Origin: Basidiobolus meristosporus CBS 931.73
Lineage: Eukaryota; Basidiobolomycota; Basidiobolomycetes; Basidiobolales; Basidiobolaceae
Reading direction: 5' to 3'
Length of the DNA: 64,000 bases
Assembly (NCBI GenBank): GCA_002104905.1
Contig: MCFE01000037.1
Coordinates: 140,378-204,377, forward strand
Both the position numbers and the translations under genes were made by a program. The notes below the pieces were generated by a model. It was not told the DNA's origin, ran no database searches, and worked only from the letters and a program-made list of their open reading frames with translations. Of the stretch, positions 1-64,000 are shown in pieces. Numbering within the stretch: position 1 is the stretch's first letter; the number at the start of each line of letters is the position of its first letter.

Positions 1-1119
1 GACCTTCATCCTCCACCCGGATGTCAAGCCATTTACTCACCCAACCACCTTCAACGAGCGCATCGTTGGTGATGTCCACGAAACCCGCCATACAGCTAGG
101 ATCGTGAAGTTGGATGGAATCCCAGTTGAATTTGGCCTTCATATTGGAGGCAGGATGTTGGAGTAACTGGGCGAAAAAGGCCCCTGCTGGCGTCCGAAGG
201 GTCCCGATCGGGTCCTGGATAGTCTTACTCGACAGGGACACCGATCCGGTCAAATCAGTGGGGAAGAGACGGATGTGGATGGGCAAGGTGGTCTCCACTT
301 CTTGGTACTTTCGGTGGATGTCTGGGTGGAAGCCGCGAGAGGCGTTCATCACAATGGCCGCCGCGTGTGGGTCGGCGTAGAAGTTGAACTCGGCCACGGC
401 GGTCACGTTTCCGGGCACGTCCACTGCACCGCCCATGATACAGATCTGCTTCGCGCGGCCCATAGTCACCCTGTCCTTCTGCAGGGCCAACGCGATGTTG
501 GTTAGCGGGCCAAGCGCCACGATGGATACGGTGAATGGTGGGTTCGACTTGAGCTGGTGCAGTATCTCGTCCACGGCGTTACGACGGGTGGCTTGGTAGT
601 ACTTCGGTAGGTGCTGGGGATCTTCACCGAGGTTCACGGCCATCTCGTCGGACTTCTCGGCAGCCTTCTTGAACCAGATATGCTTCCACTCCTCCGGGGC
701 CAAGTCGGGCATGCTTTCGTGGATATTTCCCAGGCCATCCTGACCATGGAAATACTCGGCGGAAAACGGTTCGCACTTCATAGGCTTCTCGGCACCTAGA
801 TAGACGCGGTTAGGATTGTCTGGCAACGAAACTGGCAGGGTGATGTGGGGAAGGTTTGCCGCCTACCAAGCGCAATCACCGGGACCTGTTTCTCGAAAAC
901 CCCGAGGCCCGTTTTCTGCCTGTGTAGGCGCTCTTCCTCCATCACCTTCAGTAAGGCGACCAGATTTTTGGAACTGTTCTCAAGGCAGGTGTTCCCGTGG
1001 GTTAGGGTGCAGGCAAGTATTTCTAAGTTGGGTGAGGTGATGGCATACGCAATAGCCAGAGTGTCGTCGATACCAGGGTCGGTATCGATGATCAGCTTGG
1101 AAGGTTGAGGGATGGACAT
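1..1119 (-). CDS. Inosine-uridine-type nucleoside hydrolase, copy 1 (3' end cut by window edge)
   Basis: Predicted nucleoside N-ribohydrolase, which splits a (purine) nucleoside into free base and ribose. Exon 1 is 867..1119 and exon 2 runs from 795 past base 1. The intron 796-866 (71 nt) is GT-AG. The start at 1119 was chosen because it aligns with the start of the paralogue at 5636; an in-frame ATG at 1200 would add 27 residues. The family calcium/ribose-binding signature DTDPGIDD is near the N-terminus, and the reading frame stays open to the window edge. It is divergently arranged with the transporter gene at 2594. It is a duplicate of the gene at 4303-5636, and bases 258-535 are identical to that copy although the surroundings differ clearly. 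Family assignment is firm; substrate preference cannot be read from the sequence. Confidence 0.88.
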
Positions 1120-2593
1120 TTGGGGAACCTGGTTCTTGGGTGGAGCTTTTATCTGCTCCGACTGGGAGTATTTTCCCCCTATGGATATACACTGGAACAT
1201 TTACTCAGCATGAGTAACCCGCCATCACCGCTGTAATGAGGATGGCTGTGCCCATTTGATCATAACATCCTAATGGAGTAGATATTCTATACATTTCCTG
1301 ATTGTTTAGGGCTGGCAATATATATGTATATGATTGACGGGTCATCCATTTCCCACGGTTTATTTCATGAAAATTGTCATATTGGTGTGGTCAGGTAAAC
1401 AAGGCCATTTCCTTTGCAGACCCTATGAGCCAAATGCACCTACTAGTTTGAATCCCCTCTTTCCCCCGCCAGCCTAACCTTGTGGAGATTGAGTCTATTG
1501 ACTTTACCAAGCTTCCCCTTGTTTCCGGAAAGTCCCGATATTGCGCGTCAGCGACAGCCAGAGCTGTGTGCGATGCTTGTAAAGACTATATGGGAGCCAC
1601 CCAACCACTTGTTCGCCCACCCAGGTGGCCCATGTTCATCGCTCCTTGTGAACTGCATGATAAAGGCTCCAGTCCAAGACAGCTTGGCCAGGATTTTTAG
1701 CGAGATCAAAGGTTGACTAGCCCAGAATCCCCAGTTGAAACCGGTTTGGTCAATTGCTCTTGGGCCACGTGAGCAGCATCCACAATGGAATCGTGACAGC
1801 GTTTGATCCTTGACGCATGGGCTAATGTGCACCATCTTTCTACTTGGAATCTCATCTTACAGTCCGATGACGAGAACGCACGGCGCATAGCTAGGCCAGG
1901 ATGTCGAGCTGTTCCTCGGGACAATATGCGTAAGTCTGGATGGACCCGGTGCTAAACAGCAACCTACCCCTCAACGCATGAGCGATGCATACGATGTGCA
2001 AGAGGCGCCAATGCCCACTCACTCTGACCGAATCGCATGGGACACCCACCACTGGCCGATTTTAGCAAAGATGGAGACTGGTGGCAGGGCAGTGACAGCT
2101 GGACATCGGCTTTTCTTCCACTAGGAAGCTGGATGCGAGCCAAGCCGATCCGATGTTGGAAAGCAATACACCTTCCATCCGATCCCCATTGGTCGCTCAT
2201 GTGATTCCAAGGTTCTCCACCCAATTGAGAAGAGTCTGCCCTGGGCCGTATGATTGGCTCAATGTGGGGGGTCGTTGATTGGAGCATATGGAATCAACCC
2301 AAACGATGTCAGAACATCTGGAGCACTGCATATGGTTGCTAGATCATCTGCCAGCATTCTGTGGGTGGTGGGGGAGGATGGGAATGGTCTGCGGAGAATA
2401 GTGAGTGATTGAAATGTTCCATGCACCAACCTCACAACTGCGCCGATGTTCAAGTGATGAGAATCCCATTTCAATCCAAATTTATTATATAAATCGACCA
2501 GGTGGGTTCACATTTGGAAGTCCCCATCACTGCTTTGCTCGTTTTCCACCCATCCCCACTTCTCCATAACCACCAGCATTCCACTACTTTACC
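1120..2593. other. Divergent intergenic region, nucleoside hydrolase 1 / transporter
   Basis: Intergenic region of about 1.5 kb between divergently transcribed genes. No convincing gene is seen; the short open frames lack family resemblance. A TATA-like TATATAAA lies at 2486-2493, about 100 nt before the transporter start, followed by a pyrimidine-rich leader. Confidence 0.5.
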
Positions 2594-4113
2594 ATGACCC
2601 AATATTCACCTGTCAAAGACAGGGAGTTGCCCGAGGAGGTTGATGTCGAGCGTCGCCACAGCGATGCCTCGCCCCTGTTGGGCCAGGGGTCTTCCTCTTC
2701 GCAAAAAGCCTTTCCGGTCGCTGACGCTCCCCAAGCGACGGTTTTCTCCTCCTGCATCAATCTGGCGAATACCATCTTGGGAGCGGGGATGTTTGCCATG
2801 GTTAGTTTTCAAGTATTGTCCGCTGTCACGAAACCGAATTGTAGTCTAACCAAACCCACCCCAGCCCTCCGCCATCGCCTCCGTGGGTTTGTTGATAGGT
2901 TCTGGCTTGATCGGGTTTTCGGGCTGCGCCTCCGGGCTTGGGCTTTATCTGCTTGCACGTTGCGCCAGCCGGGTCGACGGACGTAACGCCTCCTTCAACA
3001 CCATCTCGCTGTTGAGTTATCCTGACGCCGCGATCTGGTTCGACTCGGCCATTGCCATAAAGTGTTTCGGTGTGAGCATCTCGTACCTGATTGTCATTGG
3101 GGACCTGATGCCCGAGGTGATGGATTGGTTCGGTGTGGGTTCGGCGTACAAATTCCTGCTTGACCGCCGGTTCTGGATCACGGTGTTTATGCTCTTCATA
3201 ATCCCACTCACGTTCTTAAGGAAGTTGGATTCGTTAAGGTACACAAGCTTCGTTGCGCTGAGCGCGGTGGTATATCTGCTGATCATCGTGGTGTACCACT
3301 ATGTGGACCCCGAGCGACCTTCTCCACCACCGGAAGAGATTCACTGGGTGAACTTCAGTGAGAAGTTCTTGGCTCGGTTCCCGATCTTTGTTTTCGCCTT
3401 CACCTGTCATCAAAATATCTTCACCGTGTACAACGAGCTTCACGACAACTCGGACAGACAGGTGAACTCGGTCATCTACTACTCCATCGGGGCGTCTTTT
3501 CTGGTGTACCAGACGGTTGGCGTCCTCGGGTACTTGACGTTTGGTGACCACGTGTTGGGCAACATCATCAAGATGTACGACAACGGCTTGGTGTTAACTA
3601 TCGGCCGATTCGCACTTGTCATCTTGGTCATGTTCTCTTACCCGTTGCAAGCGCATCCCTGTCGTGCATCGGTCGATAAGGTGTTGAACGTGGCGTTCCA
3701 TACAAATCTCGAGGTCCCACAATATGAGGAAGAAGACGGCAAGCCCGATGATACCCCACAGCCTCACTCATACGAGATATCGAACCTTCGGTTCTTCACC
3801 ATCACGCCCATCATCATTGTAAGCACCTACCTGATCGCCATTTCCGTGTCGCAGTTAGACTTGGTAAGCCCACAAGTATCCATCTCAAGTGAACCATTAG
3901 ATGATTAACCCTTTACTGGTCGACTAGGTCCTTTCCTTTGTTGGCTCCACAGGATCGACCGCCATCTCGTTCATCCTCCCTGGTCTCTTCTACACCAAGA
4001 TTCATCAGAACGACCCATGGAACCTCACCCGGATCTTGGCCGTGATGCTCCTCGTTTACGGGGTGTGTGTGATGACCATTTGCCTTAGCTACAACATCTA
4101 CCACTTGTTCTAA
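2594..4113 (+). CDS. Amino acid transporter of the AAAP/AVT (SLC38-like) family
   Basis: Predicted proton-coupled amino-acid permease, probably vacuolar, by analogy with yeast Avt5-7. Three exons (2594..2800, 2865..3863, 3928..4113) with two 64-nt GT-AG introns give a 463-residue protein. Family marks: a hydrophilic acidic N-terminus of about 50 residues, then TM1 with the INLANTILGAGMFAMP-type helix break, which becomes contiguous only after intron 1 is removed. The LRKLDSLRYTS loop is typical of AVT/SLC38 proteins, and several further hydrophobic helices end in a short tail after LSYNIYHLF. A hydrophilic loop rich in acidic residues (EEEDGKPDD) lies between late helices. The gene sits between two nucleoside hydrolases and is convergent with the second. 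Substrate and membrane are inference. Confidence 0.9.
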
Positions 4114-4302
4114 AGGACCATCCATGTCGGTCCAACCACCCCCACCACCCCCACCCCTTCACCTCACCACGTCTGTACCTTGCCATCCGATTAACCAGAT
4201 ACTGATTGTTATACATAGTTCGAATGTTAATATTTAATTAAATTAGCCCACATTTAGTTCCACTACCTCTTCCGACAATGATACAAACTTCGAGAGACCC
4301 GT

Positions 4303-5636
4303 TTATGCGTGAATGTTACAGCCAAGCGTCCTTTCGATCAGCAAACTGGCCGCCCGCTTCTCGTCACACTTCAGGAACACCTCGACCCGGTTCAGCGATA
4401 CGGTCCAGTTGCTGGGATCCGCTTGGTTGGTCCCATCCTCGACGGCGCTGCTCGCAATACCCTCTTGCATGGACTCGGACCAGACTCGACGGTCCCGGAC
4501 ACACATGCCGCGTGTGAGGTGACCTTCGTCCTCCACCCGGATGTCGAGCCATTTGCTGGCCCAACCGCCTTCGACAAGAGCGTCGTTTGCGGTATCCACG
4601 AAGCCGACCATGCAAGTTGGATCATGAAGCTCGATGAAATCCTGATCGTAATGGGACTTCATGATGGATGCGGGGTACTTGAGGAGCCTGCTGAAGAAAT
4701 GGCCCGCCGGGGTCTCGAGGGAGCCGATGGGGTGCTCGATGGCGGCGTTTGGTAGGGATACGTTGCCGGTCAAGTCGGTGGGGAAGAGACGGATGTGGAT
4801 GGGCAAGGTGGTCTCCACTTCTTGGTACTTTCGGTGGATGTCTGGGTGGAAGCCGCGAGAGGCGTTCATCACAATGGCCGCCGCGTGTGGGTCGGCGTAG
4901 AAGTTGAACTCGGCCACGGCGGTCACGTTTCCGGGCACGTCCACTGCACCGCCCATGATACAGATCTGCTTCGCGCGGCCCATAGTCACCCTGTCCTTCT
5001 GCAGGGCCAACGCGATGTTGGTTAGCGGGCCAAGCGCCACGATGGATACGGTGAAAGGTGGGTTCGACTTGAGCTGGTGCAACATCTCGTCCACCGCGTG
5101 GCGATGGGTGGTTTGGTAGTACTTTGGCAGGGTCTCGGGGTCTTCGCCGAGTTGCTTGGCCACCTCATCCGACTCTTCAGCCGCCTTCTTGATCCAGATT
5201 TGCTTCCACTCCTCCGGCACCAAGTCGGGAACACTCTCGTGAATATTTCCCAGACCGTCTCGACCGTGGAAGAATTCGGCGAACAGGGTATCGTGCTTCA
5301 ACGGCTTCTCGGCACCTAGACAACACCGGCCAGAGGTTAGAAAGGGAGGCAAGAGGAACCAAGATGCACCACTGAACACTTACCAAGCGCGATCACCGGA
5401 ACATGTTTCTTGAAAGTTCCGGTGCCGAGTTTCTCTCTGTAGAGACGCTCCTCCTCCATCACCTTCAGCAAGGCGACAAGGTTCTTGGAGCAGTTTTCGA
5501 GGCAGGTGTTTCCGTGGGTAAGGGTGCAGGCCAGGATATCGAGGTTGGGTGAGGTGATGGCATATCCGATGGCTAGGATGTCGTCGATGCCGGGGTCGGT
5601 ATCGATGATCACTTTGGATAGCTCGGAGTTGGTCAT
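4303..5636 (-). CDS. Inosine-uridine-type nucleoside hydrolase, copy 2 (complete)
   Basis: Two exons: 5384..5636 and 4303..5315. The 68-nt intron begins GTAAGT and ends CTAG. The product is 421 residues, longer than the usual 310-340 of the family, because of a C-terminal extension. Motifs: DTDPGIDD at residues 12-19, a NVTAVAEFNFYADP segment matching the family's N-x-x-A-E-F-N substrate loop, and HDP further on, corresponding to the conserved active-site histidine. No signal peptide is seen, so it is probably cytosolic. It lies next to the first uricase array. Supplying purine bases for xanthine and then urate would place it upstream of uricase; that pathway link is inference from context. 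Confidence 0.92.
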
Positions 5637-6113
5637 TTTCTTGAAAAAATATTATGGTGGTTGCGGTGGGCTCATCGAGCTTTTATTTTACCATCGCCAT
5701 GTCCAGGTATGCGGCAATCAAGGCTCCACTTCCTCAGGCTCCCCCGGTGGATCACCCAAAATCACCCTTCATCTGTACAAATCCGGCAGGTCCATTCAAT
5801 CTGGAATACTTCCTGAAGTTAAATGCATTTGAATGTTACCGGTTTTGGTGCCGGGTTCACTGCGATGTCAATCCCACTCATATATTAGGTTACACTCAAG
5901 GATCCCATGAGCAACCCGTTTCAACCAATCTTTCTTTGCTCCCGACTGAAACTAGCAAATTGATCGGTTTGGGTGGAATTTTCCTACAGAACAAAGAAAT
6001 TTGCGCGCACGAGATCTAGGTTTAATTGGGTTTATTATGCTGAGCTGGATGTTCAAGTGTTGGTGATGAACGATGAATGCAATTTAATTACGGGTCAACA
6101 TTGATTAGTCAAG
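5637..6113. other. Intergenic, nucleoside hydrolase 2 / uricase A1
   Basis: Contains the 5' region of the nucleoside hydrolase gene and the 3' region of uricase A1. A reverse-strand AATAAA-type signal (plus-strand TTTATT at 6031-6036) lies about 80 nt beyond the A1 stop. No further gene is seen. Confidence 0.5.
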
Positions 6114-7007
6114 TTACTGGCGGCGAGCAATGGTGGCGGTGATGTAGCCAGAGGGGTCACTGATGGGTTGGAAAATGTCCATGTCCTTGCCCTCGTTGGG
6201 GAGGTTGAAAGGTTTCAAGTTAACGCTGATGTAGTGCTTGTTGGGAAGAGCATAGCTGATCTCGGTGACATCCACATTCTCGGCCAAAACCTTCTCGCCC
6301 ATCTTGTACATGGTGGCTTGAACAGAGGCAGAGTCATCAGTGGCGAAGGTGCCGAGGGTGATTTCACGAACGCTGCCGGCGATCTCGTCGAAAGGAATCT
6401 CCTCGATCTTGGACTTCTCCAAGTTATAGGTCCATTTGGCATCGACACTGGTGGAGAAGATACGGTCGGTGGCATCTTGGAGAGTGGTATTCTCACAACG
6501 ATGGAAGTTGGTGAATGAGGAGCCGGTGGACTTCAACACAAGAAGGTCCTTGAGGCGAGACTCAATGGACACCTTTCCATCACGGGAGACAGTCAACTCA
6601 ACACGTCTGGTTTCGTCACCATCACGAAGGAAGGAGTGGGGGTGGAGTTGGCCATCGATGTTGACACGGGTCCAGCGGTGTTGGACGAGCTTGATGTATA
6701 CATGGTCAACATGGGAGTATCTGTTGATGAAGTGTTGGCCGATCTCGTAACCGAAACGCTCGATGGTTTGAACATTATCAGACTTCTTGGCAAGAACATA
6801 GACGGTGTTCTTGACAGTGTCAGTGGGGACGACAACTGAGTTGTCAGCCTCGGTGTAGGAGGTCTCGAACTTGCCATCGAGGAGGACTTGAGCGGTGAGC
6901 TCAATAACATCATGCCAGTTCTTGGTGTGACGGATGACCTTGGTGACGCGCACCTTGGTCTTACCGTAGGCTTGTTTCTTCAAGTAGGCACCAGAGTTAG
7001 CAGACAT
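6114..7007 (-). CDS. Urate oxidase (uricase), subfamily A, copy A1
   Basis: Uricase oxidises urate to 5-hydroxyisourate with O2, the committed step from purines to allantoin. The product has 297 residues and no introns. Against the well-studied Aspergillus flavus enzyme (K10, T57, F159, R176, Q228, H256), the subfamily-A equivalents are K16 (in YGK), T62 (VPTDT), F165 (SSF), R182 (DRI), Q230 (SVQATMY) and H258 (LPNKHY). All are present. The start at 7007 follows the paralogues; an upstream in-frame start at 7046 would add 13 residues. A TATA-like element lies at 7063-7070, about 60 nt upstream. This copy is the most distinct A gene (HVYIKLVQH, ENVDVTE) and has an extra C-terminal Gln (ARRQ). 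No PTS1 tripeptide is present. Confidence 0.95.
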   Translation of the reverse strand: MSANSGAYLKKQAYGKTKVRVTKVIRHTKNWHDVIELTAQVLLDGKFETSYTEADNSVVVPTDTVKNTVYVLAKKSDNVQTIERFGYEIGQHFINRYSHVDHVYIKLVQHRWTRVNIDGQLHPHSFLRDGDETRRVELTVSRDGKVSIESRLKDLLVLKSTGSSFTNFHRCENTTLQDATDRIFSTSVDAKWTYNLEKSKIEEIPFDEIAGSVREITLGTFATDDSASVQATMYKMGEKVLAENVDVTEISYALPNKHYISVNLKPFNLPNEGKDMDIFQPISDPSGYITATIARRQ

Positions 7008-7527
7008 AATGTTGGATAGAAGACTGACAATATTGCTCAACCCCAACTGAGAGAGTGGGGGGATTTATATGAATCGTTCGGTTTCACATCATTCTAGATA
7101 CTCTCATATCAACATCCATCTCTATTTTGGTGAAGATTCATCTTCGGCCAAGTTACACAGGCAGAAGCACGGAGATTGTGGGTACTTTAGATCTGCGCAG
7201 TACTGATAATCGATTCAATCTTGTGTCATTTCCCGCACCATCAATGAGAAATCTGCCTGTGTCCAGATAATCAATTCCATCGACCCTCGTGAACTGGATA
7301 ATTCTCTTTAGCCGTGGATGCACGCAAATCTGGTGACATAACCATGGCTAGGATATCTCCTGCAGTGTGTTGTTCCCATTTCCGAAATCCTTCTTCGAAC
7401 TCAGTATACTCATTGTGGTGGATATTGATATTGGATGCTGTATGAACATTAATTTATTTGCAACTTAGAGATCACAGTGAATGCATGCTTAATGGTAAGT
7501 TAGGGTTGTTCCAAAAACTTGGTCCGC
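7008..7527. promoter_or_regulatory. Upstream region of uricase A1
   Basis: 520-bp spacer between the B1 stop and the A1 start. The A1 TATA-like box is at 7063-7070. A TTCGGCC motif at 7143-7149 sits at nearly the same distance from the start as the CTCGGCC box of array 2. No other gene is seen. Confidence 0.5.
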
Positions 7528-8418
7528 TTAGAACTTGTTTCCACGACGACCAATGGTGGCAGTAATGTAGCCAGAGAAGTCGGTGACTGGAGAGAAAATG
7601 GTCATCTCTTGGCCAGCGTTGGGAAGGTTGAAGGGGGCAAGGTTGGTGGTGAAGTGATGGCTGTTGGGGAGTGCGTAGTACACATCACGGACTTCTGGGA
7701 AACGCTTCAAGATCAGCTCAGCCATGCGGTACATGGTGGCCTGGACTGAGGCAGAGTCATCATGGGCGAACACATCAAGGGTGGTCTTACGGACTCCATC
7801 GAAGATGCGGTCGAATGGAATGTTCTCGACTCCAATCGAGGTGTCAATGTTGTAGTGGGCCTTGACGGTAGTGGAGAAGATACGGTCATCAGCATCTTGG
7901 AGAGTGGTGTTCTCGCAGAGATGGAAGTTGGTGAAGGATGAGCCGGTGGTCTTCAAGACGAGAAGGCCTTCCAAGCCAGACTTGATGCTGACATCGTTGG
8001 CGCTGACAGTGACCCAGGTCTCTCTGGTCTCGCTGCCGTCACGGTAGAAGGAGTGAGGGTGGGGCTCGCCGTTGACATTGATTCTGGTCCAGCGGAGTTG
8101 AACAATGTGGACGTGGGCGTGGGTGACATGAGGGTACTTGTCAACGAAGTGCTTGCCGAGTTCGTAACCGTAACGCTCGATGGTCTGAACGTGGTTGGAC
8201 TTCTTGGCAATGATGTAGCAGGTGTTCTTGACAGTGTCGGTGGGGACGACCTTGCTGTTGTCAGCCTCGGTGTAAGCCTCTTCGAAGTCACCCTCGAGGA
8301 GCACTTGGACAGTGAGCTCGACAATGTCGTTCCACTGGGGAGTGTGGCGGATAGCCTTGGTGACTCTGACCTTAGCCTTACCGTAGGCTTGGCGTTTTAA
8401 CTCAACTGCAGAAGACAT
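7528..8418 (-). CDS. Urate oxidase, subfamily B, copy B1
   Basis: 296 residues, intronless. Subfamily B differs from A throughout (N-terminus VELKRQAYGK, LPNSHHF instead of LPNKHYF, C-terminus GNKF) but keeps the active-site set: K14, T60, F162, R179, Q226, N252 and H254. The full-length product and conserved catalytic residues argue for an active enzyme rather than a regulatory paralogue. TATA-like ATTTATA (plus strand) at 8474-8480, about 60 nt upstream of the ATG. Copy-specific residues: HLCENTT and DGVRKTT. Head-to-tail with A1 and A2. Confidence 0.95.
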   Translation of the reverse strand: MSSAVELKRQAYGKAKVRVTKAIRHTPQWNDIVELTVQVLLEGDFEEAYTEADNSKVVPTDTVKNTCYIIAKKSNHVQTIERYGYELGKHFVDKYPHVTHAHVHIVQLRWTRINVNGEPHPHSFYRDGSETRETWVTVSANDVSIKSGLEGLLVLKTTGSSFTNFHLCENTTLQDADDRIFSTTVKAHYNIDTSIGVENIPFDRIFDGVRKTTLDVFAHDDSASVQATMYRMAELILKRFPEVRDVYYALPNSHHFTTNLAPFNLPNAGQEMTIFSPVTDFSGYITATIGRRGNKF

Positions 8419-8983
8419 TGTTGTATACGATTGGAACTAGGAACACTAATTATGGTGGAGTTCGTATGAAGCAATTTATACAACTCACCGAGATGAAGCG
8501 TACCACTGTTCGAGCCAATCATGGTGATTGGCGGCATAATGAATCCCACTAGATAATAACGGTGTTTGGCTCTATCAGTAGCTGCTAGATCAGATTCGAG
8601 TGTTCATCTAATCTTTCTGTGAGTAATTACCATCTTGAGCAATAGCCTAGAAAACATTACACATGTTTCAGATTGTGATTAATCTGATGATGAAATCTGG
8701 GAGATTTGATTGGAATTGCTGGCCGCGTGATCCACTGAATATGGATTCCACGAGCAGAGGTAGAGTTGGTGTGGAGCGAGTGCTAATGGCAAGCATGAAT
8801 CGAGGCAATATCAATTCACAATGATAATCAAAAGTAGCCCATAGTCAAGACCACGTGGTGTGCTATCAACGCGTTTTACAATGGCAACCTTTCATCACTT
8901 TTTAGTCGGTTTTATTACGGATTGACCAGGTCAATCAATGTTAATGGATGGTAATGAAAATGATCGTGAATACATTTACACGG
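8419..8983. promoter_or_regulatory. Upstream region of uricase B1
   Basis: 565-bp spacer holding the B1 core promoter (TATA-like at 8474-8480) and, at its far end, the 3' untranslated region of A2. It shows no obvious similarity to the other spacers apart from the core promoter position. Confidence 0.45.
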
Positions 8984-9874
8984 TTAACGACGGGCAATAG
9001 TGGCAGTGATATAGCCAGATGGGTCACTGACAGGTTGGAAGATATCCATATCCTTGCCCTCGTTAGGAAGGTTGAAAGGCTTCAGGTTGACACTGAAGTA
9101 GTGCTTGTTGGGAAGAGCATAGCTGATCTCACTGACATCCTCAAAGCTGGCAAGAACCTTTTCGCCCATCTTGTACATGGTGGCTTGAACAGAGGCAGAG
9201 TTGTCAGTGGCGAAGGTGCTAAGTGTGATCTCACGAACACCCTCGGCAATTTCATCGAATGGAATCTCCTCAATCTTGGATTTATCAAGGTTGTACGTCC
9301 ACTTGGCATCGACGCTGGTGGAGAAAATACGGTCGGTGGCATCTTGGAGAGTGGTGTACTCGCAACGGTGGAAGTTGGTGAATGAAGACCCAGTGGACTT
9401 CAACACAAGAAGGTCCTTGAGGCGGGACTCAATGGATACCTTACCGTTACGGGAGACAGTCAACTCCACACGTCTGGTCTCATCACCATCACGAAGGAAG
9501 GAGTGGGGGTGGAGTTGACCGTCGATCTCAACACGGGTCCAGCGGTGTTGGATAAGCTTGATGTAGACATCATCAACATGAGAGTATCTGTTGATGAAGT
9601 GTTGACCAATCTCGTAACCGAAACGCTCGATGGTTTGAACTTGGTTGGACTTCTTGGCAAGGACATAGATGGTGTTCTTGACAGTGTCAGTGGGGACGAC
9701 AACTGAGTTGTCAGCCTCGGTGTAGGAGGTCTCGAACTTGCCATCGAGGAGGACTTGAGCGGTGAGCTCAATAACATCATGCCAGTTCTTGGTGTGACGG
9801 ATGACCTTTGTGAGGCGCACCTTGGTCTTACCGTAGGCTTGTTTCTTCAAGTAGGCACCAGATTTAGTAGACAT
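8984..9874 (-). CDS. Urate oxidase, subfamily A, copy A2
   Basis: 296 residues starting MSTKSGAYLKK. By inspection the product matches A3 (11770-12660) except at residues 3-4, so the two are very recent duplicates or have been converted. Unlike the other A copies they keep the Tyr of the uricase family signature (RCEYTTLQD, where others have RCENTTLQD). TATA-like TTTATATATA (plus strand) at 9934-9943, 60 nt upstream. The C-terminus is ATIARR, with no PTS1. Confidence 0.95.
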   Translation of the reverse strand: MSTKSGAYLKKQAYGKTKVRLTKVIRHTKNWHDVIELTAQVLLDGKFETSYTEADNSVVVPTDTVKNTIYVLAKKSNQVQTIERFGYEIGQHFINRYSHVDDVYIKLIQHRWTRVEIDGQLHPHSFLRDGDETRRVELTVSRNGKVSIESRLKDLLVLKSTGSSFTNFHRCEYTTLQDATDRIFSTSVDAKWTYNLDKSKIEEIPFDEIAEGVREITLSTFATDNSASVQATMYKMGEKVLASFEDVSEISYALPNKHYFSVNLKPFNLPNEGKDMDIFQPVSDPSGYITATIARR

Positions 9875-10394
9875 GATAGAGGAATGAGTAGAGAGAACCA
9901 GAACAGTAAATCTCAGTATCAGATCCCGCGGCCTTTATATATATCCCATTGGTGGTCGAACGTTTTGCCTCCATTGATTTATCTATCTAGATGAAAAGGA
10001 AAGTTCCCATGGTTTGGTTAAATCAGATCAGATCACTCTGCGTAGTCTGTTCTTCTCTAGGTGTGGTGGTGATTCTAGCCATGATTTTGGTGAGAACATC
10101 ACCTACGGTCTAGACTATACAAATCCAGACTGGAATAACACTCTGTCTTCAGTGTACCTCTTAATCAGCTTAACCAAAACAGCGGTAGAGTGATCCTCAT
10201 GTACCAATGCTATGGAACTGCGCGAAGAACCGGCTTACGTTATACAAAATGGATTGATCATATGTTTCTTGTTTTGATATAAGCATTGTTAGGTTTAAAG
10301 TATTTATTTACGCTGTTAAGGTTGGTCGGCTCTGACAATGGAGATTAGGATGCATGCGAAAAATCATGAGTGAATTCATTAATAATGTTTTCGT
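9875..10394. promoter_or_regulatory. Upstream region of uricase A2
   Basis: 520-bp spacer with the A2 TATA-like box at 9934-9943. Not alignable by eye with the A3 spacer, although the two proteins are almost identical. Confidence 0.45.
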
Positions 10395-11285
10395 TTAGAA
10401 TTTGTTTCCACGACGACCAATGGTGGCAGTGATGTAGCCAGAGAAGTCGGTGACTGGAGAGAAAATGGTCATCTCTTGGCCAGCGTTGGGAAGGTTGAAG
10501 GGGGCAAGGTTGGTGGTGAAGTGATGGCTGTTGGGGAGTGCGTAGTACACATCACGGACTTCTGGGAAACGCTTCAAGATCAGCTCAGCCATGCGGTACA
10601 TGGTGGCCTGGACTGAGGCGGAGTCATCGTGAGCGAACACATCAAGGGTGGTCTTGCGGACTCCTTCAAAGATGCGGTCGAATGGAATGTTCTCGACTCC
10701 AATCGAGGTGTCAATGTTGTAGTGGGCCTTGACAGTGGTGGAGAAGATACGGTCATCAGCATCTTGGAGAGTGGTGTTCTCGCAGTGATGGAAGTTGGTG
10801 AAGGATGAGCCGGTGGTCTTCAAGACGAGAAGGCCTTCCAAGCCAGACTTGATGCTGACATCGTTGGCGCTGACAGTGACCCAGGTCTCTCTGGTCTCGC
10901 TGCCGTCACGGTAGAAGGAGTGAGGGTGAGGCTCGCCGTTGACATTGATTCTGGTCCAGCGGAGTTGAACAATGTGGACGTTAGCGTGGGTGACATGAGG
11001 GTACTTGTCAACGAAGTGCTTGCCGAGTTCGTAACCGTAACGCTCGATGGTCTGAACGTGGTTGGACTTCTTGGCAATGATGTAGCAGGTGTTCTTGACA
11101 GTGTCGGTGGGGACGACCTTGCTGTTGTCAGCCTCGGTGTAAGCCTCTTCGAAGTCACCCTCGAGGAGCACTTGGACAGTGAGCTCGACAATGTCGTTCC
11201 ACTGGGGAGTGTGGCGGATAGCCTTGGTGACTCTGACCTTAGCCTTACCGTAGGCTTGGCGTTTTAACTCAACTGCAGAAGACAT
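10395..11285 (-). CDS. Urate oxidase, subfamily B, copy B2
   Basis: 296 residues from the ATG at 11285. An upstream in-frame start at 11363 would prepend 26 residues absent from all other copies and would include the TATA region (11338-11344), so it is rejected. It differs from B1 at only a few positions (HANVHIV for HAHVHIV, HHCENTT, EGVRKTT). Active-site residues are as in B1. The C-terminus is GRRGNKF. Confidence 0.95.
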   Translation of the reverse strand: MSSAVELKRQAYGKAKVRVTKAIRHTPQWNDIVELTVQVLLEGDFEEAYTEADNSKVVPTDTVKNTCYIIAKKSNHVQTIERYGYELGKHFVDKYPHVTHANVHIVQLRWTRINVNGEPHPHSFYRDGSETRETWVTVSANDVSIKSGLEGLLVLKTTGSSFTNFHHCENTTLQDADDRIFSTTVKAHYNIDTSIGVENIPFDRIFEGVRKTTLDVFAHDDSASVQATMYRMAELILKRFPEVRDVYYALPNSHHFTTNLAPFNLPNAGQEMTIFSPVTDFSGYITATIGRRGNKF

Positions 11286-11769
11286 TGTCGTATAAGATTT
11301 GGATGATACTGATGTACGAGACTGACCGAGGAATTCCTTATATACGGAACTAGACTTCACCACTAGGGAGCAATATAATCAATATCTCCATGATCAATTG
11401 ATAATCAGGGAGCATCAACTGGCTAGGCACATAAGTCTCATTCTTGTTCATCACTTTCATCAATTATGTTGCTTTACCGGTTTTTGTGGGAACGATCTAT
11501 ATTGGCAATCAAGATCGATGTGAGAGGATTTTCGTTCCCTCCGTTTCACTTTGTTCATTAATGCCACTCTTGGTGACATGGCGGAGACCCAAATTCCTTT
11601 ATCTCTCTCTTGCAACTCGGAAATATATAGGAATTTGCGTTCCATCTGGTTAGAGATAGTTTAAAAATGCAAGTATTTATTAGATTTTACGATTCAGGAC
11701 TTTACACTACTCCGTTGTTATGGTGATGTTGGATGAAATGAATGATGTGAACAATTGTTGGTGAACAAT
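11286..11769. promoter_or_regulatory. Upstream region of uricase B2
   Basis: 484-bp spacer with a TATA-like element (plus-strand TTATATA) at 11338-11344, 53-59 nt before the start. Nothing else is recognised; a short open frame at 11444-11653 has no family resemblance. Confidence 0.45.
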
Positions 11770-12660
11770 CTAACGACGGGCGATAGTGGCAGTGATATAG
11801 CCAGATGGGTCACTGACAGGTTGGAAGATATCCATATCCTTGCCCTCGTTAGGAAGGTTGAAAGGCTTCAGGTTGACACTGAAGTAGTGCTTGTTGGGAA
11901 GAGCATAGCTGATCTCACTGACATCCTCAAAGCTGGCAAGAACCTTTTCGCCCATCTTGTACATGGTGGCTTGAACAGAGGCAGAGTTGTCAGTGGCGAA
12001 GGTGCTAAGTGTGATCTCACGAACACCCTCGGCAATTTCATCGAATGGAATCTCCTCAATCTTGGATTTATCAAGGTTGTACGTCCACTTGGCATCGACA
12101 CTGGTGGAGAAAATACGGTCGGTGGCATCTTGGAGAGTGGTGTACTCGCAACGGTGGAAGTTGGTGAATGAAGACCCAGTAGACTTCAACACAAGAAGGT
12201 CCTTGAGGCGAGACTCGATGGATACCTTACCGTTACGGGAGACAGTCAACTCAACACGTCTGGTCTCATCACCATCACGAAGGAAGGAGTGGGGGTGGAG
12301 TTGACCGTCGATCTCAACACGGGTCCAGCGGTGTTGGATAAGCTTGATGTAGACATCATCAACATGAGAGTATCTGTTGATGAAGTGTTGACCAATCTCG
12401 TAACCGAAACGCTCGATGGTTTGAACTTGGTTGGACTTCTTGGCAAGGACATAGATGGTGTTCTTGACAGTGTCAGTGGGGACGACAACTGAGTTGTCAG
12501 CCTCGGTGTAGGAGGTCTCGAACTTGCCATCGAGGAGGACTTGAGCGGTGAGCTCAATAACATCATGCCAGTTCTTGGTGTGACGGATGACCTTTGTGAG
12601 GCGAACCTTGGTCTTACCGTAGGCTTGTTTCTTTAAGTAGGCACCAGAGTTAGCAGACAT
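11770..12660 (-). CDS. Urate oxidase, subfamily A, copy A3
   Basis: 296 residues starting MSANSGAYLKK, otherwise matching A2 by inspection. At DNA level a scatter of synonymous differences from A2 is visible (for example around 12102 and 12181), so the copies are not assembly duplicates. The TATA-like TATTTATA (plus strand) at 12698-12705 lies unusually close, about 40 nt upstream. Complete set of catalytic residues. Confidence 0.95.
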   Translation of the reverse strand: MSANSGAYLKKQAYGKTKVRLTKVIRHTKNWHDVIELTAQVLLDGKFETSYTEADNSVVVPTDTVKNTIYVLAKKSNQVQTIERFGYEIGQHFINRYSHVDDVYIKLIQHRWTRVEIDGQLHPHSFLRDGDETRRVELTVSRNGKVSIESRLKDLLVLKSTGSSFTNFHRCEYTTLQDATDRIFSTSVDAKWTYNLDKSKIEEIPFDEIAEGVREITLSTFATDNSASVQATMYKMGEKVLASFEDVSEISYALPNKHYFSVNLKPFNLPNEGKDMDIFQPVSDPSGYITATIARR

Positions 12661-13201
12661 TTTGTGTATTATGTAATTCGGGGAAGCAACCCTCTTGTAT
12701 TTATAGACCTAGCTCTCCCCTGATCATGCTGCCATTTTAACTCCCCCTCACCCGCACGCAGGTTTGGAGCAATCCTATTAGTCAGGAAAGGAAGTCAGTA
12801 CTTGAATTCAAGGAATCCTATTCGATGGTTAGATAAGAAATCATTCATTTATTACTATCCTTATTCGATTTGGTCACACTTTTCCGATTATCTTAATAGA
12901 TTTAATCTCAACCCCCCTCACCTCCAGTTTCCTGATTTATCGTCTCTTCACGATCTAAACGCTGGGCTACTTATGAATATAGTCGAATACCATTCATGTG
13001 CATTTTTGGACATGGGTGTTAAATCATACACGTCACGACCACTTGTGGCTAATTTGATGTTTGCTCCTGTTACTTTTTGCGTGGTTTTTTTCTTTTCTTT
13101 GTCTGTTCCTTTCTAAAACACAATCCATTTAATTTGCGTCGAAATTTATTATGTATATAATGGTGTAGAGTTACAGATGCGAATGTAAATTGAATGATGA
13201 T
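12661..13201. promoter_or_regulatory. Upstream region of uricase A3
   Basis: 541-bp spacer with the A3 TATA-like element at 12698-12705. A pyrimidine-rich stretch lies at about 13060-13115. No gene is recognised. Confidence 0.45.
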
Positions 13202-14092
13202 TTAGAACTTGTTTCCACGACGGCCAATGGTGGCAGTGATGTAGCCAGAGAAGTCGGTGACTGGAGAGAAAATGGTCATCTCTTGGCCAGCGTTAGGGAG
13301 GCTGAAGGGGGCAAGGTTGGTGGTGAAGTGATGGCTGTTGGGGAGTGCGTAGTACACATCACGGACTTCTGGGAAGCGCTTCAAGATCAGCTCAGCCATG
13401 CGGTACATGGTGGCCTGGACTGAGGCAGAGTCATCGTGAGCGAACACATCAAGGGTGGTCTTGCGGACTCCTTCAAAGATGCGGTCGAATGGAATGTTCT
13501 CGACTCCAATCGAGGTGTCAATGTTGTAGTGGGCCTTGACGGTAGTGGAGAAGATACGGTCATCAGCATCCTGCAGGGTGGTGTTCTCGCAGCGATGGAA
13601 GTTGGTGAAGGACGAGCCGGTGGTCTTCAAGACGAGAAGGCCTTCCAAGCCAGACTTGATGCTGACATCGTTGGCGCTGACAGTGACCCAGGTCTCTCTG
13701 GTCTCGCTGCCGTCACGGTAGAAGGAGTGAGGATGAGGTTGACCATTAACATTAATTCTAGTCCAGCGGAGTTGAACGATGTGAACGTGGGCGTGGGTGA
13801 CATGAGGGTACTTGTCAACGAAGTGCTTGCCGAGTTCGTAACCGTAACGCTCGATGGTCTGAACGTGGTTGGACTTCTTGGCAATGATGTAGCAGGTGTT
13901 CTTGACAGTGTCGGTGGGGACGACCTTGCTGTTGTCAGCCTCGGTGTAAGCCTCTTCGAAGTCACCCTCAAGGAGCACTTGGCAGGTGAGCTCGACAATG
14001 TCGTTCCACTGAGGAGTGTGGCGGATAGCCTTGGTGACTCTGACCTTAGCCTTACCGTAGGCTTGGCGTTTTAACTCAACAGAGGTAGACAT
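13202..14092 (-). CDS. Urate oxidase, subfamily B, copy B3
   Basis: 296 residues starting MSTSVELKRQ. The start at 14092 aligns with B1 and B2; an in-frame start at 14140 would add 16 residues and is not supported. TATA-like TTTATATA (plus strand) at 14149-14156, about 60 nt upstream. Copy-specific residues are ELTCQ (as in the array-2 B genes), NGQPHPH, HRCENTT and APFSLPN. It thus mixes array-1 and array-2 signatures and may be a conversion intermediate. It is the outermost gene of array 1. Confidence 0.95.
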   Translation of the reverse strand: MSTSVELKRQAYGKAKVRVTKAIRHTPQWNDIVELTCQVLLEGDFEEAYTEADNSKVVPTDTVKNTCYIIAKKSNHVQTIERYGYELGKHFVDKYPHVTHAHVHIVQLRWTRINVNGQPHPHSFYRDGSETRETWVTVSANDVSIKSGLEGLLVLKTTGSSFTNFHRCENTTLQDADDRIFSTTVKAHYNIDTSIGVENIPFDRIFEGVRKTTLDVFAHDDSASVQATMYRMAELILKRFPEVRDVYYALPNSHHFTTNLAPFSLPNAGQEMTIFSPVTDFSGYITATIGRRGNKF

Positions 14093-16634
14093 GGCTGGAA
14101 GATAGAATTTGGGATCTGCGTGTGCGAACCCTATTCCCAACCTGGTGATTTATATAATCGGGTGACAAAAATTTTCCCACCTCACACGGGATTGATGATT
14201 CGGATGATTCGGATGATTCAGATAATCTTCGAAGATAATCAGTATGATGGGAACACTCTTCGGTGTGCACAGCAATCTAGGCTTCGTACATGATGCACTG
14301 AAATATATTCACGAGATTAACCGTTGACTATATCAACCTGTATAGCGATTTATATTCTCAGTTAGAATCATGCGTTACTGATGAACAATGCCACCATATA
14401 TAGTAATACCCTGGAGGATATTCTCGGATTTCCTGCAAACACCTTCCTTAATTACCCATAATGATGCAGGAAGCAGTCACAGATTCCGATGATAGTTTCA
14501 GATAATCTTTCAATTTCGGCGTATTTGTTGTAAAGGGTATTACGAAGCGGATAATGGTGTATCAAACAACTCGAGGCCTAATCCCATTGCCATATAACTT
14601 ATGTAAATCATTGACAGAGGAAGTGGGGGCCTTCTCTATTTTAAGTAATCTGCTTGAAGGTTTGGTGGTTTCTTGGGAGGCATCTCACCCCCATCTCTTC
14701 GTTGGGATATTTGATGTACAGCCTAAATATTGAAGTACGGTTGTATGGTGCATCCACACCTCTTTGGCAACGCTTTGGAACCAATTTGATATGTTTAACA
14801 TATGGGGAATTAAGATATTTTGTTTTAGGCAATTGTTTGAAGCATTGCAATATTATTTATATGTTGGTATCTTTCGGTGAATTGGAGAGCCCACAGTCAT
14901 CCAAGTCTAAAGCACTAATATTTCTGATAGAGTATTTATAATTTCTGGGAAACTTCATAATACCAAAGATGAGGATGCTATATGAAAGACCCCAGGAAGC
15001 TGTTTGTAAAGTTTGAGAGCTTTTGGTCGAGTTTGAAAATATTGATAACTTCCTAATTCAAAGAATCAGCTAATATCTTACAAACCAAATCTCAAGCAAA
15101 TAATTCATAACTTAGCGATAGGCCAAATAGATTTTTAAGGTATATGAATGGCTTAGGTGTAAACGGAATACTTACAACAGATACTCCAGGACCTGTAAGT
15201 ACTTGCAACCAAATTGACTTCGAGCACCAATACCAAGACCATGTTTAAGTAAATATGGCAGCATTTGTCTCCAACAAAATGTTGTAATAGTGTATTGACA
15301 CCTAAATGTTCCATCAGCTTTGTCATTTAGATCATAGTTTACTATTTCCTGTCCAAATTTACTTTCAGCATGTACTTGGAATATCTTCACCAATATGTCA
15401 AGTGACCATACATGAAAATTGGCCAAGTATCCCAAAAGCCCCTAGACTTTGCACACATGCCATTAGGATCTTTCTAGACATATTTGATGCGTTTCTTTTG
15501 CCAAGACTTAGTAAAAGTATAAGCCTCATTTTTTCATTTAATAGGCCCTGAAGTAGAGACCATACAATCTTCTTGCTCTCCCAATCACTTCTGATATTGA
15601 CAAGACCCTCACAGCATGATATGCAAGATTTATTTGGAAGAGATTCAGTAGCATTTGGCATTCAGTAGGTTGGAAGAGTTTTATTGAGAAATGATTACAG
15701 TAAAATCTAAAGGCTACATATGTCAGAATTTTCGAAAATGGATTTTGCTTGGATCTGGTAGCTAGGCCTCATACTTTGCCTGGGATTAGTATGCATCATG
15801 GTCAGTATTTTGCGCGCAGCATCATGCTCACATATGGACCTGATCCTCATTTTTGAGATGCTGTGAGCTTAATCCAAGTTGGGTTTCTGCCGATTGTCAC
15901 ATGTTATTCTTATGGCAACCATCCAAAATTTCTGATAGGATAATCATCACCACCAACATCCAGCATATGATTCACTTGCCTTATCAATGAACTCCAAGCG
16001 TATGTTCGGAGATAGAAAAGTTGAAGCCCTTGCCGATTCAAATATCACCCAACAGATCCACGGGCCCTTTGTTGTTCGAGAACGTAGTGTACCATAGTGG
16101 TTTGCCAGAGAGTGATAAGGTTGGGTAAGGCGGATTATGGAATCATCGACCCGGGTATGGATTAAGTGATTACAATCAGCACCAAAGCCAATTGATTTCA
16201 AAACAATAGATTTCCCTCCAGTATATTTCAGTGATTCCCAGTCCACCCAAATCTGATAAGTTATCAAAACAGATCTTTCTAGATCAGAGCGTGATTTTTG
16301 CTGGGAATTCGAAGGGTTCCAAAATTACCTAATCACTACCGCAATTGGGGAGCGTATTTTACGTCGGTTACAGAATCCTCCACTCAAATCAAGTTCCTCT
16401 AAGTAGTGAGATCGAGTTTAAACCGTTTTCATTTTCCCGATTATTAATCAGAGGCTGAAAAAAGCCTGGATTATATAGTAGAGCGGGTGGGGTTTATTTG
16501 CGGAAATAAAAATCCCACCTTCCTTTACCTTCCTCTCATACTCTCTTCTCTAGATATATAGCCATATATATCCCTTCGGTGCCAACCCAGTTTCCAACCA
16601 CACCCAGGATATTTTTGTAAACCAAACAGCCACC
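14093..16634. other. Gene-poor spacer between uricase array 1 and DRE2
   Basis: About 2.5 kb. The left end holds the B3 promoter with a short GATGATTCG-type direct repeat near 14192-14225. The right end holds the DRE2 promoter region (TATA-like TATATAG near 16473). On the minus strand, overlapping open frames at 15172-15661 and 15947-16267 look like decayed coding sequence but match nothing I recognise. The rest is featureless AT-rich DNA. Confidence 0.4.
15172..16267 (-). pseudogene. Possible decayed coding relic, unrecognised
   Basis: Three minus-strand open segments (15947-16267, 15398-15661, 15172-15435) lie in order, and the last two overlap in different frames near 15400-15435, as expected from a frameshift. 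Composition is protein-like, with some Cys/Trp-containing stretches, but no domain is identifiable and no family is named. It could equally be chance open frame. Confidence 0.2.
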
Positions 16635-17651
16635 ATGTTCGAAATAAACGCGGGCGATAGAGTTCTCTTGGTCGGGAACCCCCAGGTGAAAATGGAAGCC
16701 CTGGTGCAATGTCGTAGCGAGCTTGACCAGAAAGTCTCCCCTAACGGAAAGGTGGATTTCGAGCAATTCGACCGCATTCCTATTCGTAAGTGCTGTTGCT
16801 ACGGATCTTTCAAATGATTCGGCGTTCTGACCTGTGTTGTTCTTTTAGTTTATCTTTCACCCATCTACAACGCCATCTTGACCGGTGTCCTCCAGCCTTC
16901 AGGAACAGCCCATAACGCAGTTGTTCTTAGAAAGCTTCTAGGCGCTCTGTTGCCGGGAGGTCGGATTATCCTTCACGAGCCTGCCTTGGTTGAGGGAGAG
17001 CAGAATACTGCCGCCCCCGTCAACCGCACAGCCAAAGATATCGTTTCGGAACTCAAGATCAGCGGCTTCATCGACATCTCGGTGAACAGCAGGATTCTCA
17101 CTGAAGAGGAGCTGAACGACTACATCCAAAACACCTGGAGTCTCCAGGATAGAGACAATGCTCACCAAAGCCTCCAAGGGAAACTGGAGATGGTGCAAAT
17201 CGTTGCCAAGAAGCCTGCTTACGAAGTAGGCGCCTCGGCCGCTCTTCCTTTCGCGCGCAAAAAGGCAGCCACTCAAGCCACCAAAAGAGCGGCAGTCTGG
17301 AAGATCAGCGCCAATGACGAAGACGAGGAGCTGGAAGACGAAGACGACCTTTTGGATGAAGAGGATCTGGCCAAGCCTGACCCCAGCTCTTTGACCAAAC
17401 CTGACGATTGCAGCAGCAAGAAGAAGGCCTGTAAGAACTGCTCCTGTGGCCTCTCGGAGGAGTTGGAGGAAAAGAAAAGGGTGGTGCCTAAGCCCACTCC
17501 AGCCCCCGCCCCCGTATCATCCTGTGGTAGCTGCTACTTGGGAGATGCTTTCCGTTGTGGTAGCTGTCCGTATTTAGGGATGCCGGCTTTCAAGCCTGGC
17601 GAGAAGGTCCAACTGGGCGGCAACATGATGGCAGATGACATCGACCTCTAA
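16635..17651 (+). CDS. DRE2: Anamorsin/Dre2, cytosolic Fe-S assembly electron carrier
   Basis: Dre2 (CIAPIN1) passes electrons from NADPH via Tah18 to the cytosolic iron-sulfur assembly machinery. Two exons (16635..16785 and 16849..17651) with a 63-nt GTAAGT...TTTTAG intron give 317 residues, the usual family size. The N-terminal part is a degenerate methyltransferase-like fold, followed by an acidic linker (about residues 205-225). The C-terminal Fe-S domain is complete: a first cluster site with Cys238, 245, 248 and 250 (C-x6-C-x2-C-x-C) and a twin C-x2-C motif with Cys276/279 and 287/290 around the highly conserved YLGDAFRC and [14 protein letters not shown]. Single-copy core gene. Confidence 0.97.
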
Positions 17652-18194
17652 GCGCATGCATACCCACACACGAACCCTCTAACTCTATCTAAATTCCCTT
17701 CACAATACACAGGCAGACGTTTCTCGACCTTGCATCCAAAAAATTCCTAGCGAGTTTATTACCTTGGCTACTGCTACATTTATCACCCTAGAATCTGCTC
17801 TTGCAACATGGATTTCGTTTGTATTATTATTCCGATGTTTAGAATCATTAAAGGTCAAGAACGATCGATTTGTTTGTAGTGGTTGGTTGGTTGGTGGCCA
17901 GCGTTGGGTTGGGTATTGGATAGCTCTTTACTGACAAGAATCATCAACGATCTGCTTCGTCGCGAACAAAACAATCATGTATATATGTATATTTCAACTT
18001 GATTTGGTCTTGCTCGGTAACATGAATGAAAAACCAAGTGGGTTGGGTTGGGGTTTGGCTTGAAAAAGAAGTATCTAGATTCATTTTGGCAGTACATACA
18101 AGGGTTGTCATTAAGATACGCAATATCCGAGAACAAGGGAGATGGATTAAAGAAAATGCGCGCTTGTGTAAAAAGTCTTCGGAGGGGGTTGGAA
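17652..18194. other. Convergent intergenic region, DRE2 / CRM1
   Basis: Holds the two 3' untranslated regions. A short TTGG-repeat stretch lies at about 17880-17896. No gene or RNA is recognised. Confidence 0.5.
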
Positions 18195-21100
18195 TTAAAT
18201 TTCCTCGTCCATGGCTGGAAGGTCCGATGGCTTCACCATACCAGGAATTCTCATGGCTGCCTCCATATCAGCCTTCTTCTTGGCCTCGGCCTCAGCCTCA
18301 CGCTCGTCGAGGAAAAGATCGGCGTTGTCCCCAGCGAATTCCTGGTGGAGACGAATGAGTACGCGATGGGGATAATTAGTGGGCACATGTACTTACCTTG
18401 AGCTGGATCAGGAAATCTCTGACGTGGAGCTTGAACTTGTGAAGGTCTTGGTCATAATCGAACATGCCCTTCACGAATCCTTGGATTTGAGCACTACATG
18501 GAGGAGGTGTTAGAGGAATGTGGTGCACAGGTGCGTGGCCTAAATGCTTACGTAGTTAGATGTGGGAAGGCGGTTTGGAGGAGATTACACACGTATTCCA
18601 TGAGGAACATGGAGTTTGTCATGCTGGGGTTGCTCACTTGGGCTGGGTTGAAGAGGGGAGCACTGACGGAGCCGTTCTCAACCAACAAGAACATGCGGCT
18701 CAAGACCAGACACTGGAGCTTGAAACCACTCTTGTGGTCGGTGTCCGTCAAGACGTAGAAGATGTCCTGAAGGAGACTAAGGAAGTAGCCTTGGTAGAAG
18801 CCGTTGGCAATGCTGGGGTCGGATGAGGCAACATTGTTGAGCAACTCTAGACAAATGCTCAAACCAATGTCGGCAATGTCACGCATGGTGTGCTTGAAAG
18901 CCCACACAACGCTGTCCATGATGAGCTTGAACTGAGGGGCGGGTAAGCCGAGAAGTGCGGGGAAGCAATGAATATCAATGGCGCGCAACAGCTTGAAAAA
19001 GCCGGAGCGATGCTCGGGGTACTCAGAGAAGTCCTTGTTGATCATGTTGAGGGTGCATTCGAACACCGCATCCAAGACTGCGGGGATCTTGTCGGTCAGT
19101 AGCGATCCCAATTTGCTAACAATGGAGGAGATGACGCTCAGGACCTCGGGCTCCTTGGCCTTGTCAATGTTTCTGCCGTAGTCACCAAGGACAGCCTCGA
19201 AGAATGGTGGAACAATGTTTTGTGCCACAGCATTCAAGTCCTCAGCCTTGTTAATGTATGTCTCCACCAGTTTGAGGATTTCCTTCTTGATGGTACGCAT
19301 GCCTCGGATCTTGGGAGTGCTAGCAGCGATGTTGCCCTCCATCTTCAATGACTCGGAAATAATCTCGCTGACGGCCCTGTAGAGGCTGAGGACATCCATG
19401 TAGATACGTCCGAGCTGACTGTAGTATCCGGAGCCAACGGAGACACAGGCAGCTACATTGGTTTTGAGAATGTTGACCAGGAGTTTGATGGTCTCAGGGT
19501 TGCTCAAGATCTCAGCATTGCTGTGGGCTTGGGCCATGGTGTTGTCCCAGGCGTTGTTGGGTAACTCCATGTACTTGGCGATCAGGCGCTCCTGGAGATT
19601 TCTCTGTGCCTGGGCCTGAATCATGTACCCAACCGCTTCGTAGAAAGTTTGCACTTGCAGAGGGGTCAGATCAGAGGTGATCTGATCAATGGTGTTCAAG
19701 ATTTCCTCGATGAACGGAACCACTTCCCCGGATTGCTGTGTAACGAAATGGCGGCGGCACTTCTGTGAAATCTTGATGAAGGTGTCGCAGGCCATGTCTT
19801 GGACACCCTCATGGGTCTCATGCATGAACTCGAACAGCTTGTTGACCACAGTCTTGAGGAACTTCCAGTGGGCCTTCAAGAATCGGGGGTATTGTCCAAC
19901 AATGTACATGATGTTGGAGGCCACCACCGCCTTGTTATCTTTGCCTCTCTTCATCTCACACAAACTAAGAAGATCTTTGATGACAATGACCAAGAACTTC
20001 TTCTCGGTTTCCTCGTTCATGGCTCCACTGATCGATCCCACCGCCCAGCAAAGTTTGTTCAGGTTGTTCCACGACCACTCTGAACCATCCATTTGCTTAG
20101 CAAGCTTGGTGGTCATGATAGACTCAGTATCGTTCACATCCAAATGCGTGAGGTAAACCAAGCATTCACGCATGCTCTTGTAGAGAGTGATGGTATCAGT
20201 TTCCTTAATGTATTCTCTAACGATCTCTCCTTCATCGTTCTCTACGATGAGGACTTCCTCGGGTCTAACCATTCTTTCGATCATCACCACTCGCAGCTGC
20301 GATAGGACCTCTGCGTAGGTGTCCTTTCTTTGTGTCCCGTTGGAGGCACCACCGAGGTTGAGAAGAGGAGCGCCCATGTTGGAGAGGTGCTGGCTTTCCT
20401 CGTACAACTCTGCAACTAGTTTGTTCCAATACTCCAGGCAGATCTTGAAGATCTCCCTGTCATCTACTCGGGAGATATTGACTAGGTACTTGTGGGCCGT
20501 CAACAAGATATCGGTTCTAGTGCGTGACTCGACGATCTTCAAGTGGGTGGAGAAGAAGCTGGTCAAGAATATGGCAAGGTTCTGGATCAGCTCTTGTTCT
20601 TCGTCAGATGCCTCTTCGAAGACGGTCGCGATATCGGTGTTTGGAGGGATCATATTGACAACGGAAGACATGACCATTTCAAAGAGAAGTGGGAACTTCG
20701 CCTCGTACTTATCAACCACCACCAAGCCGCCAATCTCGGTAAGGCACTTCAGCGTGATGTTACGGAAAGCGGGAACCTCAAGAAAACGGCCACGAAGGTT
20801 GTCTATGATGTTGGTTTCGAAAATGTACCCAAGTGGGATCCAGTTGAGGAATCTCAACAGTGTCTCCAGAGTAGCTTTGATAAGGCTGGGCTTCTGAGCC
20901 TTTTCCAGTACCTCGCTACATAGCTGGAAGATTTCGGAGAACTCTCCACACATTTGTTGCTTGAGGTTACGTGTTTTCACCTGGGTCATCTGTTCAGCAG
21001 AATAATCAAAGATCTCCTCACTATACGCAAATCGGTCATTATTCAATCCGTAAGAATCCGGGATGGTGGTCTTTCGTTACCTTAGCAACTTCAAAATAGC

Positions 21101-21886
21101 CATGTTGTTTTCGCAAAGAGCGAGGTTAGTTTTACTGGACGCAACAATATCTGGAATGAACGTAGGCCAGTTTTTGGGCCATTCTTGCTTGAGGATCTAC
21201 GGAGATATGTTATGTGAATGGTCATTTGGAGTTAAGGGATGGGAAGCTTCAGCATACCTGAACCAAACTCAAGTTCAACTTGTTCAGTAATGTTCTTTCG
21301 CGATGCAGGGTGGTTTCATCAGAAGATAGTTTGATGGTGATTGCGACAATAAAGTTCTTGATTCCTGGGCAAATATTTCATTAATACAAGGCTCGAGCTA
21401 TGTCCAAAAAAGTAGACCTTACCATCACACTGCTCTCTGGGGAGAACTTTCCAACGAGTTTGAACAAGCTTGTCGAGGATTTGAAGTGCGATGAACTATA
21501 TACAAATGTAAGTAAGTGAAGATGGGCCCGGCACTGGTTACGTCGACTAACCTTTGTGTGGGCAGCTTTAGAGTTTTCTAGAATGCCGTCGACTCTTGTC
21601 CAAGCGTCAGGATGCTCTTGGAATTGCGTTAGCACTTGTTGGGCCATGCGTTGCTAAGTAGTTTCAAAACATGAATTTCCACCCTAAAATCACTGCAAAC
21701 CGCAGAATAAGCAAACCAACCTCTTCGCCCTTTCCAAGGAAAAACGTCTCGACAACTTGATCTAAGAGCTGTATATTAAGCTCACGGGAGAAATCCAAAA
21801 TACCCTAGATCGATCGGAGCAGGAATCGCCCAGTTAGTCAGAAGTAATCCAATCCTCGTACCGTTGAATCTGAAACTTACGTCCAT
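18195..21886 (-). CDS. CRM1: Exportin-1 (CRM1), nuclear export receptor
   Basis: Importin-beta-family receptor that binds leucine-rich nuclear export signals with RanGTP. Nine exons (minus order): 21881..21886, 21721..21804, 21552..21653, 21423..21495, 21258..21364, 21081..21196, 18552..21020, 18397..18493 and 18195..18341. All introns are GT-AG, 55-76 nt, clustered at the two ends. Total 1066 residues, the expected family size. The N-terminus ([17 protein letters not shown]) matches CRM1, and the central [18 protein letters not shown] and [13 protein letters not shown] blocks are diagnostic. Cys517, in [10 protein letters not shown], corresponds to human Cys528, the leptomycin B target; budding yeast has Thr there. 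Exon 1 carries only six coding bases (ATGGAC). Divergent from YPT1. Confidence 0.96.
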
Positions 21887-22944
21887 ATTGATTTATCTTT
21901 TTACAACCTAGCAAGTAAAAAAAGGGGGTTAACCGCTGGAGAGAGAGGCTGGGTGGGGTGTGAAGTACAAAAACTATCGCCAATCCGCAGCGACAAGCCG
22001 GGGAAATATTAAGAAAAGCCAGATCCTTCACATAGATGCTAGAAACGGGCTCGGTAAAGAGATAGCAGTGAATACCCACCTGATAAGTTTAATAGATAAA
22101 AGAGAAGTCAACGTTCGATAATAAAGAGACAAAAATGGAGTTGTTTGGATAAAGGCAAAGTATATCGAAAAAAAACAATGCTTAACACACGAATCCATCA
22201 AGTAAATCTTGATACGGTTTTTTTATTACTACGATTTTTTGATTGTTCCTTCCCCTCCCCCCTATGTCAACTGTAAATGCGCCAGAAAAAAAACCCTGAT
22301 TTCACGATTGCGTCTGCGTTTCGGATGGTTATATTTCTATCGATGAATACTCTCCTTCATTTCAATAACTTTGATAAACATTGTAGCAGCCAATTATCAG
22401 CCAGCAGTGTCAACTATCTTTTTGTTTATTTGACCCATAGCAGTACTGCTTACCAACCGTCCGCACGTGACCGATTGGGGTTATAGCTACGGCACCTGGA
22501 TTCCTTGGGGAATCATTCGTGCGCTTGGGCGGAGTTGATTTCCGGAATTCCGGCTGTGGCCCGGACCCTCTGGCTGTGCTTGCTACAGATGGGTGGAGTA
22601 GGCATGTTTGCCGCACCTGCAAGAAATCGGGGAATTAGTACGTGAATTCAACTGGCCAATCACCTTTGCCCACACAACCACTACCCGGTTCTTGCATGCA
22701 GAATACCAGCAATTTCTACGGCTAACCGCTTGGCTATTCAGGTCAATCCAGTGGTGGAAAATACCCATAGTTGGGTATATTGGACCCGTCAGCCAATATT
22801 ACCGAATCTGCTGAGCATACTCACTCGTAATTCAAAATTTCATCACCGATTGCCTAATCACCTAGACCACTATTTCTGCTTGTTCTTCTGTTTGTTGATT
22901 ACCTATCCTTTTCCTTCCTCCAACTCCAACTTCTTCCGTAAAAG
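21887..22944. promoter_or_regulatory. Divergent intergenic region, CRM1 / YPT1
   Basis: About 1.06 kb upstream of two divergently transcribed housekeeping genes. The YPT1 side (22860-22944) is pyrimidine-rich. No TATA box at the spacing seen in the uricase genes, no RNA gene and no protein-coding candidate are seen. Confidence 0.5.
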
Positions 22945-23891
22945 ATGAACCCTGAATAGTAAGTATACTTTTCCTTCTTTGGGCGCTTGTTGCGTATTTA
23001 TTCCCTACGGCTCGTTATAAATAGATACATACCTGGCTATGTAATCCCTCTCTTTCTACCACATCTTGTTTCCCCAACTTGGGAATTATCACCTCATCTG
23101 AACAATCTAAAGTGCTAGTTGACTGACCGTTTTTATTCCTCACTGTTGTTACTTCCAATAGCGACTATCTTTTCAAGCTCTTGCTGATCGGCGATTCTGG
23201 CGTTGGAAAATCTTGCTTGTTGCTTCGTTTTGCTGATGACACCTACACAGAAAGTTACATCAGTACTATCGGTGTTGATTTCGTAAATACCCTCACTTTC
23301 ACTTCCCTTTGTCGACAGTCGTTTTAATAATGTTGTTTCTCGTAGAAAATTAGAACCATCGAGCTAGAAGGAAAGACCATCAAGCTCCAAATTTGGGATA
23401 CCGCAGGCCAAGAGCGTTTCCGTACCATTACCTCTTCCTACTATCGTGGCGCCCATGGTATCATCGTCGTTTATGATGTGACCGACCAAGACACTTTCTC
23501 GAATGTCAAACAATGGTTGCAAGAAATCGATCGTTATGCCTCTGAGGGTGTAAACAAGCTTTTGGTTGGTAACAAGAGTGATTTAACTTCAAAGAAAGTT
23601 GTGGAGTATGACAGCGCCAAGGTATGCCTACTGATGCACACTATAACCTGCTCTATTCGTAAAAGACAATTGCTAAACCCATTTCAATAGGAATTTTCTG
23701 ACCAATTAAGCATCCCATTCTTGGAGACTTCCGCCAAGGACTCCACTAATGTAGAGCAAGCTTTCCTTACCATGGCCAAACAAATCAAGGATCGTATGGG
23801 TACCAACACTGTTGCTCCCTCCACTAAGCAAAACATCAAGATCAGCCAAGGCAGTTCTGTTCCTGCTCAGTCTAGCAGTGGTTGTTGCTAA
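22945..23891 (+). CDS. YPT1: Rab1-type small GTPase (Ypt1)
   Basis: Controls ER-to-Golgi vesicle tethering and autophagy. Four exons: 22945..22958, 23162..23282, 23346..23621 and 23691..23891; introns are 203, 63 and 69 nt. The first coding exon is only 14 nt (MNPEY, last codon split), exactly as needed to reach the conserved [11 protein letters not shown] start. The product has 203 residues. Motifs: P-loop GDSGVGKS 15-22, switch-I Thr40 in the ISTIGVDF effector region typical of Rab1, DTAGQE 63-68, NKSD, ETSAK, and a C-terminal Cys-Cys (202-203) for double geranylgeranylation. Confidence 0.97.
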
Positions 23892-24250
23892 TTTTACACT
23901 TCCCCTATTCATGTCGTTTATAAAGGCCAATTTTAACCCTATTTACTGTAAATCCACAATCAAGCTTTTTTGTTTGAATTGTTCTCCTTTTACATGTTGA
24001 CCTAGTCGCAATCATTCTGAACTAGTTATCGATTCTTCGTTTCACAATTTTATTCTCACTTCGAAGCTACGTTTTAACTTTTTACGATTAACATGTGACT
24101 TCACCTTTATCCATTCATCAAAGTCTTACTGAGCAAAAGGGAATGTATCTCATCCACAGTCAAGGTTATAGCACAATTCCTTTAATGTTTAACAATGTGC
24201 TTTTATTATTGGGAGTGCTTATGAGGAATGGGAGCGGTTAAAAGCCGTAA
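23892..24250. other. Convergent intergenic region, YPT1 / uricase A4
   Basis: Two 3' untranslated regions facing each other; AT-rich, no gene seen. This is the junction between core chromosome genes and the second uricase array. Confidence 0.5.
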
Positions 24251-25142
24251 TCAACGACGGGCAATGGTGGCAGTGATATAGCCAGATGGATCACTGATGG
24301 GTTGGAAGATGTTCATGTCCTTGCCTTCGTTGGGGAGGTTGAAGGGCTTCAAGTTGACGCTGAGGTAGTGCTTGTTGGGAAGAGCATAGCTGATCTCGCT
24401 GACATCCACGTTCTGTCCCAACACCTTCTCACCCATTTGGTACATGGTGGCTTGCACCGAGGCTGAGTCATCGGTGGCGAAGGTGCTGAGGGTGATCTCA
24501 CGAACGCTGCTGGCGATCTCGTCGAATGGAATCTCCTCGATCTTGGACTTCTCAAGGTTGTAGGTCCACTTGGCATCCACACTGGTGGAGAAGATGCGGT
24601 CGGTGGCATCCTGGAGAGTGGTGTTCTCACAACGGTGGAAGTTGGTGAATGAGGAGCCGGTGGACTTCAACACAAGGAGGTCCTTGAGGCGGGACTCGAT
24701 GGACACCTTTCCATCACGAGAGACAACCAGCTCAACACGTCTGGTCTCATCACCGTCACGGAGGAAGGAGTGCGGGTGGAGCTGGCCATCGATCTCAACG
24801 CGGGTCCAGCGGTGCTGGATGAGCTTGATGTAGACGTCATCGACATGAGAGTATCTGTTGATGAAGTGTTGACCAATCTCGTAGCCGAAACGCTCGATGG
24901 TCTGGACATTCTCGGACTTCTTGGCGAGGACATAGAGGGTGTTCTTGACAGTAGTCAGTGGGGACAACGACAGAGTTGTCAGCCTCGGTGTAGGAGGTCT
25001 CGAACTTGCCATCGAGGAGAACTTGAGCGGTGAGCTCGACAACATCATGCCAGTTCTTGGTGTGGCGGATGACCTTGGTGATGCGAACCTTGGTCTTGCC
25101 ATAGGCTTGCTTCTTCAAGTAGGCACCGGAGTTACTAGACAT
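24251..25142 (-). pseudogene. Urate oxidase subfamily A, copy A4, one frameshift
   Basis: Full-length A copy (start at 25142, MSSNSGAYLKK) of 892 nt instead of 891. One extra base lies near 24953, in the VPTDTVKN codons (about residue 63), where the other copies read GACAGTGTC or GACAGTATC and this one reads GACAGTAGTC. Translation would terminate soon after residue 62. The rest of the frame is open and near-identical to A5-A8. TATA-like TTTATATATA (plus strand) at 25197-25206 is intact. It is either a young pseudogene or a sequencing error. Confidence 0.9.
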
Positions 25143-25653
25143 GTTTTTGAGTTGGTCGATAAATTATTACACTATTTCAAATAGAAATACGAAGGTTTAT
25201 ATATACAGTATTAAATAACTTCATGGTGATACTAGATTTTATGTAGAGATCAGATCTCAACATCGAAGTTCGTAGAAAGCCTCGACTCTCATGCGTGACA
25301 ACGTAGCTGGTTTTAAATTTCCCAAACACCGCACGGAATATTGATTAGATTGAGATATTGATGCTAGCGATCCGGCCAGCTTTCCCCTACATTTACACAT
25401 TAGAATCATAAGTAGTATTTCGCAATCAGACATCCAGGAATTCCAAATGCCCATTCAAATGTGGAAACATGGATAGAGATAAATTATTATGTATATTTCA
25501 AATGAGTATTCCCATGCTAGCCACATACGAGTATTTTCACATATCACAAAGAGTACTGATACTCTAACGCTATGTGACATTCATAAAAAAACATATATAA
25601 TTCAGGTGTTTTTGGCAATAGTTCTCCAGTCTTCAAAGCAATTTCTCGTTATC
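25143..25653. promoter_or_regulatory. Divergent promoter of uricase pair A4/B4
   Basis: 511 bp between divergent starts. TATA-like boxes for A4 at 25197-25206 and for B4 at 25594-25600 (TATATAA), each about 55-60 nt from its ATG. A CTCGACT variant of the shared CTCGGCC box lies at 25281. Confidence 0.6.
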
Positions 25654-26545
25654 ATGTCATCCTTCGTTGAACTAAAACGTCAAGCTTACGGTAAAGCCAA
25701 GGTCAGAGTGCACCAAGGCCATCCGCCACACCGCCTAGTACAACGACATTCGTTGAGCTCACTTGCCAAGTCCTTCTCGAGGGTGACTTCGAAGAGGCTT
25801 ACACCAAGGCTGACAACAGCATGGTTGTCCCCACTGACACTGTCAAGAACACCTGCTACGTCATTGCCAAGAAGTCCGACCATGTTCAGACCATCGAACG
25901 TTATGCTACGAGCTTGGCAAGCACTTCGTTGACAAGTACTCCCATGTCACCCATGCTCATGTGCACATTGTCAAGTACCGCTGGGCCAGAATCAATGTCA
26001 ACGGCGAGCCCCACCCTCACTCCTTCTACCGTGACGGCAGCGAGACCAGAGAGACCTGGGTCACAGTCAGTGCGAACGATGTCAGCATCAAGTCTGGCTT
26101 GGAAGGCCTCCTTGTGTTGAAGACCACCGGCTCGTCCTTCACCAACTTCCATCACTGCGAGAACACCACTCTCCAAGATGCTGATGACCGTATCTTCTCC
26201 ACCACTGTCAAGGCCCACTACAACATCGACACCTCGATTGGAGTCGAGAACATTCCATTCGACCGCATCTTTGAAGGAGTCCGCAAGACCACCCTGGATG
26301 TGTTCGCTCACGATGACTCTGCCTCAGTCCAGGCCACCATGTACCTCATGGGTGATGTGATCTTGAAACGCTATCCCGAAGTTCAGGATGTGTACTACGC
26401 CCTCCCCAACAGCCATCATTTCACCACTAACCTCGAGCCATTCAACCTTCCTAACTCCGGCCGAGAGATGACTATTTTCTCACCCATTACCGACTTCTCG
26501 GGGTACATTACTGCTACGATTGGTCGGCGTGGTAACAAGTTCTAA
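25654..26545 (+). pseudogene. Urate oxidase subfamily B, copy B4, multiply disrupted
   Basis: Starts MSSFVELKRQ at 25654. Lesions relative to intact B genes: +1 near 25708 (GTCAGAGTGCACC), a CAG-to-TAG nonsense change near 25737, +1 near 25752, and -1 near 25903 (TATGCTACG). From 25961 the frame is open to the normal stop. The last ~200 bp (from about 26345) is clearly diverged from the other B copies (YLMGDVILKRYPEVQ, LEPFNLPNSGREM) while the first two-thirds is near-identical to them. That suggests a conversion tract ending inside the gene. Confidence 0.92.
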
Positions 26546-27007
26546 TGTATCACAAAAGTTCCTTGTGTAAAATTCGGCAGTAAATATAGCATTCGTTCTA
26601 AACCATTATCCTGAGCCTGCTGCTTCATCGATCCGAAAATAGTAAGGTTAATCTGAATAGTTCGGCTCGTCAAATACATTGAAAGGCAGCCAACAAGATT
26701 GCCATATCAGCCGCTATAAAACGTGTAATCTTATTTGCACCAACATCTCAAACTTTAGCATGACAAAAAGTGAGCCTTCACGAACTCATTTAACTGGACC
26801 AATAATGCTCCGCTGAAACGAATAGTCAGTAGTGTAGTCTACCACAAACATCCAATTAAGTATCAGCTACACACTGTTCAGTTTTCAATGTTCATTTCAA
26901 CCCATTATCAATCTCACTAATAGAATTGACAGGACTTCATTAGAGATTGGTCATAGATTTAATGGTAGAGTTTATTGAATTACTAATTGCTAAAATTTAC
27001 AAAGGGC
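26546..27007. other. Convergent spacer B4/A5
   Basis: 462 bp of 3' regions. The reverse-strand AATAAA signal of A5 (plus-strand TTTATT) lies at 26971-26976, about 32 nt past its stop. No gene. Confidence 0.5.
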
Positions 27008-27898
27008 TTAACGACGAGCAATGGTAGCAGTGATATAGCCAGATGGATCACTGATGGGTTGGAAGATGTTCATGTCCTTGCCTTCGTTGGGAAGGTTGAA
27101 GGGCTTCAAGTTGACGCTGAGGTAGTGCTTGTTGGGAAGAGCATAGCTGATCTCGCTGACATCCACGTTCTGTCCCAACACCTTCTCACCCATTTGGTAC
27201 ATGGTGGCTTGCACCGAGGCTGAGTCATCGGTGGCGAAGGTGCTGAGGGTGATCTCACGAACGCTGTTGGCGATCTCGTCGAATGGAATCTCCTCGATCT
27301 TGGACTTCTCAAGGTTGTAGGTCCACTTGGCATCCACGCTGGTGGAGAAGATGCGGTCGGTGGCATCCTGGAGAGTGGTGTTCTCACAACGGTGGAAGTT
27401 GGTGAATGAGGAGCCGGTGGACTTCAACACAAGGAGATCCTTGAGGCGGGACTCGATGGACACCTTTCCATCACGAGAGACAACCAGCTCAACACGTCTG
27501 GTCTCATCACCGTCACGGAGGAAGGAGTGCGGGTGGAGCTGGCCATCGATCTCAACGCGGGTCCAGCGGTGCTGGATGAGCTTGATGTAGACGTCATCGA
27601 CATGAGAGTATCTGTTGATGAAGTGTTGACCAATCTCGTAGCCGAAACGCTCGATGGTCTGGACATTCTCGGACTTCTTGGCGAGGACATAGAGGGTGTT
27701 CTTGACAGTATCGGTGGGGACAACGACAGAGTTGTCAGCCTCGGTGTAGGAGGTCTCGAACTTGCCATCGAGGAGAACTTGAGCGGTGAGCTCGACAACA
27801 TCATGCCAGTTCTTGGTGTGGCGGATGACCTTGGTGATGCGAACCTTGGTCTTGCCATAGGCTTGCTTCTTCAAATAGGCACTGGAAGTGTTGGACAT
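27008..27898 (-). CDS. Urate oxidase, subfamily A, copy A5
   Basis: Intact, 296 residues, starting MSNTSSAYLKK. Catalytic residues as listed for A1. Array-2 A signatures: RITKVIRH, ELVVSRDGK, GQNVDVSE, MYQMGEKVL. This copy uniquely has NSVREIT. Its 3' flank (about 26990-27007) and 5' leader resemble those of A6, marking the two as the closest pair. TATA-like TTATATA (plus strand) at 27963-27969, 65 nt upstream. Confidence 0.95.
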   Translation of the reverse strand: MSNTSSAYLKKQAYGKTKVRITKVIRHTKNWHDVVELTAQVLLDGKFETSYTEADNSVVVPTDTVKNTLYVLAKKSENVQTIERFGYEIGQHFINRYSHVDDVYIKLIQHRWTRVEIDGQLHPHSFLRDGDETRRVELVVSRDGKVSIESRLKDLLVLKSTGSSFTNFHRCENTTLQDATDRIFSTSVDAKWTYNLEKSKIEEIPFDEIANSVREITLSTFATDDSASVQATMYQMGEKVLGQNVDVSEISYALPNKHYLSVNLKPFNLPNEGKDMNIFQPISDPSGYITATIARR

Positions 27899-28415
27899 TT
27901 CGTAGATAGATACTTTGTTAATACAAGCTACTCCTGATGTGAGAGGTAGACGATGACTTCTCTTATATATATTGCATGTGGTGTCACTCGGAGTACCTTA
28001 TATTAAAATAGAATCTAAATCAAATCAAGTCTCGGCCATTCCTCACTTTAGTCCCACCAATATGGCGGAATGGTGTTTTCTACCCTCTATTGCAGATGTT
28101 CTCAGGGATTCAGATCAACTCCACGTCCTTTAATTTGGCGACTATCGGAGATGGTATTTGTTATACGGACCATTGTGCTACTGGTATAAAAAGGCAAATC
28201 TAATCTTTGATGTTCTCTTGACAAATTGCTGTGTGCACGTACTAAGGTCTAGATCCAGGATTTGAATTTGATACCAGCACATGTGGTAAATGATTGCAAT
28301 GCAAATTAGAATGTATATGCTACAAAGGCGATGGAACTGCCCTCAAGGGTATTTAAATGCAGAGCTCGTTGTCGTTGAATAGTAATCAAGCACATCGTTC
28401 GGGAGTTATTTGAAA
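27899..28415. promoter_or_regulatory. Divergent promoter of uricase pair A5/B5
   Basis: 517 bp. TATA-like boxes at 27963-27969 (A5) and 28350-28357 (TATTTAAA, B5). A CTCGGCC box lies at 28031-28037. A TTCTCAGG...AGATCAACT stretch near 28098-28120 is shared with the A6/B6 promoter and, more weakly, with A7/B7. Confidence 0.6.
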
Positions 28416-29306
28416 ATGTCTGCATCTGTTGAGTTGAAGCGCCAAGCCTATGGTAAAGCCAAGGTCAGAGTCACCAAGGCCATTCGCCACACCGCCCAAT
28501 ACAACGACATCGTTGAGCTCACTTGCCAAGTCCTTCTCGAGGGTGACTTCGAAGAGGCTTACACCAAGGCTGACAACAGCATGGTTGTCCCCACTGACAC
28601 TGTCAAGAACACCTGCTACGTCATTGCCAAGAAGTCCGACCATGTTCAGACCATCGAGCGTTATGCCTACGAGCTCGGCAAGCACTTCGTTGACAAGTAC
28701 ACCCATGTCACCCATGCTCATGTGCACATTGTCAAGTACCGCTGGGCCAGAATCAATGTCAACGGCGAGCCCCACCCTCACTCCTTCTACCGCGATGGTA
28801 GTGAGACCAGAGAGACCTGGGTCACAGTCAGTGCGAACGATGTCAGCATCAAGTCTGGCTTGGAAGGCCTCCTTGTGTTGAAGACCACCGGCTCGTCCTT
28901 CACCAACTTCCATCGCTGCGAGAACACCACTCTCCAAGATGCTGATGACCGTATCTTCTCCACCACTGTCAAGGCCCACTACAACATCGACACCTCGGTT
29001 GGAGTCGAGAACATTCCATTCGACCGCATCTTTGAAGGAGTCCGCAAGACCACCCTTGATGTGTTCGCCCACGATGACTCTGCCTCAGTCCAGGCCACCA
29101 TGTACCGCATGGCTGAGTTGATCTTGAAGCGCTTCCCAGAAGTCCGTGATGTGTACTACGCCCTCCCCAACAGCCATCACTTCACCACCAACCTTGCCCC
29201 CTTCAACCTCCCGAATGCTGGCCAAGAGATGACCATTTTCTCCCCAGTCACCGACTTCTCTGGATACATTACTGCTACCATTGGTCGTCGTCGCAGCAAC
29301 TTCTAA
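28416..29306 (+). CDS. Urate oxidase, subfamily B, copy B5
   Basis: Intact, 296 residues, starting MSASVELKRQ at the ATG 28416. Array-2 B signatures: RHTAQYND, YTKADNSMVV, HIVKYRWARI. Catalytic residues K14, T60, F162, R179, Q226 and H254 are present. It is unusual in ending RRRSNF where other B copies end in NKF or TKF. Polyadenylation signal AATAAA at 29339-29344, about 33 nt past the stop. Confidence 0.95.
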   Translation: MSASVELKRQAYGKAKVRVTKAIRHTAQYNDIVELTCQVLLEGDFEEAYTKADNSMVVPTDTVKNTCYVIAKKSDHVQTIERYAYELGKHFVDKYTHVTHAHVHIVKYRWARINVNGEPHPHSFYRDGSETRETWVTVSANDVSIKSGLEGLLVLKTTGSSFTNFHRCENTTLQDADDRIFSTTVKAHYNIDTSVGVENIPFDRIFEGVRKTTLDVFAHDDSASVQATMYRMAELILKRFPEVRDVYYALPNSHHFTTNLAPFNLPNAGQEMTIFSPVTDFSGYITATIGRRRSNF

Positions 29307-30764
29307 TTCATGCTTCGCGCATTTCATGTAACATACCCAATAAAAGTTTACACTGTTAGTGTACGTACTTGAACAAAACATTTTTGAATATCAGGATTAG
29401 AATTCGGTAGTTTAAGTAGTGTATATGGAAGGGTCATTTGCAATCTCATTTTCAACTCTGCGCTTCATCGATGTATGATTGCATGGACTCTGTATCAATA
29501 ATGAAATTGGTGACATTTACGTCTGATGAGAATATCGTGAAGAAGGTAGAGCTTGGTTTGTATCTGCGTTTGGGATTATCAGCGGGAAACTTTATATATG
29601 CAGTCTTAACGGAAGGTGATATTACCTTTACTCCTAATTACTTGTATATCATGAATACACTCATGACCTATACCCTTGTTAGTTAACATCGTAGGATTAT
29701 TGGTTTCCTGGAGCTATAAAAGAAGAGTAATAAGAGATCATCAACTACATACATACACCTCCGTAGTACTCTGCATTCAGTTCCCAATATAACATATAAA
29801 ATCAGAATGTGTACCTTATTTCTACTAACCAAAGGACTTTCAATTTATTTACAGCTGATGGAGCACACAGATCATTGCAATTAGCTAATTCATCATCTAT
29901 ATCATTCATACATTAGATGTCTCGACCTGTCAAATTACCAAGCTCTTGAATATTCTCAAAGGATCTAGTTAGTAAGACACTTCCTAATTTTTGGATTATT
30001 TACCAAAACATTTGGGCTTTCCCAAGCCTGTGACACTACTTCATGGTACTTTCCCCAAAAATTCTTATGTTTTCCAACTAAAAAGTTCTACCAAATTGTC
30101 CCTATAAAACAAATCAGTGAGTAAAGTGACACATAATCCGCAATTTTCCCAATTTTCCAAGTCAATAGACGACGCTTCATACCATACATAATACAAATAG
30201 ATTTAAGACTTAGAAAAGGGTTGGCCATAGTTAAACCAGATCCTTTTCAGTTAGAGCACTTCCCCATTCATAAAAACCTATACATAGTGCAAGGATTATC
30301 CCATCTCAGTTTTCTCAATTCCCAAGAAGTAAGAAATCAAGTGAATTTGGGTTTTCCAAACTATTGCACCAACATTTAAAAGTCTAACATGGCTGGGAAA
30401 ACCCTCAATAGGCAGAGCTGGCCATTCGAACTTCGATCAATGTTTCTGTGCACTTGGTTATTGTCTTCAGTTGATCAATCAAATCGAACGTATCATGGCC
30501 CAGTGCGTTAATACGCATCCGAGATTAACCAGCATACCTCCTATTGAGCCATATACCAGCAATTTCCAATCAACCATAGCCACCCGGAAATAGCTATCAG
30601 TAATGTCATTCAATAAGTTACTATTGCGGCATAAACCTGGCTCTGTGCTACGTTCAAATGAACGCGCGTATAATTTACCAGGTAAAGTTCGAACCACTAC
30701 TAATAAACGAAATTAAGTAGAATGGGGTTTATTAAATTGCGAAATGCCAAAATTTACAAAGGGC
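29307..30764. other. Long convergent spacer B5/A6
   Basis: 1.46 kb, the longest spacer within array 2, AT-rich. No ORF with recognisable family, no repeat shared with the other spacers and no RNA gene are seen. It may hold an eroded insertion, but nothing identifies one. Confidence 0.4.
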
Positions 30765-31656
30765 TTAACGACGAGCAATGGTAGCAGTAATATAGCCAGA
30801 TGGATCACTGATGGGTTGGAAGATATTCATGTCCTTGCCTTCGTTGGGGAGGTTGAAGGGCTTCAAGTTGACGCTGAGGTAGTGCTTGTTGGGAAGAGCA
30901 TAGCTGATCTCGCTGACATCCACGTTCTGTCCCAACACCTTCTCACCCATTTGGTACATGGTAGCTTGCACCGAGGCTGAGTCATCGGTGGCGAAGGTGC
31001 TGAGGGTGATCTCACGAACGCTGCTGGCGATCTCGTCGAATGGAATCTCCTCGATCTTGGACTTCTCAAGGTTGTAGGTCCACTTGGCATCCACACTGGT
31101 GGAGAAGATGCGGTCGGTGGCGTCCTGGAGAGTGGTGTTCTCACAACGGTGGAAGTTGGTGAATGATGAGCCGGTGGACTTCAACACAAGGAGGTCCTTG
31201 AGGCGGGACTCGATGGACACCTTTCCATCACGAGAGACAACCAGCTCAACACGTCTGGTCTCATCACCGTCACGGAGGAAGGAGTGCGGGTGGAGCTGGC
31301 CATCGATCTCAACGCGGGTCCAGCGGTGCTGGATGAGCTTGATGTAGACATCATCGACATGAGAGTATCTGTTGATGAAGTGTTGACCAATCTCGTAGCC
31401 GAAACGCTCGATGGTCTGGACATTCTCGGACTTCTTGGCGAGGACATAGAGGGTGTTCTTGACAGTGTCAGTGGGGACAACGACAGAGTTGTCAGCCTCG
31501 GTGTAGGAGGTCTCGAACTTGCCATCGAGGAGGACTTGAGCGGTGAGCTCGACAACATCGTGCCAGTTCTTAGTGTGGCGGATGATCCTTGGTGATGCGA
31601 ACCTTGGTCTTGCCATAGGCTTGCTTCTTCAAATAGGCACTGGAAGTGTTGGACAT
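30765..31656 (-). pseudogene. Urate oxidase subfamily A, copy A6, one frameshift
   Basis: Start at 31656 (MSNTSSAYLKK). One extra T near 31586 (plus strand GATGATCCTTGG where the other copies read GATGACCTTGG) shifts the frame at about residue 23, next to the conserved RHTKNW segment. The rest is open and near-identical to A5. TATA-like TTATATA (plus strand) at 31721-31727 is retained. The lesion is very early, so no functional product is expected. Confidence 0.9.
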
Positions 31657-32177
31657 TTCGTTACTAGATATTTGGCAGATACTTTGAACTCCTGATAGAT
31701 ACGAGTGACAATGACTTCTCTTATATAACTGGTAGTGCCACTTGTTGATCTTAATTTACCATTGGAGTAGGTAGAATCTTTTTAGAAATATATGTGATGG
31801 CCTCGGCCAGCCCACTACGATGATGCACAAAGTGTGTGTGTGAGATGCGGTCACAGCCCTCATTTGTAGATATTCTCAGGAATAGAGATCAACTACACAT
31901 CCTTCATTACCAGCGATGGGAGATGATTTGTGTGACAGCAACTGCGTTGCAACTAGATCCGCAAGTCCCATCTAATCTACTATGTTCTCGTGACTAGTGG
32001 CCGTGTGCAATTGCCAATGCCTAGATCCAGAAATTAGAATAACACCGAGATTGCAGTGAAATGAACATGGTGCATATCCGAGGATGTATGTGGTCGGGAA
32101 CTTTCTCAGATTGTATATATATGCCGCGCTGAAGAAATGGAAAGGCCAAGCAATATCATTGGTAAGTGATTTGAAGT
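31657..32177. promoter_or_regulatory. Divergent promoter of uricase pair A6/B6
   Basis: 521 bp. TATA-like boxes at 31721-31727 (A6) and 32114-32122 (B6). CTCGGCC at 31802-31808. Includes the TTCTCAGG/AGATCAACT stretch at about 31873-31893 shared with A5/B5. Confidence 0.6.
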
Positions 32178-33068
32178 ATGTCTGCCTCTGTTCAATTAAA
32201 ACGTCAAGCCTATGGTAAAGCCAAGGTCAGAGTCACCAAGGCCATCCGCCACACCGCCCAATACAACGACATTGTCGAGCTCACTTGCCAAGTCCTTCTC
32301 GAGGGTGACTTCGAAGAGGCTTACACCAAGGCTGACAACAGCATGGTTGTCCCCACTGACACTGTCAAGAACACCTGCTACGTCATTGCCAAGAAGTCCG
32401 ACCATGTTCAGACCATCGAACGTTATGCCTACGAGCTCGGCAAGCACTTCGTTGACAAGTACTCCCATGTCACCCATGCTCATGTGCACATTGTCAAGTA
32501 CCGCTGGGCCAGAATCAATGTCAACGGCGAGCCCCACCCTCACTCCTTCTACCGTGACGGCAGCGAGACCAGAGAGACCTGGGTCACGGTCAGTGCGAAC
32601 GATGTCAGCATCAAGTCTGGCTTGGAAGGCCTTCTTGTGTTAAAGACCACCGGCTCGTCCTTCACCAACTTCCATCACTGCGAGAACACCACTCTCCAAG
32701 ACGCTGATGACCGTATCTTCTCCACCACTGTCAAGGCCCACTACAACATCGACACCTCGATTGGAGTCGAGAACATTCCATTCGACCGCATCTTTGAAGG
32801 AGTCCGCAAGACCACCCTGGATGTGTTCGCCCACGATGACTCTGCCTCAGTCCAGGCCACCATGTACCGCATGGCTGAGCTGATCTTGAAGCGCTTCCCA
32901 GAAGTCCGTGATGTGTACTACGCCCTCCCCAACAGCCATCACTTCACCACCAACCTTGCCCCCTTCAACCTCCCTAACGCTGGCCAAGAGATGACCATTT
33001 TCTCCCCTGTTACTGACTTCTCTGGATACATCACCGCAACCATTGGTCGTCGTGGCAACAAATTCTAA
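32178..33068 (+). CDS. Urate oxidase, subfamily B, copy B6
   Basis: Intact, 296 residues, starting MSASVQLKRQ (Gln where other B copies have Glu). It has YSHVTH rather than YTHVTH, which it shares with the relic B9, and the standard GRRGNKF end. Core promoter about 60 nt upstream. Its last ~60 nt uses codons different from B5 and B8 (for example GTTACTGAC), so it has been converted less recently at the 3' end. Confidence 0.95.
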   Translation: MSASVQLKRQAYGKAKVRVTKAIRHTAQYNDIVELTCQVLLEGDFEEAYTKADNSMVVPTDTVKNTCYVIAKKSDHVQTIERYAYELGKHFVDKYSHVTHAHVHIVKYRWARINVNGEPHPHSFYRDGSETRETWVTVSANDVSIKSGLEGLLVLKTTGSSFTNFHHCENTTLQDADDRIFSTTVKAHYNIDTSIGVENIPFDRIFEGVRKTTLDVFAHDDSASVQATMYRMAELILKRFPEVRDVYYALPNSHHFTTNLAPFNLPNAGQEMTIFSPVTDFSGYITATIGRRGNKF

Positions 33069-33928
33069 TTCATTCCATTAACGTATGTAAAACATCCATT
33101 AAATATCAACTACCATCAATCCTTATTGCATTTTTGAAACTTAATAGAGTAGTGTGAAAACCTAGTTGAATCAACTACAATTTTATATAAGTGCAGGAAT
33201 AATAACGGTGGACTTCTGGCAACCCTAAACCTTTCCTGGGTTGATATCTGGTGAACCTTCCATACAAATATCAAATATAGAAATGGTTCAGAGGTGATGT
33301 TTAGCTACAGAGTACGGGTTGATAATCTGGGAGATATATAATTTAAATAAGGGCAATTTTTGTAAGCCAAATAAAATGATCGACCTCCCGGTTCGTCATT
33401 AAATGGGAACTGGAAAAATGAGTTCGTCTCATAATTCAAACTACTGAAGTTTTGTGACCACATTTTTCGCCACCACTACCGTCAAATAAAGTTACAGGAA
33501 TTGGTGGTGAACTATGTTGAGATGTAAATTGGGTTTATCTTTTAGCCACAGTGGGCCATATGCTGTTACTAATACCGGTTGTATACACACCCAGATACTT
33601 CTGTACTCATTAATAATAAAATATTGTATCCGACTGTATTAGAAATACTCCAAAGTTTGGGTAGTATTTCATCCCCATTGAAAGATATTAATGAAAAACG
33701 GGAAGCACTGATCAATTTCAAATACAAACAGAGAAATCAGGCATTATAGCAGCTCGCTTTGACTGCTCACATGGCCATTGTCTGCATCAAACACACAGCG
33801 CCCATGGTGTTCCATGTCGAAGGATGTTCAATGCGTTCGAAATTGAGTTGATATATTATTTTAATAGTGTCAGATATTACATGATGTGCAATGATACGAA
33901 TGGGGTAAACGCCCAAAATACCAAAACC
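33069..33928. other. Convergent spacer B6/A7
   Basis: 860 bp. The last ~105 bp before A7 (from about 33821) is almost identical to the segment before A8 (from about 36604), including TTCAATGCGTTCGAAATTG and the AAATACCAAAACC run at the stop, so A7 and A8 were duplicated together with their 3' flank. No gene. Confidence 0.55.
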
Positions 33929-34819
33929 TTAACGACGAGCAATGGTAGCAGTGATATAGCCAGATGGATCACTGATGGGTTGGAAGATGTTCATGTCCTT
34001 GCCTTCGTTGGGGAGGTTGAAGGGCTTCAAGTTGACGCTGAGGTAGTGCTTGTTGGGAAGAGCATAGCTGATCTCGCTGACATCCACGTTCTGTCCCAAC
34101 ACCTTCTCACCCATTTGGTACATGGTGGCTTGCACCGAGGCTGAGTCATCGGTGGCGAAGGTGCTGAGGGTGATCTCACGAACGCTGCTGGCGATCTCGT
34201 CGAATGGAATCTCCTCGATCTTGGACTTCTCAAGGTTGTAGGTCCACTTGGCATCCACACTGGTGGAGAAGATGCGGTCGGTGGCATCCTGGAGAGTGGT
34301 GTTCTCACAACGGTGGAAGTTGGTGAATGATGAGCCGGTGGACTTCAACACAAGGAGATCCTTGAGGCGGGACTCGATGGACACCTTTCCATCACGAGAG
34401 ACAACCAGCTCAACACGTCTGGTCTCATCACCGTCACGGAGGAAGGAGTGCGGGTGGAGCTGGCCATCGATCTCAACGCGGGTCCAGCGGTGCTGGATGA
34501 GCTTGATGTAGACGTCATCGACATGAGAGTATCTGTTGATGAAGTGTTGGCCAATCTCGTAGCCGAAACGCTCGATGGTCTGGACATTCTCGGACTTCTT
34601 GGCGAGGACATAGAGGGTGTTCTTGACAGTGTCAGTGGGGACAACGACAGAGTTGTCAGCCTCGGTGTAGGAGGTCTCGAACTTGCCATCGAGGAGAACT
34701 TGAGCGGTGAGCTCGACAACATCATGCCAGTTCTTGGTGTGGCGGATGACCTTGGTGATGCGAACCTTGGTCTTGCCATAGGCTTGCTTCTTCAAGTAGG
34801 CACCGGAAGTGTTGGACAT
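33929..34819 (-). CDS. Urate oxidase, subfamily A, copy A7
   Basis: Intact, 296 residues, starting MSNTSGAYLKK, otherwise nearly the array-2 consensus (SSVREIT). The core promoter is weaker than in its sisters: only a TATTTAA-type element at 34868-34874, about 50 nt upstream. The 3' flank is shared with A8. Confidence 0.95.
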   Translation of the reverse strand: MSNTSGAYLKKQAYGKTKVRITKVIRHTKNWHDVVELTAQVLLDGKFETSYTEADNSVVVPTDTVKNTLYVLAKKSENVQTIERFGYEIGQHFINRYSHVDDVYIKLIQHRWTRVEIDGQLHPHSFLRDGDETRRVELVVSRDGKVSIESRLKDLLVLKSTGSSFTNFHRCENTTLQDATDRIFSTSVDAKWTYNLEKSKIEEIPFDEIASSVREITLSTFATDDSASVQATMYQMGEKVLGQNVDVSEISYALPNKHYLSVNLKPFNLPNEGKDMNIFQPISDPSGYITATIARR

Positions 34820-35300
34820 TTTGCAGATAGGTATTTGACTTATACTTCATGTGTGGTCCTCTCTCAGTTAAATAGTAAATATTCGGCACGTGCATCCACC
34901 ACCAATTCGGAGTTGTATGAATGGGAAATATGTAGGTTTCAGAGTGGCCTCGGCCTTTGCCGACTGCTGTCCTACCAAGATCAAGGAGTAAGTGGTGCTT
35001 CCCTCAAACGTAGATAATCTCAGGGTTGAGATCTACTTCTCGTCCTTAGTTACAGCCGTAGATGAATTTGTGTGACACAAATTGCTGTACTGCGAAGTCA
35101 TACTGGTCAAATCTTATCTATCTTGCACCAGAACCAAGCATCAGTCAGTCCCACCGTAGGCCTAGAATCCGGATATAATTTTGGCAGCCGGATTCAGTAG
35201 CAGAATTATTAGTGGCGAAAGAAATTTCCATGATTTTAGGAGTATATATACCGGCATTATTCAGCAGTATAGACCACACAATCATTTCAAAAGAATAGAA
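34820..35300. promoter_or_regulatory. Divergent promoter of uricase pair A7/B7
   Basis: 481 bp. TATA-like elements at 34868-34874 (A7) and 35243-35250 (TATATATA, B7). CTCGGCC at 34949-34955. Confidence 0.6.
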
Positions 35301-36192
35301 ATGTCTGGAGCTGTTGAGTTGAAGCGTCAAGCCTATGGTAAAGCCAAGGTCAGAGTCACCAAGGCCATTCGCCACACCGCCCAGTACAACGACATCGTTG
35401 AGCTCACTTGCCAAGTCCTTCTCGAGGGTGACTTCGAAGAGGCTTACACCAAGGCTGACAACAGCATGGTTGTCCCCACTGACACTGTCAAGAACACCTG
35501 CTACGTCATTGCCAAGAAGTCCGACCATGTTCAGACCATCGAGCGTTATGCTTACGAGCTCGGCAAGCACTTCGTTGACAAGTACACCCATGTCACCCAT
35601 GCTCATGTGCACATTGTCAAGTACCGCTGGGCCAGAATCAATGTCAACGGCGAGCCCCACCCTCACTCCTTCTACCGTGACGGCAGCGAGACCAGAGAGA
35701 CCTGGGTCACAGTCAGTGCGAACGATGTCAGCATCAAGTCTGGCTTGGAAGGCCTTCTTGTGTTGAAGACCACCGGTTCGTCCTTCACCAACTTCCATCA
35801 CTGCGAGAACACCACTCTCCAAGACGCTGATGACCGTATCTTCTCCACCACTGTCAAGGCCCACTACAACATCGACACCTCGATTGGAGTCGAGAACATT
35901 CCATTCGACCGCATCTTCGACGGAGTCCGCAAGACCACCCTTGGATGTGTTCGCTCACGATGACTCTGCCTCAGTCCAGGCCACCATGTACCGCATGGCT
36001 GAGTTGATCTTGAAGCGCTTCCCAGAAGTCCGTGATGTGTACTACGCCCTCCCCAACAGCCATCACTTCACCACCAACCTTGCCCCCTTCAGCCTCCCTA
36101 ACGCTGGCCAAGAGATGACCATTTTCTCCCCAGTCACCGACTTCTCTGGATACATTACTGCTACCATTGGCCGTTGTAACACCAAATTCTAA
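35301..36192 (+). pseudogene. Urate oxidase subfamily B, copy B7, one frameshift
   Basis: Start at 35301 (MSGAVELKRQ). One extra G near 35943 (CTTGGATGTG instead of CTTGATGTG) shifts the frame at about residue 214, just before Q226 and H254, so both catalytic residues would be lost. The remaining frame is open and ends GRCNTKF, a variant C-terminus not seen elsewhere. Everything else, including the TATA-like box, is intact. Confidence 0.9.
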
Positions 36193-36712
36193 TCCATACT
36201 ACCATTTCTCACACAGCACATTAAATAAATTCATCACTTATGACATCCGTTCATGTATTCTAGGCTTCCTAAATATGTGGTACACCATCCGAACTTAAGG
36301 TTCGAGTAGTACTTCGGAAGTCGCCACTGCAGATCTGTTACCCAAGCATACTCATTTACCCTATATCTGTATTATTCCAACGCAAATGAATGATGTATCA
36401 CCGCTTTCAATGATAATATGAAATCGTACATAGCAACTGCGTTATTCTTAGTTAAACCCTAATGTATATATTGAAATACACGTTGTTTACAGAGTACAGA
36501 AATGTGATCATCAACTTTATGTTAGTGGGTTTTAAAGTGCGCTTTGAGTGTTCAATGTTAATTGTCTGCATCGCATCAAAATTGATCATGAGATCAACAG
36601 TCCAAGGATGTTCAATGCGTTCGAAATTGAGTTGATATATTATTTTAATAATGTCAGATATTACATGATGTCCAATGATACGGATAGGGTAAACGCCCAA
36701 AATACCAAAACC
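36193..36712. other. Convergent spacer B7/A8
   Basis: 520 bp. AATAAA shortly after the B7 stop (near 36224). The last ~105 bp duplicates the A7 3' flank. No gene. Confidence 0.5.
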
Positions 36713-37600
36713 TTAACGACGGGCAATGGTGGCAGTGATATAGCCAGATGGATCACTGATGGGTTGGAAGATGTTCATGTCCTTGCCTTCGTTGGGAAGG
36801 TTGAAGGGCTTCAAGTTGACGCTGAGGTAGTGCTTGTTGGGAAGAGCATAGCTGATCTCGCTGACATCCACGTTCTGTCCCAACACCTTCTCACCCATTT
36901 GGTACATGGTGGCTTGCACCGAGGCTGAGTCATCGGTGGCGAAGGTGCTGAGGGTGATCTCACGAACGCTGCTGGCGATCTCGTCGAATGGAATCTCCTC
37001 GATCTTGGACTTCTCAAGGTTGTAGGTCCACTTGGCATCCACACTGGTGGAGAAGATGCGGTCAGTGGCATCCTGGAGAGTGGTGTTCTCACAACGGTGG
37101 AAGTTGGTGAATGAGGAGCCGGTGGACTTCAACACAAGGAGGTCCTTGAGGCGGGACTCGATGGACACCTTTCCATCACGAGAGACAACCAGCTCAACAC
37201 GTCTGGTCTCATCACCGTCACGGAGGAAGGAGTGCGGGTGGAGCTGGCCATCGATCTCAACGCGGGTCCAGCGGTGCTGGATGAGCTTGATGTAGACATC
37301 ATCGACATGAGAGTATCTGTTGATGAAGTGTTGACCAATCTCGTAACCGAAACGCTCGATGGTCTGGACATTCTCGGACTTCTTGGCGAGGACATAGAGG
37401 GTGTTCTTGACAGTGTCGGTGGGGACAACGACAGAGTTGTCAGCCTCGGTGTAGGAGGTCTCGAACTTGCCATCGAGGAGGACTTGAGCGGTGAGCTCGA
37501 CAACATCGTGCCAGTTCTTAGTGTGGCGGATGACCTTGGTGATGCGAACCTTGGTCTTGCCATAGGCTTGTTTCTTCAAGTAAGCAACGGAATTAGGCAT
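36713..37600 (-). CDS. Urate oxidase, subfamily A, copy A8
   Basis: Intact, 295 residues. The N-terminus MPNSVAYLKK is one residue shorter than in the other A copies, so catalytic positions shift by -1. TATA-like CTATTTATA (plus strand) at 37653-37661, about 57 nt upstream. The rest matches the array-2 A consensus. Confidence 0.95.
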   Translation of the reverse strand: MPNSVAYLKKQAYGKTKVRITKVIRHTKNWHDVVELTAQVLLDGKFETSYTEADNSVVVPTDTVKNTLYVLAKKSENVQTIERFGYEIGQHFINRYSHVDDVYIKLIQHRWTRVEIDGQLHPHSFLRDGDETRRVELVVSRDGKVSIESRLKDLLVLKSTGSSFTNFHRCENTTLQDATDRIFSTSVDAKWTYNLEKSKIEEIPFDEIASSVREITLSTFATDDSASVQATMYQMGEKVLGQNVDVSEISYALPNKHYLSVNLKPFNLPNEGKDMNIFQPISDPSGYITATIARR

Positions 37601-38106
37601 AACTTTATGATTACAAGAGTTCAGTCAATGTGGTATGGTAGGCATCCAGTTCCTATTTATAGATATTGACCGCTTCCCTCATAACGGTAATGGTCGTCTT
37701 CCGGATTCCTCAATAACAACCTGAGTCTCGGCCTTTCTTATCTCCAGTAAATTCAGGAACCGGGGCCTGATGATGGTAACACATACACTTTATTCTGTTG
37801 CACCATTCAAGTTTGAAAGTCGGTCTGAGCTTCAGTCTGCGTAACCGATTATTTGAAAATGTATAAAAACTTCATCTCGGAGGTTTTCTGTACCACAATC
37901 CAGTTGGACATGCCGATCCTAAATAGTCAAATCTCATCTTGATGAATCTCTTGGTATCATCAAATATTCTGTGCAAAGCCTGGATTCTTGAGCAATCATA
38001 ATTGCGTGTCTATTGCAAAGCTAATGTAATAATGCTGGTCTTAATAGTATAAAAGCGCTCTATCAACCAACATTATAGGTCAGAAACCTTGAGTGGAAGT
38101 ACAAGA
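37601..38106. promoter_or_regulatory. Divergent promoter of uricase pair A8/B8
   Basis: 506 bp. TATA boxes at 37653-37661 (A8) and 38048-38055 (TATAAAAG, B8). CTCGGCC at 37727-37733. It lacks the TTCTCAGG/AGATCAACT stretch of the pairs at 27899 and 31657. Confidence 0.6.
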
Positions 38107-38997
38107 ATGTCAGGTTCAGTAGAGTTGAAGCGTCAAGCCTATGGTAAAGCCAAGGTCAGAGTGACCAAGGCCATCCGCCACACCGCCCAGTACAACGACA
38201 TCGTTGAGCTCACTTGCCAAGTCCTTCTCGAGGGTGACTTCGAAGAGGCTTACACCAAGGCTGACAACAGCATGGTTGTCCCCACTGACACTGTCAAGAA
38301 CACCTGCTACGTCATTGCCAAGAAGTCCGACCATGTTCAGACCATCGAACGTTATGCCTACGAGCTCGGCAAGCACTTCGTTGACAAGTACACCCATGTC
38401 ACCCATGCTCATGTGCACATTGTCAAGTACCGCTGGGCCAGAATCAATGTCAACGGCGAGCCCCACCCTCACTCCTTCTACCGTGACGGCAGCGAGACCA
38501 GAGAGACCTGGGTCACAGTCAGTGCGAACGATGTCAGCATCAAGTCTGGCTTGGAAGGCCTTCTTGTGTTGAAGACCACCGGTTCGTCCTTCACCAACTT
38601 CCATCACTGCGAGAACACCACTCTCCAAGACGCTGATGACCGTATCTTCTCCACCACTGTCAAGGCCCACTACAACATCGACACCTCGATTGGAGTCGAG
38701 AACATTCCATTCGACCGCATCTTCGACGGAGTCCGCAAGACCACCCTTGATGTGTTCGCTCACGATGACTCTGCCTCAGTCCAGGCCACCATGTACCGCA
38801 TGGCTGAGTTGATCTTGAAGCGCTTCCCAGAAGTCCGTGATGTGTACTACGCACTCCCCAACAGCCATCACTTCACCACCAACCTTGCCCCCTTCAACCT
38901 CCCTAACGCTGGCCAAGAGATGACCATTTTCTCCCCAGTCACCGACTTCTCTGGATACATTACTGCTACCATTGGCCGTCGTAGGAACAAATTCTAG
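38107..38997 (+). CDS. Urate oxidase, subfamily B, copy B8
   Basis: Intact, 296 residues, starting MSGSVELKRQ at the ATG 38107, ending RRRNKF with a TAG stop (most others use TAA). It is closest to B7 (shared DGVRKTT, YTHVTH and 3' codon usage). It has the best TATA box of the array (TATAAAAG). It is the last intact uricase before the decayed distal part. Confidence 0.95.
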   Translation: MSGSVELKRQAYGKAKVRVTKAIRHTAQYNDIVELTCQVLLEGDFEEAYTKADNSMVVPTDTVKNTCYVIAKKSDHVQTIERYAYELGKHFVDKYTHVTHAHVHIVKYRWARINVNGEPHPHSFYRDGSETRETWVTVSANDVSIKSGLEGLLVLKTTGSSFTNFHHCENTTLQDADDRIFSTTVKAHYNIDTSIGVENIPFDRIFDGVRKTTLDVFAHDDSASVQATMYRMAELILKRFPEVRDVYYALPNSHHFTTNLAPFNLPNAGQEMTIFSPVTDFSGYITATIGRRRNKF

Positions 38998-39486
38998 TTC
39001 CATCATTGCCTCTGTAAATTTATTTATTAAATATTCACATACTTGACGTGACAGCCAATCTTTTTGCATTAATGTGATGATTATTTTTTAGTTTTCGGGT
39101 ATTCATTAAACTGTTGGTAGTCCTGGGTTTACCCATATAGTGAAGAACCGGTCTACTGAAATGTGAATATAGCTTGCTACGTTACACAAGTTTACATGTA
39201 TTATAAGCTATAGCACTTCATATTGCCGTACACCAATGTTAACTTTTTAACTGCTCGGCACTTCTAGATGCTACCGCATTTGAAATCTATAGAGTGTTTT
39301 CCTCAAATCCTTGGAAGTAATGCTGAAAATTTGGATTTTCGGTTTTCCAGGGATGTAAAATCTGGATTGTCCATTTTCCAATACATTCGTGTCAATCACA
39401 ATTCAAACAAACCTTGTGGCAAAGTAGATTTACGACTTCGTTCGAATGCTTGCTAATCGTTAATGTTTATGTTGGATTCTGTCAAT
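38998..39486. other. Spacer between B8 and relic A9
   Basis: 489 bp, AT-rich, with the B8 3' end. No gene is recognised. Confidence 0.5.
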
Positions 39487-39681
39487 TTACCGACAGACGA
39501 TAGTAGCAGCGATGTGGCCGGAAGGATCACTGATGGGCCGGAAGTGCTCACGTCCCTGAGCTTGCCATCAAGGAGGACTTGAGCAGTGAGCTCGACAACA
39601 TCATGCCAGTTCTTGGTGTGGCGGATGACCTTAGTGATGCGAACCTTGGTCTTACCATAGGCATTTGCAGGAGTTGGACAA
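39487..39681 (-). pseudogene. Urate oxidase subfamily A relic, copy A9, large internal deletion
   Basis: About 195 bp. The first ~70 bp corresponds to the A-gene C-terminus (ending ATIVCR, stop at 39487-39489). The remainder corresponds to the A-gene N-terminal ~50 codons. About 690 bp is missing at a junction near 39558. The start codon is degraded (plus-strand CAA where CAT is expected). It keeps its place in the A(-)/B(+) pairing with the next relic. Confidence 0.85.
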
Positions 39682-40210
39682 GTTTGTATAGCTGATGCGG
39701 ATCAGAAATTGAAACCCGAGAAGCACATCAACATTGACAATTGGGCTCTTATATTTTTGCCGACAATACTGACAACTATCAATGTACCCAAGTCTTAGAA
39801 ATTCAGTGAGCCTGGACTATCTTCATAGACGAATAACGTTGTGGGTAAGGCAACAATTTTGTTCACAACTCCTAATACTGTAGATCCTATATATCTTAAA
39901 TACCGTAAAGCTATATGTATGCTATCATAAGGTGGCCTACTTAGACATAGGACCTAGGGTAGCTTTCAGAATCTAATTGCTTTCATACTGACAATTGACC
40001 AGATCTAATCTAATTGTCGACATGTCAGGGTGTAGGAATAATTTTGCAAAATCTGTAATTCTTGGGAATTAAGATTCAAGATATAGCATGAGCGTATATC
40101 AGGTTTGCGCTTGCCTATCAGTGGCGAGTCTCATGCCCTAAGGTTTGGAAATTAATGTCCTACAAGTGGCGGTTCAATTATTATCTCCCTTTCTGAAGCC
40201 TTGAAATTGA
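39682..40210. other. Former divergent promoter between relics A9 and B9
   Basis: 529 bp, the usual divergent-spacer length, but no clear TATA box or CTCGGCC box at the expected positions. No gene. Confidence 0.4.
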
Positions 40211-41063
40211 ATGTCTGATTCGGTTGGTAAAGCCAAGGTCATCCGCCACACTGCCCAATACAACGACGTTGTCGAGCTCACTTGCCAGGTGCTTCTCGAG
40301 GGCGACTTCGAAGAGGCTTACACCAAGGCTGACAACAGCATGGTTGTCCCCACTGACACTGTCAAGAACACCTGCTACGTCATTGCCAAGAAGTCCGACC
40401 ATGTTCAGACCATCGAGCGTTATGCTTACGAGCTTGGCAAGCACTTCGTTGACAAGTACTCTCATGTCACCCATGCTCATGTGCACATTGTCAAGTACCG
40501 CTGGACCAGAATTAACATCAATGGCGAGCTTCACCCTCACTCCTTCTACCGTGACGGCAGTGAGACCAGAGAGACCTGGGTCACAGTCAGTGCGAACGAT
40601 GTCAGCATCAAGTCTGGCTTGGAAGGCCTTCTTGTGTTGAAGACCACCGGCTCGTCCTTCACCAGCTGCCATCACTGTGAGAACACCACTCTCCAAGACG
40701 CTGATGGCCGTATCTTCTCCACCACTGTCAAGGCCCATTACAACATCGACACCTCGATTGGAGTCGAGAACATTCCCTTCGACCGCATCTTTGAAGGAGT
40801 CCGCAAGACCACCCTGGATGTGTTCGCTCACGATGACTCTGCCTCAGTCCAGGCCACCATGTACCGCATGGCTGAGTTGATCTTGAAGCGTTTCCCAGAA
40901 GTCTGTGATGTGTACTACGCACTCCCCAACAGCCATCACTTCACCACCAACCTTGCCCCTTCAACCTCCCTAACGCTGGCCAAGAGATGGCCATTTTCTC
41001 CACTGTAACTGATTTCTCTAGCTATATCACTGCTACCATTGTTCGTCGTGGTAACAAGTTTCA
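40211..41063 (+). pseudogene. Urate oxidase subfamily B relic, copy B9
   Basis: B homology from the ATG at 40211. Two short in-frame deletions remove the ELKRQAY and RVTKA segments near the N-terminus. The frame then stays open to about 40958, where one C is missing (GCCCCTTC for GCCCCCTTC) and the C-terminus goes out of frame. The normal stop is lost (AAGTTTCAA instead of AAGTTCTAA). Non-conservative changes include TSCHHC and ADGRIF. Not functional. Confidence 0.9.
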
Positions 41064-41079
41064 ATTTTCATCAGTGCCT

Positions 41080-41130
41080 GCCTTCTCTGATTAGATAACC
41101 GTCACAATTGGCCGCCACTACCCCGTATTC
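41080..41130 (+). pseudogene. Extra 3'-terminal fragment of a subfamily-B uricase
   Basis: About 50 bp resembling the last codons of a B gene (CTTCTCTG...ACCGTCACAATTGGCCGCC), directly after relic B9, with an internal TAG. It indicates a second, mostly lost B copy beside the telomeric junction. Short, so moderate confidence. Confidence 0.5.
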
Positions 41131-41165
41131 GGTCATCATAAAATACGACTGGTTCGCCTCACATT

Positions 41166-41192
41166 TTAGGGTTAGGGTAACCCTAACCCTAA
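41166..41192. repeat. Head-to-head interstitial telomeric junction
   Basis: Two TTAGGG units run directly into two-and-a-half CCCTAA units, giving a 27-bp near-perfect palindrome with its centre at 41179. This is the arrangement expected where two chromosome ends were joined. It lies inside the uricase array, with relics in opposite orientation on either side. Confidence 0.85.
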
Positions 41193-41229
41193 GCATAAAA
41201 TTTGAGGTTGAGCAAAAAACTTCCATGAC

Positions 41230-41475
41230 TTATAGTTTGTTTCCCCCACGACCAATGATGGGGGTGAAGTAACCCAAGATGTCAGTAATGGGTGAGGAGA
41301 TGACTATTTAGGAATGGTGTCTATTGGGGAGAGCATAGTACACATCATGGACTTCGGGGAAGTACAAGAACAACTCAGCCAGGCGGTACATGGTGGCCTG
41401 GACTGAGGCAGAGTCATCATGAGCGAACACATCCAAGGTGGTCTTGCAGACACCTTCAAAGATACAGTGGAATAG
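41230..41475 (-). pseudogene. Urate oxidase subfamily B fragment (C-terminal third), mirror orientation
   Basis: Minus-strand B homology from the stop (41230-41232; ending GNKL rather than GNKF) to about the IFEGV segment. Internal indels lie near 41300-41320, with several substitutions. Opposite orientation to every B gene of array 2. Confidence 0.85.
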
Positions 41476-41498
41476 GATGAGTAATCCCTGATACCAGA

Positions 41499-41704
41499 GC
41501 TGACACGATGTTATTGAGCTCACCGCTCAAGTCCTCCTCGATGGCAAGTTCGAGACTTCCTACACCGAGGCTGACACCTCTGTCGTTGTCCCCACTGACA
41601 CTGTCAAGAACACCCTCTATGTCCTCGCCCAGAAGGCCGAGAATGTCCAGACCATCGAGCGTTTCGGCTACGAGATTGGTCAACACTTCATCAACAGATA
41701 CTCT
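41499..41704 (+). pseudogene. Urate oxidase subfamily A fragment (N-terminal part), mirror orientation
   Basis: Plus-strand A homology covering roughly residues 31-98 (from HDVIELTAQ to INRYS), open in frame, with small changes such as ADTSVVV and AQKAENV. All other A genes here are on the minus strand. Ends abruptly at 41704. Confidence 0.85.
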
Positions 41705-42586
41705 GACCGAGCAGAGTCCATTCGTAGAGATCAGTGATTTACTATGGTTTGTTATTAGCTTCTTTTTTGTATATTGACACTTGAGCTAATAGTTTGATGA
41801 TTCATTAACATTCATTAATTGTTGCGCTACCAACGTTTCAAGTATTCTCTTCTGGTATTTGGTGATTTTGGTGGCCAGTATCCCAGCATCTTGTGGTAAT
41901 CACCGAGCTTTTACCCGCAGAATTTATTGGGTAATACCCTGAGATTGTTTCAATTATGTAGGTAGTTCTTGGATGCATTTGGGGTTTCTAGAACCATGAA
42001 CAGGTGCTTTGACTGACACGGATCGGTTCTAGTTAAACACCGATTCGGGTGCCCGATATGGAGAAATCAGGTAAGAGATGTCTTTCATCTGAATATTCAT
42101 CACAACATGCACTCGTTCGATCAGATTCTGTTTAATTTCCGCGTGGTAGGCCATGGCTTTTATCTTGGTGTATATCCTTTTTGATTACCTGCTCTTTCTT
42201 AAGCACACCACCCAGCTTGCCTCATACGGACTGTTGGCGATACTTTGGAAGCAATGGAGGGGAAGTGGCGGGGAGGGCTGATGCAAGTATATTCATTATT
42301 GTAAATGTTAAACCAAACCAATGATTAGGCTTGGCAAAGAAATAACCGGTTATTACGAGTTCTATCTGGCCCATTCTTGATCTATTATCACGCAGGGTTA
42401 GTTAAAGTGTATGGTTTGACCAGTTGCATCTATATACACATTCCTATATTTGGTTAAAGTGGGCTGATCTAACCAGAGAACTTCGCAGGGTGAGGGAAAA
42501 TGTGTGCTTTGACATAAATACTCTCTCACTCCACCTTCGGCTTCTGGCGATATTTATATCTTCATCAAAATTCAACCCTCCCCAAC
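41705..42586. other. Spacer between uricase relics and zinc-finger gene
   Basis: About 880 bp, AT-rich. A TATTTATATC element near 42550 is the probable core promoter of the zinc-finger gene. Nothing else is seen. Confidence 0.4.
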
Positions 42587-43150
42587 ATGTATCCTCATTC
42601 TATGAACACAGCAGATCGCTCAAATATGATGGAATTGGTATTTCATTCGCTTGGGGTTTATCCTTCGATGGCCGATACTTTTCCGCCCAGGTATGCCAGT
42701 TCGGCCTCCGTTATGCCGCACAGAATGCTCTTCGAGAATAGTCTATTATTTTCACATTTCTTAGAGCTAGGTGAACAACTACCAACCTCGAATCATCGTA
42801 TTTCGGGCTATTACGATTCTCTAGTCCCACAATCCACAAGCCCGCAAGTGTCAACAGTTGGCTCCAACACGGCTTCAGAGAATTCCTCACGTAAAAACAG
42901 TCAAGGGAAGGTCAAAACTCTTCAGAGAGATCGTCCATATGCCTGCACACATTGCCTAAGGACATTCACAAGAAAGTATGATTTAGAACGTCATGAAAGA
43001 TTACATACTGGTGATCGGCCTTACCAGTGTGCATTTTGTCACAATTCGTATGCCAGAGTGGACGCCAGGCAACGCCACTACAAATATGACGGCACATGCT
43101 CTTTTCTGTATACTATTACGAAAAGCAGTGGTATTGAAATGCCGTTTTAA
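42587..43150 (+). CDS. Small C2H2 zinc-finger protein, putative transcription factor
   Basis: 187 residues, single exon as read. The N-terminal ~110 residues are Ser/Met-rich and unstructured-looking. Two tandem fingers follow: Cys120, Cys123, His136, His140 (canonical C2H2), a TGDRPYQ linker close to the TGEKPY consensus, then Cys148, Cys151, His164, Cys171. The second is therefore a C2HC variant with a long last spacer. The arrangement resembles fungal DNA-binding C2H2 regulators. Its targets, including any link to the uricase genes, are unknown. Confidence 0.75.
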   Translation: MYPHSMNTADRSNMMELVFHSLGVYPSMADTFPPRYASSASVMPHRMLFENSLLFSHFLELGEQLPTSNHRISGYYDSLVPQSTSPQVSTVGSNTASENSSRKNSQGKVKTLQRDRPYACTHCLRTFTRKYDLERHERLHTGDRPYQCAFCHNSYARVDARQRHYKYDGTCSFLYTITKSSGIEMPF

Positions 43151-46100
43151 AGTGCATTTCGTTACCAATTCCAATTGTATATACATAGTTCATTTGCTCT
43201 CTATGCTATCATATCTCTCTACCATTGAATCGAATTTCGTAGCGGTTTTTGGCAACACAGCTGATACCCGATCTATTTACTGTAATGCCCTTTATGTGTA
43301 GTAAGATAGTAAATAGTTCAGTGGATCTTGTTGGCGATAAACTTGTTTCAATGTCACATTACAAATAATGACGAAAGCGATTTCCGCCATAGTTGTCTCA
43401 GTGCTCAACATCACCTATATGAAAGGAGAGTTTCGGCCAAAGCATACCTGTTAATGACATTGTGTCAGCTCTAGCTCTCCTTGATCTGAATGATCTGTTA
43501 CAGTAAGCAAATATTCTATAATAATATAGACGCAATCAGTATGTGAGATGTGGAGTACAGAGGCAGTTTATAGTAAGTAACATAAATCAGGTCCTTGGCA
43601 GGAATATGCAATGCACCATGATTTGAAATACATTAGTTGTACATATTAGTGTTGGAAATATCGGATATATGATAAATAGAGAGGTCAAGGTATACCAAAT
43701 TATATAGTTCCCACCAGCTACACTCGCAGGGGTGGAGAAACATGAAAATGGCGCAGTGGTCAAAACATTCTTATCATCTGGACCTTAGGGTAAGGCACCC
43801 TATTTCCTTATATAATACGCGTGATTTCCATCATATGATTTTATGATGATAGCTCAACTGATCGGCTAAAAGTGTGGCAAGGCAAAGGCTGGCTGGTTGA
43901 TTTTCTTTGGAGCATGCCGATAAAAAAAGATGAAATGTTTAACTGGGTGGAAGTCGATATTATCCTCTTAGGATATATTATTGCTCTAAGCCGCCACAAA
44001 GTCTGACTTCTCTTGCTTGATGTATACAGGGCTTGTTCGTGAACAAAAGGGGCTGCATGGTCTTCTGTATTTCTGGAAGAATCATTGCTCACCGTGCCGC
44101 CGAAGAGAAAGCTTCATTCCTTGGTTGGAAAACCAATCTGACAAAGGTGTAACGTCTTTCTCCTTTGATTAGTAAACTGGTTGGATATGTTACCCCAAGA
44201 TATTGGGCTCTTACCGGCCATTCCTGGAAAACTGCGCGGTGGATACACCGTAAAGGGTTCACTATAAACGTGAGTGAGCATGTAGTTATGTCCTTCTTTC
44301 CAAGTCCTGGGAATGGAAAAGATGCGTTAGGAGCAATATCGAATTACAACTTCTCACTTTTCTACCTCATGATATCCCACAGACTAAACCGTAGTCTATA
44401 TTTTCCTTCCACCCTTACCGAGAGGTCAGGAAACAGAAAAAAAACGCCAGGGTTGCCGTCCATATGCCTGAGTTGATACGAGGAGGAGACGGTGCAGCCT
44501 ATTAAATTTCGGACGTTAACAGGCCCGCCAAGAGATATAATAGAAGAACCTTGCCGCTCTTGACTAGACGTTGGTATGGACGCCGGATTGACTACTACGT
44601 TACAATCATGCTGGAAATCAGCTGACCAAAGGTCCGCATGTACAACAAAATTTGCGATTTCGACCGTACTTTGGAGAAGTCAGTTAGTGCAAGGGAGTCA
44701 GACGGCATTATTGAAAGGTGTGCTACTTTTCAGTGGTCGTATTGTTGGTCTTGAGTTCCAGTATCGGGAGTGGCCCAATTAGTCTACGGTCCTTGTCACC
44801 AAATCCACACATTCTCGCCCGTGTAGGCTGTTGAAGGATTTCCAAAGAGTATCTGATGGGTTGAAAATGGTTAATGAGTTGAGCACCAATGTAATCCACG
44901 CCAGCACTACCTGGTCATCGTTGTTGTAAGAATACGGTGAGGAAAAACAAAAACACGTGAATGCAAAAAGGATAAAAGCAAAAAGGATAAGGGAGTGACT
45001 TTTCCTTTCTTATAATAAATTTACTGGGCAGAAGTGAAGTTGAAGTTACCATATCAGGTGGGACGTACCAAGTTCTATATGGCATGCAGAGCGGTGCCGT
45101 TATAAAGTAGGATCCGATATAGTTTGGGGGTTGTTGGAATACCAAGTTATCTGTCATACCTTTATGCCACCCCATTTACCTTCACTCTTAACCAACTGGT
45201 TTCTTGCTGCTAATTGGTTAGCAGCTGTTGATAATCTAGATTGAAGATGGACAAATGTATTATCAGGAATTATGGACTTTGAACCTGATTGGCCGAACGA
45301 GTTCGAGGACGCATCCGACTGCTTCAATCTTGAGCGATCATAGTCTGGTTGCCTATTTCTGCATATACCATCTGCTCTTACGATATAGCGAATGTCTAAA
45401 GGAGGCTTTACATAGGATTTATATTTAGGCTAATGAGTCAGCAGCGTTAATTGCTTCCGCATCAATTAAACAACCCGCTCTACCTCAAGATTAGTTACCA
45501 TCCTTTTCCCTCTACTGAATCCTGCTCAATTAACCTGAACATGACTGCTTTGATTTGGCAATGTGATACAATCGAACCATAAACTAAGCTTTGTTCTGGT
45601 TGTTGTTTCTGAACTCGATCTGTGGGATTTCTTGTCTATCCTCACATAGTACCCGTGAAGATTGCGATAATTAGTGGCGCACCTTATCTCATGTTTCATG
45701 TATCGTTAATCCTCCATGTATTTGTCCAAATGTAATCTTATTTGGATGACTCGCCCCCAGGGTAGGTGATAGAAAGATGGAAGCGAGAATAAAATGGTCA
45801 ACACAGTTCATTCCCTATTTTGGCCATTAGTGTATGATACATGCTACGTACGTCCTAGGACCAGAACAATTGTGAAGTCTAAATGTGGCAATACATAATT
45901 AAACGAGCTATATGAAGTTCTCTGTGTGATTCCTTTTTATTCTCTGATGCATTATCCTCTCCTTATTGGAATGAATATTAGTGATTAGGCCCCAGTACAC
46001 AGTTGCTGAGCCCGTATCACATTGATTCACATGATACTATCATGTTACGAACACGTTACCGCATATAGACTCCATATTGGAGGGGGAGTAATGGTGTTTG

Positions 46101-48987
46101 TAACACTAACGTTTACAGAAAGCGAAAATCAAGCTACAAACTCTTTCGAGGATAGCACTTTGGGAAGCCTAGAGATCAGCGATCATGCCAGATGAGCCGA
46201 TTTGCTCGTCAATTTAATCGAATTTTATTGGGGAGAATTGGTTGCAAGTATTCCTGTAGTCAAATTTATTCATATTCTCAATTTTATACTATTAGCCGAG
46301 AATACCTTTTCAACAATTCTCTTTCCTTATGGAAGTGTCAGAGTGTTGAGAGTATACTCACATTACATGACGCTAAACAAAATAATATATGAATATATGA
46401 CAAACTTAGACATTGGTGCTGGTGTAAAATCTAATGACGAGCTTATATTTGAAAAGTATACTTCGATTCAGGTATATTACTTATTACCTCATTGATTCGA
46501 GGAGAGTTCAAAGTTATTTGGTGAGCTAGGATTATGATATCATATCCACTAGCCAGTTGACAGTGAATTAGCATGATTGCCATACTTTATAATAGGTCTG
46601 TTTTCATCAAGAGAGATTGACCAAGTTGGAGAATTTACAACTTGAAGCTTGTAAGATTATGCCTGGTAAGGATTTAGTACAGTATCACTTCTTATCTAGT
46701 ATCAAATCTATTCTATGCCTTATTTTCATGTGATAGCTGTCTCACCTTAGTATCACCTGATTTTAGGATTTATTGATTTCCCGGAAGTGATGGCAATTTT
46801 CCAGGAGAGGGAGGTCCTTCTTTCCATTGTTTGCCTGGCGCTTATTTCAATACAAATAAAAAAGCCAATCTATAGATTTAAAGTATCCTTGGTAAATATC
46901 CTTGATCTGGAGTTAGTGGGAGATATATAAAGTGATAAACCACCCAACGCGCTGTCCCAGCAAATATTGCAGTATGACCTAGTAAGCGCAACGAAGACCA
47001 AGTCCCAATATTGTATGCCTTATTACTAGTATGTACCTTGTCCAGAGCACAGTCCGGGTATTGAAAGAAGCTAATGGTACCTTATTAGACAGAGTCATTG
47101 TTGGCTACATCAATTGTTATGCTGTACCCTACCAAGGTGGATTACTGCGCAACAGTTGTCACCAAAAGAATCTGTTGGGGTAGATGACAGTATTCGAAAT
47201 TTGCAGGAAAGTAACATGTACTGATTTTTTCTTCAGCCAGGCTAAAAATGGCACTCCATACCTTTTTTGGATTTTCTGTGGATGAATTGCTGTCTTGTCG
47301 ATTGCTTTGCCAGGTGTTGAGCCATGCCTACCACATCAAATTTCAACCACATTGTTTTCATTGAACACATGGTTACAGAAAGCTATTGCACATACATAGG
47401 CTAAGACCACATCTCAGAATACTATTGTTTCCAAGTACATGTTTTGTTTGATAGTAAATGTATATTTACTAACTTGGACCTGGTCTAGTCCATGTTATCA
47501 GTTATAGCTTAAGCCATATGCATTGAGCGGCTCTGGGTCGGTAATGCTTTGACGATTTTTCTTTTAATTCCTTTTGACACAAATCAGCCACACGGTATGG
47601 ATAAATTTATACCAGAAGAAACAAAAAGCTGCATCAATTCCTATCCAAGTCAAATACATATATACACTCAACAATGCACCGAAAGTATCATTGGTTGATT
47701 CCTCTTCCCATTTTATTCAAGTACGAGACATGTGTCCACGTACCAATACATTATTCAATCAGTGCTTATCACTTACAAACAGATGCTACCTTAGGAAGTA
47801 ACGAAGACTAGAAATTGAGTAAATGGCTTACACAACATACAACCACTCGTCCCACTGGCTTTCGTTTGAGAGAGGCAATGGACTTGAGACTCGGACTTCA
47901 AGATAAATGACGTAGATTTCCTACATGTGGGAACAAAGTATCTCTTGTCAGTCGCAGCCACCTGAACTTTCCATTCTCTCCAAGAGATCCATGGCTGGAA
48001 CCTTGGAGTAATGCGTTTTTATTGATGGGAAGGCTTACAACCCGTCTATCACTAGCTTTTGAACATCGATTAAGATCCCTATTGGATATGACTAAGTATA
48101 ATCCAACTTTTTTAGAGGCTTAGTTACTTAACTCGGACAGTAACCACGATGGAATATGGGTGATAATCCACCCGAGGTATGGAAGCACGTTCTGCAAGCT
48201 TTCGAGTTGATTTTTGTGCTGAGGTAAGGCATTCCAAATCAATGTTCAAGGGTTAGGGTTAGGCTCAAGGTGGGTATTATTATATTCATATCAAGGAGAG
48301 GAAAGGTGCGGGGTTCGAATCGTGGAGAAATGAAGCCACTGGTTGATTGTTTCCATCGATTCGAAATCGAATTGTCTGACGCGCAACATACGATAATCAG
48401 TTTCCGAATCGAAGGGTAATAGTAAATGATCAATATAAGCCAAACAGAAAGGAATGCGCTGATAAGAGCTTCAATGAATAATTTGTGACATTTGAAAGAG
48501 ATGCTGACTACACGTGCATACCGTATCTTTTGTAGGATCGCCTACAGTACACCCTACAGAATGTCAAACTCGAATAGTATCCTAGGGCTACGTAGTTGAA
48601 CAAAATGTGTACCTAGCCGAATCTGGAAATAAGTAAAGATCTACGCAGTGATTTCCCGGTTAGTTCCAAATTTAGGATCAAAAAGTGCTCAGAAAATCAG
48701 CTAGCTTGAGGTCCCAGAAAGTCAATTGAAATCAATTTTGATTCCCAGAAATTCAACGAAAACAGCCATCTTCGGCAGTCCTGAAATAACAGTCAAGTCT
48801 TTAATTGTAAACATCGAATTGACGATGTGATCCAACCAGTACAAATTAAAACGCGCTCATGGAAAAGTGGCATTTAATTTTTTTCATTGCAACACGTGAT
48901 TCTTGTACTTGTTACTGTACCGTTCCAATTTTTTCTTCGATAAACATGGTGCAATAATCAAGGGGACTGATATTCAAATGCAAACGT
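43151..48987. other. Gene-poor AT-rich subtelomeric region
   Basis: 5.8 kb with only short unsupported open frames on both strands. A pair of TTAGGG-type units occurs at 48250-48262. No RNA gene is convincing; a GGTTCGAATC string near 48313 does not fold as a tRNA. Probably decayed sequence. Confidence 0.4.
48250..48262 (+). repeat. Short interstitial telomeric repeat
   Basis: About two TTAGGG units in the same orientation as the chromosome end, with no recognisable retroelement 3' end attached. Confidence 0.6.
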
Positions 48988-50379
48988 CTAATTGAAAGAA
49001 GCAATAACAGAGACCGAGTCGATATCCAGGATGCATTTTTTAGGGATTTGGACATTGCTCCAGCTGGGTTGCTTCTCCGACTGCTGAAAGCACTCGTAGA
49101 GTGGTCCTCCAATTTGTTCACCCTCCTTCAAAGGTGTACGGGTTTGCACTTCAACATGCAAATCATAATCTTTGCCATCACTGCTCTTGCCGTTATAGTA
49201 AAACAAGGTTGAGCCCGAACTCCAGGCAGCCTCATCCCACCAATACCCTTGATTTTGGTAAGCAGCCAAGAAGTCGTCAATGTATATGTCTACTGAGTCC
49301 CTAGTGCAGGCGCAGTTGCCGGTATTGTTGGCAAGTTTAAATTTAGAAAGCTCCGTGTCGTCACGGTGTACAGGAGAAAGAATATGCGACTTGGTCTTTG
49401 TGGTCTTCGTAACTTGAGGCCGGCGGTTTGTCACAGGGGCATCATACTCCAGATTAGATGAGCCTTTGCAGTAAGCATCGGTGGTGCCACAGTAGCCATA
49501 ATTGGAGCAGCAGTAACCTGGTTGGCACTGGTGCATCACATCTCCGAACCAGCCACAACGTGTATTGGTTTGATTTGCAACAACGATGTCTATTCCCAAT
49601 TTATCGGCATCGTAGGGATACCACTGCCATTGTATGGGCTTGTTGTTGTATCCATGATAGCCAGCTGGGCCGTTGATGGACATCCAAAGTGCCGTTTGAT
49701 CTTCTGTTAAACCTGCACCCCATGTGCCGTCGGGTCCAGGGTACGTGTACGTTATAGAGCCACCTAATGCGGGGAACCACTGGTTACCACCTTCATATCT
49801 GTAAACTTGTTTACTCCAAACGCCAACTCGGACGCCATTGCTAAGTCCCTGAGGATTTTCAAGGAACTGGTAGAAGTAGCCAAGACCATTTTTCAAGTTG
49901 TCGTTGATAACACGCAATTTCCCAAATTGCATCCATTTGTCATCAATACGTAGCTGGGCTGTGTAGATCAAATAATCACCGTCCTCTTCGTAATCGATTT
50001 GGAAGCCGTAATCCACTCCATCAAGCCATGGATAGAAATACTGCATATGGGACCCAGTGCCCTCGTGGCCAAAGCGACTAGTCACACATTCCTTACATGC
50101 TTCCAGTACGGTTGCTTTTCCATTGTTGTTGTCCCAGAGAGAGAAGAGGAATACGCGTTTGTTGGCCCATGTCTGCATCCCCATATATCCGTTATTCCAG
50201 CCGATAGCTGACCAGTAGGTTTGGTTAGGGCTGAATTCAGGAACAGATCGGACGTCTGTCCGAAAGGAGACGAACTTCTTCCCATTATCAGGGAGACTGG
50301 GGAAGTTGTGCATTGCCTGGGAGAGCACCTTCGCTGCGAACAGCGAGGTAAGCGAGAGGAAAAGGGTTGGAAGCTTCAT
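48988..50379 (-). CDS. Secreted DUF3472-like protein with hevein-type chitin-binding module (CBM18)
   Basis: 463 residues, one exon. Signal peptide at residues 1-20 or so (KLPTLFLSLTSLFAAKVLS). Residues ~25-265 are rich in aromatic and Gly residues, with segments (YWSAIGWNNGYMGMQT, WQWYPY) resembling DUF3472/carbohydrate-associated beta-rich domains. Cys275, 285, 290, 291, 297 and 304 form a hevein-like chitin-binding motif (CxPGYCCSNYGYCGTTDAYC). The C-terminal ~150 residues are unrecognised. Probably a cell-surface or secreted protein binding chitin or related glycans. The domain name for the N-terminal part is less certain than the CBM18. Confidence 0.8.
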   Translation of the reverse strand: MKLPTLFLSLTSLFAAKVLSQAMHNFPSLPDNGKKFVSFRTDVRSVPEFSPNQTYWSAIGWNNGYMGMQTWANKRVFLFSLWDNNNGKATVLEACKECVTSRFGHEGTGSHMQYFYPWLDGVDYGFQIDYEEDGDYLIYTAQLRIDDKWMQFGKLRVINDNLKNGLGYFYQFLENPQGLSNGVRVGVWSKQVYRYEGGNQWFPALGGSITYTYPGPDGTWGAGLTEDQTALWMSINGPAGYHGYNNKPIQWQWYPYDADKLGIDIVVANQTNTRCGWFGDVMHQCQPGYCCSNYGYCGTTDAYCKGSSNLEYDAPVTNRRPQVTKTTKTKSHILSPVHRDDTELSKFKLANNTGNCACTRDSVDIYIDDFLAAYQNQGYWWDEAAWSSGSTLFYYNGKSSDGKDYDLHVEVQTRTPLKEGEQIGGPLYECFQQSEKQPSWSNVQIPKKCILDIDSVSVIASFN

Positions 50380-52160
50380 GATATTTTCACGAAAGCACGG
50401 AGTTCAATCATGCTCTTAAAGTAGTTCCATTTTTCCAAGATAGAAATCACGTTTCGTCACCAACCGCGAAAACAAGCTGAGGATTTGCCCTAATTGAGTA
50501 GTCTGATAGCGTTCTACTATTGTGGCAATTCGGGTAGGGTAGCTGAATGGATGAATCCTAAATGGAAGTCATCGGATAAACACATTGTCGATGGTGTTTC
50601 AATGCGGTTTCTAGAAATCACCCAAAGTAGTGGCATTTTGCATACCGGTCTTGAGAAATGAGGGTCCAAGGAAGTGTGGTCTCTCAATAATACCACTCTC
50701 AACACGGTGGAAGTGACTCTTACGGTGCATACTTGAACGGATTCGAGTATAGCAAGTGAGCCTAAAGTATTATATTACCTCGAAACTACGATGATGTAGG
50801 CTATATAAAGAAGTTTGCTCACAGGATTCCTTTTCAGAAGTTGCGGAGCGAAACTTGTAAGAATCTATGCCGATACCGCCGACAGGGAGGGGCAAATTGA
50901 TACCCTTCAATATTTACCCAGGAGAATAAACACGGCTGATATAGTGCCCTGCCGAAGATTTAATGACCATGTCTACTACGCAGAGGCGTCCATCAAATTG
51001 TAATGTGAATACTTTCCCAGAATGCCACTACGTTTAAGCATGTCTATAAACGAACACACTTTGCAGTGGGCTGTATCCAGAATATAATGGTATTAGTTTG
51101 CGCACCAAATATTTCAAATGACTCCCATTTTTGTAACATAGATTAGCCATACCACTAGTAATACTTCAGTTTTCCTTTACGTCACACCTTCATGGATACT
51201 TCTCTAGAACTTTGCGGTTAGGGATCCATTTGCTTGGCTCAACAAATATGCTGCCTTCCAATTAAGATCGTATAACGTGGCCAATAAGTCGCTAGAAAAT
51301 CTCTTGGTCGAAATTTCCATTCAGCGTATAGCATCATGACTCAATAAGGAGCTGAGTATCATGGAAAATCATGCTAAACCCCGTTTTGGGCCAAATTGAT
51401 GGACATCAAGATTTTCCTCATTTGGAATATTGCTTTGTTGGGTGGATGTAGCCGGCATTTGCACACAACAAATCTGTTACGGAGGATTGAAGAGTCATGC
51501 GAACCAGCCACGTTATGCTCGAAGTCCAGTGCATACGTTGAGGATTTACTTATGGGGAATAGCCTCACTAGGCGTTATGGCTTGGGGGACTGGTCGAGAC
51601 ACCAAGGTACACAATTGCGTAGTCTCGACATACTTCACAGCTCCATGGACCTTGAGCTCGGTGTCCAGACTTTGACTGATGGTACCTGCTGTGCTTCAGC
51701 TTTCTGCTTGGCGTGCTCATCTCCAAAAGTAGTTCTTACATATCCTCCCGTGGACGGATAGCTGGAATTTCCATTATCAACGCAATCGCAAGATCAAATC
51801 TAGTGGTTCTGATCACATCGATCACTATCTTGATACCACATTTTAAACTCGGTGAATCAGAGAACTTCCTGATGATACAACAGAGTTCAATTTTGACGAT
51901 GACGCTTTGGTCAACATAATCCACCAAGGCCCTTACACCCCTCTGCGAATATTCATACAAGCCACGCTCATGAATATGCAAATTGGTTATTTTTGATAGC
52001 GGCAGCCTCAGTTTTGCTTTGACTGTATACAAGTTGCAAGCGCCAATCATGTAACTGGGTCTAGGAATATAACACTCAGTCCTATGGTGAGGAAAGTGGA
52101 TTTAAGTGGTTTTTGTCCAATAGTCAGATATAACAGTGGACAAGTTAATGTCATAGAGAT
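50380..52160. other. Subtelomeric spacer before the retroelement stack
   Basis: 1.8 kb. The left end is the promoter side of the CBM18 gene. No gene, RNA or clear repeat is recognised until the first degenerate retroelement 3' end at about 52161. Confidence 0.4.
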
Positions 52161-52250
52161 GAGAACCACCAGTTGGTGAGGTCTTTATTTTATTAGTTTG
52201 GAATATAGAAGCCAGGTGCTACTTAGACAACTGTGCACTCAAGTATTGAG
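52161..52250 (-). mobile_element. Degenerate telomeric retroelement 3' end, copy i
   Basis: About 90 bp matching the 3' terminus of the family (GAGAACCACCAGTTGGTGAGGTCTTTATT corresponds to the conserved GAGACAGTCACC...GGTGAAATCTTTATT). The most diverged and most internal copy. Followed by a TAGGGTTAGGG tract. Confidence 0.6.
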
Positions 52251-52264
52251 TGTAGGGTTAGGGA

Positions 52265-52360
52265 GGAGGGTGGCAATCACCATCAGGGAAAATCTTTATT
52301 TCAATAACTCAAAATCAAGAAGCCAAGTTCTACATAGGTGGTTTGTTTACCAGTGAATAA
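52265..52360 (-). mobile_element. Degenerate telomeric retroelement 3' end, copy h
   Basis: Preceded by TAGGGTTAGGG at 52253-52264. Weak match to the family 3' end (GGCAATCACCATC...AAATCTTTATTTCA...AAGAAGCCAAG). Truncated to under 100 bp. Confidence 0.55.
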
Positions 52361-52370
52361 AGGGAAGGGG

Positions 52371-53121
52371 GAGATAGTCACCAACAGGTGAAATATTTAT
52401 TTCAGTTGAAGTAAAGAAGCCAGCACTACTGTTGTAGCTTTGATACTGTTGTAAGAGTCTTGGAGATATTGGAAGTGATTGGGAGAACAAGTAGATTATG
52501 TGGTTTTCACTTAATGATTTATTCAATGTAAAAGTAGTATTTATACTTTTACCTGGTCTTGGCATTACAAACACGTAGAATAGGTTAAGGAAGGTCCCAA
52601 GAGCATGTGTGCAAAGTTTGGGGCTGTTTGGACAACTTTAAGAATTTTCATATTCTGGGTACCTGGTATTTTGGTGAAAATATTCTAAGTAAATCCCAAG
52701 AAGGAATTTGGTCAGTATTCTATAGGATATGAAGGTAATGATCTAAGTGACTAAGTCAGGTGAATATTTAGGTGGAAATTCAAATCTCTACAACAGATAC
52801 AAGAGTGTGTAGCTGAGGGGAATCTGTTAGTAAGTTAATAAGGAGGTAAGATAGTTCTTCAGTGCTCAAGACACAGTTCAGTGGGAAGGGGGGTAGCAAG
52901 AGAGGTAAGAATGACTTGTGAACAACATTAATGAGGGGAATATGATAAGGATTGATATTCATCATAAAGGGAGTGTGCTACTTCAGATATTGCTGCCAAA
53001 GGTCTGTCAAGTACTTCAGGTGGGCCAGCTTGGGTTTTTCTGACTGCCAAATATAATAAGTAAACTTCTTGACTTCAGGATCTCCAAGTATAGTTCTCCA
53101 GCAGGAGCCAGGTGTAGTGTG
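52371..53121 (-). mobile_element. Telomeric non-LTR retroelement fragment, copy j (type 1), split by a solo LTR
   Basis: 3' end at 52371 (GAGATAGTCACCAACAGG), continuing through the type-1 C-terminal coding region (compare copy d) to about 53121. Coding frames are broken. It is interrupted at GATAC (52442-52446 / 52796-52800) by a solo LTR. Confidence 0.8.
52447..52795. mobile_element. Solo LTR (349 bp) with 5-bp target duplication
   Basis: Starts TGTTGTAAGAG and ends CTCTACAACA (TG...CA, imperfect terminal inverted repeat), flanked by direct repeats GATAC. Removing it and one GATAC restores the sequence seen in copies a-d. It contains a TATA-like GTATTTATAC internally. No internal retrotransposon sequence remains, as after LTR-LTR recombination. 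Confidence 0.85.
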
Positions 53122-53336
53122 TGTTGTATGAGTCTTAAAGATATTGGAAGTGAATTGGGAGGACAAGTAGAGTACATGGTTCTCACTTGATGATTTATAG
53201 AATGTAAAGTAGTATTTAAACTTTTACATGGTCTTGTAATAGCACACATGTAGAAAAGGTTTAGGAAGATCCCAAGAACAAGTGTGCAAAGTTTGGGGCT
53301 GTTTGGACAACTTTGAGAATTTTCACATGCTTGGTA
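53122..53336. mobile_element. Truncated copy of the same LTR
   Basis: Starts TGTTGTATGAG and matches the first ~210 bp of the solo LTR (CTTAAAGATATTGGAAG..., GTTTGGGGCTGTTTGGACAAC). Cut off at about 53336, where GGGTAGGGG and the next telomeric retroelement begin. Looks like a chromosome end formed inside an LTR. Confidence 0.75.
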
Positions 53337-53349
53337 CAAAGGGTAGGGG

Positions 53350-54967
53350 AGGGAAAGTCACCAAGTTGGTGAAATCTTTATTTGAGTCAAGAACTAATCT
53401 AAGTACAAATAAAGAAGCCAATTAAGAGGTCTAGAACCTCTCTAATAAGTAGTCTAATTTATGTTTTGCTTCATCTCTAATGTTTCTTTCAATAAAGTAA
53501 AGCTCATCAGGGGTAAATATAAGATTCAAGGGTTTTGGGGGAAGTACAAATTGTAGATGTTTCTGATCATTATAATCCAAGACTGGAACCCAGCCTGGGA
53601 TTAGGTGTAGTAGGAAAGGTATGTGGACTTGTAAGTAGCTCTGCCACATAGATCTAAGATGGTCCTGAGCCAGTAGTCTTGGTTTCTCAGCTTTTTGAAG
53701 TTTTGAAGTAAGCTCTGTTACTACAGCAGAGCCAACCAGGGTGTGCCAGCAAGAAAATATCAGGGAGGAGTTAGATTTAAGCCATTGTTTGATGGAGGGG
53801 CTATGTGATTTCTGAAGTTTGACTAGGAAGGAAGCACGGAGATAGACCATTTGGATTTGGTATGAGTAGAACCCAAAGGCTCCATTAGTTGCATCAATAT
53901 AGAGAGATACTGGAAGATAAGGTACCAAGGATCTGATACACTGATGGAGAAATTTATCCAGGTGGTGAAGTTCTCTGGAGGTTAGGGGTATAATGTGGAG
54001 ACCAAATTCAAGTACCAGCAGTACATACTGCTTCAGAAGTATAGGGATCTTTTGAATTGGAGTCTCTGGAGTGACTACTACCAGAAGATTTTTAAGAGCC
54101 TGTTAGGCAAGACAGATCCTATAATTCAGGTGGAGCTTTGAGTCAATCCCATGTTGACAAAATGGCAGACCTAGATATATTGCTGTTTGTTGTGGCAGAA
54201 TGCTAGTGTTCTGTATAGTTGCAGTGCACCCAATTGGGACTGTCTTGGAAATTGAGAGTGAGAGTTTGTTGGCAGACAAGTACTTCCCAATGATGGCAGT
54301 GTCTGTTATGGGATTAGGAGTAGCAATCTTGATATCATCTGCATATAGAGTTAGTAGTGGATAGGGAGAGTCTGGTGAGGGGCCTTTTGGAGATAAAGGA
54401 AAGTCATGCAGAAATATCACAAATAGTAAGGGACCTAGTACAGATCCTTGGACTACACCATTTGGAACCTCATAAGTCTCTGATGTGCAACTTGGATGCA
54501 AAATTTTGGCTGAGCTCTCACAAAATAGAGAATGTACAAGAAGGATCATTTGTAGTGTGGTAACTGCTAATAGCTTTCTCCAAAGCAGGGCTCTGTCAAC
54601 AGAGTCAAAGGCTTTAGTAATGTCAAACAGAATGGTTGGCAATGAGAATTGAAGTGAATGATCATGGCTTAGCACTACAGCCATATCCAAGGAGAGTTTG
54701 GGCAAGAAGCCAAACTGAGAAGGATGGAATGGATATAGTTGAGATTGCAAGGATCTTGCTATTATAAGCTCAAAGATTTTCTGGCAGGTTGGTAGGAGTG
54801 AAACTGGACAGTAAGAACCTGGGAGTGAGTGTTTCCCCTTCCCTTTGTATAAGGGGATTACATTTGCCTGTGACCAGGCCTTTGGGGTAGTCAATTGTTG
54901 GGCACAGATAGAGAAGAATGGGAGAAGTAAGTGACTCATTTTGGAGTAGCACACCCAGAGTAGATCA
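53350..54967 (-). mobile_element. Telomeric non-LTR retroelement, copy g (diverged type-1 relative)
   Basis: Preceded by GGGTAGGGG at 53341. Its 3' end (GAAAGTCACCAAGTTGGTGAAATC) is recognisably of the same family. It encodes reverse transcriptase fragments (separate entry). 5'-truncated at about 54967, where TTAGGGGGGG starts the next copy. Confidence 0.85.
53431..54967 (-). pseudogene. Reverse transcriptase remains of copy g
   Basis: Two open segments. 54103-54967 holds the RT core: NVIPLYKGKGK (fingers), AFDSVD (catalytic Asp, motif A), GVVQGSVLGP (motif B) and LYADDI (catalytic YADD, motif C). 53431-53928 is the thumb/C-terminal region in another frame. The segment between is disrupted. 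Sequence is well diverged from copy d, so an older or different subfamily. The N-terminal endonuclease region is absent through 5' truncation. Confidence 0.8.
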
Positions 54968-54980
54968 GGGTTAGGGGGGG

Positions 54981-55109
54981 AGACAGTCACCAACAGGTGA
55001 AATCTTTACTTCAGTTGAAACAAAGAAGCCAGCGCTACTGTTGTAGCTTTGATACAAGAGTGTGTAGCTGAGGGGTATTTGTAGGTAAGTTAATAAGAAG
55101 TGATGATAG
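54981..55109 (-). mobile_element. Telomeric retroelement 3' fragment, copy f
   Basis: Starts at AGACAGTCACCAACAGGTG after TTAGGGGGGG and stays close to copies a-d for ~130 bp. At 55110 it passes into CTTGTAGGGTGTAGG, which looks like degenerate telomere. Confidence 0.75.
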
Positions 55110-55754
55110 CTTGTAGGGTGTAGGTGTTAAAGTAAGGGCTAGGAAAAGGTTAGAAGAGCAGGGGGTCTGGGGGACACAGTCCCCTAGAGAATAAAAAAGC
55201 AGGGGGTTTGGGGGATGCAATCCCCCATACTGCTCCCATACTCTTTAAATTCCCTTTGGATTACTTTTCTCTTATTTTTGGTTCTGGTCCCTTAGGGTTT
55301 CAATTCCTCCTCCTAACCCTTATCACCCTAACCATGAATATTTTTACCCTACAACTGGCACATTGTCTGCTCTTATAGTGGGCATGTCTAGGCTGATATT
55401 TGTCTCCCTACACACTCTCCATGCTCTGTATAGGTCTTGATGATTATTTATTTAATAAAATGTTACTTTTGATGCTATAAATAATAATTTATGGGAATCA
55501 TCCCAATCTGGCCAGAATCTCATATTTTAATAAGCTTTGGGCACCATAAATTGCACGGCCCTAATATGATAAAAAAATTTATTGCCATTGCAAATTTTCT
55601 GTAACCTGATTGCTTTTACCAAATTTAAAGTGTATCCCAAGTTCAATACATTTTATAGCTATAATAGAAACTTCATTTGACACCATTGCAACTACTACAT
55701 GTGTTCCATGTGCACATGTATCCTGCGGGAATTGTAAAAACCTAGCGGTGCAGT
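55110..55754. other. Subtelomeric DNA with twin GC-rich hairpins
   Basis: Contains two tandem hairpin-forming units (55169-55185 and 55210-55226) and degenerate CCCTAA/TTAGGG strings near 55287-55332. No coding sequence is recognised. Confidence 0.5.
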
Positions 55755-56388
55755 ACAAAAGTGCTTTTATTTTTCATCATGCTAGTTTTCATGAGTTCCT
55801 AACGCACTTCCAAAGTACACAGTAACCATACCCCAACAGGTTTTAAGGATGCCCACTGGCTATGCTTACTTGTGTCTAGCGGGAGCCATCAATCATCAGC
55901 CATGCGGTACTGAAATGCTTTTATTTTTCATCATGCTAGTTTTGCATGAATTCATAACGCACTTTTATAGTGCGCGGTAACCATACCCCAACAGGTTTTA
56001 ATGATACCCACTTGCTATGTTTACTTGTGTCTAGCAGGAGTCATCAATTATAAGCTGTGTGGTAATAAAGTGCTTTTATTCTTCATCATGCTAGTTTTAC
56101 ATGAGTCCCTAACACACTTTTATAGTGCATGGTTACTATACCCTAACAGGTTTTAATGATACCCATTTGCTACATTTACTTGTGTCTAGCAGGAGTCATC
56201 AATCATTAGCCGCACGGTAATAAAGTGCTTTTATTTTTCATCACAATAGTTTTATATGAGTCCCTAACACACTTTTATAGTGTGCGGTAACCATTCCCCA
56301 ACAGGTTTTAATGATACCTACTTGCTATGTTTACTTGAGTCTAGCAGGAGTCATCAATCATCAGCCACGCAGTAATAAAATGCTTAGA
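55755..56388. repeat. Subtelomeric tandem repeat, ~155-bp unit, about four copies
   Basis: Units begin near 55757, 55913, 56067 and 56222, with a partial fifth at about 56377. Each contains GTGCTTTTATTTTTCATCATG, CACTTTTATAGTG, CCCCAACAGGTTTTAATGA and TGTCTAGCAGGAGTCATCAAT-type blocks. Units differ by scattered substitutions, so it is an old array. Confidence 0.85.
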
Positions 56389-56444
56389 CTACTTTGGGGA
56401 ACGGTTCTAAGCAAACATTAAGCACTGCTTATGGTGATACAGAG

Positions 56445-56469
56445 GGTTAGGGGGGGTTAGGGTTAGGGG
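56445..56469 (+). repeat. Interstitial telomeric repeat at the 3' boundary of copy e
   Basis: GGGTTAG followed by a G-run, GGTTAGGGTTAGGGG. Same orientation as the chromosome end; marks an earlier telomere position. Confidence 0.8.
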
Positions 56470-56695
56470 TCTAAATTCTTTTATTGAATCTGATCAAGTA
56501 TAGTAATACTATTTCAACCTGATTCAAGTTGAAAAGTGCATATTGTATAAAGAAGATATATCTATAGTAATGTGAAGGTAAAATACTGCTCAAGTTGAGT
56601 TGAGTTCTGAAAAGAAATTTGTTGACAAATCAGGCTAGAAAATGAAGTAAAGCTGGGAGTTATTTGAAAGCTAAGCACTAAGGGAAAGTGTAGAG

Positions 56696-57094
56696 CTATA
56701 CTACCACTTCCTGAAAGGCAGGGATCTCACAGGAAGGCAGAAGCTCAGGTCTAATTGCAGATATGATAGCAGAAAGTCTCTGGATGAGCTCCCTTTGTTT
56801 GTGAAATTGGAACAAAGATTGGGTATTGTTGAACCCAAAGCAGCTCTCTACATGAGAGAAGTAAAAATACCTGCTACAGTAGGGGCACTTGGAACCCAAG
56901 CAAAGTGTGTTCATTCTCCACCTTATGGCCTGGAAGGCAAAGAAGGAGCTCCTGATGTAAAGGGATATGTCTGCTCCACTATGGGAATGTCTACTCTCAT
57001 GAGAAATAAGTCCAACTCTGTCTCTTGAGCTAGTAACTCTGGAGATATTAGACTTGTTCCGTTGGATAGTGCCACATTGAGCCATGAGTGCCAA
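56696..57094 (-). pseudogene. Putative C-terminal zinc-knuckle remnant of copy e
   Basis: Open segment downstream (sense direction) of the palindrome. It contains CPYCSRYFYFSHVESC, a C-x2-C-x7-H-x3-C arrangement similar to the CCHC knuckle found at the C-terminus of many LINE RT proteins. It may have been separated from the main ORF when the inverted duplication formed. Inference only. Confidence 0.4.
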
Positions 57095-57396
57095 ATAATG
57101 CCATAGTGTGCCAGGGAGGCCAATTGAGCCTCTACCTGGCCACAGAGTGTGAAAGATAGCTCCGCATCTTCATGCAAAGCAGCCCCTGTGTTTCACCCAT
57201 TGTGTTGGAGAAAATCCATTTTTTGACCTTTTTTTGTTGATCAATGTAGCTCAGGATGTGTTAGAGCACAAGCAGATTGAAGATATGCATCTGGTACTCA
57301 ATACCCAGGGCACTCTGAATCTAGCTCCTGTAGCTTGTATCATGTCACAAAAATGAATGGCACTATCTTGGTCCACTGGTACTATCTGGCACTATA
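57039..57396 (+). repeat. Left arm of a ~357-bp inverted repeat
   Basis: Pairs with 57437-57792 around a 40-nt spacer, with only scattered mismatches; central match GGTCCACTGGTACTATCTGG. The palindrome lies across the end of the copy-e RT ORF. Confidence 0.85.
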
Positions 57397-57436
57397 AGTG
57401 CTTTGTATAGATCTTACTTTAGGGCTAATATTTAAA

Positions 57437-57792
57437 TATAGTGCCAGATAGTACCAGTGGACCAAGATAGTGCCATTCATTTTTGTGACATGATACAAGC
57501 TACAGGAGCTAGATTCAGAGTGCCATGGGTATTGAGTACCAGATGCATATCTTCAGTTCTCCTGTGCTCTTACACATCCTGAGCTACATTGATCCACAAA
57601 AAAAGGTCAAAAAATAGATTTTCTCCTGCGCAATGGGTGAAACACAGGGGCTGCTTTACATGAAGATGCAGAGCTATGTTTCACACTCTGTGGCCAAGTA
57701 TAGGCTCACTTGACCTCTTGGGCACACTATGGCATCATTTGGCACTCATGGCTCAATGTGGCACTATCCAATGGAACAAGTCTATTCTCCAG
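57437..57792 (-). repeat. Right arm of the ~357-bp inverted repeat
   Basis: Reverse complement of 57039-57396. It includes the last ~22 codons and stop of the copy-e ORF, so the left arm is probably a duplicated, inverted copy of this region. Confidence 0.85.
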
Positions 57793-60390
57793 CTTCCTTT
57801 GATGCATTGATACAGAGAGAGGAATATGCTCTCCAGGTGGCTTGGCACTGTTGGAGGCCAAATACTCTCTATAACCAGCAGGAAAGTGTATCTTCTTTCT
57901 CACCAATGACTTTGGGGTGGCTTGGACTAAGTTGTTAGTAATCTTATTGACTAAGATCTTCAAAGGATTATTGGATGATGCTTTTGCATAGTGCTGCCCA
58001 AATCTGATACCCAAAGTCTCAAATCTGATTGGCACAGCCTCAATACCAGTCAGACTATGTATAAGCCTCTGATATTGCCTAGAATGGTAGTCAGAAGCAT
58101 TGACTACCCAGCCAATAGCTTCTTGCTGCAGAGCTTGTAGCTTGGTGATGAGGTCAGGATCAGCAGCCAAACACATCATAGGAGCAGCATACTCCCAAGA
58201 TGACCTCACAAAGGCCTTGAATAGCTGTAGCCTAATCAGAGGATGCCATCTGGCCCCTTTGAGCTGTAGGAATCTCAAAGTGGCAGAAGCCCTTTGAATA
58301 CACTTTTCAGTGTAAGCTGCCCAAGAAATACCACTTTGACAAGTTGGGAGTCCAAGGTAGCTGTAAGAGGAAGGTTGAGGCAGAAGGGAGTTATTGAAGG
58401 AAATATTCCACTCTGGTGTGGGACTAATGTATGCTGATTTAGCAGTGTTTACCTCCATACCATTGGCAGTACACCATTGGCTGACTTTACTCAGCAAACA
58501 ATTAGCTTCTGAGAGACTCCTAGGCAGCAATTGGATGTCATCAGCAAATAACAGTGCAGAGGGCACAGCAGCTCCTGAGTCATTGAAGCAGAGACTTTGG
58601 GCCAGGTCATCAATGTAGACATTGAACAGGATTGGTGAAAGCAAAGATCCCTGGAATAGCCCCCTGAGCCTGGGAAATGGAGATGATATCACACCATTAA
58701 CACTAATGGTGGAATAGCAGGCTGAGAAGAGTGAGTGTACAATCCTAAGAAGCTGACTGGATACATTCTGGTTCTTTAGTCTCTTCAGGAGTATTGGGAT
58801 CACTACCCTATCATATGCTTGCTTCAGGTCAATAAAGATTCGGTGTTTTCTTTCTTCATGACCTGATAGGTAAAAAGCATCATGAGATACAACTGAATGT
58901 GTTACAGTAGAGTAGCCACCCCTAAAGCCAGCTTGTGCAGGATGAAGCTGGGCCAAGGGGGAGTCCTTCAAGTGGTTGAGGAGGCAGGCCTCAAATATTC
59001 TTCTAAGCATTGGTGTCAAGGCAATAGGCCGGAAGTTGTCAATGGTTGAGGAAGTGGACTTCTTTGGCAAAGGGTGAATGTGAGAGAGATTCCACTGTGA
59101 AGGGGTAAACCCTAGCTTGAGGCAATGATGAAAGAAAATCTTCAAATCATCTATGAAAGCTGCATTTCTAGCCAAAACCTTGAGAATGCATATATGAAGA
59201 GGGTCCAGACCAGCAGACTTGGAAGAGGGATACTTGCTGATTGCAAGAAGAAGAGACTTGGCAGTGAACCATTGACTATCAGAGAGGGTGTCTTGCATGA
59301 AAGTCCCAAATGCTGGAACCCAGCCATCTTTAAGGCAATGAGCAGGTGGGTATGCAAATACTTCTTGAAAGTACTTGTATGCATCATCCACAGCAGAGAT
59401 ACCAGGATCTCTGGAACTGATTATTACTTCTGCCTGAGTTACCCTTTGAGCTTGCCTGAATATCACAGCAGCCTGCTGGGCAGCTGAGGCAGAGTGAAGT
59501 CTCCAAAGGGGGTCACTTCTCCTAGGACCAGATTTGGCAGCATGAACTGAGTAAGTTCCCAGGTACTCCTCACATATGACCAATACCAGGGAGTGGAAAG
59601 CAGTATAGGCAGCATCAATAGCAGCAGAGATGGTTCCTATAGGAGAACAGGATGTAAGCTCTTCTAGATGTCTCCAGGCAGTTTGCAGTATAGGAGACTC
59701 CAAAGAGTAATGGCTGCTAATGAGTGACTGAACCATAGGCTTCTCTAGTGGCTGAAGATGCAGCTTGATTGAGTCAGAAGAAGAGAAATTCTGGGTGTTA
59801 GAGGAAGAGTAGGCCATTGACACCACAGCAGCCATAAGTATATGGTCAGACTGGCCACATATAACATCAGACTGGAAGTACCAATGAGCCATTGTGTTAT
59901 ATCTGACAAAAGCATGATCAGGAGTGCTTCCCAGTGGGATGGGGGGGAGGTGCTCCATACCAAGTCTTAGAAGAAGACTCTCAAATAAGCCTATTCTACT
60001 CCTTGGTCCAACCTTCTTGGAGCCAAAGAGTTTACCAAAGTGAGTGTTGATATCACCAAAGAGCAGAGTGGGAGGCCGAGTGGGCAGGAATGAGGCAATA
60101 TCCTGACAGGACATTGAGGGAGGGAAGTAGACAGTCATTAGGCTGACTGACATCAGAGTTACACATATTGCATTTTCAGTGCAGGAGACCATGGATATCA
60201 TTGGCCTCAGATGTGGTGATACTAGACAGATCAGTCCAGCCTTCTCATGACCAGTTATGATTGGGTTAGGGACAATCCTGTTAGGGCCAATCCTGTTGGA
60301 GGTGGCTGGGAAGTATGAGTGTGATGAGTGCAGAGCTTGATCAACAAACCAAGTTTCAGCCAGGAAAATTATGTCATATCTATTATCTTT
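57727..60390 (-). CDS. Endonuclease/reverse transcriptase of copy e (5'-truncated)
   Basis: One open frame of about 886 codons; the first ATG is at 60201, but the frame continues upstream to the truncation point. N-terminal part, APE-type endonuclease: IIFLAETW (metal-binding Glu region), FGDINTHFG (the GDFN motif), STPDHAFV, and CGQSDHILM (catalytic SDH). RT core: HPLPKKSTSSTIDNFRPIAL, IDLKQAYDRV (motif A), GLFQGSLLSPILFNVYIDDL (motif B), LLFADDIQLL (motif C). The endonuclease and RT motifs I can see look intact, so only the 5' end is missing. It is distinct in sequence from the type-1 RT of copies d and g. Confidence 0.88.
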   Translation of the reverse strand, partial: KDNRYDIIFLAETWFVDQALHSSHSYFPATSNRIGPNRIVPNPIITGHEKAGLICLVSPHLRPMISMVSCTENAICVTLMSVSLMTVYFPPSMSCQDIASFLPTRPPTLLFGDINTHFGKLFGSKKVGPRSRIGLFESLLLRLGMEHLPPIPLGSTPDHAFVRYNTMAHWYFQSDVICGQSDHILMAAVVSMAYSSSNTQNFSSSDSIKLHLQPLEKPMVQSLISSHYSLESPILQTAWRHLEELTSCSPIGTISAAIDAAYTAFHSLVLVICEEYLGTYSVHAAKSGPRRSDPLWRLHSASAAQQAAVIFRQAQRVTQAEVIISSRDPGISAVDDAYKYFQEVFAYPPAHCLKDGWVPAFGTFMQDTLSDSQWFTAKSLLLAISKYPSSKSAGLDPLHICILKVLARNAAFIDDLKIFFHHCLKLGFTPSQWNLSHIHPLPKKSTSSTIDNFRPIALTPMLRRIFEACLLNHLKDSPLAQLHPAQAGFRGGYSTVTHSVVSHDAFYLSGHEERKHRIFIDLKQAYDRVVIPILLKRLKNQNVSSQLLRIVHSLFSACYSTISVNGVISSPFPRLRGLFQGSLLSPILFNVYIDDLAQSLCFNDSGAAVPSALLFADDIQLLPRSLSEANCLLSKVSQWCTANGMEVNTAKSAYISPTPEWNISFNNSLLPQPSSYSYLGLPTCQSGISWAAYTEKCIQRASATLRFLQLKGARWHPLIRLQLFKAFVRSSWEYAAPMMCLAADPDLITKLQALQQEAIGWVVNASDYHSRQYQRLIHSLTGIEAVPIRFETLGIRFGQHYAKASSNNPLKILVNKITNNLVQATPKSLVRKKIHFPAGYREYLASNSAKPPGEHIPLSVSMHQRKLENRLVPLDSATLSHECQMMP

Positions 60391-60402
60391 GGGTTAGGGG
60401 GG
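60391..60402 (+). repeat. Telomeric junction e/d
   Basis: GGGTTAGGGGGG between the truncated 5' end of copy e and the 3' end of copy d. Confidence 0.75.
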
Positions 60403-60408
60403 AGACAG

Positions 60409-60422
60409 TCACCAACAGGTGA
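60409..60422 (-). other. Conserved 3'-terminal stem-loop of the type-1 element
   Basis: TCACC-AACA-GGTGA, a five-base-pair stem next to the telomeric junction. Present in copies a-d, f and j. Copy g keeps the stem with a different loop (AAGTT), and copy i keeps four pairs with loop AGTT. Candidate structure recognised by the RT. Confidence 0.6.
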
Positions 60423-60432
60423 AATCTTTATT

Positions 60433-62638
60433 TCAGTTGAAACAAAGAAGCCAGCGCAACTGTTGTAGCTTTGATACAAGAGTGTGTAGCTGAGTGGAAT
60501 TTGTAGGTAAGTTAATAAGAAGTGATGATAGTTCTTCAGTGCTCAAGACACTGTTCAGTGGGAAGGGGGGTAGCAAGAGAGGTAAGAATGACTTGTGAAC
60601 AACATTAATGAGGGGAATGTGATAAGGATTGATATTCATCATAAAGGGTGTGTGCTGCTGCAGATATTGCTGCCAAAGGTCTGTCAAGTACTTCAGGTAG
60701 GCTAGCTTGGGTTTTTCTGACTGCAGAATATAGTGTGCAAACTTCTTGACTTCAGGATCTCCAAGTATAGTTCTCCAGCAAGAGCCAGGTGTTGTGTGGT
60801 GTGTTCTCTTCCAGGCCTTAATCAGTGGGTTGTTGCCGTTGTGAAGTCTGAGGTATAATCTGGTTCTAAGGTAGAGAAGTCTGATCTTATAGGGCATAAA
60901 CCCAAAAGCACCAAGAATAGCATGTCTGTAGGGGCATTCAGGCAAATGAGGCACCAAGGAGGTAATGCACCATACTGCAAACTTGTCAAGCTTAGTGCAG
61001 TCTCTAGAAGTAAGAGAGAGAAGTGGTAAGCCAAATTCCAGGACAGGGAAGACAAACTGCTTGAGTAGAAGGAGGCAGCTGGGAGCTGAAGTTGTAGGAG
61101 GAGTAACAGCCAGTAGCTTGTGGAGTGCCTGTCTTGCCAGGATAATTCTCTTCTTCAGGTGTGCTCCAGAGTCTAGTCCAGTAGGAAGGAAAGGAAAGCC
61201 AAGATATGTAGCAGAAACCTGAGCAGGTAGAGTGGAGTTCTCCAAGTTGATGGGAGAGCCCAAAGGTACTGTCTTTGCAATGGAAAGCTGGAGATTATTC
61301 TTCTGCAGATACTGGTGAATGGTCTGGGAGTTGTGTTGCACATTGGAGGAGGATATTCTGATGTCATCAGCAAAGAGGGTAACCAGGCAGTCAGCTGAGA
61401 GTCTTGGGAAATCATTCAGGAAGATGGCAAACAATATAGGACCAAGCACAGAGCCTTGAACCACTCCATTAGGAACTGAGAACACAGCTGATTGCTCACT
61501 TGGGTGCAGAATTCTTGCTTGTGGATCCAGAAACAGAGACCTGACAAGGAGGGTGAGAGAGGTACTGGAGAAGCATTGCAACTTGGACCAAAGCAGATTT
61601 CTGTCAACTGAATCAAAGGCCTTAGTAATATCAAACAGAACAGAGGGATACTTGCACTGGAGAGAGTGATCTTGGCTAAGTATGACTGCATATTCCAAGG
61701 AGAGGCCAGCAACAAAGCCAAACTGTTCAGGATGAAACTTGAGGGAGTCAGAGTAGAGCTCCTGAGCAAGCAGAAGCTCAAACAACTTTCTGCAGGTGGG
61801 CAGCAGAGATATTGGCCTGTAGGAGCTAGGATCCAGGCGCTTTCCTTTACCCTTGTACAGTGGCAGAACATTTGCAAAGGACCATTCCTCAGGAGTAGAA
61901 AGCTGGGTTGAGCATTGCTGAAACAGTGGAAGCAGAAGTGCAGACATGGCCTTGGTACTAGTCTTCAGAAGCTCATAGGAGATTGTGTCCACACCTGGAG
62001 CAGTAGAGTTGGGAAGCCTCTTGAGCACATTATGGATTCTCCCTTGATCAAGTGCAAGTGGGATGGGCAGAGTCTTGAAGTCAGGATGAAAGCCAGGAGT
62101 TGAGTACTGCTTTGTAGAGAAGAAGATGTTAGCCAGCTGTTCTGTTGAAGGTAACTTCCTGGAAGAGGGCCTCATTGCCCTGTAGAGTCTTGACACTGTT
62201 CTTGTTATAGAGTTGGAAGATTGCAGAGGCAAGGAACTCATAATGAGTATGCAGAGTGTGGTGAATTGCCTTGGAGTGGTGTATTGCTGTCAGGAGGAGC
62301 TTCTCTGTTTTTGGGTTAGGGAAACTCAGGTAGCTTTGTTGCAGGGCAGAAACAATGGATTCCCATTTTCTTGAGGTAACAGCAGTAGTCTTGCATGGCA
62401 GTGAGAGGGAGGCAGACACCAGAATCAGATGCTTCACAAAGAGCCAGGCATAGTTGAGATCATCTGGCAGAGAATGTAGCAAACTGGCAAGCTTCAAGTG
62501 GTTCCCAAAGTCTTTCTTCTGATTCTTGGTAGCTTTGTGGGTGAGCACAGTAAGTTTTGGCAGCTTCTTCTTCACAACTGGTTGCATAGAAAGGGACCAG
62601 GCTGGGTGGTCAGAGGCTCTCAAGGATTCTAGCTCAGC
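60433..62638 (-). pseudogene. Type-1 endonuclease-RT ORF of copy d, frameshifted
   Basis: Two overlapping frames. 62129-62638 reads the end of the endonuclease (ASDHPAWSLSM, with SDH) and the linker. 60433-62241 carries the RT: NVLPLYKGKGKRLDPSSYRPISL, AFDSVDRNLLW (motif A), GVVQGSVLGPILF (motif B), TLFADDIRIS (motif C) and the thumb. A single shift somewhere in 62160-62241 joins them. The stop used by copies b and c (TAG) is TTG here, so this frame runs nine codons further, ending LRWLLCFN. The 5' part is missing. Confidence 0.85.
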
Positions 62639-62670
62639 TTAGGGTTAGGGTTAGGGGAGGGTTAGGGGGG
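62639..62670 (+). repeat. Telomeric junction d/c
   Basis: TTAGGGTTAGGGTTAGGGG, then AGGGTTAGGGGGG; the least degraded internal telomere tract. Confidence 0.85.
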
Positions 62671-62950
62671 AGACAGTCACCAACAGGTGAAATCTTTATT
62701 TCAGTTGAAACAAAGAAGCCAGCGCTACTGTTGTAGCTTTGATACAAGAGTGTGTAGCTGAGGGGAATTTGTAGGTAAGTTAATAAGAAGTGATGATAGT
62801 TCTTCAGTGCTCAAGACACTGTTCAGTGGGAAGGGGGGTAGCAAGAGAGGTAAGAATGACTTGTGAACAACATTAATGAGGGGAATGTGATAAGGATTGA
62901 TATTCATCATAAAGGGAGTGTGCTGCTGCAGATATTGCTGCCAAAGGTCT
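62671..62950 (-). mobile_element. Telomeric retroelement 3' fragment, copy c
   Basis: 280 bp of the type-1 3' end with an open C-terminal coding tail (62725 onward, ending SKLQQ). 5'-truncated at CCAAAGGTC, then TTAGGGG. Confidence 0.88.
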
Positions 62951-62956
62951 TAGGGG

Positions 62957-63647
62957 AGACAGTCACCAACAGGTGAAATCTTTATTTCAGTTGAAACAAA
63001 GAAGCCAGCGCTACTGTTGTAGCTTTGATACAAGAGTGTGTAGCTGAGGGGAATTTGTAGGTAAGTTAATAAGAAGTGATGATAGTTCTTCAGTGCTCAA
63101 GACACTGTTCAGTGGGAAGGGGGGTAGCAAGAGAGGTAAGAATGACTTGTGAACAACATTAATGAGGGGAATGTGATAAGGATTGATATTCATCATAAAG
63201 GGAGTGTGCTGCTGCAGATATTGCTGCCAAAGGTCTGTCAAGTACTTCAGGTAGGCCAGCTTGGGTTTTTCTGACTGCAGAATAAATTCTGCAAACTTCT
63301 TGACTTCAGGATCTCCAAGTATAGTTCTCCAGCAGGAGCCAGTTGTTGTGTGGTGTGTTCTCTTCCAGGCCTTAATCAGTGGGTTGTTGCAGTGGTGAAG
63401 TCTGAGACATAATCTGGTTCTAAGGTAGAGAAGTCTGATCTTATAGGGCATAAACCCAAAAGCACCAAGAATAGCATGTCTGTAGGGGCATTCAGGCAAA
63501 TGAGGCACCAAGGAGGTAATGCACCATACTGCAAACTTGTCAAGCTTAGTGCAGTCTCTAGAAGTAAGAGAGAGAAGTGGTAAGCCAAATTCCAGTACAG
63601 GGAAGACAAACTGCTTGAGTAGAAGAAGGCAGCTGGGAGCTGAAGTT
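62957..63647 (-). mobile_element. Telomeric retroelement 3' fragment, copy b
   Basis: 690 bp of the type-1 element with an open frame from 63011 covering the RT thumb and C-terminus. Almost identical to copy d except for the stop codon and a few substitutions. 5'-truncated at CTGAAGTTG, then GGTTAGGGGGGG. Only two-thirds of a telomeric unit separates it from copy c. Confidence 0.88.
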
Positions 63648-63660
63648 GGGTTAGGGGGGG

Positions 63661-63832
63661 AGACAGTCACCAACAGGTGAAATCTTTATTTCAGTTGAAA
63701 CAAAGAAGCCAGCGCTACTGTTGTAGCTTTGATACAAGAGTGTGTAGCTGAGGGGAATTTGTAGGTAAGTTAATAAGAAGTGATGATAGTTCTTCAGTGC
63801 TCAAGACACTGTTCAGTGGGAAGGGGGGTAGC
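63661..63832 (-). mobile_element. Telomeric retroelement 3' fragment, copy a (terminal)
   Basis: 172 bp, the youngest insertion by position, truncated after GGGGGGGTAGC and capped directly by the terminal telomere. Confidence 0.9.
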
Positions 63833-64000
63833 TTAGGGTTAGGGTTAGGGTTAGGGTTAGGGTTAGGGTTAGGGTTAGGGTTAGGGTTAGGGTTAGGGTT
63901 AGGGTTAGGGTTAGGGTTAGGGTTAGGGTTAGGGTTAGGGTTAGGGTTAGGGTTAGGGTTAGGGTTAGGGTTAGGGTTAGGGTTAGGGTTAGGGTTAGGG
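63833..64000 (+). repeat. Terminal telomere (TTAGGG)28
   Basis: 168 bases of uninterrupted TTAGGG repeats to the window end, G-rich strand running 5'->3' outward, as at a true right-hand chromosome end. Confidence 0.98.

Follow-up and report, generated by a model that had tools for sequence, protein, structure and literature searches.

In uricases, active sites are formed by two subunits. The genes described here resemble the Aspergillus flavus uricase (PDB 1r56, 6rgt, 3gko) in family (PF01014), length (~296 amino acids), fold and eight active-site residues, but differ from it in that Basidiobolus meristosporus carries 26 open copies, which fall into two paralogous classes, A and B; of these, A lacks a PTS1 and B has an unusual tail and a phenylalanine at position 284. 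PTS1-less fungal uricases, such as that of Schizosaccharomyces pombe, likewise have no SKL and stop once the last conserved strand is complete, but the A and B classes are absent outside Basidiobolus among the rows of our tree. PTS1 loss is shared with the cysteine-rich uricase of reptiles and birds, which, according to the available part of PMC10517255, represents a separate animal event that came about through an added C-terminal peptide. Finally, as in concerted evolution by gene conversion, the paralogues appear mostly closer within a cluster than across clusters; in contrast to such systems, homogeneity here ends near the ORF ends, and the spacers are mostly unrelated but of even length.

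The strain, Basidiobolus meristosporus CBS 931.73, came from gecko dung, and its genome was sequenced and assembled with PacBio, as stated in the available part of PMC7466969; uric acid is the form in which birds and reptiles excrete nitrogen (PMC10517255, available part). In the open-licence PMC literature, we found no paper naming both Basidiobolus and either uricase or urate oxidase, and the available parts of two Basidiobolus papers that contain 'uric acid' or 'allantoi' (PMC6308229, PMC8778642) do not report the array.

Two arrays of alternating uricase genes

We analyzed a stretch of 64,000 nucleotides, here called the window, that is the telomeric terminus of contig C613, and placed uricase loci in it by tblastn with one A and one B protein as queries, combined with ORF reading (Table 1). 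The window holds 16 full-length loci in strict A-B order, 12 of them open and four broken, besides relics. The left array (A1 to B3, 6120-14092) is entirely open and lies head-to-tail on the minus strand, while the pairs of the right array (A4-B4 to A8-B8, 24254-38994) are head-to-head. An earlier sequence-only reading had counted at least sixteen full-length or near full-length loci with twelve intact, as well as four smaller relics, all of which we recovered, with B9 as a near full-length 17th locus; its strict alternation also holds for all 16 full-length loci, an order that has a chance of 1.6e-4 if eight A and eight B are arranged at random, but that follows naturally when it is whole pairs that are copied. 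The arrays were correctly called subtelomeric, since telomere repeats close the contig 22 kb beyond the right array. We also looked for subtelomeric enrichment of the other uricase loci, but telomere repeats occur in 3 of 17 contig-end pieces examined (C428, C489 and C601), too few for such a claim.

Table 1. Features of the window, with the evidence on which each was placed
Feature	Position	Strand	Evidence
Nucleoside hydrolase (PF01156), second locus, truncated by window start	1..1095	-	genome search
Amino-acid-transporter-type protein (PF01490), between the nucleoside hydrolases	2850..3908	+	Pfam
Nucleoside hydrolase (PF01156), match split in two	4477..5612	-	Pfam + genome search
Uricase A1, open, 297 aa	6120..7007	-	tblastn + ORF
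Uricase B1, open, 296 aa	7531..8418	-	tblastn + ORF
Uricase A2, open, 296 aa	8987..9874	-	tblastn + ORF
Uricase B2, open, 296 aa	10398..11285	-	tblastn + ORF
Uricase A3, open, 296 aa	11773..12660	-	tblastn + ORF; AlphaFold2
Uricase B3, open, 296 aa	13205..14092	-	tblastn + ORF; AlphaFold2
Uricase A4, full length, frame broken	24254..25142	-	tblastn
Uricase B4, full length, frame broken	25654..26542	+	tblastn
Uricase A5, open	27011..27898	-	tblastn + ORF
Uricase B5, open, head-to-head with A5	28416..29303	+	tblastn + ORF
Uricase A6, frame broken close to N-terminus	30768..31656	-	tblastn
Uricase B6, open	32178..33065	+	tblastn + ORF
Uricase A7, open	33932..34819	-	tblastn + ORF
Uricase B7, frame broken	35301..36189	+	tblastn
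Uricase A8, open	36716..37600	-	tblastn + ORF
Uricase B8, open	38107..38994	+	tblastn + ORF
A-type relic	39507..39662	-	tblastn
Uricase B9, near full length, broken	40226..41061	+	tblastn
B-type relic	41233..41478	-	tblastn
B-type and A-type relics, overlapping (41432-41701, 41504-41704)	41432..41704	+	tblastn
Telomere repeat, TTAGGG x28, closing the contig	63833..64000	+	

Genome-wide, the open copies number 13 in each class, not counting contig C178, which is redundant (99.5% identical to window 2062-7815). The seven open pairs outside the window are all head-to-head, so that the left array differs in orientation from all of them, a point on which the sequence-only reading was silent; every open copy found in the genome adjoins a copy of the other class. 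A public protein that resembles B in one half and A in the other (P0010) fits a gene model fusing B1 and A1 rather than a genuine recombinant, and was excluded from the tree.

A and B each retain a complete uricase active site

Both classes match the Pfam Uricase family PF01014 (cut-off 25 bits) in two stretches each, with 244.6 bits (E 4.8e-73) for A3 and 225.2 bits (E 4.7e-67) for B3. In AlphaFold2 models of one A and one B, both have the uricase fold (mean pLDDT 92.2 and 90.9, respectively), and the top PDB matches of each are A. flavus uricase (TM 0.92-0.94 to the query, 44-47% identity). As had been claimed for the Lys-Thr, Phe, Arg, Gln and His positions of the intact copies, the active site is kept: its residues K10, T57, F159, R176, V227, Q228, N254 and H256 (A. 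flavus numbering) are present in 26 of 26 open copies, including all 12 in the window. The open copies probably encode active urate oxidases.

The two classes differ at their C termini and in a few residues. No canonical PTS1 was found at the end of any A (0 of 17, with not even a PTS1-like tail among them) or B (14 sequences), whereas [KRH]L closes 19 of the 26 other fungal rows that carry names; 26 rows were used for tails because A. flavus, one of the 27 outgroup rows of the residue table, entered without its last residues. (That table left out B. ranarum 02224 and 18060, Funneliformis geosporum, Jimgerdemannia, Ambispora and the redundant C178 copy.) B tails end in [NT][KR][FI], a weak PTS1-like form at most, in 13 of 14 cases, and in SNF in the other. 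Two changes run through the B lineage, F79Y and P284F, position 284 being P in 17/17 A and 27/27 other rows. K255 is altered in 14/14 B and Y257 in 11/14, both adjoining H256, and P284F is close to G286 and I288; lineage-wide B changes are thus located close to the active-site loop.

We considered that A and B might be subunits of a mixed tetramer, in which pairing would keep the subunits balanced and B might contribute different kinetics or a tail for targeting, neither of them present in A. The differing tails, the lineage-wide B changes, active sites that span two subunits and the presence of an other-class neighbor beside each open copy would fit such an enzyme. By alignment, however, A and B proteins each retain residues of both active-site halves, and at the eight sites we found no case in which one class had lost catalytic or binding parts that the other retained. 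Thus, neither class should need the other, and we regard the mixed tetramer as unlikely. A related form of this idea seems to us about as doubtful: here the products of neighboring, mostly head-to-head genes would assemble into mixed tetramers, B would tune catalysis or import, and the many pairs would act as one homogenized genetic unit whose ORFs, though not its spacers, stay alike through ORF-bounded conversion, a habit of the genome also seen at malate synthase. Two old uricase classes provide material for asking whether a textbook homotetramer can turn into a two-part enzyme.

Alternatively, A and B could form separate homotetramers that differ in kinetics or compartment, with A cytosolic and B peroxisomal or differently tuned. 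The B changes near the presumed active-site residues and the distinct C terminus make such differences possible. However, the eight core residues are unchanged, and the malate synthases of this genome end in KL or RL (6/6 read, of seven loci), so that NKF and NKI tails may not target. We think that division of labor between separate A and B enzymes is improbable, and return to the rate evidence on it below.

The A-B pair is old and was copied as a unit

We built a protein tree of 63 selected fungal rows, 27 from this genome and 36 from among the matches listed (the named uricases among the best matches listed were fungal, which gives no pointer to a bacterial origin). A and B form a single Basidiobolus clade (100/99), and each of the two classes within it includes B. 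ranarum; on the evidence of this tree, A and B are the products of one duplication within Basidiobolus that is older than the B. ranarum split. Retention of this old split in two species is consistent with A and B having divided functions, as are relative rates: with Rhizophagus, Phycomyces and Glomus as references, unique changes are more numerous in B than in A (chi2 3.0-8.3 over nine comparisons, seven of which exceed 3.84). In contrast, we found no A-B rate difference against Thamnocephalis (three comparisons). Of the 30 comparisons listed, 29 gave a low dN/dS of 0-0.28, and the remaining one had saturated dS; values above 0.1 occurred only at dS below 0.07.

A and B distance matrices agree closely (Mantel r=0.98, n=10), also without the deep groups (r=0.79, exact p=0.0008, n=7), which argues that A and B were copied together; such copying yields a 1:1 ratio without selection for that ratio. 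In the window, moreover, one partner is broken in A6/B6 (A6) and in A7/B7 (B7), and the gene models for A and B of B. ranarum among the matches listed are not adjacent by locus tag. Together with the complete sites of each class, these results speak against the mixed tetramer and give no support to the earlier suggestion, drawn from the constant A:B pairing, that both proteins are needed together.

Homogeneity ends near the ORF ends

Window ORFs of one cluster are mostly 96-99% identical, with A1 at 90% (dS 0.45 to A2), and ORF identity exceeds flank identity in most comparisons. The spacers are mostly unrelated (z exceeds 5 in 5 of 240 comparisons), yet of even length (468-568 bp in 14 of 16 gaps). 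In the tree, A2-A3, B1-B2-B3 and B5-B6-B8 form clades; A5, A7 and A8 form a grade, though 98-99% alike in DNA, and the dispersed C80, C510, C428 and C986 copies nest among them. C428 and C510 have similar flanks on both sides, interrupted by gaps.

High ORF identity between unrelated spacers is strong evidence against duplication by the assembler and against recent copying in tandem. Redundancy does exist in the assembly (C178, and two xanthine dehydrogenase contigs that are 99.9% alike), but most spacers anchor each copy separately and the assembly is PacBio-based (PMC7466969, available part); we consider it next to impossible that the assembler multiplied one or two genes. Recent tandem duplication of a unit including the spacer is ruled out for most copies by the unrelated spacers, and cDNA copies are disfavored because pairs keep their order and the C479a/b intergenic regions are 94-97% alike. 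We infer that ORF-limited gene conversion probably caused the likeness of the ORFs. A test for conversion tracts covering 16 of 26 copies gave one significant pair of 56 after correction (A1-A3, p=0.0015). Near-identical ORFs between unrelated, even-length spacers make the limits of gene conversion measurable.

Malate synthase has seven copies in the genome, four with similar ORF-limited identity, which indicates that amplification partly reflects a general tendency of the genome and is not peculiar to urate. We considered that recombination and conversion might amplify genes at random, uricase being one of many; broken uricase copies are common, and uricase relics lie on C489 and C601, contigs that end in telomere repeats. 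Against mostly neutral amplification, CRM1, which lies between the two arrays, is single-copy, open uricases have low dN/dS, and copy number is raised at several steps of a single route, though little at HIUase and OHCU decarboxylase. We thus find a mostly neutral origin very unlikely.

Multicopy steps of the purine/urea route and a probable dose amplification

The genome's only two PF01156 nucleoside hydrolase loci, besides redundant C178, lie left of the left array, which is therefore clustered with purine-route genes. On contig C613, there was no match for permease, HIUase, allantoicase, urease, OHCU decarboxylase or xanthine dehydrogenase. Elsewhere, the genome has seven urease, four distinct xanthine dehydrogenase and five open allantoicase copies, and permease matches at about 17 places (any redundant contigs included).

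We favor as the probable explanation a dose amplification of urate oxidase for life on urate-rich droppings. An ancestral uricase would have duplicated in the Basidiobolus lineage to give A and B, which would have become a pair, mostly head-to-head, with a short upstream region in common. The pair would then have been copied many times, partly in subtelomeric arrays, with array ORFs homogenized by gene conversion ending near their ends and purifying selection maintaining A and B as active and distinct. More urate oxidase would let the fungus draw nitrogen from the urate in droppings of reptiles and amphibians, and the additional copies of permease, xanthine dehydrogenase, allantoicase and urease genes would act alongside. 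The ecological half of the sequence-only reading, expansion in an organism of urate-rich excreta, is supported by the gecko-dung origin, the excretion of uric acid by reptiles and the multicopy route steps, unlike its suggestion that A and B are required together; there is good reason to suppose that the fungus uses such excreta, and it may benefit from doing so. The dose reading would connect life on uric-acid-rich droppings with the dosage of genes for a single enzymatic step, and for steps along its route, in an early-diverging fungus.

The common divergent spacer suggests joint expression of A and B, which argues against separate roles, and A and B probably share regulation. HGATAR (GATA) sites are not enriched in 12 divergent spacers (32 vs 25.5 +/- 5.1), and the UaY-like pattern is palindromic, such that two counts are one site. 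The absence of GATA enrichment, the single pair left by the conversion test, the amplified malate synthase, the failure of A5, A7 and A8 to form a clade and the variable codon bias of dispersed copies are counterpoints to the dose reading. Codon bias was calculated for 14 of 27 copies: ENC in eight dispersed copies ranges from 36.5 to 58.3, with four of the eight within or above the range of reference ORFs, and, in favor of the dose reading, six window copies have stronger bias (ENC 36-41) than five neighboring ORFs (45-57).

Paired uricase genes in the window and across the genome

A locus search combined with ORF reading confirmed the sixteen full-length uricase loci, twelve of them open (with an intact reading frame), and the strict order of the paralogous classes A and B that the sequence-only reading had described. 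An anamorsin gene and a CRM1/exportin gene lie between the two arrays, and TTAGGG repeats form the end of the contig. Beyond the right array we noted a protein that combines DUF3472 with a chitin-binding domain and, up to the telomere, reverse-transcriptase ORFs of non-LTR appearance, a region that also holds a 155-bp satellite and an exact 286-bp tandem duplication. The public uricase record P0010 fuses the start of B1 to the end of A1 and is most likely an annotation error. In the whole assembly, telomere 24-mers numbered 7428 forward versus 81 reverse; telomeres seem to lie mainly at the plus end of contigs.

Positions of the arrays and of other features (window coordinates unless a contig is named)
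Feature	Position	Strand	State
Window	G000:C613:140378-204377
Part repeated on contig C178	2062-7815
Left array, A1 B1 A2 B2 A3 B3	6120-14092	all minus	all open
Record P0010	6120-8418
Gaps between uricase genes	7008-40225
Right array, A4/B4 to A8/B8, then B9 and relics	24254-41704	A minus, B plus
DUF3472/chitin-binding protein	48988-50403
Reverse-transcriptase ORFs	53431-63685
155-bp satellite	55758-56385
286-bp tandem duplication	62667-63236
TTAGGG repeats	63833-64000
DUF3472-like ORFs, C236	L016 9107-9901
DUF3472-like ORFs, C222	L018 8572-9900
Four malate synthase copies	G000:C425:23736-34609

A genome profile search with PF01014 returned 78 matches, counted as half-domains and pieces and spread over 13 contigs; these counts are lower bounds, although every one of the 87 candidates received a score. 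Seven open head-to-head pairs lie outside the window, one each on contigs C80, C510, C428, C986 and C680 and another two on C479. Remains of both classes, broken and side by side, occur on C236, C222 and C489; C237 retains a single A remnant and C601 a single B remnant. On C236 and C222, ORFs that resemble the DUF3472/chitin-binding protein adjoin the broken uricase pair, a hint that segments were copied. Contig C178 repeats part of the window at 99.5% identity and was left out of the copy counts, which gives 13 A and 13 B open copies genome-wide; C428 and C986, 95-99% alike over about 9.4 kb, may be alleles, and the open count would then be 12 A and 12 B. Every open copy adjoins a copy of the opposite class; for A7 and B6, the head-to-head partner is a broken gene.

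Array copies are alike mainly within their ORFs

Within one window cluster, ORF identity is 96-99% (dS 0.03-0.14), except for A1, which stands apart (about 90%, dS 0.45). Over the 300 bp upstream, eight of ten window comparisons were at most 4 points from shuffled sequence, with A5/A7 and B5/B6 7-8 points above it; over the 300 bp downstream, identity was 59-63% in nine of ten comparisons and 76% in A7/A8 (shuffled baseline 59-61%, computed from the upstream flanks only). The spacers between neighbouring uricase genes are mostly unrelated (z > 5 in five of 240 comparisons, from 120 pairs on both strands, all in the right array), and 14 of 16 gaps measure 468-568 bp in any orientation. We rejected tandem copying as the source of the array likeness for most copies, since it would have copied the spacers too; for the same reason, gene conversion confined to the ORFs is the best reading of the arrays. 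We infer such conversion, since only one of 56 pairs (A1-A3) passed correction in a tract test.

In contrast to the window arrays, the C428, C986 and C510 loci are alike far past the genes, with gaps, as in ordinary segmental duplicates. The two C479 pairs are 98-99% alike in their ORFs and 94-97% in the region between the genes, and their 3' flanks are unrelated. For malate synthase, the four copies that C425 carries within 11 kb share about 98-99% identity confined to the ORF, which suggests that ORF-bounded homogenisation is wider than uricase in this genome, though two C435 copies match C425 copies past the ORF at 84-86%.

A and B were copied as pairs

A tree of 63 rows joined all 34 from Basidiobolus in a single clade (support 100/99); the A clade (99/98) and the B clade (100/100) each include B. 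ranarum sequences, with stem lengths of 0.18 for A versus 0.59 for B. Unique changes were more numerous in B than in A relative to Rhizophagus, Phycomyces and Glomus (nine comparisons, chi2 > 3.84 in seven), with no excess in the three comparisons with Thamnocephalis. The matches listed include five A-type and two B-type models from B. ranarum, none consecutive by locus tag and all on short contigs (1.5-37 kb), so these models do not show pairing in that species.

Distances among A copies correlated with those among their B partners (Mantel r=0.98, n=10), also without C680 and C479 (r=0.79, exact p=0.0008, n=7). Thus, the copied unit was the pair, not the gene. The A and B subtrees agree in outline, not branch by branch; A1 groups with the right-array copies and their dispersed relatives, B1, B2 and B3 stay together, and the arrangement of A5, A7 and A8 is a grade, not a clade.

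Both classes retain uricase features

K10, T57, F159, R176, V227, Q228, N254 and H256 (Aspergillus flavus numbering), the active-site residues, are kept in all 26 open copies. AlphaFold2 models of A3 and B3 (pLDDT 92.2 and 90.9) had A. flavus uricase as their best structural match (TM 0.92-0.94), and dN/dS was 0-0.28 in 29 of the 30 listed comparisons, exceeding 0.1 only where dS was < 0.07. Codon bias is stronger in six window copies (ENC 36-41) than in five neighbouring ORFs (45-57), and ENC varies from 36.5 to 58.3 across eight dispersed copies; this hints that the array copies, and they alone, may be highly expressed.

In B, P284F and F79Y are fixed at positions conserved in other fungi, and next to H256, K255 is changed in 14/14 and Y257 in 11/14 sequences. 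Mixed tetramers of A and B are unlikely, and separate roles for the two classes are equally so; no sequence feature demands either. The B C-terminus is [NT][KR][FI] in 13 of 14 sequences and PTS1 occurs in none of 17 A sequences; 19 of 26 other named fungal uricase rows end in [KRH]L. In malate synthase from this genome, the C-terminal residues are KL or RL (6/6 loci read, of 7), which makes it likely that B. meristosporus has ordinary PTS1 import.

Source habitat and the purine route

According to one paper, strain CBS 931.73 is an isolate from Ivory Coast gecko dung, and its genome was sequenced with PacBio (PMC7466969). We consider it rather probable that uricase dose was amplified for urate-rich excreta: extra pairs would raise the urate oxidase dose, and conversion would keep the array ORFs uniform. 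In open-licence PMC literature we found no paper pairing Basidiobolus with uricase or urate oxidase.

Genome searches placed permease (NAT) matches at about 17 places; a survey gives 16 members in B. meristosporus versus 2 on average in fungi (PMC6308229). Both nucleoside hydrolase loci lie directly left of the left array. Ureases occupy seven places, with 68-97% likeness over the compared piece; we also found five XDH matches (four distinct), five open and distinct allantoicases (86% or less) plus two broken, HIUase at three places (two with equal scores, perhaps redundant) and OHCU decarboxylase at two; these last two steps also proceed spontaneously. Among control genes, CRM1 has one copy in the genome, the RNA polymerase large-subunit domain gave four long open matches, where three RNA polymerases are expected, and malate synthase gave seven (C425, C435, C658). 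Thus, by the pathway and control counts, multiple copies exist for several of the steps that lead from uptake to ammonia, in a genome that also favours other duplications.
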